Origin: Niabella agricola
GTDB lineage: Bacteria; Bacteroidota; Bacteroidia; Chitinophagales; Chitinophagaceae
Length of the DNA stretch: 64,000 nt
NCBI RefSeq assembly: GCF_021538615.1
Contig: NZ_JAJHIZ010000003.1
Span: 2,046,001-2,110,000 of the forward strand
Direction: 5' to 3'
Shown here: one piece after another, positions 1 through 64,000 of the stretch
Layout of the letters: every line of letters starts with the position of its first letter
Numbering within the stretch: position 1 is the stretch's first letter
The notes under the pieces: model-generated
Databases searched by the model: none
What the model saw: the letters and a program-made list of their open reading frames with translations, nothing else
Told to the model about the DNA's origin: nothing
Position numbers and translations under genes: made by a program

Positions 1-549
1 TCTGACAGTACTGCATATAAACCTTCCACCGGGCAAACAGGGACCCATAAAATGAGCGATTATATTTCCGTCCGGAAGAAAAACGGCATCACCGTCCGGA
101 ATTTTTTTACCGGCATGGATATTCATTTTATCGGCACCGATGGTTTTTCTTATGAAGGCCCCATCGATGCCATTGCCCGGGATACCGTCTTTATTGCGTC
201 CTATAAAACCACCCGGTACCAGAACATACTGGGGTATGTGGTAACCGATACCCTGCGAAAAGATATCATTCCCTTCCACTATAAAGAGATTAAAACCATC
301 TATGTACCCCGTAACAGGGGAAGAAAAACGGTGCTGGTGCCCCTGGGCGGACTCATGGCCCTGGGCGGCTTCGGATACGATGTACTGAACATCATCAATG
401 GCCTCCGTGCAAATGAGCCTGTTTTTAAGGGAAAGAACCTGGCGGGACTGGGCATTGCCACCGCCACTTCAGTTGCCGGCATCTGGTTACTAAAGAAAAC
501 AACCAGTGCAAAGAACCGGTACCGGATTGTATATGTGGATATGCAATGA
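1..549 (+). CDS. Conserved hypothetical envelope protein, 5' end outside window
   Basis: The frame is open from base 1, with no stop before the first ATG at 52, so the gene probably starts upstream of the window; 182 codons are visible. The lead-in before that ATG (SDSTAYKPSTGQ) looks like the start of a mature exported domain, which is inference. From the ATG at 52 there is a soluble part (KNGITVRNFFTG), a basic linker (VPRNRGRKT, about residues 86-94) and two glycine-rich hydrophobic stretches at about 95-115 and 130-147 that could be membrane segments. It ends YRIVYVDMQ. I do not recognise the family. If the ATG at 52 is the true start the protein is 165 aa and has no signal peptide. Confidence 0.55.
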   Translation, partial: SDSTAYKPSTGQTGTHKMSDYISVRKKNGITVRNFFTGMDIHFIGTDGFSYEGPIDAIARDTVFIASYKTTRYQNILGYVVTDTLRKDIIPFHYKEIKTIYVPRNRGRKTVLVPLGGLMALGGFGYDVLNIINGLRANEPVFKGKNLAGLGIATATSVAGIWLLKKTTSAKNRYRIVYVDMQ

Positions 550-926
550 CCATTTGCGGCTATCATCTTAAACCGGCCCGCGCCTTCGGGCTTTCAATTT
601 GAAGATTTGAAAATGTGGGAATGATAACCGGTTGCCGCCGCGAAAACGCTAAGGTATCTGCCATTAAATCTCATACGCCCTTTAATAGACCGGTATCAAA
701 TTTATTTTTATCTTCTGGCCGGGCAGTGAGGAATAACATCAACGTCTTCTGTTTCCGTTGCGGTCTTTACGGGTACGTACGCCCTTCGCGGTTAAAATTT
801 TAAACGCAGGGAGCGCCAGGGTTACGCTGAGAACGCAAAGGAATTTTCATTGGTTCCTGTTTTCGTTGCGGCCCTTGCAAAGACGTTGCGCACATTGCGG
901 TTAAAAAAGCAAACTGGCTATTCATC
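550..926. other. Non-coding gap with repeat words and a quasi-palindrome
   Basis: No credible gene. A short hairpin GCCCG-cgcctt-CGGGC followed by TTT (576-594) could be a weak terminator for the upstream gene. At 597-635 the word CAATTTGAAGATTTGAAAATG appears in sense after the stop, in one-base-broken form (AATTTGAAGATTTGAAAATG); this is the terminal word of the dispersed repeat described elsewhere. From about 750 to 905 there are two related blocks ending CGCGGTTAAAA and TGCGGTTAAAA. Between them CGCGGTTAAAA faces TTTTAAACGC, making an imperfect inverted repeat of the GCGTCTTTGCGG kind. Confidence 0.5.
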
Positions 927-1784
927 TTAATTCTGAATTTTACTAAAGAAATCAGCGGGCCTTAACCGGATGCCGAAATTATAGGGTGTATGATCCAGTC
1001 CGCGTTTGTACATGCTCTTGAATGCATAGGATCCATATAATGTAACCACACCCAGGGTAAGATCTCCCACATAAGACAGCTTCCAGGGATCAAGATCAAA
1101 ATTATCTTTTGCCTTCAGTTTTCCTTCGTCGGAAGTAATGGTCTTATTCCGGGCCGCATATAAATACCCCACGCTTACACCGGCGCTCAGCTCAAAAGGA
1201 TACAACCGGTCCGGTGTAAAGTTGAAGTTCAACATCAGGGGGATGGTAATGTAATCTGCAGCCAGCTTATTTTTCCGGTAACTCCGGCCCGGCGTTTCAT
1301 CTATGGAAACCACCGGAGGGTTCACAATATCCGTTGCCGGGCGGGGATTAAACCGGACAGGGTTTTTAAACCGGTAATTGTTCAGTTCCAGTCCCAGCCC
1401 ATATTTCAGATTCAAAAAATGATGGATCAGGTTATACCGTTGGGTAACGATCCAGACATTCACATTCCTCGATTTGAAATACTTTGTAGCAAACCACTGC
1501 TCATTGCTCCCCGGGGCATAGGCCTGTGCTGCCACATCCGTATAATGGGTACCGTCCACAAAATTCGACATGCCAATATCGACCATTCCCCACTCGGTAA
1601 CCACATTCTTCAGACTTCTTTTCGTATTGATACTTTTTAAAAATCCCTTCCTCGGTTCCCGCTCCAGAGGTTTATTATCCCGGATGATGGTTACGCCGTT
1701 TATTACCAGGGTGTCCGGCTTATCCTGGGCTCCTGCAACGGCGGCCCAGGCAATCAGACAAGTTAGCAGTAATCTTCGTTTCAT
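927..1784 (-). CDS. Outer-membrane beta-barrel protein, paralogue of the preceding gene
   Basis: A signal peptide (MKRRLLLTCLIAWAAVAGAQ) marks the start at 1784; the frame reaches seven codons further upstream but that extension would hide the signal. The mature 260-odd residues alternate polar and aromatic residues in barrel-like strands (WKLSYVGDLTLGVVTLYGSY). It shares long stretches with the upstream neighbour: NYRFKNPVRFNPRPATD, DETPGRSYRKNKLAADY and SVGYLYAARNK. It is the last gene of the sigma / anti-sigma / barrel operon, so it is probably a target of that ECF sigma factor (inference). Ligand unknown; a porin-like or structural role in the outer membrane is the most that can be said. 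Confidence 0.7.
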   Translation of the reverse strand: MKRRLLLTCLIAWAAVAGAQDKPDTLVINGVTIIRDNKPLEREPRKGFLKSINTKRSLKNVVTEWGMVDIGMSNFVDGTHYTDVAAQAYAPGSNEQWFATKYFKSRNVNVWIVTQRYNLIHHFLNLKYGLGLELNNYRFKNPVRFNPRPATDIVNPPVVSIDETPGRSYRKNKLAADYITIPLMLNFNFTPDRLYPFELSAGVSVGYLYAARNKTITSDEGKLKAKDNFDLDPWKLSYVGDLTLGVVTLYGSYAFKSMYKRGLDHTPYNFGIRLRPADFFSKIQN

Positions 1785-1874
1785 CGTCATACAAATCAGT
1801 GGCATTACAAATCAGTTTGCTGCAAAATCTGGTTTATTCAATGATTAAAGATAGGAAAGAACTTGTTTATAAAA

Positions 1875-2753
1875 TTATAAACCTACCCGTACTCCAACCG
1901 TATACGGTGTAAGGTCTAAACCGCGCTTAAACATGCTCTTGGTTGCAAATGATCCGTATACCCCCAGGTAACCCAGGTTCACTTCTCCAACATAGGAGAT
2001 CTTCCAGGGGTTTAAGCTGAAATCGTCTTTAAATTTGTGTTTGCCTTCATCCGAGTTGATGTATTTGTTCCGTGCCGAGTAAAGGTACCCGGCACTGATA
2101 CCGGCGCTGAATCCAAATTCCTTGCTGGCTTTTACGCGCACATTCTTACGGTTTACTTCAACCACCTTACGGTTCTTTGTAGGGAATGATACATTCAACA
2201 TTACCGGCAAGGTAAGATAATCAGCAGCAAGTTTGGTTTTCTTATAGGTACGTCCTGGGGTTTCATCCAGGTACACGACTGCAGGAATAGCCGCATCGGT
2301 GGCTGGACGCGGATTCAGGCGCACGGGGTTCTTAAACCGGTAATTATTCAGCTCTAGCCCCAAAGAGTACTTCAGGTTCAGTACATGGCGCACCATATTA
2401 ATCTTTTGCGACAAGAACCAGATGTTTACATTCACCGATTTTCCGCTTCTCAGGTCCAGCCAGGAACCGGTAGCGCCCGGCGCAAAGGCCTGCGTGGCCG
2501 CATCCGTATATACGGTATTATCTACAAAATTTGCAAAGCCCAGGTCAATGCTGAACCAGCTGGTGATTACATTTTTTGCCCGGCTGGCTTTTACCCAGGG
2601 CTGCCCGTTTCCGGTGATGATTACAGAATCCTTTTTTTTACTCGTAATAACCTTCACATTAATTTCGGTAGTATCGGCCCCCTTCTGATCCTGCGCCTGC
2701 AGGCAAAGCGGTGCCATTAAAATTGTGTATACAATTAGTCGTATCGTTTTCAT
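1875..2753 (-). CDS. Outer-membrane beta-barrel protein
   Basis: 292 aa with a signal peptide (MKTIRLIVYTILMAPLCLQAQ). The barrel part contains LELNNYRFKNPVRLNPRP, DETPGRTYKKTKLAADY and AGISAGYLYSARNK, almost the same as in the next gene downstream, so the two arose by tandem duplication. This copy has an extra basic insertion (NRKVVEVNRKNVRVKASKE, around residues 205-225) that the other lacks, probably an extended loop or turn. The start lies 5 bases after the anti-sigma stop, which indicates co-transcription. Function of the barrel is unknown. Confidence 0.72.
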   Translation of the reverse strand: MKTIRLIVYTILMAPLCLQAQDQKGADTTEINVKVITSKKKDSVIITGNGQPWVKASRAKNVITSWFSIDLGFANFVDNTVYTDAATQAFAPGATGSWLDLRSGKSVNVNIWFLSQKINMVRHVLNLKYSLGLELNNYRFKNPVRLNPRPATDAAIPAVVYLDETPGRTYKKTKLAADYLTLPVMLNVSFPTKNRKVVEVNRKNVRVKASKEFGFSAGISAGYLYSARNKYINSDEGKHKFKDDFSLNPWKISYVGEVNLGYLGVYGSFATKSMFKRGLDLTPYTVGVRVGL

Positions 2754-2758
2754 TTTTT

Positions 2759-3778
2759 TTATTTTACGTTCACCGCAAAGCCTGCAATGGTTACCTGGCC
2801 CTCACCGTCTGTAAGCGCTCCTGATATCCGCTCCTCAATGCGTTGCGTTAACTTTTTGAATAAGGATTTTTTCGGTTTTGGTTGTTTTTCTTCCTCGGTC
2901 ATTGCTACCACCGGTTGTACAGAAGGATCCTGTTTCTGTACAGCCGGCGGGGTAACTTCTACTTTGTTGATGGCTACATCCTGTTGGGAAACTACACCGG
3001 CATTGCGCACCGCCGGCGTTGATGTTCCTGAAACAGCGGGGGTTGATGTTGCAGATGTTGCTGTCGCAGTAACACCCCTCCTCTGCTTTTGCTCTTTTTT
3101 GTCCGCTCTGTTTTCCTGCTCCTGCCTGTCTGAAGCCCTATAAACGGCAATCGCGGTTTCCTTACCGGGTTGTGGTACCGTGTCGGCTGCTACAACGCTG
3201 TCATCTGCGGGAACACGGGCCACATCGTTTCCGGGAACGCTGTCCTGGTGCCGGGGATGCTGCGAGTCCGCCAGGGTTGCTTTTTTCCCTTGTTCCTGCA
3301 TCCATAAAGCGGCTCCCACTGCCATCACTACCAGGGCCGCCGCCGCGGCAATCCTCCATATTTTGAGCGATACCAGCCGGGAACGCCTCCGGTACAAGCG
3401 GGCTTTATCCGGAAATACAATGTTCAGGTCCGGTTTAGCAATGGTTTGTTCAAACGCCTGCAGACGTTTGGCCAGTTCCGGAGACGGATGCTGCAGCGCT
3501 TCAGCAACGGCAGCCGGAACAGCTTCTTTATCCAAATAGGAAAGCAGGGCTTCATCGGAAATGGAGGCGGTCCCGAAAAACAATTTCGATTTGTCGGGAA
3601 ATACCATCTCCGGATCCGCTACCTGCCGAGTCCGGAGCAACTCTTCCAGCAGCGGCTGTGTTTCCGGATGCTGTTGCAGGAATGCCTCTACTTCAGCCCG
3701 TTCATCCCTGTTCAGTTCATTATCCACATACAGAAGGAAATAAGCTTCATAATTGGTCGGATTAATTTTTCCTTGCAT
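2759..3778 (-). CDS. Membrane anti-sigma-like protein with duplicated N-terminal repeat
   Basis: 339 aa. One transmembrane helix lies at about residues 141-160 (IAAAAALVVMAVGAALWM), preceded by a basic stretch (YRRRSRLVSLK), so residues 1-140 are cytoplasmic and the Ser/Thr/Ala-rich remainder periplasmic. The cytoplasmic part is a tandem repeat: YVDNEL...QQHPE...VFPDKSKLF (17-67) and YLDKEA...LQHPS...VFPDKARLY (81-129). No HxxxCxxC zinc motif is present. The gene starts 2 bases after the ECF sigma stop; that position and topology are standard for an anti-sigma factor that holds the sigma at the membrane. Its sigma partner is inferred from adjacency. Confidence 0.65.
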   Translation of the reverse strand: MQGKINPTNYEAYFLLYVDNELNRDERAEVEAFLQQHPETQPLLEELLRTRQVADPEMVFPDKSKLFFGTASISDEALLSYLDKEAVPAAVAEALQHPSPELAKRLQAFEQTIAKPDLNIVFPDKARLYRRRSRLVSLKIWRIAAAAALVVMAVGAALWMQEQGKKATLADSQHPRHQDSVPGNDVARVPADDSVVAADTVPQPGKETAIAVYRASDRQEQENRADKKEQKQRRGVTATATSATSTPAVSGTSTPAVRNAGVVSQQDVAINKVEVTPPAVQKQDPSVQPVVAMTEEEKQPKPKKSLFKKLTQRIEERISGALTDGEGQVTIAGFAVNVK

Positions 3779-3780
3779 GG

Positions 3781-4266
3781 TTATAATACGTTTTCAATTT
3801 TAACCAAATAATCTTTCAGTTGTAAGCGCGCCCGGTGCAAATACACTTTTACCTGGCTGGCCGAAAGTCCGGTAATGTCTCCAATTTCTTCGTAACTGTA
3901 CCCTTCATAATCTTTTAACAACACCAGCGACCGTTTGGTATCATCCAGTCGCTCGAGCGCCCGGTGCAACACTTCTTTCAGATTCCGGCTCCCCTGTTCG
4001 GTATACCGGTCGTAAGCGCCCATCGATTCTTCATAAACCATCCGTTTATATTTCCGGATATGGTCGATCATTTTCCGGTAGGCAATGGTAAAGAGCAGGG
4101 ATTTTGATTTTTCCGCATCCACCTCGTTCCGCTGCTCCCAAAGTGCCTGAAATGCAGATTGTACCACATCCTCCGCGTTTGCCGCATGTTTCAGGTTCTT
4201 TACAATAAACCGGTACACATTGTCCGCATACATTGTTACACATTCGTTATATTCCTTTTCCGTCAT
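3781..4266 (-). CDS. ECF RNA polymerase sigma factor
   Basis: The start is set at MTEKEYNECVTMYADNVYRF (ATG at 4266); the open frame extends 62 codons upstream but reads through repeat sequence. Region 2 is visible at about residues 10-80 (NAEDVVQSAFQALWEQ, LLFTIAYRKMIDHIRKYKR) and region 4 at about 108-158 (LERLDDTKRSLVLLKDYEGY, YEEIGDITGLSASQVKVYLH). First gene of a four-gene operon with its likely anti-sigma and two barrels. Upstream at about 4318-4345 the minus strand carries TGTAAC, 17-18 bases, then CGTATTA, which resembles an ECF-type promoter and would fit autoregulation; this is tentative. Confidence 0.88.
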   Translation of the reverse strand: MTEKEYNECVTMYADNVYRFIVKNLKHAANAEDVVQSAFQALWEQRNEVDAEKSKSLLFTIAYRKMIDHIRKYKRMVYEESMGAYDRYTEQGSRNLKEVLHRALERLDDTKRSLVLLKDYEGYSYEEIGDITGLSASQVKVYLHRARLQLKDYLVKIENVL

Positions 4267-4590
4267 AGATCCAGTAGCAGGGTTGTAGTTATTATCTTTT
4301 TTGAACCGGTTTATATGTAATACGGGCGATGCGGTTAAAAAGTTACAGGAAAAATTTTTTTTTGAGAAATTTGAGAATGTGGAAATGTGAGCATATGAGA
4401 ATGCCCGGGAATGGCGAGTAGCGAAACGCATCAAGCAGGGATCCAACCTCAACCGTTAAACAAATAAGCTTGGCTTTTAGCCTTCAGCCCTCAGCATCGA
4501 GCATCCAGCATTTAAAATCTAACCCTTTCCATCAAGTGTAAAACTGAACCCTGACGGTTCAACCTTGAACTTGAAACCAACCCTCCAGGC
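4267..4590. repeat. Gap holding an inverted copy of the modular intergenic repeat
   Basis: No gene. Bases about 4367-4525 read on the minus strand match about 34022-34256 read on the plus strand, module by module: a GATGCTGAGGGCTG-type block, TTTGTTTAACG, then a core. The core (4402-4448 against 34107-34153) agrees at 43 of 47 positions by my count. The 34 kb copy carries an extra segment of roughly 65 bases after the core before both resume with CTCATATGCTCACATTTCC. No terminator for rodA is visible here. Confidence 0.7.
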
Positions 4591-5934
4591 CTACCGCAAC
4601 ACCATCTGGCGGTCGGCATCCAGCCGGATGAGGATAAACAGCAGTATGGTAAAGGTGAGCAGCGATGTGCCTCCGTAGCTGATGAGCGGCAGGGGAATAC
4701 CGATCACCGGGGCCAGGCCGATGGTCATGGCCACATTTACAGCTATATGAAAGAAGAACACCGATGCCACCCCATAAGCATAGCAACGGCTAAAAGTGCT
4801 TCGTTGCCGCTCCGCAATCCGGATAATCCGGAACAACAGTAATATATAAAGCCCTAATAATGTGACGCTTCCTACAAATCCAAACCCCTCCCCGATGGTG
4901 TCAAAAATAAAATCCGTACGCTGCTCTGGAACAAAACCATAACGGGTTTGTGTACCGCTCAGCAAGCCCTTCCCCATCAGCCCACCGCTTCCCACGGCAA
5001 TTTTAGACTGCTTTACGTTATAGTCGGCAGTATTATTTTGTTTCCCTGTTTTTACATCAATTTCCCCCATATTTCCCTTCAGGTATTCCTGGGGGATCTC
5101 CTTTCCGATGGTACTGTAGATCCGTTCCACCTGATGCTTTCCCAGTACATGTTCAAAAAGGAAGGGCACTCCGAAACGCTGGATACCCACGCACAGCGCC
5201 CACACAAGAATGATCTTCATCAGCAATGCCTTATCGCGTTTGATCTGGCGCAGACTGAATAATACCACGACTCCGGCAATAAGCGTAAGGATAATAGCCA
5301 GCACATTTTTATCGAGCAGCAAGGTTGCTACTACCAGGGCTGCTATTGCAAAACCGATCACCAGCACCATGGCAGGCAATCCCTCGCGATACATTACAAA
5401 AAAGAACGAACAGAATACAAGGGCCAACCCGGTTTCCTTCTGAAAAACGGTTAATACGGCGGGGGCCATAACGATGGCTGTAGCAATAAGCTGGGAACGG
5501 GTTTTGGCAAAATCAAGCTCCGGGTTCGAAAGATACTTGGCCAGTGCCAGTGCTACGGTTACTTTACAGAATTCCGCCGGCTGAAACTGGAAGGCTCCCA
5601 ACCGGATAATGGACTCGGTTCCTTTTACCGCAGAATGGAATGGGAACACCAGCAGCAGCAACAGCATACCGCCTGCATACCAGAGATTGGCCGTGGCCGG
5701 GAAAAATTTACTATCCGTTAAAAGAATGAATAAGCCCAGCAACAGCGAAACGCCTGCAAAATAAAACTGGCGACTGTAATCGGTTTTAAAGCCCAGAAAG
5801 CTTTGCAGTACGGGATCGCCCTCCGTATAAGTCACTCCAAAAATGGCCATCAGGCCAATGGCTACCAGTAACAGGTATACGATTACAAGTATGTAATCTA
5901 CCCCTTTGGATATTTCAGCTTTTTTCTGGCTCAT
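4591..5934 (-). CDS. rodA: Peptidoglycan glycosyltransferase RodA
   Basis: 447 aa polytopic SEDS protein that polymerises lipid II into glycan strands in the elongation complex with PBP2. About ten hydrophobic segments are visible, starting at VDYILVIVYLLLVAIGLMAI. Family landmarks are present: GFQFQPAEF-type LGAFQFQPAEFCKV, FQKETGLALVF (where the family has PDLGT), the extracytoplasmic loop with QSKIAVGSGGLMGKG, FVPEQRTDFIFDTIGEGFGF, and the final GIPLPLISYGGTS. The middle loop (GKHQVERIYSTIGKEIPQEY) is longer than in E. coli RodA. The start overlaps the stop of mrdA by 4 bases, so the two are translationally coupled. The match is specific and the call is firm. Confidence 0.95.
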   Translation of the reverse strand: MSQKKAEISKGVDYILVIVYLLLVAIGLMAIFGVTYTEGDPVLQSFLGFKTDYSRQFYFAGVSLLLGLFILLTDSKFFPATANLWYAGGMLLLLLVFPFHSAVKGTESIIRLGAFQFQPAEFCKVTVALALAKYLSNPELDFAKTRSQLIATAIVMAPAVLTVFQKETGLALVFCSFFFVMYREGLPAMVLVIGFAIAALVVATLLLDKNVLAIILTLIAGVVVLFSLRQIKRDKALLMKIILVWALCVGIQRFGVPFLFEHVLGKHQVERIYSTIGKEIPQEYLKGNMGEIDVKTGKQNNTADYNVKQSKIAVGSGGLMGKGLLSGTQTRYGFVPEQRTDFIFDTIGEGFGFVGSVTLLGLYILLLFRIIRIAERQRSTFSRCYAYGVASVFFFHIAVNVAMTIGLAPVIGIPLPLISYGGTSLLTFTILLFILIRLDADRQMVLR

Positions 5935-8063
5935 ATAATTTCTTCGGAAACGGTAACAGGTCTGCGGTATTTTCTATCTTCTGTTATAAACGTGATCAGC
6001 GCCGAAGGTTTTTTCTGAACCGGCTTTTGATCCGGCCTGGAATTGCCGTTGGTCTGTGTGGAATCTTTTTTTGGCGCGGTCTTCAGCGCACCGCCTCTCA
6101 GATAGCGTCGCAGCTGCGTGCTGTCTTTCCGGATCTTTGCCCACTGCTCGGCTCTGGAAGAATCAGTAATGTACTGCAGCCGGTCGTAATAGGACGGCAT
6201 CAGGTTGGTATTGGAAATCCGCTCCAGGTCGGCCTTGCTTTTATTGGTCAGACTGTCCAGCAGATATTTTTCCATCAGGATGCGGGCGATCGGCCCTGCC
6301 CAGGTAGCCCCATATCCGGCGTTTTCAACAGCCACAGCAATGGCGATTTTGGGGTTATCCTTGGGTGCAAAGCATACAAACATGGAGTTATCTTTCAGCT
6401 TGATCCTTCTCCGGTCAAGAATGGTATAGTTTTCCGCCGTACCTGTTTTTGCACATACGTCAATACCGGGAATCATGGCCACCCGTGCCGTTCCGCGCGT
6501 TACCACATCGTTCATTCCGTTAATAATGGCATTATAGGCAGTATCTGAAATATGGGTCAGTACCTCATGCTTTTCCCGGTATTTTGCCAGGATGGGCGCA
6601 TCGGCCGCTGTTTCGCCATCAATGCTGTCTACAAAGTGTGGCGTATAATAATACCCTTTGTTGGCGATGATACACATGGCATTGGCCAGCTGTAACGGAG
6701 TGGCCAGCATTTTATCCTGGCCGATGCCCAGGGTAAGATTGGTACAGGAGTTCCAGGAGCCCCTGTATTCTTTATCATAGACTGCCACCGTTGGAATATT
6801 TCCTTTGTCTTCACTGGGAAGGTCTACCCCCAGACGTACACCCAGCCCAAACTTATGCATATAGTCTTCCCAGCCTTCATACCCCTTGCGCATATTGCCC
6901 GCCCGGGGATTGTCTACCGCCATCCGGTACACCTGCACAAAATAGGAGTTACAGGAATTGGCGATCGCCAGTCTTAAATTAGCCGCGTGTCCGCCGCCGG
7001 AATGCGTACAGGCCGGTTTGCCTGCACCGCAGCCATAGTACCGGCCCGGACAGGGATATCCGTAAGAAGGAGTAATCACCCCTTCATCCAGCGCCACCAG
7101 CCCACCCAGGGGTTTAAACGTTGAACCGGGAGGATACCGTCCTTTTATACCCCTGTTTAATAAAGGAGCACGAACATTCAGCACCATTTTGGCATAGTTG
7201 GCATTTTTTTCAGGGCCGGTAAGGTCATTGGGATTAAAAACCGGACCGGAAGCCATCGCCAGGATGCCACCGGTTTTTGGATCCAGCGCCACTACAGAGC
7301 CCACTTTATTTGCCAGTAATTTCTCGGCCAATACCTGCAGTTCTACATCCAGGTAGGTTTTTAGTCCCCGCCCGGCCACCGCCGTGGTATCAAACTCGCC
7401 ATTCTCATAATGACCCACCAGCCGGTTTTTATTGTCTTTGATCATGTACTGCACCCCCCGTTGCCCCATCAACACTTTTTCATAGGTATATTCCAAACCG
7501 TTCTTGCCCACATAATCGCCCATGCGATAAAAATTGCCCGACCGTTCGATGTCCTTGCCATCCACCTCACTGATGTATCCCAGGATATGCGCCCCTACAT
7601 TATAGGGGTAGGTACGCACAGGACGCTGCTGCAGCACAAAACCCGGAAACCGCCAGCTGTTTTCCTCAAACCGGGCCTGCATTTCGGGGGTCAGCAGCGA
7701 ATGAAAAATAGAAGGCCGTACCCTTGAATTTTTTACAATGGCATTTACGATCCGTGCCCGGAACTCGGCCGTGTCAATCTGCATCAGGTTACAAAATGCA
7801 GCGGTATCAAGATTTCTTACCTCGGCGGGAGTTACCATCAGGTCGAACATAATGGTATTATTCAGCACGGCTTTACCATTGCGATCGAAGATGATCCCCC
7901 TTTCGGGGTAAACGATTTTTTGAAATACCGCATTGTTCTTGGCCAGCTCCAGGTATTTATTGCTCACCAGTTGCAGGTTGGCCAGCTGGGCGATAATGAC
8001 TATAAATACGGAAAGAAAGATGATCCGTATAATATAACTTCTCGACTTATTAAACACCGACAT
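5931..8063 (-). CDS. mrdA: Penicillin-binding protein 2 (elongation transpeptidase)
   Basis: 710 aa class B PBP that cross-links peptidoglycan made by RodA. One N-terminal membrane helix lies at about residues 10-30, a pedestal/dimerisation domain follows (about 50-230), then the transpeptidase domain. Its three active-site motifs are present: SxxK at S314-K317 (PPGSTFKPLG), SxN at S370-N372 (ANSCNSYF) and KTG at 539-541 (CAKTGTAEN). It is longer than the usual 630-660 aa because of a basic, Lys/Ser/Pro-rich C-terminal tail (about 640-700) typical of low-complexity extensions. Overlaps rodA by 4 bases; separated from mreD by 330 bases, with its own -7 element at 8095-8102. Confidence 0.95.
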   Translation of the reverse strand: MSVFNKSRSYIIRIIFLSVFIVIIAQLANLQLVSNKYLELAKNNAVFQKIVYPERGIIFDRNGKAVLNNTIMFDLMVTPAEVRNLDTAAFCNLMQIDTAEFRARIVNAIVKNSRVRPSIFHSLLTPEMQARFEENSWRFPGFVLQQRPVRTYPYNVGAHILGYISEVDGKDIERSGNFYRMGDYVGKNGLEYTYEKVLMGQRGVQYMIKDNKNRLVGHYENGEFDTTAVAGRGLKTYLDVELQVLAEKLLANKVGSVVALDPKTGGILAMASGPVFNPNDLTGPEKNANYAKMVLNVRAPLLNRGIKGRYPPGSTFKPLGGLVALDEGVITPSYGYPCPGRYYGCGAGKPACTHSGGGHAANLRLAIANSCNSYFVQVYRMAVDNPRAGNMRKGYEGWEDYMHKFGLGVRLGVDLPSEDKGNIPTVAVYDKEYRGSWNSCTNLTLGIGQDKMLATPLQLANAMCIIANKGYYYTPHFVDSIDGETAADAPILAKYREKHEVLTHISDTAYNAIINGMNDVVTRGTARVAMIPGIDVCAKTGTAENYTILDRRRIKLKDNSMFVCFAPKDNPKIAIAVAVENAGYGATWAGPIARILMEKYLLDSLTNKSKADLERISNTNLMPSYYDRLQYITDSSRAEQWAKIRKDSTQLRRYLRGGALKTAPKKDSTQTNGNSRPDQKPVQKKPSALITFITEDRKYRRPVTVSEEII

Positions 8064-8393
8064 ACTTATCCCTGGAAACTTTTGTAAGAAAAGTCAAAAA
8101 TAGTGCAAAACTGTTTACGATCCGGGAATTGAGAATCCAGATTTCAGAATCCGGATTTGAACTTCGGGCATCGGGTTATCTGGGTTGGCGACCAGCTTTC
8201 AACGGCCAGACTTCAGCAATCACTGTCTCCTTCAAAAGGAGGCCTCATCCATTCCTTACCAAAAACATTGTCCTGGCAGAACGCCGTTATGATAACCAAC
8301 AGTGTTTCCGCCCGATGGCTGATCCTCAACACTCAAACCTGGATTCTCGATGCTGATTGCTGGATTCTGGACGCTCACCCTGGATGCTCAATG
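8064..8393. other. 330-base non-coding gap inside the cell-shape cluster
   Basis: Holds a minus-strand -7 element near mrdA and then word-repeat filler. GAGAATCCAGATTTCAGAATCC (in part, at about 8130-8152) recurs in inverted sense near the other end, where the minus strand reads CAGCATCGAGAATCCAGG (about 8337-8354). The same CAGCATCGAG-ATCCAG word occurs at about 4490-4510. Short open frames on both strands here have no recognisable content. No terminator for mreD is evident. Confidence 0.5.
8095..8102 (-). promoter_or_regulatory. Bacteroidota-type -7 element for mrdA-rodA
   Basis: The minus strand reads TATTTTTG, a full match to TAnnTTTG. A transcript starting near 8088 would have a leader of about 25 bases to the mrdA ATG at 8063. 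No clear TTTG -33 box lies 19-20 bases upstream, which lowers confidence. Confidence 0.4.
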
Positions 8394-8927
8394 CTACGCC
8401 GTATTCGTACGATAACGTTGTTTGCGGAAGAAGAGCAACTCCGTAATAAAGATCAGCAGCATGCTTATAGCAGTGGTCGTCACTACCTTCATCATGAAAC
8501 TGATAAAGGAGCCAAAGGACAGCCACTCTAAAAACAACAGATAAAAATTATGTGCAAATGAAAGCAGCAAGGCGTAAAGACTGTAGGCGCTCCACCCCAT
8601 GGCCTTGGGTGAGGGTTCCTGGTAAGTATACCCCACGGCATCCTTGGGCGACAGCAGGTGCAGGATCACAGGTCGTAAAAATGCCACAAGTACACAGGCT
8701 GCGGCATGCAAGCCAGGCGTCATGGTAAAGTAGTCAACGGTCATTCCCAGTAAAAAGCCCAGCAGCAGCAGCCATCCCCGTTTTATCGAAAAAGGCAGCC
8801 AGAGTATATATAAAAAATACAGGTATGGGGTAATAAGCTCATGCAGGTGCGGCATAATGTCAAACACATACACCTGCACAAATACAAACAGTGAAAAACG
8901 GATGATATTTTTTACAAGATCGCTCAC
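8394..8927 (-). CDS. mreD: Rod shape-determining protein MreD
   Basis: 177 aa, almost entirely hydrophobic, with about five membrane helices (YLYFLYILWLPF, GWLLLLGFLLGMTVDYF, AACVLVAFLRPVIL, YALLLSFAHNFYLLFLEWL, VTTTAISMLLIFITELLFF). The G-x-x-x-D segment LLGMTVDYFTMTPGLHA is the conserved landmark of MreD. It is an integral-membrane partner of MreC in the elongation complex. Its start overlaps the mreC stop by 4 bases. Sequence conservation in this family is low, so the call leans on topology, this landmark and position between mreC and mrdA. Confidence 0.9.
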   Translation of the reverse strand: MSDLVKNIIRFSLFVFVQVYVFDIMPHLHELITPYLYFLYILWLPFSIKRGWLLLLGFLLGMTVDYFTMTPGLHAAACVLVAFLRPVILHLLSPKDAVGYTYQEPSPKAMGWSAYSLYALLLSFAHNFYLLFLEWLSFGSFISFMMKVVTTTAISMLLIFITELLFFRKQRYRTNTA

Positions 8928-9799
8928 TTATTTCCAGATTTTGCTTCAACCTTGCGGCCGGTTTCCGCGCTTAGTTGCTGAAGCGCGGCGTAGTTCAGAT
9001 TTTCTACCACAAATACCTGCTGCAGGCTTCCAAAATTTGCAGCGGGCCTTATTTTCAGAATGAGGAAGTTGGTGGCCTCATCCTTTAAGATCCTTGCCAC
9101 GGTACCCACCATTTTTCCCGGCGGAAAACTCAATGAATAGTTTCCCGTAAGAATGGTATCGCCAATGCGAACAGAATCGGTTTTTGGAATGCCGTTCAAT
9201 GTAAGTTCTGTGGGTGTTCTGCCATCCCAGGAAATGATCCCGGAGTTACCGGTTTTTTTAAGCTGTACACTGAGCTTGTTCATTACATGCAGCAGTGTCA
9301 TTACTTCACTAAAGTCCTTTCCCGCGTTTACAATTTTTCCTACCAGGCCCCCGTTGGAACTGAAAACGCCCATATCATTCTCCACACCCGAGCTGGTACC
9401 CCGGTTGATCTGCAGGTAATTTTTATCGCTGTTGACGGTGGTATATAAAACCTGGGCCGTGCGCCAGAGATAACGCCGCGCTTTACCGGTAGTATCCACC
9501 GATGCGGTATCATGCACCAGGATCGCATTGGTATCGATCTGAACAAAATTCTCCTTCATCAGGTTCATAAGAGAATCGTTCAGTTGATGTACCCGCTTAT
9601 TCTCCGCCTTCATGCGGAAAAAATCTTCCAGCGCATTGTATTTGGAATTGAAATAACTGGTGATCCGGCCTGCGGTTTCCAGTCCTTTAACCCGATGTAA
9701 CCGATTGTACGTAAACAGGTTATACAAGCAGATTCCCTGTAGGATCAAAAAACCTATGAAAACCGAAAATCGCCTGATGAACAAAAATATATTACGCAC
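8924..9799 (-). CDS. mreC: Rod shape-determining protein MreC
   Basis: 291 aa bitopic protein that links cytoplasmic MreB to periplasmic PBP2. One N-terminal helix (FSVFIGFLILQGICLYNLF, about 11-29) is followed by a coiled-coil stretch (about 60-90, MKAENKRVHQLNDSLMNLMK) and a beta-rich periplasmic domain. The latter carries the family's NKGSxxGV-like NRGTSSGVENDMGVFSSNGG and VGKIVNAGKDFSEVMTLLH. The C-terminal end KVEAKSGNK is short and basic. Overlaps mreD by 4 bases and follows mreB by 53 bases, as expected for the mreBCD order. Confidence 0.93.
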   Translation of the reverse strand: MRNIFLFIRRFSVFIGFLILQGICLYNLFTYNRLHRVKGLETAGRITSYFNSKYNALEDFFRMKAENKRVHQLNDSLMNLMKENFVQIDTNAILVHDTASVDTTGKARRYLWRTAQVLYTTVNSDKNYLQINRGTSSGVENDMGVFSSNGGLVGKIVNAGKDFSEVMTLLHVMNKLSVQLKKTGNSGIISWDGRTPTELTLNGIPKTDSVRIGDTILTGNYSLSFPPGKMVGTVARILKDEATNFLILKIRPAANFGSLQQVFVVENLNYAALQQLSAETGRKVEAKSGNK

Positions 9800-9852
9800 C
9801 GGGTGTTACATTTAACGCCTGATTTTCCAGGCCGAACAAAACGGTTAAAGAA

Positions 9853-10878
9853 TTAACGCATTACAAAAGGATAACGGTCGTAGTTTTTCAACGCAATCCC
9901 GGTTCCCCGTACCACACTTTTCAGCGGATCATCTGCGATATGAACCGGCAGTTTGATTTTTTGGCTGAGCCGTTTATCCAATCCCCGCAGCAAAGCCCCG
10001 CCGCCGGTGAGATACAGGCCTCTCCGGTAAATATCACCTGCCAGCTCGGGAGGTGTTTGTTCCAGGGCTTTTAAAATGGCTTCTTCGATCTTAAAGATAC
10101 TTTTATCCAGCGCTTCGGCAATTTCCTGGAAGCTTACCATAATTTGTTTGGGTATACCCGTAACCAGGTCGCGTCCGTTTACCGGAATATCATCCGGCGG
10201 ATTTTCCAGGTCCTTCATTGCCGCACCCACCTGTATTTTGATTTGTTCTGCAGTACGCTCCCCGATCAGCAGGCTATGGTAGCGACGCAGTGCTTCCATG
10301 ATATCTGCAGTAAATTCATCGCCCGCAATACGGATACTTTGATCGCATACAATACCGGCCAGGGCAATAACGGTGATACCGGTTGTACCTCCGCCGATAT
10401 CGATGATCATATTGCCCACCGGCTCTTCCACATCAATACCGATACCCAATGCTGCTGCCATCGGCTCATGAATCAGGTATACTTCCTTGGCACCGGCCTG
10501 CTCGGCACTGTCTCTAACCGCGCGTTTTTCTACTTCGGTGATGGAAGAAGGTATGCAGATCATCATCCGCCAGCTGGGCGGAAACAAGGGTTTTTTGGGA
10601 TAAACCAGTTTGATCAGTTCCCGGATCATGAGTTCCGCCGCATTAAAATCGGCGATCACCCCATCTTTGAGCGGCCGTACCGTACGGATACTTTCATGGG
10701 TTTTTTCATGCATCATTAATGCACGCTTTCCAACGGCCAGCACTTCTTTGGGATTATTGCGGTTCAACGCCACAATACTTGGCTCATTTACAGCCACTTC
10801 GTCGTTATGTATAATGAGGGTATTTGCGGTACCCAAATCCATTGCTATTTCTTGTGTAAACCAGTTGAAGAGTCCCAT
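9853..10878 (-). CDS. mreB: Actin-like cell-shape protein MreB
   Basis: 341 aa, the normal MreB length. Actin-fold nucleotide-binding motifs are visible: phosphate-1 DLGTANTLI (about 14-22), phosphate-2 DIGGGTTGITVIAL (about 160-173) and adenosine motif LTGGGALLRGLD (about 290-301). EPMAAALGIGID and GDEFTADIMEALRR are also typical. It polymerises under the inner membrane and directs the MreC/MreD/PBP2/RodA machine. First gene of the minus-strand cluster, with a promoter-like sequence 39-70 bases upstream. Confidence 0.97.
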   Translation of the reverse strand: MGLFNWFTQEIAMDLGTANTLIIHNDEVAVNEPSIVALNRNNPKEVLAVGKRALMMHEKTHESIRTVRPLKDGVIADFNAAELMIRELIKLVYPKKPLFPPSWRMMICIPSSITEVEKRAVRDSAEQAGAKEVYLIHEPMAAALGIGIDVEEPVGNMIIDIGGGTTGITVIALAGIVCDQSIRIAGDEFTADIMEALRRYHSLLIGERTAEQIKIQVGAAMKDLENPPDDIPVNGRDLVTGIPKQIMVSFQEIAEALDKSIFKIEEAILKALEQTPPELAGDIYRRGLYLTGGGALLRGLDKRLSQKIKLPVHIADDPLKSVVRGTGIALKNYDRYPFVMR

Positions 10879-10916
10879 TCCTTAATTAAATAAATTTCTT
10901 GTGTTTTCGTGAGGAG

Positions 10917-10948
10917 CAAAGGTGAAGTAAATAATCCAAATTAACAAA
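10917..10948 (-). promoter_or_regulatory. Promoter for mreBCD
   Basis: The minus strand reads TTTG (10948-10945), 20 bases, then CACCTTTG (10924-10917), matching TTTG-N19/20-TAnnTTTG except for the T of the -7 box. A start near 10909 gives a leader of about 30 bases. The AT-rich sequence around it supports the call. Confidence 0.5.
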
Positions 10949-11085
10949 GCAAAACTCCAAGTACAGCAAGGATTTTTAAGCTTATATATTCATTAACAAA
11001 AAGCCCTTCAGACCCAGGTTTGCAAAATGCTCCGGCGGATGATGTAATTTCCTCAAATATAAATCAATCTGACCGAAAACTTATG

Positions 11086-11115
11086 CTTGATTCTTTAGGA
11101 GAAACATTACTTTTG
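11086..11115 (+). promoter_or_regulatory. Promoter for the transketolase subunit gene
   Basis: CTTG at 11086-11089, 18 bases, then TACTTTTG at 11108-11115, a full TAnnTTTG match. A start near 11121 leaves about 13 bases before the ATG at 11134, which is short but normal for this phylum. Confidence 0.6.
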
Positions 11116-11133
11116 TAACCTCAAAAATAAATT

Positions 11134-12096
11134 ATGGCGTTAAAGGATATTCAATCTACAGGAAAAAAAGATACCCGTAGCGGTTTCGGTGACGGTATTG
11201 TGGAAGCCGCTCGCAAGAATGATAAAATTGTGGCGCTGACCGCCGACCTGCTGGGCTCAATGAAGCTGAACCAGTTTATTAAGGAGTTTCCCGACCGTTT
11301 TGTACAATGCGGTATCGGGGAAGCCAATATGATGGGCGTTGCAGCGGGTTTAACCATTGGCGGACATATTCCTTTTACGACCACTTTTGCAAACTTCAGC
11401 ACCGGCCGCGTGTACGACCAGATTCGCCAGTCGATCGCTTACAGCGGTAAAAATGTAAAAATTTGTGCTTCCCATGCAGGAGTAACCCTGGGTGAAGATG
11501 GTGCCACTCACCAGATCCTTGAGGACATCGGTATGATGAAAATGCTGCCGGGGATGTCGGTGGTAGTGCCCTGCGATTACACGCAAACCAAGGCAGCTAC
11601 GATGGCGATCGCTGAAATCGACGGACCGGTTTACCTGCGTTTCGGACGCCCGTCCTGGCCGATCTTCACCAACGAGTCCGACTTCGTTTTTGGAAAGGCC
11701 CAACAGCTTTCCGAAGGAACGGATGTCAGCATTTTTGCCTGCGGGCACCTGGTATGGAATGCGATCCAGGCTGGTATTATCCTTGAGGAAAAAGGCATTA
11801 GCGTGGAAGTGATCAACATACATACGATTAAGCCGCTGGATGAAGCAGCCGTGATCGCCTCCATTCAAAAAACCAAATGCGCAGTTACCGCGGAAGAACA
11901 TAATATTATCGGCGGACTGGGAGATATGATTGCACAATGCGCTGCCCGTAACTTCCCCATTCCCATCGAATACGTAGGCACGATGGACACTTTCGGAGAA
12001 AGCGGCACACCCGATCAGTTGTTGAAAAAATACCACCTGGACGTGCCGGATATCGTAGCGGCAGCAGAAAAAGTGATCGCCCGAAAGAACGGTTGA
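11134..12096 (+). CDS. Transketolase, C-terminal subunit
   Basis: 320 aa corresponding to the pyrimidine-binding and C-terminal domains of transketolase. It has GIGEANMMGVAAGLTIGG (the Glu that activates the thiamine diphosphate ring), FTTTFANFSTGRVYDQIRQS, SHAGVTLGEDGATHQ, VYLRFGRPSWP and EEHNIIGGLGDMIAQ. The TDP-phosphate-binding N-terminal half is absent, so it must pair with a separate N-terminal subunit, the usual two-gene form in this phylum. It acts in the non-oxidative pentose phosphate pathway, in which rpiA (35.5 kb) also works. Its upstream neighbour is mreB on the other strand, so the N-terminal subunit gene is not adjacent. A DXS-like enzyme is less likely given the GEDGATHQ motif. 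Confidence 0.9.
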   Translation: MALKDIQSTGKKDTRSGFGDGIVEAARKNDKIVALTADLLGSMKLNQFIKEFPDRFVQCGIGEANMMGVAAGLTIGGHIPFTTTFANFSTGRVYDQIRQSIAYSGKNVKICASHAGVTLGEDGATHQILEDIGMMKMLPGMSVVVPCDYTQTKAATMAIAEIDGPVYLRFGRPSWPIFTNESDFVFGKAQQLSEGTDVSIFACGHLVWNAIQAGIILEEKGISVEVINIHTIKPLDEAAVIASIQKTKCAVTAEEHNIIGGLGDMIAQCAARNFPIPIEYVGTMDTFGESGTPDQLLKKYHLDVPDIVAAAEKVIARKNG

Positions 12097-12116
12097 TCGT
12101 TGTAAATATATTTTTG

Positions 12117-12152
12117 AAAAGAGCTGCCAGTAAATCTGGCGGCTCTTTTTTT
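12117..12152 (+). terminator. Intrinsic terminator of the transketolase gene
   Basis: AAAAGAGCTGCC, a 9-base loop, then GGCGGCTCTTTTTTT. The stem is 8 bp with one G-T pair and is followed by seven T residues, 20 bases after the stop codon. The preceding A-run makes it potentially bidirectional. Confidence 0.85.
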
Positions 12153-12345
12153 GGAATTTGAAAATGTGAATGCGGAAATGAAGACGCCGTTCCGGCTCGA
12201 TAATCGCATTTCTAAAAAGATCATAAGATCATGGAATTGCGCATCTCACCCCCAAGGAGAAACAACATCCAACATGACACATTAAACGTTAAACCTTGAG
12301 CCTTTAACGGCATAACTGAAACCTTTAAACTTTTTCCTATCTTAC
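12153..12345 (-). repeat. Copy of the modular intergenic repeat
   Basis: On the minus strand the order is a GTTTAAAGGTTTCAG / GGTTTAACGTTTAATG leader, a G-rich block (GGGGGTGAGATGCGC), GATCTTATGATC, the core CGATTATCGAG-CCGGAACGGC, and the tail TCTTCATTTCC. From GATCT to TCTTCATT it aligns with 40468-40522 with one indel and about 46 identities in 55 by eye. The tail end touches the T-run of the transketolase terminator, so in the gene's sense it reads GAATTTGAAAATGTGAATG. Confidence 0.65.
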
Positions 12346-12370
12346 CGGTCAAAGAATACCAGACGTCTGA

Positions 12371-12922
12371 ATGGAACAATTTCAAAGTGATGAGTCTTTA
12401 CTGGCGCTTTTTCGCAATCCCGGCACGAAAGAGCAGGCTTTTACCGCTATTGTCAATAAATACAAAGAGCGGCTTTACTGGCACATCCGGCGAATGGTGA
12501 TCATACATGAGGATGCAGATGATGTGTTGCAGAACGTGTTTATAAAAACCTGGAAGGGCCTGGATCGCTTTCGTGAGGAAAGCGGACTTTACACCTGGCT
12601 GTACCGCATCTGTACCAATGAAAGCATTACCCATCTGCAAAATCAAAAGAAAAAAAAGGTGGTTGTCGCTTTTGGAAATGAACAGGACCTGACGGACCAG
12701 ATCCGCGCAGACCCCCATTTTGATCCCAATAAGATTGAATGGAAATTGCAGCTGGCCATCCAGCAGCTGCCGGAACAGCAGCGGCTGATCTTTAATCTCC
12801 GGTACTTTGATGAAATGCCTTACCAGAAAATGAGTACCATACTTGGTGTTACAGAGGGGGCCTTAAAAGCTAGTTATCATCACGCGGCAAAAAAAGTTGA
12901 AAATTATTTACGCAACAGTTAA
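12371..12922 (+). CDS. ECF RNA polymerase sigma factor
   Basis: 183 aa. Region 2 lies at about residues 25-95 (VNKYKERLYWHIRRMV, DADDVLQNVFIKTWKGLDRF, LYTWLYRICTNESITHLQNQ) and region 4 at about 125-180 (QLAIQQLPEQQRLIFNLRYF, YQKMSTILGVTEGALKASYH). There is no long C-terminal extension. It heads an operon with a membrane protein and a small exported protein, 36 bases and then a 1-base overlap. Short gap and order suggest that the next gene is its regulator. Target promoters cannot be read from this window. Confidence 0.9.
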   Translation: MEQFQSDESLLALFRNPGTKEQAFTAIVNKYKERLYWHIRRMVIIHEDADDVLQNVFIKTWKGLDRFREESGLYTWLYRICTNESITHLQNQKKKKVVVAFGNEQDLTDQIRADPHFDPNKIEWKLQLAIQQLPEQQRLIFNLRYFDEMPYQKMSTILGVTEGALKASYHHAAKKVENYLRNS

Positions 12923-12958
12923 ACAATAGCGCAAAATTCCCGTCATAAAACCAGAGCA

Positions 12959-13531
12959 ATGAAACAGGATGCCTCATACGATATCTTAAACGGGATCCGG
13001 CAGGAACAACTATCCCAACCGGTGTTTACCCTTCCCGACGGCTATTTTGAATCCTTTACAAACCGGCTGATGAACGCGGTGCAGGCACAGGAACAGGACA
13101 CGGATGCTTTAACCGCTACACTGGATACGGTTTCCCGGGATATGCCCTATTATATTCCCCCGGATTATTTTAGCCGGTTTCGGGTTGAAAGAAGCAACCG
13201 GATCATTCCTTTTAAAAAAGGTTTGGCCATTGCGGCCAGCTTTATCCTGCTGGCAGTTACTTCTATTTTCCTGCTTACCCAAAAACTGCAGCCTGTCACT
13301 GCGTCCCAGGCATCGGTGACTGCGGCCGTAAACCAGCTGACCAACGAACAACTGGAACGTTTTATCCAACTGGACGAAACCGTTTCACGCGATCAGCCGG
13401 CACCCGGCGTACAGACCGCCCATACTTCCAAGGCCGATATCACCCCTCTTTTAAAAAATGTTCCGGATGCAGAACTGGCCAGTTTTTTAAAGGAAACTGC
13501 TGAAGGAAATGAAGAAATACTTTTAAACTGA
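12959..13531 (+). CDS. Probable membrane anti-sigma-type regulator
   Basis: 190 aa with one membrane helix at about residues 82-102 (GLAIAASFILLAVTSIFLLT). The cytoplasmic part contains two related short motifs, FTLPDGYFESF (about 22-32) and YYIPPDYFSRF (about 62-72), a pattern seen in many small regulators next to ECF sigma genes in this phylum. The periplasmic part is acidic and ends in a stretch resembling two helices (ITPLLKNVPDAELASFLKET). Position directly after the sigma gene is the main reason to call it a regulator; no known anti-sigma domain is recognisable. Confidence 0.55.
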   Translation: MKQDASYDILNGIRQEQLSQPVFTLPDGYFESFTNRLMNAVQAQEQDTDALTATLDTVSRDMPYYIPPDYFSRFRVERSNRIIPFKKGLAIAASFILLAVTSIFLLTQKLQPVTASQASVTAAVNQLTNEQLERFIQLDETVSRDQPAPGVQTAHTSKADITPLLKNVPDAELASFLKETAEGNEEILLN

Positions 13532-13908
13532 TGAAACGGATCCTTATTTTCCTGTTACCGCTGATTATGTTTCAGGGACAGGCACAAACGCAGCCCGCAC
13601 CTAAACCCAGCCGGGTACACGATATTTTCCTGGACTATCTCACCGAAAAAATCAGCCTCACCCCCGCTGAAAAAAAGCAACTGCGGCCAATAGTAATCCA
13701 GTACCTCACAGATTCTAAAAAGATCAGCAAAACTCAGCAGGATCCCCTGCTGCGCGAGCAGGAGCGTATCGCGTTGAAAATCAACTACCGCAAACGCTTT
13801 ATGCCCATTATCGGTGAACCCCGGTCCACCCGTTTTTTTTCCGAAGAACAGCTTTTCCGCAAAAAGATACGCGAAGAGTTGAGCAAAAGAAATGTTAAAG
13901 AAAACTAA
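13531..13908 (+). CDS. Small exported protein of the sigma operon, Spy/CpxP-like in size
   Basis: 125 aa with a signal peptide (MKRILIFLLPLIMFQGQAQ). The mature part is about 105 residues, highly charged and predicted helical, with SLTPAEKKQLRPIVIQYL, which resembles the LTxxQ-type motif of periplasmic Spy/CpxP chaperones, and a basic end (KIREELSKRNVKEN). Its ATG overlaps the TGA of the preceding gene by one base, showing translational coupling. A periplasmic stress sensor or chaperone linked to the sigma factor is plausible but unproven. Confidence 0.6.
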   Translation: MKRILIFLLPLIMFQGQAQTQPAPKPSRVHDIFLDYLTEKISLTPAEKKQLRPIVIQYLTDSKKISKTQQDPLLREQERIALKINYRKRFMPIIGEPRSTRFFSEEQLFRKKIREELSKRNVKEN

Positions 13909-13953
13909 AAACCGATCAAAAACAATGTTTAAACAATTATTTATGCACAAATA

Positions 13954-13985
13954 TTTGTTTTGTAACAAAGCTGTGTATATATTTG
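13954..13985 (+). promoter_or_regulatory. Orphan consensus promoter
   Basis: TTTG at 13954-13957, exactly 20 bases, then TATATTTG at 13978-13985: a full match to TTTG-N19/20-TAnnTTTG, the best in the window. No plus-strand gene follows; the next gene is convergent on the minus strand. Transcription would start near 13992 and meet the terminator at 14013-14043. Confidence 0.5.
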
Positions 13986-14012
13986 CATTGGTGTTTTTCA
14001 TAGGTTAGCAAC

Positions 14013-14043
14013 GGCCAGCTCTTTTTAGGGCAGGCCTTTTTTT
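14013..14043 (+). terminator. Intrinsic terminator
   Basis: GGCCAGCTC, loop TTTTTA, GGGCAGGCC, then seven T residues. The stem is 9 bp with one A-A mismatch and one G-T pair. It lies 105 bases after the sigma operon and 20-50 bases after the orphan promoter, so it may serve either. An overlapping perfect 7-bp inverted repeat (GCAGGCC/GGCCTGC, 14030-14052) follows. Confidence 0.7.
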
Positions 14044-14054
14044 ATGGCCTGCAT

Positions 14055-14801
14055 TTATGATTCGTCTTGGGGATTGGCCACCGGCCTGCGGGTATCATGA
14101 TAAAACAAAAACTGCCAGCCTTCCTGCCGCCCGCTTTCCCACCATTTTGACCGAAGTTCCATGGCTTTCTTTCCATCGTAATCGTACTTTGCCGCAAACC
14201 GGTGTTTCATCTGTTGGTATTGAGGGGCATCATCCGCTCCAAAAAATAACAATTCCCCATCCTCTTCAATCCAGAACACCTGGTGATACCGCGAATGCGC
14301 ACCGGTTACCTGGTACCGGATATAATGATCAATATGCCCTTCATCGGCTTTTAGCAGCGCTACGTTGTCCGCCAGTACTGGCTCAAATTTAGAAGTATCA
14401 TACGAAGCGCCCGCATGTTCCCGCGCAAACGCCACCTCCCGTTCCTGGATATAATAAACAGCACGTTCAAAAGTAGGTTTACCGGTTACAGGGTTCACCA
14501 TTCCCCCCGTATGGTCTTTATGCAAATGGCTCATCAGCACTTTTGTAACATCACCTGTTTGGATCCCGTTCTCCGCAAGATGCGTGATGAGCTGCATCTG
14601 ATCGCCCGAATGATGATTCAGGCCAAGACCCGTATCCAGCAACAGGACATCCTTTGAAGTAATGATCAAGAATGGCTGTATTTCCACCAACAGGCTTCCA
14701 TGCGTACGGGCGGTCATTTCATCTTCCGACAACCGGAACGGAATAAACTTTTTTGTAGCATCCACGGTAAAACTTCCCTCGGATAATGGTATCACTTTCA
14801 T
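14055..14801 (-). CDS. MBL-fold metallo-hydrolase
   Basis: 248 aa metallo-beta-lactamase-fold enzyme. The metal-binding motif SHLHKDHTGG (HxHxDH, about 90-99) is intact, with a strand giving LLLDTGLG before it, a later metal ligand in VTGAHSRYHQVFWIE and DD in FFGADDAPQ. No signal peptide, so probably cytoplasmic. It resembles the lactonase/AHL-hydrolase branch in length and order of motifs, but the substrate cannot be assigned. Monocistronic and convergent with the sigma operon. Confidence 0.8.
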   Translation of the reverse strand: MKVIPLSEGSFTVDATKKFIPFRLSEDEMTARTHGSLLVEIQPFLIITSKDVLLLDTGLGLNHHSGDQMQLITHLAENGIQTGDVTKVLMSHLHKDHTGGMVNPVTGKPTFERAVYYIQEREVAFAREHAGASYDTSKFEPVLADNVALLKADEGHIDHYIRYQVTGAHSRYHQVFWIEEDGELLFFGADDAPQYQQMKHRFAAKYDYDGKKAMELRSKWWESGRQEGWQFLFYHDTRRPVANPQDES

Positions 14802-14818
14802 GCTTATAATTTGTGCGA

Positions 14819-14826
14819 CAAAATTA
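14819..14826 (-). promoter_or_regulatory. -7 element for the MBL hydrolase
   Basis: The minus strand reads TAATTTTG, a full TAnnTTTG match, giving a leader of about 12 bases to the ATG at 14801. No convincing -33 box was found. Confidence 0.45.
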
Positions 14827-14919
14827 TAAGAAATAAAGGAAGGGTTATAGATATGATCAAAGCAGCCGGGAAGTACGCCGTTATGGTATTAAGGCATTGA
14901 AGGATTTGATTGCCGGATG

Positions 14920-16779
14920 CTATTCTTTAGAAACATCTCTTATTTTTTGAAGCCATACGGTATAAGCCGAGCGGTCATCCCAGGTGTTACCTGCCGATGC
15001 AAAATCAGTAAATACCAGTTCCTCTGTTTTTGCAACCAGGCCGTCCACTTCCCGGGTCATCGGAATACGTATTTCCAACAGTGCCTCCTCCTGCCCCGGT
15101 TTTATTGCAAAAGGGACTTTTCCTTCCTTGTAGGCCGGTGTATAAAAATCATAGAACGGGCTTAACTGGTAGCGGCGGTCAGCGGCCAGTACCAACGGGC
15201 CATAAAGCAGCGCAAAGTGCTGGGCATCCTGTTTTAAAGTAGCTACCCGAACCTGCATATCCAAAACAAGCTGGATTTCATCCCCCTTCTTCCACTCCCT
15301 TTTTACAAAAGCATAACTGCCGGCCTGGACACCGTTAACAGCTTTTCCGTTTACGCGGATCTGCGTAGCGGCACTCCACTCCGGGATCCGCAACCGTATA
15401 GTAAAAACAGCTGACTGCTGCGGCCCTAGCTCGATGGTGACTGTGTCAGACACCGGATAACCGGTATTCATCTTTATATCCAGGCGTTGGTCTTTATTAC
15501 CGTTGCGCAATACGGCAGCTTTTAAGGGTGTATAAAGGTTAATGGCAATGCCATCCGGCCCCTCCATCACTGCTTCCCGGGCAGCCAGCATCATACCCCG
15601 CGGACCGTTTGCAATACAGCAATTCGTGTGCATGCCGCACTGATCCTCTCCCAGGTATTTCTTACCTTTCATCCCGATATACTTACTCCAGGTTGACCCG
15701 TCTGGCTTCATGGTGCCCAGCAGGGCATTATAATAACTTTTTTCAATTTCATTGGCCCATTTTACATCACCTGTTGTGCGCAGCAACTGCAGGCAGAACT
15801 TTAGCCAGGTTACCGTAACGCAGGCTTCCATCGTGTGCTTTACAGGGATCGATTGCGTGGCCGCGCCGCCAAACCAGCATTCCATACTGGCGCCGGAGCC
15901 CGTGATCATAATCTCCGTTTCACGGATATTATCTGCTGCAGCCACTACCGCATCGAGGTATTCTTTATTCCCTGTAACGCGGTACAATTCCAGCAATCCT
16001 TCATAACAAGACATCATCTCATAGGCCTTCTGCCCATTGTCTGGCCCATACCAAGTTTTGGGTACGGGAAAACGCGCGCCCACCGGGATGCCCTGCAATG
16101 CTTTTGTGATCAGCTGTGCCGAAGCCGGTTCCTTCCACGATGCAACGATGTAGTTTGCAAAATCCAGGTACCGCTTTTCTTTTGTGATGCGGTACAGCCG
16201 TACCATGGGTTCAAGGATAGAAGCCGCGGCCATACCCTTATAGTTTCCCAGCCGGTATACCGGCACTTCAGCTTTCATTACCGCCACCGCAACATAATCT
16301 GCAAGTTTTTTCATCCCGGTCAGGGTGCGCGGGTCCTTTGTCAGCTCGTAATCATCCAGCAATCCCAGCAGGCAGTATTTCATCCCCCAGATATCCCATT
16401 GCTGCAACCGGTATGCAGCAGCATAATTTCCAATATACCCGTCTGGCGTCTGCGTATCCAGTAACCCGTCAACAGCCCGTTTTAATTGGGCCATCAATGC
16501 CGCATCTCCTGTATAACGATAGGCATCTGCTGCTGAAGTAAACCATTTTCCCCAGAATTCGGTTTGCCATTGTGTACGTTCCTTCCGTTGCCGGAAGGGT
16601 GCTACCAGATAGTCCTCATCCGTTGCGCGGATCCCGTTTGTAATGCAGGCATCCAGCTTACGGCCTAGATAACCCTCTATTTTAAGTTGTGTGAATTTTG
16701 GTATTGTGTACACATCCTGAACCTGGGCAACGACACGCATTGACAGGCTCATCAGCAGCACGGCAAACTGTAGTTTCAT
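14920..16779 (-). CDS. GH127-type beta-L-arabinofuranosidase (DUF1680)
   Basis: 619 aa with a signal peptide (MKLQFAVLLMSLSMRVVAQ). The alpha-barrel part carries TPDGYIGNY and QWDIWGMKY. The zinc-cysteine site of the family is visible: E318-x-C320 (HTMEAC) and C387-C388 (HTNCCIANGPRG), matching the E-x-C and C-C spacing pattern of HypBA1, with E300 (SMECWFGG) as candidate acid/base. C-terminal beta domains follow (about 410-619). It probably removes terminal beta-L-arabinofuranose from plant glycans in the periplasm. Divergent from the GH78 gene across a 139-base gap, so shared control is likely. Exact linkage specificity is not readable. Confidence 0.88.
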   Translation of the reverse strand: MKLQFAVLLMSLSMRVVAQVQDVYTIPKFTQLKIEGYLGRKLDACITNGIRATDEDYLVAPFRQRKERTQWQTEFWGKWFTSAADAYRYTGDAALMAQLKRAVDGLLDTQTPDGYIGNYAAAYRLQQWDIWGMKYCLLGLLDDYELTKDPRTLTGMKKLADYVAVAVMKAEVPVYRLGNYKGMAAASILEPMVRLYRITKEKRYLDFANYIVASWKEPASAQLITKALQGIPVGARFPVPKTWYGPDNGQKAYEMMSCYEGLLELYRVTGNKEYLDAVVAAADNIRETEIMITGSGASMECWFGGAATQSIPVKHTMEACVTVTWLKFCLQLLRTTGDVKWANEIEKSYYNALLGTMKPDGSTWSKYIGMKGKKYLGEDQCGMHTNCCIANGPRGMMLAAREAVMEGPDGIAINLYTPLKAAVLRNGNKDQRLDIKMNTGYPVSDTVTIELGPQQSAVFTIRLRIPEWSAATQIRVNGKAVNGVQAGSYAFVKREWKKGDEIQLVLDMQVRVATLKQDAQHFALLYGPLVLAADRRYQLSPFYDFYTPAYKEGKVPFAIKPGQEEALLEIRIPMTREVDGLVAKTEELVFTDFASAGNTWDDRSAYTVWLQKIRDVSKE

Positions 16780-16918
16780 CTTATATCCGTTAGATGATTA
16801 AGATACGCAAAACCCCTTATACAACCATCCTGTACTATCCTGAAAATCGCATGGTAAGCAGAGATGTGTTATTATTGTAATGCACATACATACCGCCACA
16901 TCAAAATCTTGCCTGTAT

Positions 16919-19579
16919 ATGAAATGGTATCGTTTTCCAGGGCTGATCGGAAGCCTCTTTTTGATGATTTCTTCTTTCGCTCAATCTTCGGCCGGCCCCG
17001 CAGGTCTCCGGTGTGAGCATTTATTTAATCCGCTAGGAATTGATAATCCCCGGCCCCGCTTCAGCTGGATCCTGAACGACCCCGAACACCATGCCGCGCA
17101 GAAGACCTACCAGCTTGCAGTTACCGATGAAAAAGGCAAATCGGTATGGAATTCCGGAATGGTATCCTCTGCCAATAGTCTCGTAACTTATAACGGTCCG
17201 GCGCTGGAGCCCTTTACCCGTTATCATTGGAGCGTTACACTTACCGGCAACAATGGCCGCTCCTACCCCGCAGCAACCGCTTTTTTCGAAACAGGTATAA
17301 TGCAGCAGCAACACTGGAAAGGCGGATGGATCAGCGACGGCAATGATGTACGGCTGAAGCCGGCGCCTTACTTCCGGAAATCGTTCCTCCTGAAAAAAAC
17401 GGTGCAATCTGCGAGGATTTATATAGCTGCTGCCGGCCTTTACGAGCTCTCCCTGAATGCCCTGCCCGTGGGCGATCACCGGCTGGACCCCATGTATACC
17501 CGTTTTGACCGGAGAAACCTGTATGTGACCTACGATATCAGCAAACAATTGCAGCCTGGTGAAAATATAATTGGGGTATTGCTTGGAAACGGATGGTACA
17601 ATCATCAATCTACCGCAGTGTGGTATTTTGATAAAGCTCCCTGGCGTAACCGCCCGGCATTTTGCCTGGATCTGCGTATTACCTATACCGATGGCTCAAC
17701 CGAAACCATTGCTACCGACCGGAGCTGGAAAACAGCATTAAGCCCGGTAATCTTTAACAGCATTTACACCGGGGAACATTATGATGCGCAACGGGAAGTA
17801 CCAGGCTGGAATAAAGCCGGGTTTAACGATTCAAAATGGGCAGCTGCCATCGATCGCGCAGCACCGGCGCCGCTGATCACTGCACAGGTACTGCACCCGG
17901 TACGGGATGTGGTTACCATCAACCCGGTAGCCCTAAAAAAATTCAGCGATAAGAACTATGTGTTTAACCTGGGCCGGAATATTTCCGGTGTCAGCGAGAT
18001 TCATGTCTCGGGCGCCGCGGGAACGGTAATCCGGCTCGTTCATGCCGAACGCGTTCACCCATCCGGGCATGCCGACCTTTCCAATATTGATGTGCATTAC
18101 CGTCCAACGGATGACAGCGATCCTTTTCAAACCGATATTTTTATTCTGAAAGGAAACGGTATGGAAACCTTTAAGCCCCGTTTTAACTACAAAGGCTTTC
18201 AGTATGTAGAAGTCATCAGCAATAAACCTGTGCAGCTTAGCAAGTCCAGTCTGCAGGGATATTTTATGCATAGTGATCTGCCGCAGGCCGGCACCATTGA
18301 GGCAGGCGATCCGCTTATCAACAAGATCTGGCAGGCCACAAACAATTCCTATCTATCCAATCTTTTCGGATATCCTACCGATTGTCCCCAACGGGAAAAA
18401 AATGGCTGGACCGGCGATGCCGTGATCGCACTGGAAACTGGGTTGTATAACTTTGACGGCATTACTGTATATGAAAAGTGGCTGGCCGATCACCGCGATG
18501 AGCAGCAACCCAACGGAGTATTACCCGCTATCATTCCCACCAGCGGCTGGGGGTATCAATGGGCCAACGGGCCCGACTGGACCAGCACCATTGCCATTAT
18601 TCCCTGGACGCTTTACCAGTTTTACGGAGACGCCAAACCCCTGGCCGATAATTTTGAAAACATAAAGCGTTATGTAGATCATATTGCCGACCTGTATCCC
18701 ACCGGGTTAACCACCTGGGGATTGGGTGACTGGGTGCCGGTAAAATCCAAATCGCCGGTAGAATTGACCTCTTCGCTTTATTATTATAAGGATGTAAAGA
18801 TCCTTGCCCAGACTGCAGCACTTTTTAACCGGAAAGAAGAAGCTGACCGTTATGAGGCATTAGCTGAAAAAATTAAAAACGCGATCAACGATAAATACCT
18901 GAACCCAACAACCGGTATCTATGGTTCGGGCTTGCAAACGGAACTGAGTACTCCTGTATATTGGGGCGTGGTACCGGATGCGCTGAAAGCGAAAGTAGTA
19001 GCCAACCTGGCAAAAAAAGTGCGGGAGGATGGTGTACAGCTGGATGTGGGCATCCTAGGCGCCAAGGCGGTGTTGAATGTGTTAAGTGAAAATGGTTATG
19101 CCGACCTGGCTTATCAGCTGGTCACACGCAAAACCTACCCCTCCTGGGGCTGGTGGATCGAAAATGGCGCTACTACACTTTATGAAAACTGGAAGGTAGA
19201 TGCACAGAGGGACGCCTCGCTTAACCATATTATGTTTGGTGATATCGGGGCCTGGTTTTATAAAGCCCTTGGAGGTATCTTCCCCGATCCGGAGCAGCCG
19301 GGTTTCCGGAACATTCTCCTCAAACCCAATTTTGTACGCGGACTGAATACCTTTAAAGCCAGTTATAACGGGCCTTTGGGCGAGATCCGCTCATCCTGGG
19401 AAAGAAAAGGGAACCGGCTTCGGTATACCTGCCGGATACCGGCCAACAGCACCGCAAGCTTTTACATACCCACATCCTGTCAGCTTCAAAAACGCGATCG
19501 CATGCCCGTTGCTCAAAATAAAGATGGCAGCTATACATTGCCCTCCGGAACTTATACGTTTTTGTTAAATGTAAAATAG
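16919..19579 (+). CDS. GH78 alpha-L-rhamnosidase
   Basis: 886 aa from the ATG at 16919, which gives a clean signal peptide (MKWYRFPGLIGSLFLMISSF); an ATG at 16880 in the same frame would add 13 residues and bury it. Domains in order: an N-terminal fibronectin-like region (GLRCEHLFNPLGIDNPRPRF), a beta-sandwich (RIYIAAAGLYELSLN, LGNGWYNHQ), a second sandwich (NLGRNISGVSEI), the six-hairpin catalytic barrel (YPTDCPQREKNGWTGDA, WGLGDWVP, YPSWGWWIENGATTLYENW) and a C-terminal sandwich. The DCPQRE and GWTGDA acidic motifs are the family's catalytic region. Releases alpha-L-rhamnose, for example from rhamnogalacturonan or glycosides. TATTATTG at 16870-16877 is a 7/8 match to the -7 element and fits the later start. 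Confidence 0.92.
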   Translation: MKWYRFPGLIGSLFLMISSFAQSSAGPAGLRCEHLFNPLGIDNPRPRFSWILNDPEHHAAQKTYQLAVTDEKGKSVWNSGMVSSANSLVTYNGPALEPFTRYHWSVTLTGNNGRSYPAATAFFETGIMQQQHWKGGWISDGNDVRLKPAPYFRKSFLLKKTVQSARIYIAAAGLYELSLNALPVGDHRLDPMYTRFDRRNLYVTYDISKQLQPGENIIGVLLGNGWYNHQSTAVWYFDKAPWRNRPAFCLDLRITYTDGSTETIATDRSWKTALSPVIFNSIYTGEHYDAQREVPGWNKAGFNDSKWAAAIDRAAPAPLITAQVLHPVRDVVTINPVALKKFSDKNYVFNLGRNISGVSEIHVSGAAGTVIRLVHAERVHPSGHADLSNIDVHYRPTDDSDPFQTDIFILKGNGMETFKPRFNYKGFQYVEVISNKPVQLSKSSLQGYFMHSDLPQAGTIEAGDPLINKIWQATNNSYLSNLFGYPTDCPQREKNGWTGDAVIALETGLYNFDGITVYEKWLADHRDEQQPNGVLPAIIPTSGWGYQWANGPDWTSTIAIIPWTLYQFYGDAKPLADNFENIKRYVDHIADLYPTGLTTWGLGDWVPVKSKSPVELTSSLYYYKDVKILAQTAALFNRKEEADRYEALAEKIKNAINDKYLNPTTGIYGSGLQTELSTPVYWGVVPDALKAKVVANLAKKVREDGVQLDVGILGAKAVLNVLSENGYADLAYQLVTRKTYPSWGWWIENGATTLYENWKVDAQRDASLNHIMFGDIGAWFYKALGGIFPDPEQPGFRNILLKPNFVRGLNTFKASYNGPLGEIRSSWERKGNRLRYTCRIPANSTASFYIPTSCQLQKRDRMPVAQNKDGSYTLPSGTYTFLLNVK

Positions 19580-19790
19580 TGAATTTCTTTACCGGTCAGT
19601 GAGCACACTGGCCGTGGCTGAGGAAACCGAGGCCGGTTTGTGTCCGCACAAACCATTTGGCGCAGAATAACATTCACAATGCGTCAAGCGGATTGCTTAC
19701 CGGTCGGTGAGGACGCCGGCCGCAGTGGGGGCACGGGTCGTGGCTGAAATATTCTATATTAAATATTTTAAATTCCCGCAGGGCGTAGGG
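19580..19790. repeat. Convergent gap with a degenerate direct repeat and a hairpin
   Basis: Between two convergent genes. The sequence CTTACCGGTC-GTGAG-AC-CCGGCCG (with variations) occurs at about 19587-19623 and again at about 19695-19749, both ending GTGGCTGA. Between them lies a perfect 8-bp hairpin GGTTTGTG-tccg-CACAAACC (19635-19654) with no T-run. The repeat is not found elsewhere in the window by eye. Confidence 0.5.
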
Positions 19791-22367
19791 TTACGCCGAA
19801 TTACGCCCGGCATTGATGATGCCAAAGGAACAGCGCATCACCAGTTTGCCATAGGCATCGCGCAGCGCCTCATCCAGGTCATCTCCTCCTTCACGCAGTT
19901 TCACCAGGGCATATTGCTGGATGGTAACCAGCGGTTTTACGATACGCTCCCGCATGCGGATAGAAAGCTTGTCTACCGGGTATGAAGCCATCAACGTATC
20001 ATGCCCCGAAAGTTTATATAAGTACTCTTTGGTAAGCAAATACTCATCATAGATCATTTTCCAGATCCCGCCAAACTGCTCATCCTTTTCCATATAGGCC
20101 GTAATGGGAAAATAGGATTTGGACATCGCCATTTCGCAGTTATCGAGCAATGTTTTAAAATACAGCGACTCCCTATAAAGACTTTTCAGCTCCTCAAAAC
20201 GGCCGATGTATTCCATTTTTTTCAGCGCCGTTCCTACCCCGTAAAAACCGGGTACATTCTGTTTCAGCTGGCTCCATGCACCGGCAAAAGGAATGGCCCG
20301 CAGATCATTCAGCGAAAAAGAAGATTGCGATCCTCCTCTTTTTGCCGGACGGCTGCCGATATTGGTTTCATTATAAAAACGCAGCGGGCTCATTTCATAC
20401 AGATAATTGGCCAGTTGCGGATGCTCCTTCAATTGCTTGTATGCATCAAAACCGTAGGAAGCCAGCTCCTGCATCAGTTCTTCCTTTTTACCGCTTAAAG
20501 GTGGGTAGCGGTCTGTGAACAATGAATTCGATACGCCTGCATTGATGAGTTGTTCCAGGTTGAACTGCGCCGATTCGATAATGCCAAAATTGGCACTTAC
20601 CGTTTGTCCCTGTATAGTTAGCTGAATTTCCTTATTGGAAATATGGCTACCCATGGAGGCGTAGAATTTATGCGTTTTACCACCGCCTCTTGAGGGCGGG
20701 CCACCCCTGCCATCAAAAAAGATCACGTCAAATCCATACTGCCGGGTAATACGTGTCAGCTCTTCCTTTGCACGGTAGATACTCCAGTTGGCCATCAGGT
20801 AGCCCCCATCCTTGGTTCCATCGGAAAAGCCAAGCATAATGGTCTGCGTTTTACCCCGCCGGTTCAGGTGCTCCTTATAGGATGGGATCGAATACAGATC
20901 CTTCATGATGGCGCCGGCGTTCTGCAGGTCTTCAATGGTTTCAAACAAGGGCACCACATCCACTTTAAAATTTTCGCCACTGATGCCGCTAAGACGAAAG
21001 AGCCCTACCACCTCAATAATATTCAGTACACTGGTGCAATGGCTGATGATATAACGGTTACAGCCTTCTTCTCCATTTGCTTTTTGTATCGCGCAAACTG
21101 CATCCACCACCTGCACGGTATCCTTTACTACGTCGTCTTTAACAAGCCCGGTTACATCTGCCTGCTGCAGTTCCAACAACAAGGCTGTTTTTTGTTTTTC
21201 CGTCAACTCGTTGTAGTTGGCCGGCAATATGCCGGAAGCAGCCAGCTGCGCATACAACTTTTCATGTATGGAGCTATCCTGGCGAATATCCAGGGATGCA
21301 AAATGCAAACCGAAGATCTCGATCTTATTAATCAGGTTTTCGATCTTGTTTACAAAAAGCCCGTTATGCTTATCATTAACCACATTCCTAACCGCTTCCA
21401 GCGTATCAATGAGCTCCCGGGCTTGGATCTTCGATTCATACCCCGGCACAAAAACTTCATCGTATAACTTACGTTCCAGTTCAATCAGTTCTTCCTCTAC
21501 TCCCTGGAACGTGAGCCTGCGGCGCAACCGGCGCACATCCATATAGTAACATTTCAGAATCGCGCCCCGCAGTGCTCCAGCCACCTGAAGGGTGGTATCT
21601 GTGGTTACAAAAGGATTCCCGTCACGATCGCCTCCGGGCCAGAAGCCCATTTTCACCAGCGCATGTTTGCCGGTGTTGATCTGTGGAAACTGGTTCTTCA
21701 GCGCACTGATAATGCGACCCGCCGCCGGGTAAAATACGTTCTCCAGGTACCAGATCAGGCTCACGGCCTCGTCATAAGGAGTTGGCTTTTTCTTTTTGAG
21801 AAACGGCGTTTTTCCCAGCTGTTGCAGCAACATGTTGATCTCGCTGGCATCATTCCGTATCAACGCACTGCTCAGATCGCGGATAATGCCCAGTACAGAA
21901 CCCGGATAAAACTGCGTAGGATGGGCTGTAAGTACCAGGCGTACACAAAAATCTTTGAGCACCTGCTCAAATCCTTCTTCCTTGTTATTTTGTACCACCT
22001 CAGACATCAGCTGCTTCAAGGTACCGGCTCCGTTGAGATCGTTGATTTCTTTATAGGAAGCATCCTCCAGGGCGTCAAACAGCACCACCTGCCGTTCGAT
22101 ATATTGTACCAGGCGAAACAACAGATCTACCTGCGTTTTTACTTCAGAATAAGAGGTATGCCGGTTAAAAAAATCATCTACAATCTCTACAGGACTTAAG
22201 GCCTTTTCATATCCTTCCTCACACATACTGGACAATAACGACAGCAAAATCCCGGTCTTTTCAATACGGTTGAACGGTAAAGAAGTAAATAAACTATTAT
22301 ACAACTGAAACCTGATTCCCACGTCGTTTTTGAAGTGTTGAACCGATTGGCTGCTTACCACATCCAT
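19791..22367 (-). CDS. ppc: Phosphoenolpyruvate carboxylase
   Basis: 858 aa, slightly shorter than the 880-960 aa of enterobacterial enzymes. Carboxylates PEP to oxaloacetate, the anaplerotic step of the TCA cycle. The first catalytic motif is VLTAHPTQ (His149), where most members have TAHPTE; the KMGFWPGGDRDGNP motif (about 240-253), ILGFSDGTKDGGY-type LGFSDGTKDGGYLMANW and the mobile loop FFDGRGGPPSRGGG are all intact. The C-terminus ends FGIINAGRNSA, near the usual ...NTG end. Single gene transcribed towards the GH78 gene. Residue changes around the allosteric sites cannot be judged by eye. Confidence 0.95.
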   Translation of the reverse strand: MDVVSSQSVQHFKNDVGIRFQLYNSLFTSLPFNRIEKTGILLSLLSSMCEEGYEKALSPVEIVDDFFNRHTSYSEVKTQVDLLFRLVQYIERQVVLFDALEDASYKEINDLNGAGTLKQLMSEVVQNNKEEGFEQVLKDFCVRLVLTAHPTQFYPGSVLGIIRDLSSALIRNDASEINMLLQQLGKTPFLKKKKPTPYDEAVSLIWYLENVFYPAAGRIISALKNQFPQINTGKHALVKMGFWPGGDRDGNPFVTTDTTLQVAGALRGAILKCYYMDVRRLRRRLTFQGVEEELIELERKLYDEVFVPGYESKIQARELIDTLEAVRNVVNDKHNGLFVNKIENLINKIEIFGLHFASLDIRQDSSIHEKLYAQLAASGILPANYNELTEKQKTALLLELQQADVTGLVKDDVVKDTVQVVDAVCAIQKANGEEGCNRYIISHCTSVLNIIEVVGLFRLSGISGENFKVDVVPLFETIEDLQNAGAIMKDLYSIPSYKEHLNRRGKTQTIMLGFSDGTKDGGYLMANWSIYRAKEELTRITRQYGFDVIFFDGRGGPPSRGGGKTHKFYASMGSHISNKEIQLTIQGQTVSANFGIIESAQFNLEQLINAGVSNSLFTDRYPPLSGKKEELMQELASYGFDAYKQLKEHPQLANYLYEMSPLRFYNETNIGSRPAKRGGSQSSFSLNDLRAIPFAGAWSQLKQNVPGFYGVGTALKKMEYIGRFEELKSLYRESLYFKTLLDNCEMAMSKSYFPITAYMEKDEQFGGIWKMIYDEYLLTKEYLYKLSGHDTLMASYPVDKLSIRMRERIVKPLVTIQQYALVKLREGGDDLDEALRDAYGKLVMRCSFGIINAGRNSA

Positions 22368-22597
22368 ATATTTCCTGTTTGACTTTTAGAATTGCCTCCG
22401 GGCGCTCCGAACATTGCAAAGAACGAAGCGATCCTTCAGTGTTTAAACAGCGTTGAAGATACTATTTTTCCGCTATAACATTTGCAATTCTCAAGTATTT
22501 AATCATTTCTTTATACGATGTCTAATGATCCGGCACAATCCTTACATATTCTCAAACAAGCTCCTGTATTACCGGTTTCGGTTCTAAAGCAGAGAGA

Positions 22598-22642
22598 CAT
22601 AAAAAAGCCTCGTCCGGGTACACCGTACGAGGCTTTTTTATG
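22598..22642 (-). terminator. Terminator of the ribosomal alpha operon
   Basis: A perfect 16-bp inverted repeat, CATAAAAAAGCCTCGT and its complement ACGAGGCTTTTTTATG, with a 13-base loop, 14 bases after the rplQ stop. A- and T-runs on the two sides make it bidirectional in form. The ppc promoter region follows directly. Confidence 0.9.
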
Positions 22643-22655
22643 TTGTAAAGAAGGA

Positions 22656-23210
22656 TTATGCTTCTTTGTTCTCGTCTTTTGCTTCTGCTGCAGGAGCTTC
22701 TTCAGCAGCTGCAGGAGCAACCGCTTCTTTTACTTCCTCAACAGGTGCTGCTTCCGCAACAGCAGTAGCTTCTTCTTTTTTCTTTCCGCTACCGCTGCGA
22801 CGACGGGTACGTTTACCAGCAGCTTTCTCATCAGATCCTTTACCGTAAACTTCGTTAAAGTCTACCAGCTCGATCATTGCTTTTTCAGCAGCATCACCAG
22901 GACGGATCCCTAATTTAATGATGCGGGTATAACCACCGGGGCGGCCGCCAACCTTTGCTGCAACGGCATCGAACAGTTCTTTAACCGCTTCTTTGTCCTG
23001 TAAGTGGCTGAACACAATACGACGCTGATGTGTGGTATTTTCTTTGCTTTTGGTAATCAGGGGTTCTACATATACCCTTAACGCCTTTGCTTTTGCAACA
23101 GTAGTTACAATACGCTTGTGCTCGATCAGCTGGCAGGAAAGATTACGCAACAAGGCATCTCTGTGTGCTTTGGTACGGCTTAAATTTTTGATTTTGTCTC
23201 CGTGACGCAT
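22656..23210 (-). CDS. rplQ: Large ribosomal subunit protein L17 (bL17) with long acidic tail
   Basis: The start is [20 protein letters not shown] at 23210; the frame continues 14 codons upstream through repeat-like sequence and is not used. Residues 1-115 are canonical L17 ([39 protein letters not shown]). The next 65 or so form a basic linker ([14 protein letters not shown]) and an Ala/Glu/Val-rich tail, which E. coli L17 lacks but which is common in this phylum. Last gene of the alpha operon, before a strong terminator. Confidence 0.96.
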
Positions 23211-23318
23211 GACATTTAATTTGAGATTTGAGATCTGAGATTTCAGACCCACAAATCGGTTAAAAAAATTCGGTTACACCGTGTCAAGGAAATTGTAACC
23301 TACTGTACTAATGTGGAA

Positions 23319-23376
23319 ATGTGTGAATGAGAGAATGTGGAAATTTTCATACTTCCACATTTTCACATCTTCACAT
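23319..23376. repeat. Quasi-palindrome in the rpoA-rplQ gap
   Basis: Left arm 23319-23342 and right arm 23353-23376 are inverted with 19 of 24 positions matching, around a 10-base loop. The innermost nine bases (AATGTGGAA/TTCCACATT) are perfect. Vocabulary: ATGTGGAAATG words. The right arm ends two bases from the rpoA stop. Confidence 0.7.
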
Positions 23377-23378
23377 AA

Positions 23379-24380
23379 TTAATAATCGTCTTTATCGATT
23401 CCCAGCTTCTGAAGGTCCATACCAAAGCCCAGACCTCTTTCGATGAGCACCTGCTCAATTTCAGAAAGGGATTTCTGACCAAAGTTCCGGAACTTCATCA
23501 GGTCTTCCTGCTCGTACTGCACCAGCTCGCTCAAAGAATTGATCTTGGCCGCTTTTAAGCAGTTGAACGCCCGTACAGAAAGATCCAGGTCCTCCAGCGG
23601 GGTCTTCAGTACCTTACGCAGTTGCAGGGTCTGCTCATCTACCATATCCTCTTTCTTCTCTTCCTTATTATCAAACGTGATGTTTTCATCCGTAATGATC
23701 ATCAGGTGCTGAATTAAGATCCGGCTGGCCTGTTTTACCGCTTCTTCCGGATGAATGGTACCATCGGTATTTACTTCCATTAACAGCTTTTCATAATCCG
23801 TACGTTGTTCCACACGGGTATTTTCAATGCTGTATTTTACATTTTTAATGGGCGTAAAGATAGAGTCGATAGCAATATAACCTACCGGTGCATCTTTTAC
23901 CTTGTTATCTTCAGCAGGTACATAACCACGGCCTTTACCTATGGTCAGTTCAATATCCAGCTTGGAAGAAGAATCCATAGTGCAGATCAGCAGATCCGGG
24001 TTCATGATCTGGAAGGACTGTGTTCCATCAGCGATCATTCCCGCAGTGAACTCTGTCTGATTTTTTACAGAAATGGAAATTTTTTCATTGGCCACTTCAT
24101 GATCAACGATTCTTTTGAAGCGGACCTGTTTCAAATTCAGGATGATTTCAACCACGTCTTCGCTAATTCCCTTCATGGTAGCAAATTCATGATCTACACC
24201 CTCTATTTTAATGCCTACAATCGCATATCCCTCAAGAGAGTTCAATAAAACACGACGCAGTGCGTTACCAATGGTAACACCATACCCCGGCTCTAGTGGA
24301 CGAAACTCAAACTGAGCTTCGAAATCTGAAGCCTTTTGCAAAATGATTTTGTCAGGCTGGTGGAAATTTAAAATTGCCAT
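23379..24380 (-). CDS. rpoA: RNA polymerase alpha subunit
   Basis: 333 aa. The N-terminal dimerisation and assembly domain (1 to about 235) has FEFRPLEPGYGVTIGNALRR (first 20 of the motif) and the MKGISEDVVEIILNLK helix; after a charged linker (NKEEKKEDMVDE) comes the C-terminal domain with DLDLSVRAFNCLKAAKI and FGQKSLSEIEQVL, the DNA- and activator-binding helix-hairpin-helix. Sits between rpsD and rplQ in the standard order. Length and motifs are entirely normal. Confidence 0.98.
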   Translation of the reverse strand: MAILNFHQPDKIILQKASDFEAQFEFRPLEPGYGVTIGNALRRVLLNSLEGYAIVGIKIEGVDHEFATMKGISEDVVEIILNLKQVRFKRIVDHEVANEKISISVKNQTEFTAGMIADGTQSFQIMNPDLLICTMDSSSKLDIELTIGKGRGYVPAEDNKVKDAPVGYIAIDSIFTPIKNVKYSIENTRVEQRTDYEKLLMEVNTDGTIHPEEAVKQASRILIQHLMIITDENITFDNKEEKKEDMVDEQTLQLRKVLKTPLEDLDLSVRAFNCLKAAKINSLSELVQYEQEDLMKFRNFGQKSLSEIEQVLIERGLGFGMDLQKLGIDKDDY

Positions 24381-24399
24381 TTTTATCCTTTATTAAGTG

Positions 24400-24464
24400 A
24401 ATGGTGACTAAATGAATGGTGAATAGTGAATGTGAGCCGTCGGTTCACGATCCGCTATTGACTA
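24400..24464. repeat. Quasi-palindrome in the rpsD-rpoA gap
   Basis: Plus strand ATGAATGGTGAATAGTGAATG... faces ...CTATTGACTATCCACT. Inner arms GTGAGCCG/CGGTTCAC match at 7 of 8 positions; outer arms match at 11 of 14, separated on one side by an 8-base bulge. Vocabulary: GAATAGTGAATGGTGAA words, unlike the other gaps in this operon. Confidence 0.6.
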
Positions 24465-24474
24465 TCCACTAAAA

Positions 24475-25080
24475 TTACTTACTGTACAATTCAACAATCA
24501 GCTGCTCCTTAATGTTCTCAGGAACACTTTCCCTTTCGGGATAGGTGATGAAAGTACCTTTGATTTCAGTTTCATTGAAATCGATCCAGCCAAATTTTGG
24601 ATTTTTGGGGCGGATCACGCTTGTAATAGAAGAACGGTTCTTGCTGCTTTCTTTCAGGGTGATGATATCACCGGCTTTCAACTGATAAGAAGGGATGTTT
24701 ACCACTTCACCATTTACTTCAATGTGCTTGTGGCTTACCAGCTGGCGGGCAGCAGGGCGGCTGGGTGCAATACCCATGCGGAATACCGTGTTGTCTAAAC
24801 GCGCTTCAAGTAATTTAATAAGGTTTTCACCGGTAATACCTTTCCGACGGTTGGCTTCCTCAAATGTTTTGCGGAATTGTTTCTCCAACACACCGTAAGT
24901 GTATTTTGCTTTTTGTTTTTCGCGCAGCTGCAATGCATATTCCCCTAAGGTTTTACGCTTGCGCTTTTCGCCATGCATACCGGGAGGGTTGCTGTTTTTA
25001 CCCAACCATTTACCATTACCTAAAATAGGCTCTCCGAAAATACGGGAGATCTTGGTCTTCGGACCATTGTAACGTGCCAT
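24475..25080 (-). CDS. rpsD: Small ribosomal subunit protein S4 (uS4)
   Basis: 201 aa. Starts MARYNGPKTKISRIFGEPI, has the KQKAKYTYGVLEKQFRKTF segment, and the S4 RNA-binding domain at about 92-155 (LLEARLDNTVFRMGIAPSR, AARQLVSHKHIEVNGEVVNI). It lacks the N-terminal zinc cysteines and so is a C-minus S4. Primary binder of 16S rRNA; in other bacteria it represses its own operon, but no repressor-binding leader can be identified here. Followed by rpoA in the usual order. Confidence 0.97.
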   Translation of the reverse strand: MARYNGPKTKISRIFGEPILGNGKWLGKNSNPPGMHGEKRKRKTLGEYALQLREKQKAKYTYGVLEKQFRKTFEEANRRKGITGENLIKLLEARLDNTVFRMGIAPSRPAARQLVSHKHIEVNGEVVNIPSYQLKAGDIITLKESSKNRSSITSVIRPKNPKFGWIDFNETEIKGTFITYPERESVPENIKEQLIVELYSK

Positions 25081-25201
25081 AATTATACTTTCATTTAAGC
25101 TTTTTTAGAAACCGGTACAGCAATCAGTAAAAAGCTTTGGAAAAAATTAATTGTGTACCCTTTATTAAAAATGAAAAGCCAATTGGCTCAACTATATATA
25201 T

Positions 25202-25248
25202 GATGTACAATGTATGACGTACGAACTTCGTACATCATACATCGCACA
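25202..25248. repeat. Tight quasi-palindrome in the rpsK-rpsD gap
   Basis: Left arm 25202-25225 (GATGTACAATGTATGACGTA...) is inverted in 25226-25249. The centre GTACGAA-c-TTCGTAC is perfect, and the outer part has about three mismatches. Vocabulary: GTACAATGTATGACG words. With almost no loop it would extrude or fold as a long hairpin in the mRNA. Confidence 0.7.
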
Positions 25249-25253
25249 TAAAA

Positions 25254-25655
25254 TTATACTCTTCTCTTTTTGGGAGGACGGCATCCGTTGTGCGGCAAAG
25301 GAGTAACGTCTTTGATCATTACTACTTCGATGCCAGACTGGGAAAGTGAGCGGATTGCTCCTTCACGGCCGGCGCCGGGGCCTTTTACATATACATCTAC
25401 TCTTTTCAAACCTGCATCCAATGCTACTTTTGCAGCATCTGCAGAAGCCATCTGAGCAGCATAGGGTGTGTTCTTTTTAGAACCACGGAAACCCATTTTA
25501 CCAGCACTGCTCCAGGAAATAACCTGGCCGGATTTGTTGGTTAAGCTGATGATAATGTTGTTGAATGTTGCAGAAATGTGCGCATCTCCATACGCATCCA
25601 CTTTTACAATCCTTTTTTTTGCAGCGGCTTTTGCGCTGTTTTGTGATTTTGCCAT
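25254..25655 (-). CDS. rpsK: Small ribosomal subunit protein S11 (uS11)
   Basis: 133 aa. The core is canonical: [24 protein letters not shown] [52 protein letters not shown] and the conserved end [18 protein letters not shown]. The N-terminus is Lys/Ala-rich ([18 protein letters not shown]) and a little longer than in E. coli. Part of the platform of the 30S subunit. Gap of 173 bases to rpsD and 186 to rpsM, both unusually long for this operon and filled with inverted-repeat sequence. Confidence 0.97.
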
Positions 25656-25776
25656 TGTACTAAAAGGTGATCTTTAAAAAATAAAACGCTTTGCGGAGCA
25701 AAACGCCCAGTCAATCCTAGTCCTGCACCGGGGTGTCCGGATTTGATCTGGTAGTAACAGGTGCATATAAAAAAGC

Positions 25777-25836
25777 AGTCAGCTATCAGATATCAGCAAT
25801 CAGCAACTGCTGACAACCAACAACTAAAAGCTGACT
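25777..25836. repeat. Quasi-palindrome in the rpsM-rpsK gap
   Basis: Outer arms AGTCAGCT (25777-25784) and AGCTGACT (25829-25836) are perfect. The middle is only loosely paired, and a separate tight hairpin TCAGCA-ac-TGCTGA sits at 25800-25813. Vocabulary: ATCAGCAATCAGC words, which also occur near 8340-8390, 4480-4510 and 34040. Confidence 0.6.
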
Positions 25837-25841
25837 CCTAA

Positions 25842-26222
25842 TTATTTCTTAGCGGCCTTCTTCTTACCGGCAACCGTCTTACGTTTACCTTTACGGGTAC
25901 GGCTGTTGGTTTTTGTACGCTGACCACGCACCGGAAGTCCTTTCCTGTGACGCAGACCACGGTAGCAGGCGATATCCAGCAGGCGCTTAATGTTCATTTG
26001 CACCTCGCTTCTCAGCTGACCTTCTACTTTCAGTTCTTCAGTAATGGTAGAACGGATCGCATTCAGATCTTCATCGTTCCACTCGTTTACTTTTTTGCTG
26101 CGGTCAATGCTATTCTTGTCAAGAATATATTTAGCTGTAGAAGGGCCGATACCATAAATATAGGTAAGGCCAATTTCGCCCCTTTTGTTCTTTGGTAAGT
26201 CTACACCGGCAATACGTGCCAT
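25842..26222 (-). CDS. rpsM: Small ribosomal subunit protein S13 (uS13)
   Basis: 126 aa. Starts [20 protein letters not shown], contains the helix-two-turn-helix [14 protein letters not shown], and the conserved [20 protein letters not shown] near residues 88-110. The C-terminal tail is very basic ([15 protein letters not shown]) and contacts tRNA and 16S rRNA in the 30S head. Follows rpmJ by 81 bases. Confidence 0.97.
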
Positions 26223-26303
26223 ATTTTTTCGAATTTAAATTTCAAGAAACAAATAACTTCCGTCAATTGGTTCTTGTATTTTGATTTTTGTTTTTTAAAT
26301 AGT

Positions 26304-26420
26304 TTATCCTTGTCTTTGTTTAAAACGGGGATTCTTTTTGTTAATTACATAAAGCTTCCCTTTGCGACGTACAATTTTGCAGTCGGCGCTACGCTTTTTA
26401 ATGGATGCTCTTACTCTCAT
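26304..26420 (-). CDS. rpmJ: Large ribosomal subunit protein L36 (bL36), zinc-free form
   Basis: 38 codons from ATG at 26420 to TAA at 26304-26306. The translation begins [20 protein letters not shown] and ends [12 protein letters not shown], the unmistakable L36 pattern. Of the four usual zinc ligands only Cys14 remains: position 11 is Ser, 27 is Asn and 33 is Phe, so no zinc ribbon can form. This is the C-minus version. It lies 27 bases after infA and before rpsM, the normal order. Confidence 0.95.
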
Positions 26421-26447
26421 CTTTTTTAATTTAAGGTTTTTAGCCAA

Positions 26448-26666
26448 TTATTTATAGCGGAAATTTATCCTGCCCCTGGTTAAATCATAAGGAGACATTT
26501 CCAATCCCACTTTATCTCCGGGCAAAATACGAATGTAGTGCATACGCATCTTACCGGAAATTGTTGCCAAAACCTCATGGCCGTTTTCCAGCTTTACCCT
26601 GAACATCGCATTAGACAAGGCTTCCAGGATGACTCCGTCTTGTTTTATTAAAGGTTGTTTTGACAT
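26448..26666 (-). CDS. infA: Translation initiation factor IF-1
   Basis: 72 aa, the exact family length. An S1-like OB fold: [58 protein letters not shown], ending FRYK. It binds the 30S A site during initiation. First gene of the operon here: a promoter-like -7 box lies 17 bases upstream and a terminator of the previous gene just beyond. The secY and map genes that commonly precede infA are not present. Confidence 0.97.
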
Positions 26667-26682
26667 ACAAATTTTAGGGCTG

Positions 26683-26690
26683 CAAAGATA
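26683..26690 (-). promoter_or_regulatory. -7 element of the infA-rplQ operon
   Basis: The minus strand reads TATCTTTG, a full TAnnTTTG match. The start would be near 26677, leaving a leader of about 10 bases to the infA ATG at 26666. The -33 region is only T-rich. Confidence 0.6.
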
Positions 26691-26704
26691 GGTAATATTT
26701 TATA

Positions 26705-26744
26705 ATAAAAAAGCCTTATTCTGGCTAAATTTCAGAATAAAGCT
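26705..26744 (-). terminator. Terminator of the gene upstream of infA
   Basis: The minus strand reads AGCTTTATTCTG, 9-base loop AAATTTAGC, CAGAATAAGGCT, then TTTTTT. The stem is 12 bp with one G-T pair. It lies 38 bases after the stop of the 131-aa gene and just before the infA promoter, so the two units are transcribed separately. Confidence 0.85.
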
Positions 26745-26781
26745 GTATTGTTCAGACCTTAGACGGTCAAAAATGCAGAGG

Positions 26782-27177
26782 TTAGTGTACCAGCGGAACT
26801 TTAGTCATTTGTAAATGAATGTTTTGCAGCTCATTCACGGTAATCGGACGGTCAAAAAGACGGCGGTCTTCCCGGTACCACACTTCGCTTCTTGAAAAGT
26901 TGTCTGCAGCAGGCACCAGCACCCGGAAGGGCCCTTTCCCGTACTTTGTACCATTGCCTGCAGGATTGTCCATTTTTTCAAATCCCAGCCGCATCAGCTG
27001 TGCCTCATCCAGCGGAATGCCCTGTACCCGGTCCAGCGGATACCAGAATTCCTGAATGCCGTTATCTACACAAACCTCATGCTCCTCATTACTCACCCTT
27101 ACAACAGAACCTTCACGCAACACTCCATCATCCGTAACAATTACCCAGTCACCCGGTTTTAACTCATTTAATTTCAT
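26782..27177 (-). CDS. Small conserved protein of a family common in Bacteroidota and their phages
   Basis: 131 aa, soluble. It opens LNELKPGDWVIVTDDGVLRE, has GIPLDEAQLMRLGFEK in the middle (about 53-68) and closes ITVNELQNIHLQMTK. That arrangement (LRxGNWV..., PIPLTxExLxxxGF, HELQNLYFxLT) is one I recognise from many short hypothetical proteins in Bacteroidota genomes and prophages; none has a firm function to my knowledge. A small SH3-like beta fold at the N-terminus is possible. Single gene with its own terminator. Confidence 0.65.
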   Translation of the reverse strand: MKLNELKPGDWVIVTDDGVLREGSVVRVSNEEHEVCVDNGIQEFWYPLDRVQGIPLDEAQLMRLGFEKMDNPAGNGTKYGKGPFRVLVPAADNFSRSEVWYREDRRLFDRPITVNELQNIHLQMTKVPLVH

Positions 27178-27581
27178 ACGAATAAAATTTATGCAAACAA
27201 ACGATCCTATTTACTTTCCTAAGATAGAAAAAATAATGACAACTGCCATAAGTTCCGCTATTTTTTCTCCATGCGAACATGACTGCCAAATTTTTAATGA
27301 AATCGGTATGAACGACAGGGTCAGCAGCTGCCAATTCTTCAGCTGGAACGGGAACCATCTAATTTTTTTTAAAACAATTCCTCCAAAGATCCTCTTATTC
27401 AATCTTCTATACGTATTTCCCCAAAGCCTTTGCACGCCTGCCTTTGCGACCAAAAAACACACGTTTGTTACAAATAAGATCCGATTATAATGTTAATAAA
27501 TCACTAACGATTCTTTAAATTTTTGTTATCGCCTGGCATGCTTCTTGTCGATGGGGCGGCAAAATGTAAAATTTCGATCAA
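27178..27581. other. 404-base non-coding gap
   Basis: Between two divergent genes. AT-rich (visibly more so than the flanking genes), with no repeat words of the kinds seen in other gaps. Short open frames on both strands (for example 27211-27462 minus) have no recognisable content. Near the right end, TTTTTG and 17 bases later TTCTTG (about 27530-27552) loosely resemble a promoter for the outer-membrane protein gene. Confidence 0.4.
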
Positions 27582-28274
27582 ATGAAAAAAATCCTATTGA
27601 GTATCTTTTCCCTGGCAGTAGTAGCAGGGGCAAACGCGCAGAGTGCAATCAAACCAAATCAAGGAGATGTGACAACCGAATTCGGTCTGTCTGGCGGTGT
27701 CTTAAACTCCAACTTTGAGTTAAACGAGGAAGGTAACCTGTTGCGCTTTCGTTATTTTGCTAAAGAAACACTGGCCTTCCGCCTGGGTTTTGGTCTGAGC
27801 AGCACCCGCAACACCAAGAACCTTTATGACCCAAGCAACGATGCAAACAAGGGAACCCACAAAACAAGCCAAACAGATTTCCTGGTGAACCTGGGTGTGG
27901 AAAAACATTTTGAAGGTACAGAACGCTTATCCCCTTATGTAGGTGGCGATCTTTTACTGAGCGTGGCCAACAAAAAAACAGAATTTAACGATGCCACTAT
28001 TGGTGGCACCGCTTACGCAAAGGATAACTCCGGCAGCGTGAAAGGTCCTGGCAGCATCGGGTTTGGCGTAAGAGCCGTAGTGGGAGCAGATTATTATATT
28101 GCTAAACGCGTTTTCCTGGGTGCAGAAGCCGGCTTAGGTTTCTTAAACACTAAAAAAGGTAAAACGACTACCCGTATTAATGACGCACCAACCGTTACCC
28201 AAAAATCGGCAGGCAGTGGTTTTGAATTAGCTCCGAATGTGATTACCGGCGTTCGGATCGGTTTTGTATTTTAA
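27582..28274 (+). CDS. Small outer-membrane beta-barrel protein
   Basis: 230 aa with a signal peptide (MKKILLSIFSLAVVAGANAQ). The mature part alternates hydrophobic and polar residues in barrel strands (LRFRYFAKETLAFRLGFGL, SPYVGGDLLLSVANKK, FGVRAVVGADYYIAKRVFLG) and ends in phenylalanine (GVRIGFVF), the standard signal for BAM-mediated insertion. It fits the 8-stranded OmpA/OmpW-like or outer-membrane beta-barrel families. Followed by a clear terminator, so monocistronic. Cargo or role unknown. Confidence 0.8.
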   Translation: MKKILLSIFSLAVVAGANAQSAIKPNQGDVTTEFGLSGGVLNSNFELNEEGNLLRFRYFAKETLAFRLGFGLSSTRNTKNLYDPSNDANKGTHKTSQTDFLVNLGVEKHFEGTERLSPYVGGDLLLSVANKKTEFNDATIGGTAYAKDNSGSVKGPGSIGFGVRAVVGADYYIAKRVFLGAEAGLGFLNTKKGKTTTRINDAPTVTQKSAGSGFELAPNVITGVRIGFVF

Positions 28275-28294
28275 AGTTGAACCGACAAATTATG

Positions 28295-28322
28295 AAAAGG
28301 TCTCGCTTTGGCGGGACCTTTT
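28295..28322 (+). terminator. Intrinsic terminator
   Basis: AAAAGGTCTCGC, loop TTTG, GCGGGACCTTTT: a 12-bp stem with one G-T pair, 20 bases after the stop of the barrel gene. The final T-run is only four long, but the A/T extension of the stem supports bidirectional use. Confidence 0.8.
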
Positions 28323-28432
28323 ATGCTTATGAAATGACCTCAGGCCCCGCCGGCGCAGGAAGCGGTTTTTATGTCCCGCAAAGCATGGTATTTGATCAGC
28401 TTTTCTTTTATAACTATTTTTAATGCAAAAAA

Positions 28433-28921
28433 TTGAAACGGATCGGCTTATTATCAGATACGCACAGCTTCCTGGATGAAGCCGTATTTCATTATTTTAA
28501 CGATTGCGATGAGATATGGCATGCCGGCGACTTCGGCAACCAGGAACTGGCAGCACAGCTCGGTCAATTTAAACCGCTCCGGGGTGTTTTTGGCAATATT
28601 GACGGACAGGAGATCCGTTCGGTATTTCCCGAAACACTGGTATTTATGTGTGAGGCGGTAAAAGTCATGATCCGTCATATCGGCGGTTATCCGCCGCGGT
28701 ATAATAAAGAAACCAAACCCTTACTTTTAATGGAACGTCCGCAGCTTTTTATCAGCGGCCACTCGCATATTCTTAAGATCATGTATGACGAAAAGCTGCA
28801 GTGCCTGTATATGAATCCTGGTGCGGCCGGAAAACAGGGCTGGCATAAAGTACGCACGCTGGTTCGGTTTACCATTGACGAAAAAAATATCAGAGATTGT
28901 GAGATCATTGAACTGAAATAA
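28433..28921 (+). CDS. YfcE/MJ0936-type metallophosphoesterase
   Basis: 162 aa. All metal-binding motifs of the family are visible: LLSDTHSFLDE (DxH, about 7-17), WHAGDFGN (GD, about 29-36), VFGNIDGQ (GNxD) and FISGHSHILKI (GHSH). It hydrolyses phosphodiesters of unassigned identity in the cytoplasm. The reading frame begins with TTG (28433) after an in-frame TAA at 28421-28423; an ATG at 28423 is in another frame. TTG therefore seems to be the start codon, giving MKRIGLLSDTH, the family's usual beginning. Confidence 0.9.
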   Translation: MKRIGLLSDTHSFLDEAVFHYFNDCDEIWHAGDFGNQELAAQLGQFKPLRGVFGNIDGQEIRSVFPETLVFMCEAVKVMIRHIGGYPPRYNKETKPLLLMERPQLFISGHSHILKIMYDEKLQCLYMNPGAAGKQGWHKVRTLVRFTIDEKNIRDCEIIELK

Positions 28922-29041
28922 TAATGCGCGTCTGCCAGAGCACCGGTATTTGAAAAAGGCCGTACCAGAGATACAGCCTGAGAAAAAATTGAACAACCAG
29001 CAACAGTCGCGAAGACTTTTTTTTTAATTCCCCGCCTTCCT

Positions 29042-29512
29042 TTATTTCAGTTTTAACTGAAAGGATTTTGAAAAGGTGGGCGACATGTCTCTTACTACTT
29101 TTTGCGTTCCCTGCTCAATGGTGGTTCCATTTACTTCAATTTTCCAGGTTACTGTAAACGGGGTAACGCTTCCTTCGAATCCGCCAAAATAAACATCCCC
29201 GCCAAAGAAATCGCTTGCTGATTCGATAGTAATGGTCTTCCCATTATTAAAATCATCGTCGCCAACTGACACATTGGTTCCTGTTTTTCGCGCTCCGTTC
29301 ACCATCCAATCAATAAAATTGCCTTTTGTATCCGCGCCGGAAACCGTCACTTCAAAATGATCGCCTTCAACTTTGTGAAATTCACTGGAAACGGTAAAAG
29401 TCAGCTTTGCCTTTTTATCATTGGAAGGAACTCCGGGCTTATCGCTTTTGGAACAGGCGCTCAATACCGCTAAAAACAGGCTGGAAAGCAGCAATACTCT
29501 AAACATTTTCAT
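29042..29512 (-). CDS. Lipoprotein of unknown function
   Basis: 156 aa with a type II signal peptide: MKMFRVLLLSSLFLAVLSAC, lipobox LSAC with the acylated cysteine at residue 20, then a short Lys/Asp-rich linker (SKSDKPGVPSNDKKAK). The mature domain is about 120 residues of alternating beta strands (KLTFTVSSEFHKVEGDHFEV, VTWKIEVNGTTIEQG) and looks like a single immunoglobulin-like sandwich. Monocistronic. No recognised family; likely in the outer or inner membrane facing the periplasm. Confidence 0.7.
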   Translation of the reverse strand: MKMFRVLLLSSLFLAVLSACSKSDKPGVPSNDKKAKLTFTVSSEFHKVEGDHFEVTVSGADTKGNFIDWMVNGARKTGTNVSVGDDDFNNGKTITIESASDFFGGDVYFGGFEGSVTPFTVTWKIEVNGTTIEQGTQKVVRDMSPTFSKSFQLKLK

Positions 29513-29674
29513 AGTTTACTTTTATAGATATTATGCCTACTCTTATGCAGTTTTCGGCATCCCTGCCTCATAAGCGAAGCAAAAATATCCCGGGTAATCA
29601 GGACAGCCAATACCCGTAAACCAGTATTTTTAAAGCGGATGCCCGATACCGGTCATTCGGAAGATTGTTGCACG

Positions 29675-29893
29675 CTACGGCAGGGTTGCAAATGGAATGG
29701 CAGGGAAAAGATGATCATTTTCCCAAAAACGGGAGAACAGGTCAGAAACGCATTCCCTGGAGCGCTCCGTGCCGTTTAAAAAGCGGTTGGCAAACAAACA
29801 CAGAGGCTGATAGTAATGATGAAAAAGCCACTCAAATGCTTTTACATCTGATGCATGTATTCTTTTTATTATAGCGATGTCATCGAGATCCAT
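29675..29893 (-). pseudogene. Remnant of an ECF sigma factor (region 2 only)
   Basis: 72 codons beginning MDLDDIAIIKRIHASDVKAF, then WLFHHYYQPLCLFANRFLNG and VSDLFSRFWEND. This is the start of a FecI/CarQ-type ECF sigma factor common in Bacteroidota. The frame stops after PAIPFATLP, about 110 residues short of a full protein. The next 160 bases downstream contain no recognisable region 2.3-4 in any minus-strand frame, so the 3' part is lost rather than frameshifted. The neighbour beyond is a lipoprotein gene. Confidence 0.6.
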
Positions 29894-30012
29894 TTATCGG
29901 CAAAATCATGGCGGCCTGTTTACCCCCGGTACCCTTCGGATTTTTTCAGCCGTACAAAAAAGCAGCCGATGGCTGCTTCATAGATCTATTATTTATGCAT
30001 CGGGAGCGCATT

Positions 30013-30471
30013 CTAAAACCATCCCCGTCCCATACCTACTTCACGGAAAGGCCAGGGAATAGCGGCGAGGATAATAATCAGCGCCAGCACATAAAACAAC
30101 ACGGTTTTCCGGTGTTTTTTACGGTCGGATATATTTTTCTTTGCAAACGATTTTCCGATATGAATCAATACCACGGCGATCAGCATCATGGTAATATGCT
30201 CTACCGCAAAAAAACGAAGTGTGGCATTCTGCATTACGGCTGACATCCCCTGATCCTGTATCACCTTTAAACCATGTGCTCCGGTTATCCATTGAATAAG
30301 GCCTACCAAAAATTCAATATCCACGGCGATCATCAAAAACAGGCCAGTCTTGCGATGTCCATTGGTAAAGGGCCGGCTTCCTGCACCAATACTTTTAAAA
30401 ATAGCAATTAGCAATAACAACAAAATAACCCAACGCAAGAAACTGTGTAGATGTAGCAAACCCGTTTCCAT
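30013..30471 (-). CDS. Four-helix membrane protein of unknown function
   Basis: 152 aa with four hydrophobic segments: FLRWVILLLLLIAIFKSI (about 11-28), GLFLMIAVDIEFLVGLIQWI (about 43-62), FAVEHITMMLIAVVLIHIG (about 88-106) and TVLFYVLALIIILAAI (about 123-138). Histidines lie near the helix ends (LHLHSFLRW, VEHITM, LIHIG), which could hint at metal or haem contact, but no cytochrome motif is certain. Conserved proteins of this shape occur widely in the phylum. Next gene is the mutase, 47 bases away. Confidence 0.65.
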   Translation of the reverse strand: METGLLHLHSFLRWVILLLLLIAIFKSIGAGSRPFTNGHRKTGLFLMIAVDIEFLVGLIQWITGAHGLKVIQDQGMSAVMQNATLRFFAVEHITMMLIAVVLIHIGKSFAKKNISDRKKHRKTVLFYVLALIIILAAIPWPFREVGMGRGWF

Positions 30472-30518
30472 ATTTATTTTTTTTGTTTGACAGTGAATCC
30501 AGCGAAATTAAGGAAATA

Positions 30519-32492
30519 TTACATACTGCGTCTGTATTGGCCGCCTACTTCATATAAGGCGTGGGTGATTTGCCCCAATGTACAGGTCTTTACACAATCC
30601 ATCAGCACTTCAAAAAGATTCGCACCCGAAACTGCCGCCCGCTTTAACTGAGATAGGGCTGCTGCACTTTGCGCCGTATTCAATTCCCGGAAAGCTTTTA
30701 CATTGCCGATCTGCTGTTCTTTCTCTTGTTCTGTACTCCGGATCACTTCGTTTGGAAGCATGGTGGGGCTCCCCTGCTTATTTAAAAAGGTATTTACGCC
30801 TACCAGGGGTAAACTACCATCATTTTTTTTCATCTCATAATACAGACTCTCTTCCTGGATCTTATTGCGCTGGTACATACGCTCCATCGCTCCCAATACC
30901 CCGCCACGTTCATTGATCCGGTCAAATTCCACCAATACCGCTTCTTCTACCAGGTCGGTCAGTTCCTCGATAGCAAAGCTGCCCTGTATAAAATTCTCTG
31001 TTTTTACGGTTCCCAGTTCCCGGTTAATGATCAGCTGGATGGCCATAGCGCGACGCACACTTTCCTCTGTAGGCGTGGTAATGGCCTCATCGTAGGCATT
31101 TGTATGCAGAGAGTTGCAGTTGTCATAAATGGCATACAGGGCCTGAAGTGTGGTACGGATATCGTTAAAATCAATCTCCTGCGCATGTAAACTGCGGCCG
31201 GAGGTTTGGATATGATACTTCAATTTTTGCGAGCGTTCGTTTCCTTTATACACATCCCGGATGGCCTTGGCCCAGATGCGGCGGGCCACCCGGCCGATGA
31301 CGCTATACTCCGGATCCATTCCGTTGCTGAAAAAGAAGGAAAGATTTGGCGCAAAATCATCAATATGCATACCCCGGCTGAGGTAATACTCCACATAGGT
31401 AAACCCGTTGGCCAGCGTAAATGCCAGTTGCGTGATCGGGTTGGCACCGGCTTCCGCTATATGATACCCACTGATGCTGACGCTATAAAAATTTTTTACC
31501 GCGTGCTGTATAAAATACTCCTGCACGTCACCCATCAGTTTTAATGCAAACTCCGTGGAAAAAATACAGGTATTCTGCGCCTGGTCTTCTTTTAAGATGT
31601 CGGCCTGCACCGTGCCCCGCACCTTCGTGAGTGTATCCGCTTTGATGGCCGTATATACATTCGCCTCCAGTACCTCATCCCCGCTGATGCCCAGTAATTT
31701 TAGTCCCAGGCCATCATGCCCTTCGGGCAAACCCTGCGGCGCCAGCGGATTGTAATATTCCGGGGCCGCCAGCTTGCTGAACTTTTTGTTGCGTACCGCA
31801 TGTACCCGGTCCCATAAACCATGCTCCGTTATATATTTTTCACACTGCTGATCAATGGCCGCATTCAGAAAAAAAGCCAGGATAACCGGAGCAGGACCGT
31901 TAATGGTCATGGAAACAGAGGTTGCCGGATTGCAAAGATCGAAACCGCTGTATAATTTTTTTGCATCATTTACGGTAGCAATGCTGACACCGCTGTTCCC
32001 GATCTTTCCATAAATATCCGGCCGGTGTTCCGGATCTTCCCCGTAAAGCGTTACACTGTCGAAGGCCGTGCTCAGCCGCTTTGCGGGAGCCGCTGCACTT
32101 ACATAATGAAACCGTTTATTGGTACGTTCCGGGCTACCCTCACCTGCAAACATACGCGTGGGGTCTTCTCCCTCCCGCTTGAGGTCGAACACGCCTGCAG
32201 TAAAAGGAAACCGGCCGGGAATATTCTCCTGCAGCTGCCATTTCAAAAGATCCCCCCAATCCTTATAGCGGGGTAATACAATTTTACGCACGGTTGTTCC
32301 GCTTAAGGACGTAGTGGTAAGCGGCAAACGGATCGTTCGGTTGCGGACGGTGAACTCGAGCATTTCATGTTCATATTTTTTCCGAAGCTCCGGCCATTCA
32401 TCCAAAAGTTGCCGGTACGCCGGATCCAGCTGCCGGCGCAGGGTTTGATATGCTTCTTCTAATGCTTCTTTTATGGATGGATGCTCCAACAT
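30519..32492 (-). CDS. Acyl-CoA mutase catalytic subunit, IcmF-type (split from its B12/G-protein half)
   Basis: 657 aa alpha/beta-barrel mutase domain. [53 protein letters not shown] and LYSGFDL match the isobutyryl-CoA mutase fused (IcmF) branch rather than methylmalonyl-CoA mutase. It has no B12-binding domain; that lies in the gene 46 bases upstream, in the same order as in the fused protein (together 1118 aa, about the size of one IcmF). It interconverts acyl-CoA isomers by a radical mechanism with adenosylcobalamin. The substrate-pocket segment reads GVFDLKREG where I recall GV(Y/F)P(Y/F)(K/R)R in IcmF, so the substrate is uncertain. Confidence 0.85.
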
Positions 32493-32538
32493 TCGATTGA
32501 CTTTGCGTTTTTAATTCTTTAAAGACCAGTAACGGCCG

Positions 32539-33924
32539 CTAGGCTTCATACATTCTTAATACGCCCTTTAACTGGTACAACTTGGAGGCAATTTCAGCCT
32601 GCGCGTTTGCGTGGTCGTTATACGCCCGTATCGATTCTGTGATATCTGAAAGGTATCTTGCCCGTTTGCCCGGAATGATCGCACGTTCCAGCTGCGCCGT
32701 ATACTCGAAGGAAAGCGCTTCACTAAATGCAGTTCCGCATCGTTTATTTAACGTCCTTATCACCTGCAAAAACAAATCATTGATGCCGGGGTCGTTGAAT
32801 TTGGCAGCGATGGTGCCGGTAACCGGCAGCTCCTCTTCCTTTGCCGTCCATAGCTGGTGATTCCTTCTGTATTGCTTCTTTACTTCCATCAATGCATCTG
32901 CCGCACCGGCCTTATCAAACTTATTGATACAGATCAGGTCTGCATAATCCAGCATATTGATTTTTTCTAACTGGGAAGCAGCTCCATATTCCGGCGTCAT
33001 TACGTACATACTTACATCCACATAATCTGCAATAGACGCATCACTTTGTCCTACTCCTGCACTCTCCAGGATGATCAGATCAAACGCGGCCTGTTTACAT
33101 ACATCCAATGCTTTTTGCATGGCTCCGCTCAGAGCTACATGATCATCGCGTGTTGCCATCGAACGCATATAAGCCCTGGGATGGGCGATCGCATTCATCC
33201 GGATCCGGTCGCCCAGTAAGGCACCGCCGGTTTTTTTGCGGGAAGGATCTACCGAGATCACCGCAATGGTTTTATCGGTATATGCATTTAAAAAACGACG
33301 CACGAGTTCGTCGGTCACCGATGATTTTCCGGCACCGCCCGTACCGGTAATTCCCAGTACGGGAACCTTTACTTCCGGCCCTGGTACTTCTGCACCTGCT
33401 TCTGCCAATGTGATCGCCCGCGCGATCCGCCGGATCTCCTTCACTTCACCCAGCGGCGGCGCTTCTTTCCAATGATCCGGAGCGTTATTAAAAGCCATAA
33501 CGGAGGCTTCCGAACGCACGGTATGGATCAGGTCGTCGATCATCCCTTCCAATCCCAACCTTCGGCCATCATCCGGGCTGTATATTTTTGAAATACCATA
33601 GGCATGCAGCGCTTCGATTTCCTGCGGCAGAATGGTGCCGCCGCCACCGCCGAATATTTTTATATGGCCGCAACCTGCTTCCTCCAGCAAGTCTTTCATG
33701 TATTTGAAAAACTCGATATGTCCTCCCTGATAACTGGTAATGGCAATGGCATGCGCATCCTCCTCAATTGCGCATTCCACGATCTCCTGCACGCCCCGGT
33801 TATGTCCCAGGTGAATGACCTCTACTCCTTTTGCCTGTAAAATCCGGCGCATAATATTGATCGCCGCATCATGCCCGTCGAACAGGGAGGCAGCCGTCAC
33901 CATGCGTAATGTATTCTTTTTCAT
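32539..33924 (-). CDS. B12-binding domain fused to MeaB-like GTPase (chaperone half of a split IcmF)
   Basis: 461 aa from ATG at 33924; the frame is open to 34023 but a -7 element at 33945-33952 and repeat sequence lie in that extension. N-terminal B12 domain: SLFDGHDAAINIMRRILQ with the cobalt-ligating histidine H18 in D-x-H, then IHLGHNRGVQEIV and KIFGGGGGTILPQEIEAL. GTPase domain: P-loop GTGGAGKS (194-201), SVDPSRKKTGGALLGDRIRM, LESAGVGQSD and ICINKFDKAG. It loads and protects the cobalamin of the mutase encoded next. The gene pair replaces the single IcmF polypeptide. Confidence 0.88.
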   Translation of the reverse strand: MKKNTLRMVTAASLFDGHDAAINIMRRILQAKGVEVIHLGHNRGVQEIVECAIEEDAHAIAITSYQGGHIEFFKYMKDLLEEAGCGHIKIFGGGGGTILPQEIEALHAYGISKIYSPDDGRRLGLEGMIDDLIHTVRSEASVMAFNNAPDHWKEAPPLGEVKEIRRIARAITLAEAGAEVPGPEVKVPVLGITGTGGAGKSSVTDELVRRFLNAYTDKTIAVISVDPSRKKTGGALLGDRIRMNAIAHPRAYMRSMATRDDHVALSGAMQKALDVCKQAAFDLIILESAGVGQSDASIADYVDVSMYVMTPEYGAASQLEKINMLDYADLICINKFDKAGAADALMEVKKQYRRNHQLWTAKEEELPVTGTIAAKFNDPGINDLFLQVIRTLNKRCGTAFSEALSFEYTAQLERAIIPGKRARYLSDITESIRAYNDHANAQAEIASKLYQLKGVLRMYEA

Positions 33925-33944
33925 TTTCACCGAACAATTGTTAG

Positions 33945-33952
33945 CAAAAATA
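33945..33952 (-). promoter_or_regulatory. -7 element for the split acyl-CoA mutase operon
   Basis: The minus strand reads TATTTTTG, a full TAnnTTTG match, giving a leader of about 14 bases to the ATG at 33924. This supports that start over the longer open frame. Confidence 0.5.
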
Positions 33953-33973
33953 AGGTTTCGGGAGATGGTTTCA

Positions 33974-34256
33974 CGTTTCATGTTTAAAGTTTCAGGCTGC
34001 CCGCCGTGGCGGGTGGGGTTCATTGTTAGATATTAGATACTGAATGCCCGATGCTGAATGCTAAAAGCTGAGGGCAAAAAGCTGGGCTTCTTTGTTTAAC
34101 GTTTGAAGCTGGATCCCTGCTTGATGTGTTTCGCTACTCGCCATTGCCGGGCAATATTGACCAAAGGAAAGATTATGAAGCAGTAATGTTATCTTCATTT
34201 TCACATTTCCGCATGCTCATATGCTCACATTTCCACATGCTCAAATGATAATCCCT
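33974..34256 (+). repeat. Longest copy of the modular intergenic repeat
   Basis: Order: GTTTCACGTTTCATGTTTAAAG leader (in part), perfect hairpin CCCGCC-gt-GGCGGG (34000-34013), GATACTGAATG/GATGCTGAATG words, TTTGTTTAACGTTTGAAG, the core at 34107-34153, a segment containing GAAGCAGTAATG, then tail TCTTCATTTTCACATTTCC and a second CTCACATTTCCACATG. The part from about 34022 matches 4367-4525 on the other strand. Lies between divergent genes, unlike most copies. Confidence 0.7.
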
Positions 34257-34257
34257 G

Positions 34258-34265
34258 TAAATTTG
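34258..34265 (+). promoter_or_regulatory. -7 element for the aminotransferase, possibly leaderless
   Basis: TAAATTTG is a full TAnnTTTG match ending six bases before the ATG at 34271. If used, transcription would begin at or within a base or two of the start codon. No -33 box is visible; the sequence upstream is the repeat tail. Confidence 0.4.
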
Positions 34266-34270
34266 CCCCA

Positions 34271-35452
34271 ATGAATCAGCGGGAACTTTTTTTGCAGCAC
34301 GTAGGACAAACCTCCACAGCTCCGCTAGCGCTTGAGGTTGCCCGGGCAAAAGGCTGCAGTCTTTTTGATACCGATGGTAAAGAATACATCGACCTGATCG
34401 GCGGCATTAGCGTGGCCAATACCGGGCACGGACACCCGGAGGTGATTGCAGCTATTAAAAAACAGCTGGACGATTACCTGCATGTAATGGTTTACGGAGA
34501 AGTGGTTCAAAGCCCGCAGGTACGGTATGCCAAACTGCTGGCCGATCATTTACCAGATGAACTCAATTCGGTTTACTTTACCAATTCGGGCGCAGAGGCC
34601 GTGGAAGGTGCCATGAAGCTGGCTAAAAGATACACCGGACGCACCCGGATCATTGCGGCTAAAAATTCGTATCACGGTTCTACCCAGGGCGCATTGAGTA
34701 TTTTGGGCGATGAGTACTGGCGCAATGCCTACCGGCCATTGTTGCCTGACATCCTGCATGTCGATTATAATCATAGCAACTGGCTGCACCAGATCGATAC
34801 CCATACCGCCTGTGTGATCCTGGAAACCATACAGGCCGAAGGCGGCGTTATTGCGCCGGATAAAGCCTGGCTGCAGGCGGTGCGGAAAAGATGCACCGAA
34901 ACCGGCACGCTCCTGATACTGGACGAGATACAGGCCGGTTTTGGAAGAACGGGAAAATTATGGGGTTTTGAACATTTCGGGATCATCCCGGACATACTCT
35001 TACTGGGCAAGGCCCTGGGCGGGGGGATGCCATTGGGAGCCTTCATCAGCGACCGGAAGATCATGATGTCTCTGACGGAAAACCCGGTGCTGGGCCATAT
35101 CACCACTTTTGGAGGGCATCCTGTTTCCTGTACTGCAGGATATGCCGCGCTGCAGGTATTACTGAAAGAACAATTGACAGACACGGTGCATTACAAGGAA
35201 CTATTATTTCTTTCATTGCTAAAGCATCCTCAAATCAAACAGATCCGTTCATTTGGACTTTGGATGGCCATCTCCTTCGATTCATTTGAAACCAACAAAA
35301 AAGTGATTGACCGGTTGCTGGAAAAGGGCGTGTTTACCGATTGGTTTTTATTTGCAGCATCCAGCTTCCGCATTTGCCCGCCCTTAACCATCACAGAAGC
35401 AGAAATAAAAAAGGCGTGCAGCCTGATCAGTGAGGTTTTGGAAACCCTGTAA
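34271..35452 (+). CDS. Class III PLP-dependent aminotransferase (acetylornithine aminotransferase-like)
   Basis: 393 aa. Fold-type I motifs: FTNSGAEAVEGAMKLA (PLP phosphate binding), YHGSTQGA, LILDEIQAGFGRTGK with Asp218, and the Schiff-base lysine K247 in LLLGKALGGGMPLGAF. Length and the ETIQAEGG motif fit the acetylornithine/succinylornithine/4-aminobutyrate group. No arginine genes lie nearby, so the substrate (acetylornithine, GABA, lysine or other omega-amine) stays open. Overlap is absent but rpiA starts 43 bases downstream in the same direction, suggesting co-transcription. Confidence 0.88.
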   Translation: MNQRELFLQHVGQTSTAPLALEVARAKGCSLFDTDGKEYIDLIGGISVANTGHGHPEVIAAIKKQLDDYLHVMVYGEVVQSPQVRYAKLLADHLPDELNSVYFTNSGAEAVEGAMKLAKRYTGRTRIIAAKNSYHGSTQGALSILGDEYWRNAYRPLLPDILHVDYNHSNWLHQIDTHTACVILETIQAEGGVIAPDKAWLQAVRKRCTETGTLLILDEIQAGFGRTGKLWGFEHFGIIPDILLLGKALGGGMPLGAFISDRKIMMSLTENPVLGHITTFGGHPVSCTAGYAALQVLLKEQLTDTVHYKELLFLSLLKHPQIKQIRSFGLWMAISFDSFETNKKVIDRLLEKGVFTDWFLFAASSFRICPPLTITEAEIKKACSLISEVLETL

Positions 35453-35495
35453 GATTGAAACGCCTCAGGTATTGTACAAGCTTAAAACAGAAAAC

Positions 35496-36194
35496 ATGAG
35501 CGAAACGGAAAAAATCAATGCTGCGTTAAAAGCAGTTTCATTTGTGAAAACCGGGCAGATAGTAGGGTTGGGCACGGGATCCACTGCTTATTTCGCAATA
35601 AAGGAAATCGGAAAGATGGTGCAAGAGGGGCTGCAGATTCGGGCCATTCCCACTTCGGAAGCCACCCGGCAGCTGGCGGAGGAGTTGCAGATTCCTCTGG
35701 TTGATATCAATAATGTCCAGACCATCGATGTGACCATTGACGGAGCCGATGAATTTAACAGCCGTCTTCAGCTGATCAAGGGTGGTGGCGGCGCATTGCT
35801 GCGCGAAAAAATCGTGGCATCCATTACCAAAACACAGATCATCATTGCGGATGCATCCAAGCTGGTGGAAAAACTGGGCGCCTTTAAAGTGCCCATTGAG
35901 GTGATTCCCTTTGCCGCCAATGTTGTTATTCGAAAATTAAGCGCGCTGAACGGAGTGGCGACGCTTCGGGTAAAGAACGGAAGTACGTATATCACGGACC
36001 AGGAAAATTATATCCTGGATGTCAGCTTCGGGCTCATTGACGACCCAGCGTCCCTGGCAAAAGAACTGGATCATATCACCGGTATTGTAGAACACGGGTT
36101 GTTTATCAATCTGGCTGATTATGTCATTGTTGGAAAAGGCGACGGGACTGCGGTTATTAAGGCGGGGGAGGAACGTTCCGGGTTTAACGTTTAA
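35496..36194 (+). CDS. rpiA: Ribose-5-phosphate isomerase A
   Basis: 232 aa from ATG at 35496 (MSETEKINAALKAVSFVK); an upstream ATG in frame at 35430 overlaps the aminotransferase gene and adds residues unlike the family. Motifs: GLGTGSTAYFAI (phosphate binding), ATSEATRQLAEE-like PTSEATRQLAEEL, IDVTIDGADEFN and KGGGGALLREKIVA with the catalytic residues. Converts ribose 5-phosphate and ribulose 5-phosphate in the pentose phosphate pathway, alongside the transketolase at 11 kb. C-terminal end GDGTAVIKAGEERSGFNV is a little longer than usual. Confidence 0.95.
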   Translation: MSETEKINAALKAVSFVKTGQIVGLGTGSTAYFAIKEIGKMVQEGLQIRAIPTSEATRQLAEELQIPLVDINNVQTIDVTIDGADEFNSRLQLIKGGGGALLREKIVASITKTQIIIADASKLVEKLGAFKVPIEVIPFAANVVIRKLSALNGVATLRVKNGSTYITDQENYILDVSFGLIDDPASLAKELDHITGIVEHGLFINLADYVIVGKGDGTAVIKAGEERSGFNV

Positions 36195-36306
36195 CGGTGG
36201 GAGGCTGTTGGATACCAGATGTCAGACATTAGTGCCTATTGTCTATAGAATACCGATCGGCGGAGGTTTACGAAGCAGGAATGGCATCTTCATTTTCAAA
36301 TTCTCA
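36195..36306 (+). repeat. Copy of the modular intergenic repeat
   Basis: GGTTTAACGTTTAACGG begins in the rpiA end region (36181 on), then GATACCAGATG, GTCTATAGAATACCGATCGG, the GAAGCAGGAATGGC core and tail ATCTTCATTTTCAAATTCTC. Closely resembles 40610-40708. Its tail end lies 11 bases from the stop of the minus-strand DUF5686 gene, reading GAGAATTTGAAAATGAAGA in that gene's sense. Confidence 0.65.
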
Positions 36307-36316
36307 AACCGCCTTC

Positions 36317-38782
36317 CTACAAATTCAGCCGGATGCTTCCAAAAACACCAAACTTCTCCGTAGAACTCCGGAGTGCATCCTTGGGCAACAGTCTCCAGAT
36401 AAAGTCTACACGGAGAAAATGCAGGATATTATCAATCCCCGTTCCCACTTCAAGATAGGTTTTCCCATCGAGCGACTGAAAGGTATGCCCTTCTTTAAAA
36501 TTCAATGTCTTGTTGGCTTCCGATAAGGATCCCCAAAGTGCCTTAACGGTATAGAACTGTCGGAATTTTAATGCCGGTATCGCCTTAAAAATACCATTGC
36601 CAATATTATGTTCAAAATTAATTCCCAGAAACTGGTCATGAATGAACTCATAGCGGTTCATCATATTAAACGCATACTTATTATAATAATACAGCTCGTT
36701 ACCAGGTGCCACATTCAGGAAGGTATAGGGCAGCGTACCAAAGGTTTTGCCTCCATATGCCTGGTAAGAAATGATCCCGAAAGGTGGTGTTTTAATATTA
36801 TCAGAAATACTTCCCTGAACTTTCGTGTAATTATACCGGCCGCCTAATAACCCTGAAACGCCTTTTGAAACGGTAGCCTCCACAATGGGATAAGGACTAC
36901 CCAGACTGCTCCGGTAAAAATGCGATTCAATGAATTTTTCCTGGAAGGCATACCGCAACCGCAGGGAAATTTCCGTTGCCCTGAGCGGATGAGCTCCCGT
37001 GCCAAAGGAATCAGCCGGTACCAGGTTTTTTAAAGGTGCATAGGTCCGGGAATTGAGCCCTAGTAACGTGGAAAAGCCCCCGCGGGTTTCGTTAAAAAAC
37101 TCAAACTGCCATTTTTCAAGGCTAATGAATTTCAGCGGTATATTCGGTTTCCGTATGGCGAAGGCAAAAATATTGTCGGAAGTAATTTCTCCGAAGTATA
37201 CCTGTCCAAAATCCAGGTCTTTTTTATATCCCAGGTACCAATACTTGCGGGGATCCTTCTTCGGCAGGTAAAAAAGTTCCCCTTCTCCTTTTAATTTTTT
37301 GTCGCCAAAGCCATAAGCCAGGTAGGTGTGCCAGCGGAACTTTTTATTAAAGTGCTTGTTGCTGGCAATATCAAAGCGGGTGCGGAATCCTTCCCATGAA
37401 TTTCCGGTAAACCAGTTATATGCAGAGCCCAGTTCCACATTGCCGATATTGATATACCCGGTAGCCAGAAAGCCCACCTGCCGGGTTATTTTCCGGAAAG
37501 GAGCAGCATTTACAATGGTGTCCATCATTTTAATGATCCCCTGCTCTGTGTTCGAGAGTCCCTCGTGCCGGGCACTGTCCCAATAGAGCCGGTCTTTTTC
37601 GCCAGACCCCGTCTTCACAATGATCTCTTCCTGGATTTTATTCTGCAGCAGCCGGTTCCGCACTGCGGTATCGTTTACCAGCACATGTTGATAGGTACTG
37701 GTTTTGCGCCCGATCACTCCCGGCACCCGGTTGTTAAACGGTGAAAAATCCACGACCAGTTTATCTTTCGAAATAAACCAGGTGCTGTCGTTGATCTTTT
37801 TGTATTCCTGGATCAGGCTAAGCCGTTCCAGGAAATTGATGTCAGCTTTTTTGTCTAACCGCAGGTTCATTTTCTGAACGGCAAAGCTTCCGCCCTCCAC
37901 CCAGCAATCGCCCTCAAACGTATTCATACCCTGCCGCCGTGGTATAAACACAAGATGATAATATTTTATTCCGCCGATCCGCTGGGTATCGCTGACATTG
38001 TATTTATAGTAAAAATCACCATTACTGCTCACCGGGCTAATGAACTCTTTATTGAACACATTGATGAAATCATTGTAAATATTGATCACCTGGTCCATAC
38101 CGCCCAGGAACTTAACCATGCTTTCATTTTTAATGCCGTTGGTGTTCACGCCCTTGATCTCTTCCCGCCGGCGCAGCGGCCGTTTTTGAAAATAGTAGTC
38201 GGAAAGCGATTCTGTAAGATAGGTGGGCAATACTTTTACGCCTTCTGAACTGTCCAGGTTTTTTTTGATCAGTTCATTCATGGGCCGGAAGGGTTTGATA
38301 TTAGCGATCTTCTGGATGCTCCGGATATTTTTGAGATCCATTTCCATCTTGTTGTACAGCTCATAATAGAAATTGTCAAACCGCCGGAAACGATCATTTT
38401 CCGGTTTGTGCTTCACAATGTTCTTCCAAAGCCAGAGTCCCAGATCTATTTTAGCCTTTACCACCACCCCGTCGTCGTAGGTTTTGGGCTCCATGTAAAT
38501 GATGGTCTCTTTTTTAAATGCGCTCACCGGCATTAGCTGGGTTTCATAGCCAACATTAGAGATCTCCAGCGTATCCGAAGGCCACGGCACCGCCTCAAAA
38601 TGAAAGTTTCCTGCCGAATCGGCAATAAAGCCCGTATTGGTATTTTTGAACTGAAAAGAAACAAAGGGAACCAATTCTTCACTATGTTTATCTCTTACTA
38701 CACCGGAAATACCGTTTTGTGCCCATAGATTCACCTGCAGCAGTAGCATCCAGCACAATAAAACCGATCTCATCATTCGCAT
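36317..38782 (-). CDS. DUF5686 outer-membrane protein with carboxypeptidase-regulatory-like domain
   Basis: 821 aa with a signal peptide (MRMMRSVLLCWMLLLQVNLW). Residues about 22-100 form a CarboxypepD_reg-like beta domain (ISGVVRDKHSEELVPFVSF, DTLEISNVGYETQLMPVS). The remainder is the long DUF5686 region with repeated barrel-like strands (KFRWHTYLAYGFGDKKLKGE, GGRYNYTKVQGSIS) and a C-terminal GSIRLNL. This architecture is restricted to Bacteroidota as far as I know and lies in the outer membrane; no substrate is established. It is not paired with SusD, so it is not a TonB-dependent receptor of a PUL. Confidence 0.85.
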   Translation of the reverse strand: MRMMRSVLLCWMLLLQVNLWAQNGISGVVRDKHSEELVPFVSFQFKNTNTGFIADSAGNFHFEAVPWPSDTLEISNVGYETQLMPVSAFKKETIIYMEPKTYDDGVVVKAKIDLGLWLWKNIVKHKPENDRFRRFDNFYYELYNKMEMDLKNIRSIQKIANIKPFRPMNELIKKNLDSSEGVKVLPTYLTESLSDYYFQKRPLRRREEIKGVNTNGIKNESMVKFLGGMDQVINIYNDFINVFNKEFISPVSSNGDFYYKYNVSDTQRIGGIKYYHLVFIPRRQGMNTFEGDCWVEGGSFAVQKMNLRLDKKADINFLERLSLIQEYKKINDSTWFISKDKLVVDFSPFNNRVPGVIGRKTSTYQHVLVNDTAVRNRLLQNKIQEEIIVKTGSGEKDRLYWDSARHEGLSNTEQGIIKMMDTIVNAAPFRKITRQVGFLATGYINIGNVELGSAYNWFTGNSWEGFRTRFDIASNKHFNKKFRWHTYLAYGFGDKKLKGEGELFYLPKKDPRKYWYLGYKKDLDFGQVYFGEITSDNIFAFAIRKPNIPLKFISLEKWQFEFFNETRGGFSTLLGLNSRTYAPLKNLVPADSFGTGAHPLRATEISLRLRYAFQEKFIESHFYRSSLGSPYPIVEATVSKGVSGLLGGRYNYTKVQGSISDNIKTPPFGIISYQAYGGKTFGTLPYTFLNVAPGNELYYYNKYAFNMMNRYEFIHDQFLGINFEHNIGNGIFKAIPALKFRQFYTVKALWGSLSEANKTLNFKEGHTFQSLDGKTYLEVGTGIDNILHFLRVDFIWRLLPKDALRSSTEKFGVFGSIRLNL

Positions 38783-38955
38783 TCTGTCATGGGGTTTTCA
38801 ATACTTTCAGTTATGTCGTCCGTATATTTGCTCGTTCTAAAACGGCTATATCTCCCGGAAAGGCAATGCCGGCGTATATGCGGTGCATTATTTTCATTCC
38901 AATTGCAGAAAGGTCCGGAACATTTCATGGCCTAAAAGTAAAATAAAGATTTGTT

Positions 38956-39600
38956 ATGTTATCGATTCATCGTTTTGTCTTTAATCCCTTCCAGGAAAAC
39001 ACCTATATCCTTTACAACGAAACCGGGAAATGCATCATTATCGACCCGGGATTTTCCAACGAAACGGAGCGGAGCGAATTCCTCCGGTTTATTGACGAAA
39101 AAAAACTGCAACCGGTTTACCTGGTCAATACCCATTGTCATATTGACCACATCCTGGGCAACCAGTTTGTATACGACACCTGGAAATTGCCGCTTCATAT
39201 TCACAAAGGCGAGCAGGGAGTGTTGCAATCGGGGCCAAAAGTGGCTGAGATGTATGGGTTTTCCTTTGCGCCCTATACCGGAACCCTGGTATTTCTTGAT
39301 GTGACGGACACAATTTCCCTGGGCGATGATACAATGACACTGCTTTTTACGCCCGGTCATTCACCCGCCAGTCTGTCATTTTATAACAAGGAAAGCGGCA
39401 TCCTGGTCAGCGGCGATACACTGTTCAGCGGCAGCATCGGGCGTACCGATTTGCCCGGCGGAGACTTTGCCACCCTGGAACATTCCATCCGCACCCAACT
39501 CTATACCCTGCCCGATGCTACAAAGGTCTATTCGGGTCATGGGCCCGGCACCAGCATTGGGTATGAGAAAAAAAATAACCCCTTTATTCAGGAGTTATAG
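38956..39600 (+). CDS. MBL-fold hydrolase, glyoxalase II-like
   Basis: 214 aa. Metal site THCHIDHILGNQ (HxHxDH, about 58-69), TPGHSPASLSFY (His at about 136), LVSGDTLFSGSIGRTDLPGG (bridging Asp) and the final YSGHGPGTSIGYEK (His near 195). These match the small hydroxyacylglutathione-hydrolase-like proteins found across bacteria, which lack the C-terminal glutathione-binding domain of true glyoxalase II. Cytoplasmic. Diverges from the DUF5686 gene across 173 bases, where the plus strand has TATATTTG at 38823-38830 far upstream. Confidence 0.9.
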   Translation: MLSIHRFVFNPFQENTYILYNETGKCIIIDPGFSNETERSEFLRFIDEKKLQPVYLVNTHCHIDHILGNQFVYDTWKLPLHIHKGEQGVLQSGPKVAEMYGFSFAPYTGTLVFLDVTDTISLGDDTMTLLFTPGHSPASLSFYNKESGILVSGDTLFSGSIGRTDLPGGDFATLEHSIRTQLYTLPDATKVYSGHGPGTSIGYEKKNNPFIQEL

Positions 39601-39609
39601 TCCGGGAAA

Positions 39610-39780
39610 AAGGTTAACGTTTTAAAGTTTGGATTCGTTTGAGGCTTGATGTAAGACGCCAGATACCAGATGTTTATCGTCTAAGGTGTTGTCTGACGTC
39701 TACAGCATATCGATCGAAGTTCACAGAGCAGGAACAGGATCTTCATTCCACATTTTCATCCCGCCAAAGCGGGACAAATT
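39610..39780 (+). repeat. Copy of the modular intergenic repeat with terminal hairpin
   Basis: GGTTAACGTTTTAAAG leader, GAGGCTTGATGTAAGACGCC, AGATACCAGATG, GTCTGACGTCTACAGCATATCG, GATCGAAGTTCAC, GAGCAGGAACAGGATCTTCATT, then a perfect 6-bp hairpin TCCCGC-caaa-GCGGGA (39759-39774) and CAAATT. It ends at the base before the sigma gene's stop codon, so the hairpin is the first thing in that gene's 3' untranslated region. Confidence 0.65.
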
Positions 39781-40281
39781 CTAATACCTGCGGATCTGTT
39801 CCTTCAGCAGCTTGCGGGCAAAGTGAATGCGGCTTTTAATGGTTCCAAGGGGTTCTTTTAAATACTCGGCTATTTCCTGGTATTTATACCCTTCGAAATA
39901 CAGGCGGAACGGAACTTTAAATGTTTCCGGAAGTCCTTCAATAGCAGCATTGATCTCTTTTTCTCTCAGCGAGCTTTCTGCCGTGTTGACCACGGAAACC
40001 TGGCTCATATTGATCAGGTAATCTTCGGGGGTACTGTCTAAAATAGTCTTCCGTTTTACATTCCTGCGGTAATCATTGATAAAGATATTCCGCATAATGG
40101 TAAATAGCCAGGCCTTTATATTGGTTCCGGAATGGTACTTTTCAGAGTTTGCAAGCGCTTTATACAGTGTTTCCTGATAAAGATCATTCGCTGATTCTGA
40201 ATTCTTTGTAAGATTTACAGCAAAGGGTTTCAGAAAATCTGCATTGTCTACCAACAGTTCATTAAATTCTTTATTTGCCAT
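39781..40281 (-). CDS. ECF RNA polymerase sigma factor
   Basis: 166 aa. Region 2 is at about residues 12-80 (SESANDLYQETLYKALANSE, IKAWLFTIMRNIFINDYRRN) and region 4 at about 110-165 (INAAIEGLPETFKVPFRLYF, YQEIAEYLKEPLGTIKSRIH). The length is short and compact, with no extension. No anti-sigma gene adjoins it; it is flanked on both sides by repeat sequence. This type of stand-alone ECF factor, often close in sequence to EcfP/SigR-like stress factors, is common in the phylum. Target genes not readable. Confidence 0.9.
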   Translation of the reverse strand: MANKEFNELLVDNADFLKPFAVNLTKNSESANDLYQETLYKALANSEKYHSGTNIKAWLFTIMRNIFINDYRRNVKRKTILDSTPEDYLINMSQVSVVNTAESSLREKEINAAIEGLPETFKVPFRLYFEGYKYQEIAEYLKEPLGTIKSRIHFARKLLKEQIRRY

Positions 40282-40779
40282 AACCCGCCTTTTTGAAATT
40301 TGTCTAAATTAAAGCTTTACCCGGTAAGCGCAAAGCCGCTCGTCCAATTATAACAAAAAGTTTACCGTTTGAACAGGGCTGCCATTTTGCCGGTGGGAGG
40401 ATTTCAGGTTTAAGGTTCAAGGTTTCACGTTGGGTTCCGTCTGCTGGCGCGGGGCATTCAATTTCCGGATCTCATAATCTTTTACAGAAGTACGATTATC
40501 GAGTAGGAACGGCATCTTCATTCTTACACTCTGCATTTCCATCCTGCCAAAACGGGACAAATTCCCGTTCCTCACTGGTTATTTTACATTCCCGAAGGGG
40601 CGTATGCCTGATGGAAGACGTTGATACCAGATGGCTATAGTCTAACGTCTGTACAATACCGATCGGAGGAAGTTCACGGAGCAGGAACGGCTCTTCACTT
40701 TTACATTTAATATTTTTTATTCAATATTTTACATTTCCCCAAGGAGAACGATATCTGCGGCTCACCGGCGCCTTCATGG
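40282..40779 (+). repeat. 498-base gap made largely of two repeat copies
   Basis: Copy one spans about 40398-40564: GGTTTAAGGTTCAAGG leader, GCGCGGGGCATTCAATTTCC, GATCTCATAATC, core CGATTATCGAGTAGGAACGG, tail CATCTTCATTC, degenerate hairpin TCCTGCCAAAACGGGA. Copy two spans about 40610-40720: GATACCAGATG, TCTAACGTCTGTACAATACC, GATCGGAGGAAGTTCACGG, AGCAGGAACGGCTCTTCAC, TTTTACATTT. Copy one is closest to 12153-12345, copy two to 36195-36306, so they are two subtypes side by side. No gene here. Confidence 0.65.
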
Positions 40780-41520
40780 CTAAAGATGACGATTCTGAAT
40801 ACGGTCATTTGTAAGTAATTCCTGAAGTTTGGCAGGGATCTCCAGCGTTTTCAGCCGGGCCATATGTCCTTCATGGTGCAGATCGGTGCCTACGAATGTG
40901 TAAAAATCGTGGTCGAGGAGGTATTGGGCAATTTCCTGTACCCGCGCACCATATCCGCCTGTTACAGACAGCAGGTTTAGCTGAAACAGTATTCCGTTAT
41001 CCTTTATTTCGTGAAACAGGTCCCATTTTTTGTATAAATAAATATAGCGTTCCGGGTGTGCAAGTATCGGCTGGTATCCGGCCATCAGTACGTCAAATAA
41101 AATATTTTTCATTGACATTGACTGATGCATGGTAGAAAACTCCGTCAGCACCAGGTTGTCTTTAATGGTCAGCAGCCGCTCCTTTTTTTGCAGCAGCTCC
41201 TGCATATGATCATCCAGGAAATATTCTGCAGCCGCTTCAATTTCGACAGCAACCTGGTTTTCTTCCAACGCCTTCCGGAGCAGGTCCAGCCCTTTTTCAA
41301 TGCGCTCCGGTGTATTTTTATACAGATCCCAGAGTATATGCGGTGTAGTGATCAGTTTGGAGTAACCGAGTTCCTTAAAGCCCTGGATTAATGCCACAGA
41401 AGTTTCCAGGTCGGGTGAGCCGTCGTCAATTCCAGGAATTAAATGAGAATGCATATCGGTTCCTACCAAAGTATAATCCATTTTGTGCATCCTGTTTTTC
41501 CTCGAAAAAAGCCCGAACAT
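40780..41520 (-). CDS. CpsB/CapC-type protein-tyrosine phosphatase (PHP fold)
   Basis: 246 aa PHP-domain metalloenzyme. Metal ligands visible: TDMHSHLIPGIDDG (H24-x-H26), TTPHILW, NLVLTEFSTMH, ILAHPERYIYL and FVGTDLHHEGH. It dephosphorylates the tyrosine-rich tail of the Wzc-type kinase encoded at the other end of this locus (62.3-64 kb), controlling polymer length or export. It has a full -7 element 18 bases upstream. Last gene in the direction of transcription of the polysaccharide cluster. Confidence 0.88.
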   Translation of the reverse strand: MFGLFSRKNRMHKMDYTLVGTDMHSHLIPGIDDGSPDLETSVALIQGFKELGYSKLITTPHILWDLYKNTPERIEKGLDLLRKALEENQVAVEIEAAAEYFLDDHMQELLQKKERLLTIKDNLVLTEFSTMHQSMSMKNILFDVLMAGYQPILAHPERYIYLYKKWDLFHEIKDNGILFQLNLLSVTGGYGARVQEIAQYLLDHDFYTFVGTDLHHEGHMARLKTLEIPAKLQELLTNDRIQNRHL

Positions 41521-41537
41521 TTTTATGAAATTGTGCG

Positions 41538-41545
41538 CAAAGATA
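41538..41545 (-). promoter_or_regulatory. -7 element for the tyrosine phosphatase
   Basis: The minus strand reads TATCTTTG, a full TAnnTTTG match, giving a leader of about 12 bases to the ATG at 41520. The phosphatase can thus be expressed apart from the rest of the cluster. Confidence 0.5.
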
Positions 41546-41623
41546 GATTTTTATCCGGATCAGCGCCGCATTTCGGTAATGAACGTCAACAATACCGGAT
41601 ACTGCTTTTGCAGGATCAGAGGG

Positions 41624-42904
41624 TTACAAAAGCCGCGCGCCGCTTTGTTGTTGCCGAATGGCAAGTTCCCGCCGCTTATCGGAAAAGGCCGGCAGCCTGT
41701 TGCCATTGAGCTGTACATTCTTTTCCAATAAAGAATAATATAATGCCCGGAAGTCGGAAGCCAGCCTTTTTACACCAAATCGTTCCGAAACAAAATCAAC
41801 GCCGTTTTCTCCCATACGCTCCCTTAGCGCATCGTTTTCCACCAATGATAATAAATGATTAAAAAGCGGCTGCTTGTCATGTACTCCCGCTAAAAGTGCA
41901 GTGTCTCCTTCTTTCACAACATCCTTCACTCCTCCTACAGTTGTAGCAACGATCGGTTTACTGGCAGCCTGGGCCTCAATCAGGCTTACCGGCGTGCCTT
42001 CATTGAGCGAAGTGAGGCAAACAATATCCAAACCCGCATTCACCACATCCATATCAGATCTCCAGGAAGTGAAAACCAGCGGCCGGCCCTGTAACTCCTC
42101 ACCCTTGACGGAATACGGGATATTGAGTGTTCCTGCCTTGGCTTGAATATCCGGACAGGAAGTGCCGTCTCCGATAATAAATGCCCGGACTTTTTTTGTG
42201 GTTTTCTTCAGCACATAAGCCAACGCCTCCAGGAACAGGTCATGATTCTTTATCGGCACCAGCCTCCCTGTAATTCCCAGCGCGATCTCGTCGTCTGCAA
42301 TACCAAATTCCCTGCGAAAGGCCGTTCTTTTTGCTTCCCGGTCTTCCATAAACCGCTCCAGCTGAAAGCCCAGGGGCACCACCTCGAATTTACTTTCTTT
42401 AGCAATGCGGTACTGGTCTACCAGTTCTGTTTTTTGCTCCGGACTAATGGCGATCAATGTGGTACTTTTCTTTGCCAGGTAGCGTTCAATATTCAAAAAA
42501 ACCTGGGTCTTGGCCTTATTAAAATAGGAATGAAATACATGCCCATGATAGGTATGTACTACCACCGGCACTTTCATGTGGTACGCCGCAAGCCTGCCCA
42601 CCGCACCTGGCTTCGCCGCATGCGTATGTACAATATCCGGTTTAAAAGCCTTAATAATTTCGGTAATTTTATGGTATGCTTTATAATCTTTTAACGGATG
42701 AATGGAACGTCCCATTTCCGGAACCAATAAGGGCTTGACCCCCATTTCTTCAGCAAGGAATCCGGCGTCCTGCTCATGCGATTCTTTTTCGCCTACCACC
42801 AGCAGGGTTTCAAAATCAGGTTCCAGGAACTTGGTAAGATTCAATACATTATAAACCGGTCCTCCGGTAATCAGTCGGTTATGAATACGCAGTATCTTTG
42901 GCAT
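41624..42904 (-). CDS. Glycosyltransferase family 4
   Basis: 426 aa GT-B enzyme. The N-terminal acceptor domain has RIHNRLITGGPVYNVLNL and HTHAAKPGAVGRLAAYH; the C-terminal donor domain has LGITGRLVPIKNHDLFLEAL and VVCLTSLNEGTPVSLIEAQA-type IVCLTSLNEGTPVSLIEAQA with the conserved E-x7-E. Retaining transfer from a nucleotide sugar, cytoplasmic face. The end (SDKRRELAIRQQQSGARLL) is a charged extension. It lies 133 bases downstream of the UDP-xylose synthase gene, past a terminator. Confidence 0.9.
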   Translation of the reverse strand: MPKILRIHNRLITGGPVYNVLNLTKFLEPDFETLLVVGEKESHEQDAGFLAEEMGVKPLLVPEMGRSIHPLKDYKAYHKITEIIKAFKPDIVHTHAAKPGAVGRLAAYHMKVPVVVHTYHGHVFHSYFNKAKTQVFLNIERYLAKKSTTLIAISPEQKTELVDQYRIAKESKFEVVPLGFQLERFMEDREAKRTAFRREFGIADDEIALGITGRLVPIKNHDLFLEALAYVLKKTTKKVRAFIIGDGTSCPDIQAKAGTLNIPYSVKGEELQGRPLVFTSWRSDMDVVNAGLDIVCLTSLNEGTPVSLIEAQAASKPIVATTVGGVKDVVKEGDTALLAGVHDKQPLFNHLLSLVENDALRERMGENGVDFVSERFGVKRLASDFRALYYSLLEKNVQLNGNRLPAFSDKRRELAIRQQQSGARLL

Positions 42905-42956
42905 TTTTGCAAAAAGTTTAAGCCTGTGCAGAATAAAAAAACTTCAGTTTTCATCA

Positions 42957-42991
42957 TAAAAAACGCCCTGTCTTATTTGAATTAACAGGGC
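42957..42991 (-). terminator. Terminator of the UDP-glucuronate decarboxylase gene
   Basis: The minus strand reads GCCCTGT, 13-base loop, ACAGGGC, then G and TTTTTT. Stem 7 bp, 47 bases after the stop at 43038. It separates that gene from the next glycosyltransferase. Confidence 0.75.
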
Positions 42992-43037
42992 TTTACGTTA
43001 CAAAGTAACAAAGTTTTATGAAAAATCGATGAACAAA

Positions 43038-44033
43038 TTATATCGAAGCCCCGGGAACCGTAAATTCTTTTGGCTGGTGATACCATTCATCCGGGCCAAG
43101 ATTTTTAAAATATTGATATGTAATCTCCAGTCCGGATTTTCTTGTCACCTGGGGTTCCCATCCTAAAATAGTCCGCGCCTTTGTAATATCCGGCTGACGT
43201 TGTTTTGGATCGTCAGCAGGCAACGGCTTGTGTATAATTCTAACTTTATTACCCGTTAAAGCCAGAATTTCCTCCGCAAAATCATTTAAAGAGATTTCGT
43301 CGGGGTTCCCGATATTAACCGGCGATGTATAACTGCTTAATAACAACTTATAGATCCCTTCTACCAAATCTGATACAAAACAGAAACTGCGGGTCTGAGA
43401 TCCGTCTCCAAACACGGTGATATCTTCCCCTCTTAGCGCCTGGCCTATAAAAGCCGGCAGCGCCCGGCCATCATTCAGGCGCATTCGGGGCCCGTAAGTG
43501 TTAAAAATGCGAACAATTCTTGTATCTACCTTATGAAAACTATGATAGGCCATGGTAATGGACTCCATATATCGCTTAGCCTCGTCATAAACTCCACGCG
43601 GCCCCACCGGGTTTACATTTCCCCAGTATTCCTCGGTTTGCGGGTGCACCAATGGATCGCCATATACTTCGCTGGTGGAGGCCACCAGGATCCGCGCTTT
43701 TTTATCTTTCGCCAGGCCCAGGCAGTTATGTGTTCCCATGGCACCAACCTTCAGGGTTTGAATGGGGATTTTTAAATAGTCGATCGGGCTGGCCGGGGAT
43801 GCAAAATGCAGGATATAATTCAGCGGTCCGGAAATATGAATATACTTTGTAACATCATGATGATAGAATTCAAAATCCGGGATGGGAAATAAATGCTCCA
43901 GGTTTCTTAGATCGCCGGTGATCAGGTTATCCATTGCAATCACTTTATATCCCTCTGCAATAAATTTATCACAAAGATGCGACCCCAGGAAACCCGCGGC
44001 ACCGGTAATCAAGACGCGTTTTTTCATATTCAA
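43038..44033 (-). CDS. UDP-glucuronate decarboxylase (UDP-xylose synthase-like SDR)
   Basis: 331 aa extended SDR. NAD site GAAGFLGSH (G11, G14, G17), [29 protein letters not shown], the catalytic Y149-x3-K153 in [24 protein letters not shown] and [16 protein letters not shown]. These stretches are those of UDP-glucuronate decarboxylase (UXS). It turns UDP-glucuronate into UDP-xylose, a donor for the polysaccharide. It could start at codon 3 (MKKRVLIT). Full -7 element just upstream; own terminator downstream. Confidence 0.88.
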
Positions 44034-44044
44034 TGCTAAAACAG

Positions 44045-44052
44045 CAAAGCTA
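44045..44052 (-). promoter_or_regulatory. -7 element for the UDP-glucuronate decarboxylase
   Basis: The minus strand reads TAGCTTTG, a full TAnnTTTG match, with TTCG 21 bases upstream as a weak -33 box. The leader would be only about 4-10 bases. Confidence 0.5.
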
Positions 44053-44138
44053 CTTTATTGGCAGCACTTTTTACGAAGCTGGAAGCGGATTTCCTGCCGA
44101 ATGTTTTATTTTTACCCATTAATTAATAACCGCTGCAG

Positions 44139-45491
44139 ATGGCTCCAAATATAACGCTCCTGGATTATGCGATTCTCCCTTTTGTGCTGGCTGCTATTTA
44201 CGGCATTTCTTTCCGGTTCCGTAACCGCCACTACCCCCCGGGTCATCCCTACCGGCCTTATTTTATTACCGGGTTAACCTTAAAGATTATCGGTGCAGTT
44301 TTTATTGGGCTGGTATACGAGTATTATTATAAGGGAGGAGATACCATGAACTATTTCCTGCATGCCAAGATCATCAACAGCGCTTTTGATGATTCACCGG
44401 TTAAATGGATCAATCTCTTACTTCGCATTCCGGACGAAAGTACCATTGGCTATTATAACTATATCAGCAGGATGTATTGGTACCTGGATCCTGCCAGCTA
44501 TAGTGTGGCCGCACTGGCTGCTCTTTTCGGCACACTTGTAGGCACCACTTACCTGCCTATTGCTGTAATCTTTGCAGCCATCTCCTTTACGGGGATGTGG
44601 GCGTTGTTTAGAACCTTTGCCCGGATCTATCCAGACCTTGTAAAGCCGGTAGGCATCGCAGTACTCTTTATTCCAAGTGTTGTCGTATGGGGGTCCGGCA
44701 TCTTTAAGGACACTATTTGTCTTTTTGGATTGGGTTGGCTTACCTATGGTGTTTTCCAGATGTTAATTCAGCGGAACTTCCGGGCCGGAAATATTCTTTT
44801 AACGCTTCTTAGCTTCTGGCTGGTAGCCCGGGTAAAGGTTTATATCCTCCTGGCCTTTGTACCGGCTCTGCTAATTTGGGTCCTTTCGGTTTATACGGCA
44901 AAAATGAAAAATGCTGCCGGGCGGTTTCTTGTTAAACTGTTGGCATTGACAACGACACTTACAGGTTCCTTTTATATTATGACCTCATTGGGAGAAGATA
45001 TGCTTGGGCGTTATTCTCTGAACAACATTGAGCAGACGGCTCAGATAACCCGGGATTGGATCCAATATTCTTCTAAGGATGAGGGATCGGCCTATGATCT
45101 GGGAAATATTAAAAACATAGGTGATATGATCTTAACGTTTCCGCAAGCGGTCAACGTTAGTCTGTTTCGCCCTTATTTATGGGAATCAGGAAAGATTATC
45201 ATTTTAGCCTCAGCAATAGAAGCGTTTTTATTTCTTTTTTTAACTATTAAATTGCTTGTTGTCGTAGGGCCCAAGCAGTGCTGGGTCACAATTACGAAGG
45301 ACCCTACGCTTCAATTCTGTTTAATTTTTGCTATAGTTTTCGCTTTTTCTATAGGCATCAGCACGGGAAATTTCGGCACTCTTTCGAGATATAAGATACC
45401 CTGCCTTCCATTTTATATATTTCCTTTATTAATTATATACTATAAAAACAAACCCGCTCAAAAGTTTTTTTTGAGACTTTTGAGAATTTAA
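44139..45491 (+). CDS. Polytopic membrane protein, candidate polysaccharide polymerase
   Basis: 450 aa with about ten to twelve membrane helices, for example LDYAILPFVLAAIYGISF, ITGLTLKIIGAVFIGLVYEY, IAVIFAAISFTGMWALF, SVVVWGSGIFKDTICLFGLG and a final FAIVFAFSIGISTG. The extracytoplasmic loop YYYKGGDTMNYFLHA after helix two, and FRPYLWESGKI later, are typical of Bacteroidota Wzy- or EpsG-like proteins. No other polymerase is present in the locus, which supports that role; it remains inference. Runs against the rest of the cluster. Confidence 0.55.
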   Translation: MAPNITLLDYAILPFVLAAIYGISFRFRNRHYPPGHPYRPYFITGLTLKIIGAVFIGLVYEYYYKGGDTMNYFLHAKIINSAFDDSPVKWINLLLRIPDESTIGYYNYISRMYWYLDPASYSVAALAALFGTLVGTTYLPIAVIFAAISFTGMWALFRTFARIYPDLVKPVGIAVLFIPSVVVWGSGIFKDTICLFGLGWLTYGVFQMLIQRNFRAGNILLTLLSFWLVARVKVYILLAFVPALLIWVLSVYTAKMKNAAGRFLVKLLALTTTLTGSFYIMTSLGEDMLGRYSLNNIEQTAQITRDWIQYSSKDEGSAYDLGNIKNIGDMILTFPQAVNVSLFRPYLWESGKIIILASAIEAFLFLFLTIKLLVVVGPKQCWVTITKDPTLQFCLIFAIVFAFSIGISTGNFGTLSRYKIPCLPFYIFPLLIIYYKNKPAQKFFLRLLRI

Positions 45492-45636
45492 TTTCTGACA
45501 GATCTGCCTTTAAAGGTTCTCATCTTTTAATTTTTTTTCATTATTTGCCGAAATCCAAAGCTCCTGATACTTAGTTAGGTTTGTCCATGAAGTTTGAAAC
45601 AATTATCGCTTAAAGGAACGCACTATCGGTATTTTG

Positions 45637-45644
45637 TACATTTG
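45637..45644 (+). promoter_or_regulatory. -7 element for the beta-helix protein
   Basis: TACATTTG is a full TAnnTTTG match, with a leader of about 20 bases to the ATG at 45671. It suggests that this gene has its own promoter although the upstream gene points the same way. Confidence 0.5.
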
Positions 45645-45670
45645 CAGAAATACTTAGCATCTCTTATACT

Positions 45671-47098
45671 ATGAAAACTTTTGTCTTTTTTTTCGTTCTA
45701 CAAATTGTGGCCGGTTCGCAAAACCAATTGAACGCGCAATCAATAGTAGTTCGTGACATCAAATCGTTTGGAGCTCGAGGAGATGGGCGAACCAACGATC
45801 ATGCAGCATTCCAAAAAGCTGCCGCATTTTTCAATGAACGAGGCGGCAATGGAAAATTAAAAATTTCCAAAGGCGTCTATATTGTCGGTAATCAAATCAT
45901 TGACAATGGCAAGAGCGAGCAATTCAAGTGGAAAGGGCAGGATATATTACATTTTACAAATGTCCGGAACCTTACAATTGAAGGAGCTCCCGGCACGATT
46001 TTAAGATATTCCAACGCGATGAAATTTGGCTCCTTCGATCCCGCCAGCGGACACCCGCGTAAGGGTAATGGTTATTTTGTTGATTCACGGTGGGCAGCCA
46101 GTTTAGGACATTGTATATTCATTGACAAATCCCAAAATATTGTGGTGAAAGACATAGAGCTGGACGGGAATAGTGATAAGATTGTATTGGGAGGATCTTA
46201 TGGCGATGTGGGTTATCAGCTGCCTCATTACGGCGTTTTTATACAAAACAGCAAAGAAATAACGATCCAAAACGTGAATTCACATCACTTCGGCTTAGAT
46301 GGGATTTGCGTTGCCAATATAAAGACAGGCACAGCTGACAATATAAAAATACTCAATAGCAAATTTAACTATAACGCCCGCCAGGGGTTTTCATGGATTG
46401 GGGGAAATGGAGTCTACGCCCTGAGCTGTCAGTTCAATCATTCCGGAAAGGGAAAATTCTATTCTCCTCCCGGAGCTGGATTAGACATTGAAGCTGAATA
46501 TGGCCCTAATCAAAATGGCGTGTTTGAGAATTGCGAGTTTATAAATGCAACGGGATGCTGCATGGTCGCTGATGGCGGTGATAGCCGTAATATGACTTTT
46601 AATAACTGTACCTTTTGGAGTAGTACTACATGGAGCATCTGGACCACAAAACCCAGGTTCACCTTCAATGCATGCAAAATTTATGGCCCCATCGTGCATG
46701 GCTACGACTCGCCAAATGATCAGGATGCTACCAAATTTATTAAATGCCAGATTGAAGACAAACCATATAATGGGCAACAACCGTCGGGAGCATTCCTTAT
46801 CGAAACAAATGACAAGAGACGTGTGCGGTTTGAAAATTGTACGTTGACCGCGCGTTATAAAAAGCTCTTTTGGATCAGCGCCCCGGCGGGCTGGCAGCCA
46901 AAGGAAAAATATCACTTGATAAACTGCAAGTTTATTAGCCTCGCGAACAGCTATCCGGCCGGGGATTTTATTGGCGTTTTAAGGGGCGTATATTATAAAA
47001 ACACAATAATGCAACACCAAAGAAAATATTATATAACCCAATGCTGTGACTCCTCTAATATTGACGGAGGTAACAATAAAACGATCACAACAGATTAA
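45671..47098 (+). CDS. Exported right-handed beta-helix protein, pectate-lyase-like
   Basis: 475 aa with a signal peptide (MKTFVFFFVLQIVAGSQNQL). The mature start VVRDIKSFGARGDGRTNDHA is the Pectate_lyase_3 / glycosyl hydrolase 28-like entry motif (DxxxFGAxGDGxxxDTxA). Parallel beta-helix rungs follow (NLTIEGAPGTILRYSN, NIVVKDIELDGNSDK, EITIQNVNSHHFGLDG, NIKILNSKFNYNARQG). In a capsule locus such proteins may cut, trim or epimerise the polymer in the periplasm; the catalytic residues are not identifiable by eye. Confidence 0.75.
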   Translation: MKTFVFFFVLQIVAGSQNQLNAQSIVVRDIKSFGARGDGRTNDHAAFQKAAAFFNERGGNGKLKISKGVYIVGNQIIDNGKSEQFKWKGQDILHFTNVRNLTIEGAPGTILRYSNAMKFGSFDPASGHPRKGNGYFVDSRWAASLGHCIFIDKSQNIVVKDIELDGNSDKIVLGGSYGDVGYQLPHYGVFIQNSKEITIQNVNSHHFGLDGICVANIKTGTADNIKILNSKFNYNARQGFSWIGGNGVYALSCQFNHSGKGKFYSPPGAGLDIEAEYGPNQNGVFENCEFINATGCCMVADGGDSRNMTFNNCTFWSSTTWSIWTTKPRFTFNACKIYGPIVHGYDSPNDQDATKFIKCQIEDKPYNGQQPSGAFLIETNDKRRVRFENCTLTARYKKLFWISAPAGWQPKEKYHLINCKFISLANSYPAGDFIGVLRGVYYKNTIMQHQRKYYITQCCDSSNIDGGNNKTITTD

Positions 47099-47134
47099 AA
47101 TCTATACACAGAGCAACAACACGACCATTACATT

Positions 47135-48217
47135 TTACGATTTCAGGGCGTCGATGAAGACGTTTTTCTGAGAAATAATGCTGTACTTTTGTTCAATACG
47201 TTTCCGCCCATTTTCACATATAGATCTTCTTAGATCTGCATTCAGGATCAACTCTTTCAGGGCCGTATGCCATTCATCAGGATCCTCGCATAAAAATCCG
47301 TCATGTCCGTCCGTAATAATTATTTTATTGACGCCCACGGGTGATGCAACGGATGCAATACCCAAAGCCATATATTGAATAAGTTTGAACCCGCATTTAC
47401 CTTCGCTCCATTTATCATTGGTCAGTGGCATAAGGCCTATATCCATCTTTTCTAAATCTTCTATTTCTGTTGAAACGTTCCAAGGTATAAACATATAATT
47501 CTTCAACGGTATAGCCGGGTTCTTATCTGCAATAACAACAAATCTGAATTCGTATTCCGTTTCCAGTCTTTTCAGTACCGGAACAATCAGATTAAGGTAT
47601 TTAAGCGTTGAGTGCGAACCCGTCCAACCAATAGTAATCCCGCTATCCCTCTTTTTCGATTTTGTTTTTCCATATCGTCCTTCGGTATCGACAACTGTAG
47701 GAAGATAAAGGACCCGCCTGGCACCGCTTTCTTTTGCAAATTCACATAAGAAATCGTTGCCACCAAATACAATGGTAGCATATTTACAGATCAGCGGTAC
47801 TTTCCAAAATGATTTAAGCGCATTCATCGGCTTATTCTCTGCGCTCGTATTGGGAATCCATATTGCATCATCAAAATCATAGATCATTTTTTTTCTCCAT
47901 ACTTTGGCAATCAGCCATTCAAACAGAGGAGGACCGAGCGGAGCTGCTTCACGGTGAATGAAAACAAGTGAATACCTGTGTAATCTGAAAAAGACCAACC
48001 ATCTATTAACATACCCGGATAATATTCCCCAAACCTTCCGGATAGAAGAACTGTTCTTATAAAGTAGACGCCAAGTATTTACATCTAAAAAAGGGCAGAT
48101 GTCATAAGAGATTGCATTTTCACGAAGCAACGGGAAAAACTGTTCAACCCTAAAGCGCTGTGAAGGCGCCATGCCCACTGGATAAGGTACTATAAAAAGA
48201 ACATTTTTTTTTGCCAA
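47135..48217 (-). CDS. Glycosyltransferase family 4 (GT-B)
   Basis: 360 aa. N-terminal VLFIVPYPVGMAPSQRFRVE and MIYDFDDAIW; donor domain with IGWTGSHSTLKYLNLIVPVL, MDIGLMPLTNDKWSEGKCGF and KLIQYMALGIASVASPVG. The KCGFKxxQYMA motif is characteristic of a GT4 subgroup found in polysaccharide loci. No membrane segment; acts at the cytoplasmic face. First minus-strand gene next to the plus-strand pair. Donor sugar unknown. Confidence 0.85.
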   Translation of the reverse strand: MAKKNVLFIVPYPVGMAPSQRFRVEQFFPLLRENAISYDICPFLDVNTWRLLYKNSSSIRKVWGILSGYVNRWLVFFRLHRYSLVFIHREAAPLGPPLFEWLIAKVWRKKMIYDFDDAIWIPNTSAENKPMNALKSFWKVPLICKYATIVFGGNDFLCEFAKESGARRVLYLPTVVDTEGRYGKTKSKKRDSGITIGWTGSHSTLKYLNLIVPVLKRLETEYEFRFVVIADKNPAIPLKNYMFIPWNVSTEIEDLEKMDIGLMPLTNDKWSEGKCGFKLIQYMALGIASVASPVGVNKIIITDGHDGFLCEDPDEWHTALKELILNADLRRSICENGRKRIEQKYSIISQKNVFIDALKS

Positions 48218-48262
48218 GATCCGTATTTTAATAAACGAAAAGAATACAAGACAGCCTATTTT

Positions 48263-50170
48263 TCACACGCGCATCCATTTCCTATACCACATCTGAAACA
48301 TCAGTAAGTGCCAGATTTTAAGATATTTCTCCTTCCTGCCGGCCAAGAAATCACGCTTTAAACGCTGCACTTCCGCGAACTGAAACAGGCCATGCCTGGC
48401 CAGGACCGCATCGTCCAGATACTCCTCCACCAGGGGCCTTAATGGACCAGCTAACCAATCTGCTATCGGAATACCGAAGCCCATCTTGGGGCGGTCCATC
48501 AATGCTTTGGGCACATACGGGTACACGATCTCTCGCAGGATATGTTTTTTAATACCTTTGTGATATTTATAATCCGTAGGTAACTGTGCCGCCCATTCAA
48601 TAACATCCTGATCCAGAAATGGCTCCCGTCCTTCAAGGCAGATGCTCATGGTAGCCCGGTCTACTTTTTGCAAAATATCATCCGCTAGATAGGTCTGGTA
48701 GTCCACGGCCATCATAAAAGAAAGCGCATCATAATACTCCGGCTTCAGCTCCCAGCTTTGATATAGGGTGGTAAGCCCGACCGGTGCGCAGGCAAATATT
48801 TTTTTTATTTCGCTGTCCGGAAAAACAATGCTAAGATTTTTTAGAAGTTCTGCAGGAGAGGGTTCACGCAGCAGGTTCTTTAATTTATCATAGCGACTAT
48901 GAAAATTGGCTTTATTCCGCAGCACAGGTATCGTTTCAGATGAAATATACTCCATCAAGCTGGCAGCTATTTTCCGAAGAGACACCGGTATCCTTTGCAG
49001 TTTTTGCCCGTAACGGTTAATATAATCATACCGGTTGTACCCGGCAAAGATCTCATCGCCTGCATCCGCGGAAAGCGCTACAGTCACTTTTTGTCGGGCC
49101 AGCCGGCTTACCAGTATGGTAGGGATGGCACTACTATCTGCAAAGGGCTCATCATAATAAAAAGGCAGCTCCGGAATGATGTCCATGGCCTCCTTTTCCG
49201 TACAATAATATTCGGTATGATCCGTACCCAGATGTGCTGCAATTTGTTTTGCAAAAGGCGCTTCATCCAATCTGTTATCAGTTGTACCGATGGTAAAGGT
49301 CTTGATTTTCCCCGTGCTGTTTTTTTGAAGCAGGGCGGTTACGCAGGTGCTGTCAAATCCGCCACTCAGGAACACGCCTACCGGCACATCTGCTACCATA
49401 CGGTATTGAAAAGCCTTTTCGAGGATGCGCTCCGTTTCACTGATAGCATCCGGCAAACTGATGCTAAGTTTAGGTTTATTGTAATAGTCGTATACATTCC
49501 AGTACTGCTCTGTTACCAGCTCTCGTTTCCGAAGGTTCATACGCAGTAAATGCCCGGCCCTGAGCTTAAAGGTATTTTTAAAGATAGAATATGGTGCCGG
49601 AACGGTTCCATATTGAAGGAAGGATGCCGCCACTTCGGGGCTAACTTCCTTTTGATACGCAGGATGGGCCACCAGAGCCTTTAACTCCGATCCAAAAAGA
49701 AACAGGCCATCTCGGAACGAGTAGTAAAAAGGCTTTACCCCCGCCCGGTCCCGGATAGCCGTCAGCTCCTGCCCGCTCCGGTCATATAATACCAGCGCAA
49801 ACATCCCATGCCATTTATGAATAGCTGCCGCACCCCATTCCTTCCAGCTGTGCAGGATTACCTCTGTATCGGAAGTCGTCTGAAACTGGTGCCCCCTGGC
49901 GGTTAATTCTTCCTTAATTTCATTGTAATTATAGATCTCACCATTGAAAACAACCACCAGGTCTTCATAGGTCATGGGCTGATCTGCTGCATGACTGAGA
50001 TCGATAATAGAAAGACGACGGTGCCCCAAACCAACCTGGTAACCCTCGCACTGCTCAAAAAATTCAGACTGCCCATCCGGCCCCCGATGAGGCATGGAAG
50101 CAGCCATTTTATAAACCGTCTCTTTGGAGCTTTTTTGATTAAAATCTATGAACCCAGCAATACCACACAT
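48263..50170 (-). CDS. asnB: Asparagine synthetase B-like glutamine amidotransferase
   Basis: 635 aa. MCGIAGFIDF places the class II glutaminase nucleophile at Cys2; MPHRGPDGQ, GLGHRRLSIIDLS and YNGEIYNY-type VVFNGEIYNYNE complete the amidotransferase domain. The synthetase domain has the PP-loop VFLSGGFDSTCV, YYDEPFADSSAIPT and ALSADAGDEIFAGYNRY. In polysaccharide clusters such proteins often amidate uronic acids rather than aspartate, which fits the uronic acid genes at 58-59.6 kb, but this is inference; plain asparagine synthesis is the alternative. Confidence 0.9.
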   Translation of the reverse strand: MCGIAGFIDFNQKSSKETVYKMAASMPHRGPDGQSEFFEQCEGYQVGLGHRRLSIIDLSHAADQPMTYEDLVVVFNGEIYNYNEIKEELTARGHQFQTTSDTEVILHSWKEWGAAAIHKWHGMFALVLYDRSGQELTAIRDRAGVKPFYYSFRDGLFLFGSELKALVAHPAYQKEVSPEVAASFLQYGTVPAPYSIFKNTFKLRAGHLLRMNLRKRELVTEQYWNVYDYYNKPKLSISLPDAISETERILEKAFQYRMVADVPVGVFLSGGFDSTCVTALLQKNSTGKIKTFTIGTTDNRLDEAPFAKQIAAHLGTDHTEYYCTEKEAMDIIPELPFYYDEPFADSSAIPTILVSRLARQKVTVALSADAGDEIFAGYNRYDYINRYGQKLQRIPVSLRKIAASLMEYISSETIPVLRNKANFHSRYDKLKNLLREPSPAELLKNLSIVFPDSEIKKIFACAPVGLTTLYQSWELKPEYYDALSFMMAVDYQTYLADDILQKVDRATMSICLEGREPFLDQDVIEWAAQLPTDYKYHKGIKKHILREIVYPYVPKALMDRPKMGFGIPIADWLAGPLRPLVEEYLDDAVLARHGLFQFAEVQRLKRDFLAGRKEKYLKIWHLLMFQMWYRKWMRV

Positions 50171-50215
50171 GAAAATAACGAATTAGATGTTGGACACTTA
50201 TTCTTCTCAATATTC

Positions 50216-51415
50216 TTATATCCCAATGCTGTCAAATGCCTTTATATACGACTCCGCAGCTGCTTCTAAAGAGAAAAGGGGAATTGCCTTCGAAGCAATT
50301 TCAAATTTATCACACTCCTTAGCTCTATTGATAAAATTAACAATGTTCTCATACTGAAACTCCAGAGGCAATGTATGATCAAAAAGATAACATTCCTCAA
50401 AAAACTTAATATAGTCCTCCGTATCACCAATACCTTTGCTCGCAATTACCGGTAAGCCGCAGAGCAGGTATTCTCCTAGCTTTATCGGAGCTATACCTTG
50501 CATACTAAACGTCGGTTTCCGCAATGCAAAAGCCAAATCGCCGGCATTCAGGAAATACGGGACTTTCTCATAGTTTACTGTTCTGTAAATTACAAAAGAT
50601 CGTAAAGCCTCGGGAATCGTTGCTTCTAAATACTCAGTATCGCCCGTTAAGATTAAAAATCTGGCCTTATACTGTTTTAGATATCGTCCAAATATATTCA
50701 ACATTTCGGCCAAGCAATACTGACTACCTAGGGAGCCGGCATAAACAAAAAGAGTTTCATCGTCCTCTATCTCCAGTTCATTACGTGCAGAGGTTCTATC
50801 CAGCTCACTCCTCCGAAACAAAGAAGTATCTCTTCCATTGTTTACAACAAAAAGCTTACTCCGCAACTCTCTTCCTATTCTAGCAATATGTATTTCACTT
50901 GCCTTCCGAGATCGAGTAACTACTGCATCAGCCTTTGCGATCATCTTATTCTCTACAGAAGTTAGAAATCTATATTGAAAAGAGTTCTTTTTCATCCCAA
51001 AAAAATCTACCCGTTCTTCGATAGGTAACCCATCAGCATCATATATAATTTTAAGATTATCGTTCCGAAGGCTGGATAACATCATTGCAGGAAAGGTACT
51101 CCTGGGCATTACTATATCGATGTTATTTTGAACAAGATATTTGGCTATTTTTTTCTTTGCGCCGGCAATCGTTAACATCGCGCCCATAGAAATACTGGGC
51201 TTTCTCAAAACCGGATAATGAATGTATACGAATCCATATTTCTGAGCCAATTGCTTCAACTGGTTATGTTCACTTTGATCAGCCCACGAAAATTGAATGA
51301 TATGAAATGTCACATCCCTCTTTCGCGAAATTTCGAAAAAAATCGGCATAAAAAGCCCCTCCAAATAATTTGTTTGAGGGCCGTCCCACGTAACAAAAAG
51401 TACTTCCTCCGGCAT
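50216..51415 (-). CDS. Glycosyltransferase (GT4-like)
   Basis: 399 aa from ATG at 51415 (MPEEVLFVTWDGPQTNYLEG), which lies 5 bases after the upstream stop; the frame runs 23 codons further into the neighbour and is not used. The two-domain GT-B pattern is recognisable: KIIYDADGLPIEERV, ADAVVTRSRKASEIHI in the first half, LFVYAGSLGSQYCLAEML and KLGEYLLCGLPVIASKGIGD in the second. AT-rich compared with the flanks of the locus. Donor and acceptor unknown. Confidence 0.8.
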   Translation of the reverse strand: MPEEVLFVTWDGPQTNYLEGLFMPIFFEISRKRDVTFHIIQFSWADQSEHNQLKQLAQKYGFVYIHYPVLRKPSISMGAMLTIAGAKKKIAKYLVQNNIDIVMPRSTFPAMMLSSLRNDNLKIIYDADGLPIEERVDFFGMKKNSFQYRFLTSVENKMIAKADAVVTRSRKASEIHIARIGRELRSKLFVVNNGRDTSLFRRSELDRTSARNELEIEDDETLFVYAGSLGSQYCLAEMLNIFGRYLKQYKARFLILTGDTEYLEATIPEALRSFVIYRTVNYEKVPYFLNAGDLAFALRKPTFSMQGIAPIKLGEYLLCGLPVIASKGIGDTEDYIKFFEECYLFDHTLPLEFQYENIVNFINRAKECDKFEIASKAIPLFSLEAAAESYIKAFDSIGI

Positions 51416-51420
51416 TTTTT

Positions 51421-52491
51421 CTAGATGTAAATTTCCATCAATTCTTTGATGTGCTTGTCCAGGGAGAACATACTCACAACACATTCATATCCACTCAAAC
51501 CTACTTCAAGTAATTCTTCTTTAGGTAAGGTCACAACCTTACGTAGCCGCTCATACAATGCGTCAGTATCATCTGCTGGCACAATAAACCCGTTAACTCC
51601 GTCATTAATAATTTCAGGAGCAACTCCTACATTCGTGCTAAGTGATGGGACTTTGCAATACATCGCTTCCAACAAAGCATTTGAGAATCCCTCAGAAAAA
51701 GAGTTAAGAATATATAAATCTGATTGCAAAAGATACGGGTATGGATCCTCAACAAGCCCCTTAAAATCGACGTAATCTTCTATATCGAGAGACTTGACTT
51801 CATTTCTTAGATCGACTTCAAGAGAACCAGATCCAAGAATCACAAGGTTAATGTGAATATGATCTACATGAACCAACTTAGCCATAACATGTAAAACACC
51901 TGTAATATTTTTAACAGGTTCAAGACGAGAAACCATTATGATCTGGAAGAAATTATTCTTTTTATTTGCCGTCAATCCGCGGAAATCATAATCAAAGGTT
52001 CCAAAATTGTAAATTACTTTTACCCTATCGTTCGTTAAACCATACTTCTCCTTTATATTGTTTAAAACAATTTTAGATTCTCCGACAGCAATTGAAGAAT
52101 TCCTAAAAATATACTTAAAGATCAATCTTCCTATTCTGGATTGGGTTGCTATCCCTATCTCCTCAACGATTATTTTTGGAATACCAGCAATTTTCCCTGC
52201 AATAAATCCAAAAAAGTTAGCCTCCGCGCCTGAGGTATGCAAAACATCTGGCTTCTCATTTTTTAACGACCGCGACAGTCCCCAGATCGTTGTGAAGGCA
52301 GGAATCCGATGATCTAAATTAAGACAAACTACTCTTTTGCCATTCCTCGCAATTGCGTCAGCAGCCTTTCCGCCCTTTCCAAGCGCCATAAACACCCACT
52401 CATTATCAAAATCTTCATGGGATGAAAGTTTGACCATTTTAGACTCGATACCACCATAATCTAAAAAAGTTGACAAACGAATAATCTTCAT
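51421..52491 (-). CDS. Glycosyltransferase family 4
   Basis: 356 aa. RLSTFLDYGGIESKMVKLS at the N-terminus, HTSGAEANFFGFIAGKIAGI, then the donor half with IMVSRLEPVKNITGVLHVMA, VILGSGSLEVDLRNEVKSL and the E-x7-E region LNSFSEGFSNALLEAMYCKV, followed by PSLSTNVGVAPEIINDGVNG. All are standard GT4 landmarks. Cytoplasmic. Tightly spaced to both neighbours, so part of one operon. Confidence 0.9.
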   Translation of the reverse strand: MKIIRLSTFLDYGGIESKMVKLSSHEDFDNEWVFMALGKGGKAADAIARNGKRVVCLNLDHRIPAFTTIWGLSRSLKNEKPDVLHTSGAEANFFGFIAGKIAGIPKIIVEEIGIATQSRIGRLIFKYIFRNSSIAVGESKIVLNNIKEKYGLTNDRVKVIYNFGTFDYDFRGLTANKKNNFFQIIMVSRLEPVKNITGVLHVMAKLVHVDHIHINLVILGSGSLEVDLRNEVKSLDIEDYVDFKGLVEDPYPYLLQSDLYILNSFSEGFSNALLEAMYCKVPSLSTNVGVAPEIINDGVNGFIVPADDTDALYERLRKVVTLPKEELLEVGLSGYECVVSMFSLDKHIKELMEIYI

Positions 52492-52515
52492 TGGTGCTGA
52501 ACTATTAGATCTATA

Positions 52516-53502
52516 CTATGAGCTCTTACGGGTGATAGGGCGTGAATCAGAAGAGGAAAACCATAGAAGCCATTTCATGTAAAGATGAACAGAAAACCTC
52601 GTAATATTCTCGAGGACGGAATAAATGGTTCTGCTTAGCTTGTTGTTGACATTTGCGCCCATCCGATCCAGCAAAATGTAGCATAAATGATTCAATCGGG
52701 ATAAACTATATTGATAGTCGCTATAGTACTTTGAAAGTATAGCCGAAAGCATATTAATTTTTTTTTCTGAGGCGAAGGGCTTTCCCGTATATTGAACCGA
52801 TTGATCGTGTATTCTGTATTTTACCGTTAAAATAGTTGAATAAGAAATTCTCAGCCCGCCCTTGGCGGCCATTATCCAAAACGGATAATCTTCGATAAGT
52901 GCAAAATCCTCATCAAACTGAATTTTTTTAAAAATATCTGAATTAAAAAAAACTCCCGGAGCATGCAAAAAGTTTCTGTATTTTAGAACCTTATATTGTT
53001 GCCTGGGAGCTAGCTCAAAAAAAAGTCTATCCAATCTCGCAGCCACCCAATCGTCTTTCATACCCGGTGCATTTAAAGCCCCTTTAAAAACTGTTGCGTT
53101 CGTTTGCAATAGATCGAACCGACTGGTTTTAAAGAGCTTTACACAATCTTCTATTGCTGTATTGTAAAAAACATCATCTCCTGCTAATAACTTAACAATG
53201 CTACCGCTACTTGATTTTATACCATTGTTGCAATTTGCCGGAATACCCCTGTTTTGATCTGCAACCAATAACTTAGTTCTTACAAATCGTTCCATATTGA
53301 ACGAAAGCCATTTTTCGCAGAGTGTTACCGTATCATCAAATGAACCATCATCTGAAATTATCAATTCGATATTTTGATATGTTTGCTCTTTTACACTGTC
53401 CAATGTTTCCAGAACATAGTCACCTGAATTATAGGTAATGATTATTATCGATACAAGAAGATCTTCCCCTTCCACTTCAGAACAATTAAATAAAAAATAC
53501 AC
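52516..53502 (-). CDS. Glycosyltransferase family 2
   Basis: 328 aa GT-A enzyme. VSIIIITYNSGDYVLETLDS opens the nucleotide-binding fold, ELIISDDGSFDDTVTLCEKW supplies the first Asp pair, and KLLAGDDVFYN is the metal-binding DxD equivalent (GDD). GLRISYSTILTVKYRIHDQS is the usual end of the GT2 domain. The first 15 residues (MYFLFNCSEVEGEDLL) are atypical and a later start cannot be excluded. An inverting transferase of unknown donor. Confidence 0.88.
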   Translation of the reverse strand: MYFLFNCSEVEGEDLLVSIIIITYNSGDYVLETLDSVKEQTYQNIELIISDDGSFDDTVTLCEKWLSFNMERFVRTKLLVADQNRGIPANCNNGIKSSSGSIVKLLAGDDVFYNTAIEDCVKLFKTSRFDLLQTNATVFKGALNAPGMKDDWVAARLDRLFFELAPRQQYKVLKYRNFLHAPGVFFNSDIFKKIQFDEDFALIEDYPFWIMAAKGGLRISYSTILTVKYRIHDQSVQYTGKPFASEKKINMLSAILSKYYSDYQYSLSRLNHLCYILLDRMGANVNNKLSRTIYSVLENITRFSVHLYMKWLLWFSSSDSRPITRKSS

Positions 53503-53573
53503 TATTTTGACTACCCCAGCAATACTCTTCTGACAATAAGCTCATTAGTCTAGGCATTGGAAACGCAAATTCT

Positions 53574-55070
53574 CTAGCTTCCCTTCTTTTCTTTTATAAA
53601 ACGTTGTATCATATTTAGCAACCCGATCTTTTTGTCAATTTGGAAAAAGGAATATGATGCAGATACAACAATTAATATTCCCCCAACCCCGTAGGCCCAT
53701 CGTTCCGCCAAAAATTTCACCGCTAAAAAGCATAATATCCCAATGTTTAATTGTATTAAGAAGACTAGCCAAAATCTTTTCTCAAAAAAAAACAAATAAA
53801 ATCGCCTAGTCCAATATGAAACCTGAAAAAAACATATGATATATCCTACCAGAAAAGAGATTCCTAAACCTTCCAACCCCCAAAGCCAATACCCAGTAAT
53901 ATTACATAGTAACAAGGTTCCTATTGATATCATCTCACTCCAAAAAAAAAGCTTTGCATTACCCGATGCTAAAAAAATAAAACCAACAGCCCAAGTCACC
54001 GCTTTGAAGTACATGCCCAGAGCCGCCCATTGAACCATGCCATTTATTGGCGCAAATTGATTCGTATACAGTATTATTATTCCCCAGTGAATAAACACCA
54101 AAAAGATACACAAAATAGGCGCCAATATTAAGACTGCCAATTCAGCTTGTTGATTAACCAAATTGCGTAACTGATCTCTTTTGGAAGCAATGCCCGCTAA
54201 ACGTGGATAATAGTCTGTCGACATCGCCGTAAATATCATGCCCACGTATGTGCCAATAATCATAAATCCGGCATTATAAAAGCCGACATCTTCTATAGTG
54301 CCCATTTTACCTATAAAAATGCGAACAAGATATGATTCCCCCAACCCGACAAAGCTACTTAAGCTTAAAAAAAAACCGATTTTTAGCATCTCCTTTCCCT
54401 CTCCCCAAATCTCCTTTCTGCTTACCCAAACTTTGTCAATTTGCATTTTACGTGAAAAGTACCAAGCTATAAACATCATGGCCCCGGCTGTTATAACAAC
54501 TGCTGGTACTATACCATTTATACGAAACCAATAATATAAAGGCAATGAAACGAACAAGCTAATTGCGGCCCCAAGTACATTCGCTTTTGCCAAATACTTC
54601 AATTGCCGTAAACCTTGCAGTAACACATTTTGACCAACAGTAAGCTGATTAAACAACAGGGAGACAGAAAGAATATAAAAAGCCGTTGTATAGTTGAATG
54701 TTCCAAATGTCGCTTTGCTCAACAATGGAGCAAAAATAATAGCCATTAAAGCTCCCAAAACGCCGGTAATCCAAACCAATTTTCTAACTATTGCAACAGT
54801 CTTTAGCAACCTGTTAGTATCTCCATTTTCATTAGCCTCAGCTACAGCTCTAACTGCACTACTACCCAATCCGAACCCTGAAATACCTCCTATAAGATTG
54901 AGGGCTGTAGTAAACAAACCAAAAACACCCATGCCTGCAGGACCCAGTAGTATCGCAATCATTTTGGAACGGAGTACATAAATAAAGATATTGACTAATT
55001 GTACCCCCCCAAACAACGAAGTAGCCTTAAACAATTGACGATAGGAGGACTGCTGATGCTGATTCTTCAA
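53574..55070 (-). CDS. Wzx-type O-antigen/capsule flippase
   Basis: 498 aa with about twelve to fourteen membrane helices. The N-terminus KATSLFGGVQLVNIFIYVLR and the MIAILLGPAGMGVFGLFTTA stretch are those of MOP-superfamily O-antigen translocases (WzxE-like), followed by YLVRIFIGKMGTIEDVGFYN. It moves the lipid-linked repeat unit across the inner membrane, so export goes by the Wzx/Wzy route with the Wzc kinase at 62.3 kb. Ends in a basic tail (IKEKKGS). AT-rich. Confidence 0.9.
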   Translation of the reverse strand: MKNQHQQSSYRQLFKATSLFGGVQLVNIFIYVLRSKMIAILLGPAGMGVFGLFTTALNLIGGISGFGLGSSAVRAVAEANENGDTNRLLKTVAIVRKLVWITGVLGALMAIIFAPLLSKATFGTFNYTTAFYILSVSLLFNQLTVGQNVLLQGLRQLKYLAKANVLGAAISLFVSLPLYYWFRINGIVPAVVITAGAMMFIAWYFSRKMQIDKVWVSRKEIWGEGKEMLKIGFFLSLSSFVGLGESYLVRIFIGKMGTIEDVGFYNAGFMIIGTYVGMIFTAMSTDYYPRLAGIASKRDQLRNLVNQQAELAVLILAPILCIFLVFIHWGIIILYTNQFAPINGMVQWAALGMYFKAVTWAVGFIFLASGNAKLFFWSEMISIGTLLLCNITGYWLWGLEGLGISFLVGYIICFFQVSYWTRRFYLFFFEKRFWLVFLIQLNIGILCFLAVKFLAERWAYGVGGILIVVSASYSFFQIDKKIGLLNMIQRFIKEKKGS

Positions 55071-55080
55071 TATTTAATTT

Positions 55081-55668
55081 TTACAATTGCTTTATTATTT
55101 TTGCGGGCACGCCTCCTATGATCACATTTGCTGGAAAACGGCCACTAACAACTGCACCTGCGGCAATCACTGAATTATCTCCAATACATGAATTTTTTAA
55201 CACCAAAACATTGTTTCCTATCCAAACATTTCGACCAATATTAATTTCGCCTATTTCACCTATTTTCTTTCTCCCATCGAGGGCGACCCCATGGGCCTCG
55301 AAGTCCATTAAAAAAACATTTTGCCCAATCAATGTCTCACTCCCAATTACCACTCTATTTGCGGAAATGATGCATACATTGTTGTTCATTGAAACATTGT
55401 CCTTTATTTCAATTTTAGCATTGGCAAACCTAGGTTGCAATTCGATTATTCCTTTGTAATTAAATCCGCCTAAGGTAAATCCAAAAGAACAATTTTCTCC
55501 AATTTCAACACACCCTTTCCCTGTAATAACTAGCCGTTGCTGAACAACAGGCAAGGATTTATACTTAATTCTTTTCCCTGCTCCTAAATTAGGCAGAAGA
55601 AAATAAAAAAATATTTTCTTATACTTCTTTATTCTGTCAAAACATTTTCCTATTACTTTTTTAAACAT
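55081..55668 (-). CDS. Hexapeptide-repeat acyltransferase
   Basis: 195 aa. After a basic/hydrophobic start ([20 protein letters not shown]) the left-handed beta-helix repeats are visible: [78 protein letters not shown] and [20 protein letters not shown] with the closing GGVPAKIIK. This is the xenobiotic/serine/maltose acetyltransferase fold. Probably O-acetylates a sugar of the repeat unit. Overlaps the aminotransferase gene by 8 bases. Confidence 0.85.
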
Positions 55669-56764
55669 ACTGATTTATAACAGCTATTACATTATTCACT
55701 TCATCCCTCGTAACCACCGGACTAATAGGCAAACTCAATACCTCCTCGTGTATTTGCTCCGTAATGGGGAAAGACAAGTCACTCCATTCGCTATATGCTT
55801 CCTGTTTATGTGGAGGAACAGGATAGTGAATCAATGTTTGTATTCCATTTTCTGACAGGTACGCTTGTAGCCGGTCCCGCTCTTTTGCACGTACTACAAA
55901 CAAATGCCAAACATGTTCTGCGCTATCTAAAGGTGCTTCCGGAAGTATGATTGCAGGATTCTTTATCTCCCGTATATAACGGCTGGCAATCGTTCTTCTA
56001 ATTGCGTTCTCTTCGTCAACATACTTCAATTTAACATCCAACACAGCAGCCTGTATTTCATCCAAACGGGAATTTAACCCCTGGTAGATATTTACATATT
56101 TCTGATTAGACCCGTAATTTGCCAATGCTCGTATAGCAGCGGCCAGCCTGTCATCATTTGTTGTTACAGCCCCCGCATCGCCCAATGCTCCTAAATTTTT
56201 CCCGGGATAAAAGCTAAGGCCGGCGGCGTCCCCCAGATTCCCCGCTTTTACTCCCATAAACGAAGCTCCAATGGCTTGTGCATTGTCTTCTATAATTTTC
56301 AGGTTATATGTTTCAGCAAGACGCTTCAGATCTCCCGACCAGGCAACCCGACCGTACAAATGCACCAGCATTATGGCCTTTGTTCTGGCAGTAATCGCTG
56401 CTTCAATTTTCGAAACATCAATGTTATAAGTATTGATATCTGGTTCTACCAGCACCGGCTTTAAGCGGTTATCACTTACCGCCAAAACAGAAGCGATATA
56501 AGTGTTGGCAGGCACTATAACCTCGTCGCCTTCCCGCATTGCTCCTAAAGTGATGTAGGCTTTAAATATCAGACGCAAGGCATCCAGACCATTGGCAACA
56601 CCGATAGCGTTAGAAGTTGCAATATAATTAGCCAGGTTAGCTTCAAAATTTTTAAGTTCCTCACCCAATAAATACCACCCAGATCTGAATGTTTTTATTA
56701 ACCGATCTTCTATTTCCTGCTGATGGGCAAGATTTATTTTTTGCAGATCAAGAAATTTAATCAT
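55661..56764 (-). CDS. DegT/DnrJ/EryC1 sugar aminotransferase (FdtB/QdtB-like)
   Basis: 367 aa PLP enzyme. [45 protein letters not shown] (Asp160), [17 protein letters not shown] with Lys189 and [20 protein letters not shown] are the family hallmarks. Its place between a 3,4-ketoisomerase gene and an N-acetyltransferase gene points to amination at C-3 of a dTDP-3-keto-6-deoxyhexose (FdtB/QdtB role). It is also the only sugar aminotransferase seen for the WbpB/WbpD-like pair, so a WbpE role is possible. Overlaps both neighbours by 8 bases. Confidence 0.85.
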
Positions 56765-57254
56765 TGTTTTTATCGTATATTATCTTACCGTTTTCATCAA
56801 TTATACCTTTTTGTTTGGCCGGATTGCCAAACCAAACGGTATTGGCGGGAATATCTCTGGTTACTACGCTGCCTGCGCCAATAAGTGCATTCTCACCGAT
56901 TGTGTTTCCGGCAACAATCGTAGCATTCGCCCCCACAGAAGCTCCTTTTTTTACAAGGGTTTTCAAAAATGCTGTGGGGTATCGTTTGGAACGGGGAATC
57001 AGGTCGTTTGTAAAGGTCACATTAGGTCCAATAAATACATTATCTTCCAATACAACGCCATCCCAGACCTGAACACCGGATTTGATCGTAACGTTATTCC
57101 CGATTATTACATCATTTTCTATAAAAACCTGGCAATTAATATTACAGTTCTCTCCAATGGTCGCGTTTTTTAAGATCACGCAGAATTGCCAAATCGTAGT
57201 GCCATTGCCAATCTTGTCAGATTGGACCTCCGCCGAAGGATGGATTTGAGCCAT
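56757..57254 (-). CDS. Hexapeptide N-acetyltransferase (FdtC/QdtC-like)
   Basis: 165 aa left-handed beta-helix protein: [98 protein letters not shown] and [20 protein letters not shown]. The TNDLxPRSKxYP motif marks the subgroup that acetylates 3-amino sugars on dTDP. With the ketoisomerase and aminotransferase it would make a dTDP-3-acetamido-3,6-dideoxyhexose. Overlaps the ketoisomerase gene by 38 bases, an unusually long overlap; no better internal start fits the family. Confidence 0.82.
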
Positions 57255-57666
57255 TTCTAAAATTTAAAAAAACCTGGTAATCTCTTATATAATCATTCTC
57301 ATCATAGCTATGCGATGCCAAAACCAGGCAAATAGCGCCTGATGAAAAATTCATTTCACTAGCCCAAATACCAGGCGGTATATGTAATCCCATATCCGGG
57401 CGGTTGATAAAAACCTGGCGTTTAAATTTCCCGTCATCCAGACTAATCTCAAAGCTGCCGCTGGCTGCAATTAAAAATTGATGGCATTCTTTATGTGCAT
57501 GTGCGCCCCTGCTTTCTCCACCTACAATATCATATAAATAAAACACCCTCTTCACTGCAAATGGGAAATGACTTTCATTTTCTACAATGGTCAAATGGCC
57601 TTTATCGAAACCAACTTTTCCCAGGTCAATAACTGAACAATCAAACACGTTTAGGTTTTTAGTCAT
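57217..57666 (-). CDS. dTDP-4-keto-6-deoxyglucose 3,4-ketoisomerase (FdtA/QdtA-like)
   Basis: 149 aa cupin. The active-site segment [20 protein letters not shown] carries the two histidines (His56, His58) expected in FdtA/QdtA, with ERDNYIRDY-type [14 protein letters not shown] at the C-terminus. It shifts the keto group from C-4 to C-3 of dTDP-4-keto-6-deoxyglucose supplied by RfbB. Whether the product is galacto (Fuc3N) or gluco (Qui3N) cannot be read. Overlaps a paralogous gene by 8 bases. Confidence 0.82.
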
Positions 57667-58063
57667 TTTTCAGCCGTTTATATTCCACGAAATCCCTGAT
57701 ATAATCAGATGCATCATAAGCTCTATCAGATACAATTAACGCAAGAGAATTCGTAGAGAAATTCTCCATATGTCTCCAATACATCTGAGGAACGTATAAA
57801 CCGTAATAGCTTCTATTCAAAGAAAACACCTGCTCCTTTTCACCATCGTGCAACACCACATCAAAGCTACCGGATAAGGCAACAATAAACTCCTGCTGCA
57901 CCTTAAAGGCATGTCCTCCCCTGGTTTCACCGCCAGGCACATCGTAAATCCAATAAGTACGAGCAATGCTAAAAGGCAATTGACGGGGGTGTTCAAAAAA
58001 AGAGAGATTCCCTCGTTTATCAAGTACTTTAGGCAGCTGTATTATATCTGGTTTCAAACTCAT
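57659..58063 (-). CDS. FdtA/QdtA-like cupin with altered active site
   Basis: 134 aa, paralogue of the next gene: FSIARTYWIYDVPGGETRGG, FKVQQEFIVALSGSFDVVLH and [15 protein letters not shown] align throughout. Where the paralogue has GAHAHK this one has GGHAFK (His51 kept, second histidine replaced by Phe53). It could be a ketoisomerase of different stereochemistry, a partner of the other copy in a hetero-oligomer, or inactive. Translationally coupled to its neighbours by overlaps of 4 and 8 bases. Confidence 0.75.
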   Translation of the reverse strand: MSLKPDIIQLPKVLDKRGNLSFFEHPRQLPFSIARTYWIYDVPGGETRGGHAFKVQQEFIVALSGSFDVVLHDGEKEQVFSLNRSYYGLYVPQMYWRHMENFSTNSLALIVSDRAYDASDYIRDFVEYKRLKND

Positions 58064-59058
58064 ATGGTTTCCGTTTTATAAATATTCTGAACGATATCAA
58101 CCACCTTTAACCCTCCGCTGGCTTCTGCTGTAATACCGGCCCCCGATTTCAGTACGTTTCTGATTTTTTCTAAAACAAAATAATGATTGGCCCGTCCCGT
58201 ATCACCATCTTCCATATCCGGGAACCTTCTTTCGGAAAGTGCGTAGTCTTTGATGTGACAAAACGCTACTTTATCCATATACTGCCCTCCCACTTTTACC
58301 GACCCGTTTTCCGCAATCACCGTGACACTGCTCTCCAGGTTTTTATCCCATACCGCTGTGGTATAACTCAAACAGCCAAGACCTCCGTTTACAAAATCAA
58401 ATTGAACTGTTCCTGTATCTTCTATTTCAATGGCATTGCCATGATTGAAATTGGCCAGTTTTGCCTGAATATTGGTCACATCTCCAAAACACCACAACAG
58501 CAGGTCAATAAAATGACTGAACTGCGTAAATAATACGCCGCCATCCAGCTCTTTGGTGCCATGCCAGCTTCCTTTTTTATAATAGCGGTCATCCCGGTTC
58601 CAGAAACAATTGACCTGAACTAAAAAAATCTTCCCCAGCACACCGCTATCCACCACCTCCTTTAACCAGGCACTTACAGGGCTGAACCGGTTCTGCATCA
58701 TTACAAATACCTGTCGCTGCACATCAGCAGCCTTTGCGAGGATCGCCTCGGCATCGGCCTTGTTCAGCGCCATCGGCTTTTCAATCAATACGTGCTTCCC
58801 GGCATCTAAACATTTTAATGCCTGTTGCGCGTGTAGCCCGTTGGGTGTAGCAATTACAACCACATCGGTTGCTGCAGCAGTGAGGGATTCCAAAAAGTGA
58901 TCCAGATCCTTATAAAAAGGAATCCCTGGTAATTCCTGCTGCGGGTGCATGTCCACAACTGCCATCAGTTCGCAATCAGGGTGTTCCCCAATCACACTTG
59001 CATGCCGTTTTCCCATATGTCCATACCCAATAACCGAAAATCTTGTTTTCCCACTCAC
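58060..59058 (-). CDS. Gfo/Idh/MocA sugar oxidoreductase (WbpB/WlbA-like)
   Basis: 332 aa. Rossmann motif VIGYGHMGKRH, then ATPNGLHAQQAL, the catalytic-lysine segment VLIEKPMALNKADAEAI, NRFSPVSAWLKEVV, NCFWNRDDRYYKKGSWHGT and DGGVLFTQFSHFIDLLLW. The last stretches are those of the UDP-N-acetylglucosaminuronate 3-dehydrogenase group (WbpB/WlbA), and the adjoining gene encodes a WbpD/WlbB-like acetyltransferase. It would oxidise C-3 so that an amino group can be added. Other Gfo/Idh substrates remain possible. Confidence 0.8.
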   Translation of the reverse strand: MSGKTRFSVIGYGHMGKRHASVIGEHPDCELMAVVDMHPQQELPGIPFYKDLDHFLESLTAAATDVVVIATPNGLHAQQALKCLDAGKHVLIEKPMALNKADAEAILAKAADVQRQVFVMMQNRFSPVSAWLKEVVDSGVLGKIFLVQVNCFWNRDDRYYKKGSWHGTKELDGGVLFTQFSHFIDLLLWCFGDVTNIQAKLANFNHGNAIEIEDTGTVQFDFVNGGLGCLSYTTAVWDKNLESSVTVIAENGSVKVGGQYMDKVAFCHIKDYALSERRFPDMEDGDTGRANHYFVLEKIRNVLKSGAGITAEASGGLKVVDIVQNIYKTETI

Positions 59059-59062
59059 CTTC

Positions 59063-59644
59063 TTAAGACTTTTTATATACTGCTCCGCTTCTCAGTTCGT
59101 ATGTTACACCACTTTCCGGGCAAATCGCTATTCCTGTAGCATCAAATTGCAGCTTCTGCCCGTACTCACTCATCCAGCCCGTCTGGCGTGCCGGGTTTCC
59201 CACTACCAGAGCATAGGCCGGTACATCTTTAGTGACCACGGCGCCCGCACCAATAAAAGCATATGCACCGATTATATTTCCACAAACGACGGTTGCATTG
59301 GCGCCTATGGTTGCACCTTTCTTAACAAGCGTCTGCTTAAACTCATTTTTTCTGCTAATCGCGCTGCGCGGGTTAATTACATTTGTAAAAACCACACTGG
59401 GCCCCAGGAATACTTCATCCTCACAGATTACTCCTTCATAGATGGATACATTGTTCTGCACCCGCACGTGATTGCCAAGAAACACTTTGGAAGCGATCAT
59501 TACATTTTGACCAAGATTACAATGGTCTCCGATCGTGCATCCTGTCATAATATGCGAAAAGTGCCAGATCTTAGTACCTGCACCAATAACGCAACCTTCA
59601 TCGATAACAGCAGAAGGGTGTGCGAAGAAGTTTGGAGACATCAT
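59063..59644 (-). CDS. Hexapeptide N-acetyltransferase (WbpD/WlbB-like)
   Basis: 193 aa left-handed beta-helix enzyme: [80 protein letters not shown] and [20 protein letters not shown], then [17 protein letters not shown]. VFTNVxNPRS and GNPARxxGWMSxxG are typical of WbpD/WlbB, which acetylate the 3-amino group of UDP-GlcNAc3NA. A 4-base gap to the oxidoreductase gene links the two steps. The C-terminal Cys in [12 protein letters not shown] is an added short tail. Confidence 0.85.
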
Positions 59645-59692
59645 GCTATAAATACTAAGCTCTAAGTTTCAAATGTCGAATACTGGATCTGT

Positions 59693-60097
59693 CTAAACAG
59701 GGTACCGGTGCTCATCATTGGTAGTACCCACCGGGTGATCGGCCATCACCAGGATTTTTGAGCTGGGTTCCAATGCCTGTAAAGAAAAAATATGTCCCGG
59801 AGGTATATGCAACACATCCAGGGCCCCGGCTTTTAAAGTAAAAACAGCCGTATCCTTTTCATCCAGCTCCGGTTGCAGCCAGTCGCTAACAGGCTTAACT
59901 TTTACCTGGAACCCGCCGCTTACGACCGTGAACCACCGGTTTTCAATTTCATGCCCCATCCATCCCCGGATCAGCGAGGTATTATTATGTTCGATGGTAT
60001 AAATCCTTTTTACCGGGCTTGCATCAAAACCATTGTTAAACAGCAGCGAACCCCGTTGGTCTGTATGCTGTCCTCCCTGTAAAAGTTGTACGTTCAT
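59693..60097 (-). CDS. RmlC-like cupin, sugar epimerase family
   Basis: 134 aa single-domain cupin. DQRGSLLFNN and IRGWMGHEIENRWFTVVSGG correspond to the RmlC strands that carry the RGxH active-site pair, and ALDVLHIPPGHIFSLQAL to the later PPGxxHxF strand. True RmlC is about 180 aa, so this is a shorter relative. It lies directly after rfbA, where rmlC is expected. It may epimerise a nucleotide sugar or be a ketoisomerase relative; no assignment is secure. Confidence 0.65.
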   Translation of the reverse strand: MNVQLLQGGQHTDQRGSLLFNNGFDASPVKRIYTIEHNNTSLIRGWMGHEIENRWFTVVSGGFQVKVKPVSDWLQPELDEKDTAVFTLKAGALDVLHIPPGHIFSLQALEPSSKILVMADHPVGTTNDEHRYPV

Positions 60098-60245
60098 TGC
60101 GATTCAAATAATAAACAACAAATAACAAATTACAAAAGCCAAGAAACAAATATCAAGGTTCAAAAAAAATTAAGAATCCGGACCGGAGGCTGTGGCTGCA
60201 ATGACCATAACCGGCTCTTCATTTTCACATTTCCACATTTTCAAA
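60098..60245 (+). repeat. Gap with A-rich words and a repeat tail
   Basis: The first half is built of AACAAATAACAAATTACAAA words (60105-60160). The second half carries ATAACCGGCTCTTCATTTTC, ACATTTCCACATTTTCAAAT, the terminal module of the dispersed repeat. It runs to the base before the rfbA stop (60246), so in the rfbA sense the 3' untranslated region starts AATTTGAAAATGTGGAAATG. Confidence 0.65.
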
Positions 60246-61103
60246 TTATTTTATCTTTCTCAAATAATCTCCGTAACCGCTTTTGGCCAGTTCATCCGCC
60301 AACAAGTCTAACTGTGCCTTACTGATAAATCCGTTACGATAAGCGATCTCTTCAATGCATCCGATCTTTAATCCCTGCCGTTTCTCAATTACCCGCACAA
60401 ACTCGGCTGCATCGGTTAGTGAATCAAAGGTGCCTGTATCCAGCCAGGCCGTTCCCCGGTCCAGTACCGCCACCTGCAGCAGGCCCTTCTTCAGGTATTC
60501 TTTATTTACATCGGTGATCTCATATTCTCCACGAGGAGAAGGTTTCAGATTTCTTGCAATGTCCACTACAGTATTGTCATAAAAATAAAGTCCCGGCACC
60601 GCATAATTAGACTTGGGCACCGCCGGCTTTTCTTCGATCGATTGCGCTACCTTATTCTCATCAAATTCTACCACGCCATACCGTTCAGGATCCGATACCT
60701 GGTAGGCAAACACATACCCGCCTTCCACATCGGTCAGCTTTTTTAATTGAGACCCGAGTCCTACTCCGTGAAAAATATTATCACCCAGCACCAACGCTAC
60801 TTTATCCGTACCGATAAAATCGGCCCCGATCACAAAGGCCTGCGCCAAGCCATTGGGTTGCTCCTGCACAGCAAATTCAAAACGGCAACCGATACGGGCT
60901 CCGTCACCGAGCAGGCGTTTAAATCCTGGCTGATCTTCTGGTGTAGTGATAATAAGGATCTCTCGGATTCCCGCCATCATCAGTATAGAAAGCGGGTAGT
61001 AGATCATGGGTTTATCGTAGATTGCCATCAGCTGCTTACTGATTGCTTTTGTAATGGGATATAAGCGGGTGCCCGATCCGCCCGCTAAAATGATTCCTTT
61101 CAT
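60246..61103 (-). CDS. rfbA: Glucose-1-phosphate thymidylyltransferase
   Basis: 285 aa. [20 protein letters not shown] is the nucleotide-binding start; [55 protein letters not shown] and [14 protein letters not shown] are all canonical RmlA. Joins dTTP and glucose 1-phosphate to make dTDP-glucose, the first step of the dTDP-deoxysugar route used downstream in this locus. Length matches the long (RmlA-type) form. Confidence 0.97.
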
Positions 61104-61175
61104 GAATGCGAATTATAAACTTTCTTCTCTAAAAAAATTCCGCTGCCATTCATTAGTCCGATCCGTTTCCTTCGG

Positions 61176-62228
61176 CTAATGCGTATATTGCTGTTCGTAA
61201 TACGCCTGGTACGCCCCGCTGGTCACATGGTTCAGCCATTCCTTGTTCTCCAAATACCAATCGATCGTTTTGGATAGTCCTTCCTCAAAAGTGACGGAAG
61301 GCATCCAGCCCAGCTCTTTATTGATCTTACTGGCATCAATCGCATAACGCAGGTCATGCCCCGGCCGGTCTTTTACAAACGTGATGAGCTGTTCACTGGT
61401 ACCTGCAGGACGGCCGAGCTTTTCATCCATCTGTTTGCACAGTAGTTTCACCAGGTCGATATTTTTCCATTCATTAAAACCACCCACGTTGTATTTTTCA
61501 CCAACCGCCCCCTGATGAAATACCAGGTCTATTGCCCGGGCATGATCAATCACATATAACCAGTCGCGCGTGTATTTGCCGTCGCCATATACCGGCAGTG
61601 GCTTGTTGTGGATGATGTTATGGATCATTAACGGGATCAGTTTCTCCGGAAAATGATTGGGCCCGTAGTTATTAGAGCAATTGGTCAACACCACCGGTAA
61701 GCCGTAGGTGTCAGAATAGGCACATACGAAGTGATCGGAAGCAGCTTTGGAAGCAGAGTACGGGGAATGCGGATCATATTTGGTTGCTTCGGTAAAGAAC
61801 CCCGTTTCTCCCAATGCGCCGTATACCTCGTCCGTAGAAACATGGTGGAACCGTTTATCCTGATGGTTATCTTTCCACAATTCCCTGGCAGCGTTCAGCA
61901 GGTTTACGGTTCCGATCACATTGGTATAGACAAAGTCCAGGGGAGCGGCGATCGAACGGTCTACATGACTCTCTGCTGCCAGGTGAATCACGCCATCCGG
62001 CTGATGTTTTTCAAAAACCGCTTTCACCGCCGCTGCGTCAACGATATTAATTTTTTCAAAAATATAATTCGGGAGGTTTTCAATATCCCGGAGATTTTCA
62101 AGATTGCCCGCATAAGTAAGCGCATCCAGGTTGACAATGGTATACGCCGGATACTTTGTTACAAACAACCGCACTACATGGGATCCGATAAATCCCGCTC
62201 CGCCGGTAATGATAATTTTTCTTGACAT
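61176..62228 (-). CDS. rfbB: dTDP-glucose 4,6-dehydratase
   Basis: 350 aa extended SDR. NAD site [41 protein letters not shown] with the D-E pair of the dehydratase, the YSASK tyrosine/lysine motif ([12 protein letters not shown]), [20 protein letters not shown] and [20 protein letters not shown]. Converts dTDP-glucose into dTDP-4-keto-6-deoxyglucose, the branch point for rhamnose and for 3- or 4-amino-6-deoxyhexoses. No rmlD is present in the window, so the amino-sugar branch is favoured here. Confidence 0.97.
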
Positions 62229-62316
62229 TAATTATTAGGTGTTTAAAATACTTACCCGTTAGATATCAGGAACCTCAGGTATCCTTTTCCTTGTGCACCA
62301 ACTCCTGTGTACCTGG

Positions 62317-64000
62317 TTACCCTTTTTTTGTTTTTCCCAAAGCGCTAAAAAAGCCTTTTTTCTTCTTTCCTTCAATAAATGCATCATCCTGGTAATAATC
62401 GTTTCCGCTCTTTTCGCCATAGCCGTACCCATAGCCATAGTTGCCATAATAGCCGCCGCCGGTGGGTAGCTTCGTGTCGTTCAGTACAATAGAAAGATTG
62501 GGCATTTTTTTATTCTCATACATCTCATTGATCAGGCTTAGCTGCTTCTTAAACGTATGTCCCTGCCGGGTTACATACAGGGTACAATCTGCATATTTGG
62601 CCAGGGTAAGCGCATCACTTACCATACCGATAGGCGCCGTATCAATAATGATATAATCAAACTTATTTTTTAGTTGTGCAAATAACTGGTCTGTTTTTTC
62701 ATTCAGCAGCAGCTCGGCGGGGTTGGGGGGTATCGGGCCACAGGGCAGCACATACATATTCTCTTCCCCTGCCACCGGAATGATCAGGCTATCCAGGTCT
62801 ACATCCCCGATCATATAGTTGCTGATCCCCTGCCGTTTCTGCATATCGAGTCCGCTCAGCACCTTGGGTTTCCGCAGGTCAAATTCCAGCACGATCGTTT
62901 TTTTATCCGTAAGACCGTAAACCGCCGCCATATTGGTACTGATAAACGATTTCCCTTCTCCTCCAAACGAAGAAGTTACCAGGATCACCACCTTATCCCG
63001 CTTGCCGGTAATATACTGAAGATTGGACCTCAGCAGCCGGAACTGCTCGGCAATCAGGGTGCGCTTGGTTTTGCTCACCACCAGGGTTTGGTCCGACTTG
63101 GAGTGCCCGATCTCTCCCAGTATCGGTGCATTGGTGGCCCGCTCTATATCTGAGCGGGTATTGACCCGGTCGTTAAGTGCTTCTTTTAATACCAGGAATA
63201 AGCCCGGGATAGCGAGGCCAAAAAGCAGGGCCGCCAGTTTTACATTCCTGGGGTTGGGCTTTACCGGCACCAGGTCGGGTTCCGCCTTCTCTATGATCTT
63301 GGTGTTTGAAATAGTACTGGCCCGTTTGATCGCCGCCTCTTCCCGCTTTTCTCCCAGCACTTTCGCCAATGCCAGTTTGGAAGTAAGGTCCCGTTCAATT
63401 TCGGCTTGTTCCGTAATTTTTGCCGGCATTTGCAATGCACCACCGGTATTTTTCGACTTTTCCGTGGAAACAAAACCCAGGTTTTTCTTATAGCTGTTTT
63501 TCAGCGTTTGTATATTGGTTACTGCCCCCTTCCGCAGGGTTTCAATGGTTTGATCCAGTTGCTTTATTTGCGGGTTGTCTACCGGAACATTGCCATCCAC
63601 CAGATTTTTACGCTGCAGCTGCGCTTCATTTAATTTTGTCAATACATCACCCAGACCGGGATCCTTTACTCCAAGTGCTGAAGGTGTTAATACACTATTT
63701 TCTCCCTTTGCAATACTGCTTTCCAGCAGATCAAGTGTATTTATGGCCATTCTTTGTTCCTGCCCCGCCGCATCCTGCTCCTGGGCCCGCTGCAACAGTG
63801 ATGTAATTTGCAGGGTAGCATCTACCAGGTTATTATTCTGCTGGTATGCCACCAGTTTCCGCTGCAGGCTGTCGATATCATGCTGTACAATACCCAGTCG
63901 GTTATTGATAAATTCGATGGTGAGATCCATCGAAGTATTCCCTTGCTCCACCTTCCAGATGGTGTATTCTTTCATCAGGGTATTTACCACATCGGAGGAA
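62317..64000 (-). CDS. Wzc-type tyrosine kinase / polysaccharide co-polymerase, 5' end outside window
   Basis: The frame is open to the right edge, so only the C-terminal 560 codons are seen; Wzc proteins are usually 700-820 aa. The visible part has a long coiled-coil periplasmic region (DIDSLQRKLVAYQQNNNLVD, KLNEAQLQRKNLVDG), a membrane helix (VKLAALLFGLAIPGLFLVLK) and the BY-kinase domain: Walker A SSFGGEGKSF, Walker A' VLEFDLRKPK and Walker B YIIIDTAPIGMVSDA. The tail has a tyrosine cluster (GGYYGNYGYGYGYGEKSG), the autophosphorylation site removed by CpsB-type phosphatases such as the one at 40.8 kb. Controls chain length and export. Confidence 0.92.
   Translation of the reverse strand, partial: SSDVVNTLMKEYTIWKVEQGNTSMDLTIEFINNRLGIVQHDIDSLQRKLVAYQQNNNLVDATLQITSLLQRAQEQDAAGQEQRMAINTLDLLESSIAKGENSVLTPSALGVKDPGLGDVLTKLNEAQLQRKNLVDGNVPVDNPQIKQLDQTIETLRKGAVTNIQTLKNSYKKNLGFVSTEKSKNTGGALQMPAKITEQAEIERDLTSKLALAKVLGEKREEAAIKRASTISNTKIIEKAEPDLVPVKPNPRNVKLAALLFGLAIPGLFLVLKEALNDRVNTRSDIERATNAPILGEIGHSKSDQTLVVSKTKRTLIAEQFRLLRSNLQYITGKRDKVVILVTSSFGGEGKSFISTNMAAVYGLTDKKTIVLEFDLRKPKVLSGLDMQKRQGISNYMIGDVDLDSLIIPVAGEENMYVLPCGPIPPNPAELLLNEKTDQLFAQLKNKFDYIIIDTAPIGMVSDALTLAKYADCTLYVTRQGHTFKKQLSLINEMYENKKMPNLSIVLNDTKLPTGGGYYGNYGYGYGYGEKSGNDYYQDDAFIEGKKKKGFFSALGKTKKG

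Follow-up and report, generated by a model that had tools for sequence, protein, structure and literature searches.

Degenerate 7- and 8-nucleotide intergenic arrays at the 3′ ends of genes in Niabella agricola

A repeated octamer that reads in sense behind several stop codons in a 64,000-nucleotide stretch of the Niabella agricola genome (hereafter the window) is one member of a broader class of degenerate 7- and 8-nucleotide intergenic arrays. The octamer arrays mostly begin at a gene edge, most tightly just past a stop codon or terminator, and read away from the gene. Ribosomal operons hold arrays in their gaps as inverted pairs, which fold into long hairpins immediately behind the stop codon. 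We tentatively favour the interpretation that these are turnover-prone non-coding arrays at gene 3′ boundaries, a subset of which serves as spacer hairpins in mRNA.

Results

The octamer word is the commonest 8-letter version of a degenerate period-8 tandem array with the consensus AATKTGRA (the octamer profile). Six matches with at most three mismatches, some overlapping, were found in the window against 0.02 expected, and the host genome contains 114 against one for the reversed pattern. The array strand holds 28% G and 1.4% C. In 787 intergenic gaps, 124 period-7 segments were detected (2.4 in shuffled sequences) together with 42 period-8 segments (2.8 in shuffles); the dominant periods in gaps are 7 and 8, plus the multiple 14, and coding DNA showed no excess at lag 7 or lag 8. 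Some of the heptamer arrays are near-perfect. Other words of 7 and 8 nt, several of them unrelated, lie in the same kind of position as the octamer.

Array placement was surveyed over 1.61 Mb, about a quarter of the 6.26-Mb host genome, at a score threshold of 24, which gave 25 real matches against 2 on reversed sequence in 864 kb. The survey combined evenly spaced stretches with stretches centred on the word and picked by the 20-mer; 100 of its 114 places fell into 53 clusters, of which 40 were taken in and 13 left out, some of these overlapping stretches already covered. Genes were called with a home-made program, so that starts are approximate and some genes are missed (for example 53574-55070). 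Sense arrays at most 15 nt behind a stop codon accounted for 31 of the 78 intergenic arrays, compared with 6.4 ± 2.2 (maximum 17) in 2000 random placements, and a single array faced a stop at that distance. The excess remained when the window was excluded (28 of 70 arrays, 5.8 expected) and when only evenly spaced stretches were counted (5 of 14, 0.9 expected). A preliminary description of the window had claimed that the word follows stop codons in sense at several loci, and would have given way had the genome shown neither enrichment nor strand bias at gene ends. Both are strong in the quarter of the genome surveyed, and both recur in three sister species, in stretches syntenic with the window.

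A start codon rather than a stop codon lies behind 32 of the 78 arrays. Arrays are found mainly 3′ of genes, in convergent and codirectional gaps, which is also the location typical of REP/BIME elements; their density is highest in convergent gaps (0.87 per kb) and reaches only 0.18 per kb in divergent ones. In convergent and codirectional gaps, period-7 arrays are richer in G than C in the third near the left gene and richer in C than G near the right one. At a score of at least 20, 13 of 103 arrays fall inside called genes. The idea that octamers keep a constant phase with the stop codon was borne out only partially, in part because the array itself supplies the stop in at least four copies.

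The gaps of the window contain eight arrays scoring at least 24 with the octamer profile, five of which are in sense behind a stop. The features of the window are as follows.

596-623, plus strand: single octamer array, score 39.1, 46 nt behind the stop at 549
4366-4403, plus strand: octamer array, score 48.7, an exception, 99 nt behind the called start of an ECF sigma gene
4402-4522, plus strand: shared 121-nt flank, 83% to 34033-34153 on the opposite strand
12149-12170, plus strand: octamer array, score 26.5, 52 nt after the stop of a transketolase-subunit gene
12181-12198, plus strand: dispersed core, AAGATGCCGTTCCTGCTC-like, 2 mismatches
23310-23346, plus strand: octamer array in inverse orientation, forming the 3′ arm of the rpoA-rplQ hairpin, score 45.4
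23341-23376, minus strand: octamer array, 5′ hairpin arm, score 45.4, 2 nt behind the rpoA stop
24400-24477, minus strand: period-7 hairpin of GTGAATA type behind the rpsD stop, fold z -3.9, 1 of 200 shuffles as stable
25190-25256, minus strand: period-7 hairpin of ATGTACG type behind the rpsK stop, fold z -7.8
25765-25841, minus strand: period-7 hairpin of TCAGCTA type behind the rpsM stop, fold z -6.5, with a T-run after it
34033-34153, minus strand: flank in common with 4402-4522
34196-34246, minus strand: octamer array, score 59.0, an exception in a divergent gap
36273-36290, minus strand: dispersed core behind array 36291-36308, 2 mismatches (G000:C3:2082273-2082290)
36291-36308, minus strand: octamer array, score 26.3, 8 nt behind the stop of a gene read as DUF5686
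39726-39743, minus strand: dispersed core
39746-39758, minus strand: weak short octamer match (13 nt, score 20.4), 22 nt after the ECF sigma stop
40501-40518, minus strand: dispersed core, first copy at 40 kb
40679-40696, minus strand: dispersed core, second copy at 40 kb
60220-60247, minus strand: octamer array with the exact word, beginning in the TAA stop of rfbA, the AA common to both

The copies described earlier behind the first gene, against the transketolase terminator, two bases from the rpoA stop and adjoining that of rfbA were all recovered. The copy behind the gene read as DUF5686, for which no NCBIfam match was obtained, is indeed in sense but lies 8 nt rather than eleven from the stop according to the profile. 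At the ECF sigma gene a hairpin does come first, the CCCGCCAAAGCGGG GC hairpin, but the match that follows is not at the next base after the stop. The two exceptional copies, at 4.4 and 34.2 kb, were confirmed, and they further share the 121-nt flank. An argD-family aminotransferase gene starts 24 nt from array 34196-34246; array 596-623 is preceded by a terminator-like GC hairpin and T-run, and array 12149-12170 abuts the terminator-like T-run of its gene. The inverted partner of the rpoA copy had been overlooked. A AATGTAAAATATTGAATAA... head module stands in front of the second 40-kb core.

Outside ribosomal operons most arrays are single. Pairing of arrays with downstream sequence was assessed for 71 of the 78 arrays, those followed by at least 40 nt, and gave a median duplex z of 0.1; the proposal that single arrays are hairpin arms with a non-octamer partner was rejected on this median. 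Only four arrays fell below a duplex z of -3, all of them opposed arrays in loci L054, L078 and L070; three single arrays of the window gave fold z values near 0. As to the dispersed repeat, its core (at most 4 mismatches) follows 23 of the 78 arrays and the reversed core none, a recount on which the core was dismissed as a general partner of the arrays. The core is present in numbers only in two sister species. Head modules of this repeat are found behind stops while its tail faces stops; head and tail differ, and gaps with opposed arrays are few (5). The ends of the repeat are not sharp, and a short reading frame is visible by eye in the core.

In one series, folding covered 24 of 81 loci. 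The rpoA-rplQ hairpin of the window has a fold z of -3.9, and none of 200 shuffles was as stable. Between rpsM and rpsK, 26 period-7/8 segments lie in the first 100 nt (74 gaps) and none in the remainder (60 gaps), whereas between rpoA and rplQ the rest of the gap also carries them (16 in 37 gaps). Of 117 gaps holding a periodic segment, 102 have a stem of at least 14 bp; gaps without such segments also contain stems (median 15 bp), and periodicity is therefore not needed for a hairpin. In periodic stems the two arms fit each other more closely than unit-permuted arms do (median z -1.85; 47 of 102 below -2). The 5′ arm is the G-rich one in 80 periodic stems against 13 (102 stems), and in 63 against 26 of 99 non-periodic stems. 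A T-rich tail (at least 6 T in the 8 nt after the stem) follows only 4 of the 102 periodic stems, indicating that they are not, as a class, intrinsic terminators; the rpsM hairpin of the window does carry a T-run. Fold statistics for codirectional gaps come from the first 140 gaps of at least 170 nt in file order, with single-letter shuffles. No Rfam family matched the window above its gathering score, and sub-threshold matches alone were seen in 22500-27300.

Hairpins and leaders were compared in pairs among the window and loci L111-L115, the leader boundary being set by motifs of our choice. In rpsK-rpsD, hairpin identity between the window and four relatives is 0.32-0.41, the level of shuffled sequence (0.33-0.42), beside a leader identity of 0.97-0.99. 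The rpsK hairpin of the window could not be aligned to that of L111-L114. The rpsM hairpin is kept between the window and L112 (identity 0.97), and the rpoA hairpins of L111, L112 and L115 are 0.84-0.88 identical. Among congeners, N. agricola, G005 and G010 count as rich in arrays, G004 and G008 as poor. At orthologous stops the array is often missing in relatives. The one behind the gene read as DUF5686 also occurs in G005, and nothing exceeds the threshold in G009 and G010. The gap behind rfbA measures 148 nt in N. agricola and 1 nt in G005 and G009, so that, as far as presence and absence go, filled and empty sites of the kind left by MITEs exist there.

Discussion

The repeat class is a variant of already known short-unit intergenic repeats. 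The STRR heptamers of cyanobacteria and other long simple sequence repeats have a unit of 7, are intergenic and occur in many copies. Our period-7 segments are likewise tandem 7-nt units at many intergenic loci, whereas several of the eight positions of the octamer profile vary, which departs from the near-identical units of STRR; the arrays are moreover strand-polar, partly hairpin-forming and tied to stops. Direct repeats of the heptamer TAACTGA are described from Beggiatoaceae, Cyanobacteria and five Bacteroidetes (PMC4679880). Those too are short-unit tandem intergenic repeats near gene edges, patchy across species and present in Bacteroidetes, but they consist of one exact heptamer that in its main host mostly sits immediately ahead of start codons. 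The Niabella arrays comprise several degenerate 7- and 8-mers, the octamer lies mostly just after stops, inverted pairs occur, and the words differ between species at one site. The BrickBuilt MITE of Porphyromonas gingivalis is another modular non-coding Bacteroidota repeat with a tandem array, intergenic and with filled and empty sites; its array has a 23-nt unit and is flanked by a leader and a tail, and it carries terminal inverted repeats and 4-nt duplications (PMC4596501), neither of the last two being established for the Niabella arrays. Searches by string and by topic found nothing on the array words, in a literature from which most subscription papers fell outside.

According to our preferred reading, the arrays are turnover-prone DNA between the genes of Niabella and some relatives. 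They would be seeded and copied by mobility, slippage or template switching, and would survive chiefly in the interval from a stop or terminator to the next promoter or leader, where insertion is least harmful. Single arrays would have no RNA role of their own. In an operon, a hairpin of whatever wording may be retained for its function as an mRNA spacer or 3′-end stem-loop that sets a translated gene apart from the folded leader of its downstream neighbour. The preliminary description had suggested either an insertion preference for gene ends or a 3′ untranslated RNA element. The first fits more of the copies, given the gain or loss of arrays at orthologous stops and the unpaired single arrays; the second suits the inverted pairs, such as that behind rpoA. 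The word itself is not essential. Against our reading, random insertion and survival alone do not account for an orientation of 31 arrays behind a stop to one facing it. Dispersed cores accompany 6 of these 31, so that a mobile composite is not the source of most stop-adjacent copies. No enzyme was identified. The RAYT association failed, as did that with SbcD. Above-cutoff SbcD was found in 0 of 11 word-rich genomes and 12 of the 48 others (Fisher p 0.10). Once the heptamer word was counted too, 3 of 15 rich genomes had it (p 1.0), and loss of SbcD as a permissive factor was rejected.

The low number of arrays followed by the core also strengthens the rival in which every copy is a sense 3′ UTR element, its C-poor strand being bound by protein or shaping the 3′ end of the RNA. 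The strong sense bias after stops, the strand composition, the 25 of 31 stop-adjacent arrays without a core and the DUF5686-gene gap, where by eye N. agricola and G005 share the array and differ downstream, are in its favour. We nonetheless consider it rather unlikely, given the arrays with a start codon behind them, presence and absence at orthologous stops, the lack of pairing of single arrays, and the other words found in the same kind of place.

We give a similarly low likelihood to a purely neutral origin, with replication slippage of 7-8 nt under weak selection, degeneracy arising by decay and hairpins as by-products. Such slippage agrees with the sharp period classes, the lack of a lag-7 or lag-8 excess in coding DNA and the variety of unrelated words, and PMC4679880 cites a survey of long simple repeats (Mrazek 2007) in which polymerase slippage and a 7-nt class are discussed. 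It predicts neither the orientation bias, nor arms mirrored beyond unit order, nor G-rich 5′ arms, nor the spread of a single dispersed word over 85 arrays in 1.61 Mb.

The antisense strand of the octamer array contains C and is almost free of G, much like a Rho loading site, and an array behind a stop might act as a polar barrier, halting antisense or convergent transcription ahead of the gene. The maximal density in convergent gaps and the switch of period-7 G/C skew between the two sides of a gap would agree with this improbable scheme; however, 87 of 114 convergent gaps (60-600 nt) have neither an octamer array nor such a skew near the stop, and the polarity follows equally from arrays that point away from either edge.

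That the arrays are REP-like and mobilised by a Y1 (RAYT) transposase is the least credible alternative. REPs likewise sit 3′ of genes, in convergent and codirectional gaps, and are often inverted units that can form RNA hairpins (PMC3733652), and across 59 genomes octamer counts rise with Y1 counts (rho 0.46), possibly through phylogeny. This mobility was rejected since the correlation is absent within the genus (rho 0.04, 17 genomes): G025 has 295 word matches and 3 weak or partial Y1 matches, and G006 has 11 of each. The hairpin arms here are 7/8-nt arrays and the consensus is a direct octamer instead of a tagged short palindrome; inspection by eye revealed no GTAG (or CGTC) tag at the ends of 78 copies.

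A broader and quite speculative proposal is that periodic post-stop hairpins extend throughout the Chitinophagaceae, with position, fold and the polarity of a G-rich 5′ arm under selection rather than wording, and with arrays rewritten in place by a trans-acting process, each genome in its own dialect. If true, this would amount to an RNA architecture element free of sequence, and arrays would be written by a process of their own, such as hairpin-templated copying or a polymerase that repeatedly copies a short template. Hairpins that are free in sequence and fixed in place and fold escape covariation searches, so that RNA databases may lack a class of 3′-end or spacer structures. Because such hairpins differ in essential ribosomal operons beside leaders that are 97-99% identical, their selection and the building of arrays become directly testable questions.

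The octamer array and its placement relative to genes

The word that the preliminary description had noticed behind several stop codons has one exact copy in the window, and allowing up to three mismatches gives 6 matches, against 0.02 expected. Across the host genome (G000, 6.26 Mb, with the window at C3:2046001–2110000), 114 matches are found at this tolerance, some of them overlapping, and a single match to the reversed pattern. When trained on an 864-kb sample, an octamer profile settled on the consensus AATKTGRA, the word being part of a degenerate tandem array of period 8. The five proteins closest to the host RpoA are all from Niabella and 98–100% identical, and the host is accordingly treated as a member of this genus.

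Arrays were counted in a 1.61 Mb sample made up of the window and 80 further stretches, 40 spaced evenly and 40 centred on hits, with genes predicted by a home-made caller. This gave 85 arrays with a score of at least 24, 78 of which are intergenic. Among these 78, 31 start in sense within 15 nt behind a stop codon, whereas random placement gives 6.4±2.2, with a maximum of 17 in 2000 draws. Six lie at this distance behind a start (3.9 at random), one before a facing stop (6.5 at random) and one before a facing start (4.0 at random). Most (68 of 78) are oriented away from whichever gene is nearer, and in at least four copies the stop codon itself is inside the array. Convergent gaps are the densest, with 0.87 arrays per kb, compared with 0.27–0.33 in codirectional gaps and 0.18 in divergent ones. 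The excess behind stops is found when the window is left out (28/70 arrays, 5.8 expected) and in the evenly spaced stretches alone (5/14, 0.9 expected). Stretches of five other genomes contain 7 stop-adjacent arrays out of 19 (0.8 expected), all seven from the sister species G005, G009 and G010, whose sampled block is syntenic with the window; the G025 stretch has two intergenic arrays, none behind a stop, and the G007 stretch has no intergenic array. The proposed location behind stops, in sense, is upheld by the 31 close arrays, but a description in terms of stops only is incomplete: the gene edge behind the array is a stop in 46 of the 78 cases and a start in 32, the latter mostly farther away.

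A wider class of period-7 and period-8 arrays

In the 864-kb sample, intergenic DNA shows an excess of self-matches at lags 7, 14 and 21, whereas coding DNA shows none at lags 7 or 14. When 787 gaps of 60–600 nt were scanned de novo, 124 period-7 segments (2.4 in shuffles) and 42 period-8 segments (2.8 in shuffles) were detected; periods 14, 15, 6 and 4 gave 20, 10, 9 and 8 segments, and the remaining periods from 4 to 16 at most 5 each. The word studied here accounts for 34 of the 42 octamer segments and a ACGCAAAG-type cluster for four; a second octamer word of this type is visible by eye at 760–900 of the window, near the first array copy. Heptamers form a small dictionary (AAACCTT 24, AATCTCA 23, TTCTGAT 10, AATATAA 9, ATCAGCT 8, plus others). 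In codirectional gaps, 17 of 68 period-7 segments are 10 nt or less from a start (7.8 expected), and 15 of 68 are as close to a stop (7.7 expected). One TTTGTTA-type heptamer array (window 60100–60165, minus strand) immediately precedes the start of the gene at 59693–60097.

Related genomes use different dialects, octamer and AATCTCA matches numbering 136 versus 2 in G007, 12 versus 127 in G015 and 160 versus 0 in G019. Period-7 segments in 80-kb samples number 29 in G025, 9 in G007 and 2 in G034, with none in those of G004 and G008. Among 119 sampled genomes of the taxonomic class, match counts for the word mostly stay near background, five other genomes having 22–41 matches.

Single arrays and the dispersed core

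The majority of dispersed arrays do not form hairpin arms, because their duplexes with downstream sequence are no better than shuffles (median z of 0.1 over 71 arrays, more negative values being more stable; 0/28 stop-adjacent arrays below −3) and only 5 gaps contain oppositely oriented arrays. Some are followed by a common core, AAGATGCCGTTCCTGCTC, with 12 matches at up to two mismatches in 864 kb and none when reversed. At up to four mismatches it lies behind 23 of the 78 arrays (reversed core, 0), but just 6 of the 31 stop-adjacent arrays have it. Variable modules and heptamer arrays come after the core. The core is also found behind another head module, AATGTAAAATATTGAATAA...AATATTAAATGTAAAAGTG, by eye a heptamer array. 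Of the 36 intergenic matches to this module, 25 have a stop behind them (10 within 40 nt), and none faces a stop at 40 nt or closer. Of 10 matches to the tail AAACGGATCCAACCTGAAAC, 6 are followed by a facing stop at a distance of at most 40 nt. The core is numerous only in the host (36) and G005 (14), other genomes having at most 3; the array is therefore more widespread than the dispersed repeat.

Possible turnover among relatives

Of the stops located in the syntenic block, those with a sense array no more than 110 nt behind them number 5/56 in the host, 3/46 in G005, 2/47 in G009 and 2/41 in G010. Positions common to several genomes are those behind rpoA (three), the gene that the preliminary description calls DUF5686 (two) and the first gene (two). 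At a further stop, G005 and G010 have an array that is absent in the host. The gene following rfbA (59693–60097) is 78–79% identical in the three sister species. It starts 148 nt after rfbA in the host, where the gap opens with a perfect word, as against 1 nt after it in both G005 and G009; in G010 and G014 a different, repeat-like filling is seen by eye. At the transketolase stop, a terminator-like hairpin is visible by eye in most of the relatives shown, but no octamer array exceeds the threshold in the three sister species; G005 carries the same core there, preceded by the other head module. Such presence or absence at orthologous stops may reflect either gain or loss.

Periodic hairpins in the ribosomal operon

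Four gaps were compared in the window and in 80 related loci, a gap being used only if both of its genes had been located.

Table. Period-7 and period-8 segments in ribosomal-operon gaps
Gap; first 100 nt after stop (period 7 + period 8/gaps); remainder of gap (segments/gaps)
rpsM-rpsK; 20+6/74; 0/60
rpsK-rpsD; 33+12/74; 1/60
rpsD-rpoA; 34+1/76; 2/13
rpoA-rplQ; 20+25/79; 16/37

In the first 100 nt, shuffles gave at most one segment and other periods 0–4. Confinement to the stop-proximal part is weak for rpoA-rplQ because of the 16 segments in its remainder. The segments fold as hairpins: up to 24 loci were folded, and z is below −2 behind rpsM in 23/24, rpsD in 13/23 and rpoA in 15/24; the window hairpins reach −3.9 (rpoA), −6.5 (rpsM), −7.8 (rpsK) and −3.9 (rpsD). 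The arms mirror each other beyond the common word in about half of 102 periodic stems (47 below z −2). The G-rich arm is the 5′ arm in 80 of these stems versus 13, a bias not significant for rpsM taken alone (13 versus 6); non-periodic stems show a similar tendency (63 versus 26). In the host genome at large, z is below −3 in 15% of 140 long codirectional gaps for the 80 nt after the stop, in 4% before the start and in 1% mid-gap.

The word is exchangeable at the same ribosomal stop. TCAGCTA-type heptamers follow rpsM in the window and in loci L112 and L113 of relatives, and GTTGACA-type ones in L111 and L114. The rpsK hairpin of the window is 0.32–0.41 identical to those of four relatives, the level of shuffles, and the leader that follows is 0.97–0.99 identical. 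Conserved hairpin pairs also exist (rpsM, window and L112, 0.97; rpoA, L111 and L115, 0.88).

The gap parts adjoining the next gene look well conserved in the related loci shown:
23211–23303, minus strand, rpoA-rplQ gap
25656–25765, minus strand, rpsM-rpsK gap

Conserved stretches include GTAGGTTACAATTTCCTTGACACGGTGTAACC and GCACC...GGTGC, and neither segment has an Rfam match above gathering. In this family, the two segments qualify as candidate leaders of the ribosomal proteins L17 and S11. The closest published case for the leaders is that of the S4 leaders predicted upstream of rpsD (Bacteroidia and Flavobacteria; PMC7247131).

Discussion

The closest published cases include heptamer TAACTGA repeats (PMC4679880), REP elements (PMC3733652) and the BrickBuilt MITE (PMC4596501). 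Degenerate 7/8-nt arrays behind stops, or their swapping at the species level, are not described in the consulted sections of these papers or of PMC7247131. An SbcD homologue exceeds the family cut-off in only 12 of the 59 genomes searched (G000–G058), the host having a sub-threshold match only. G006, of the same genus, has eight Y1 transposase matches of equal score, which suggests a recently active IS200-type element.

The arrays, their periods, placement and polarity, their presence or absence among relatives and the hairpin-forming subset are direct observations. A process of copying, slippage or template switching may have written the arrays, and the operon hairpins would serve as spacers or 3′-end structures.
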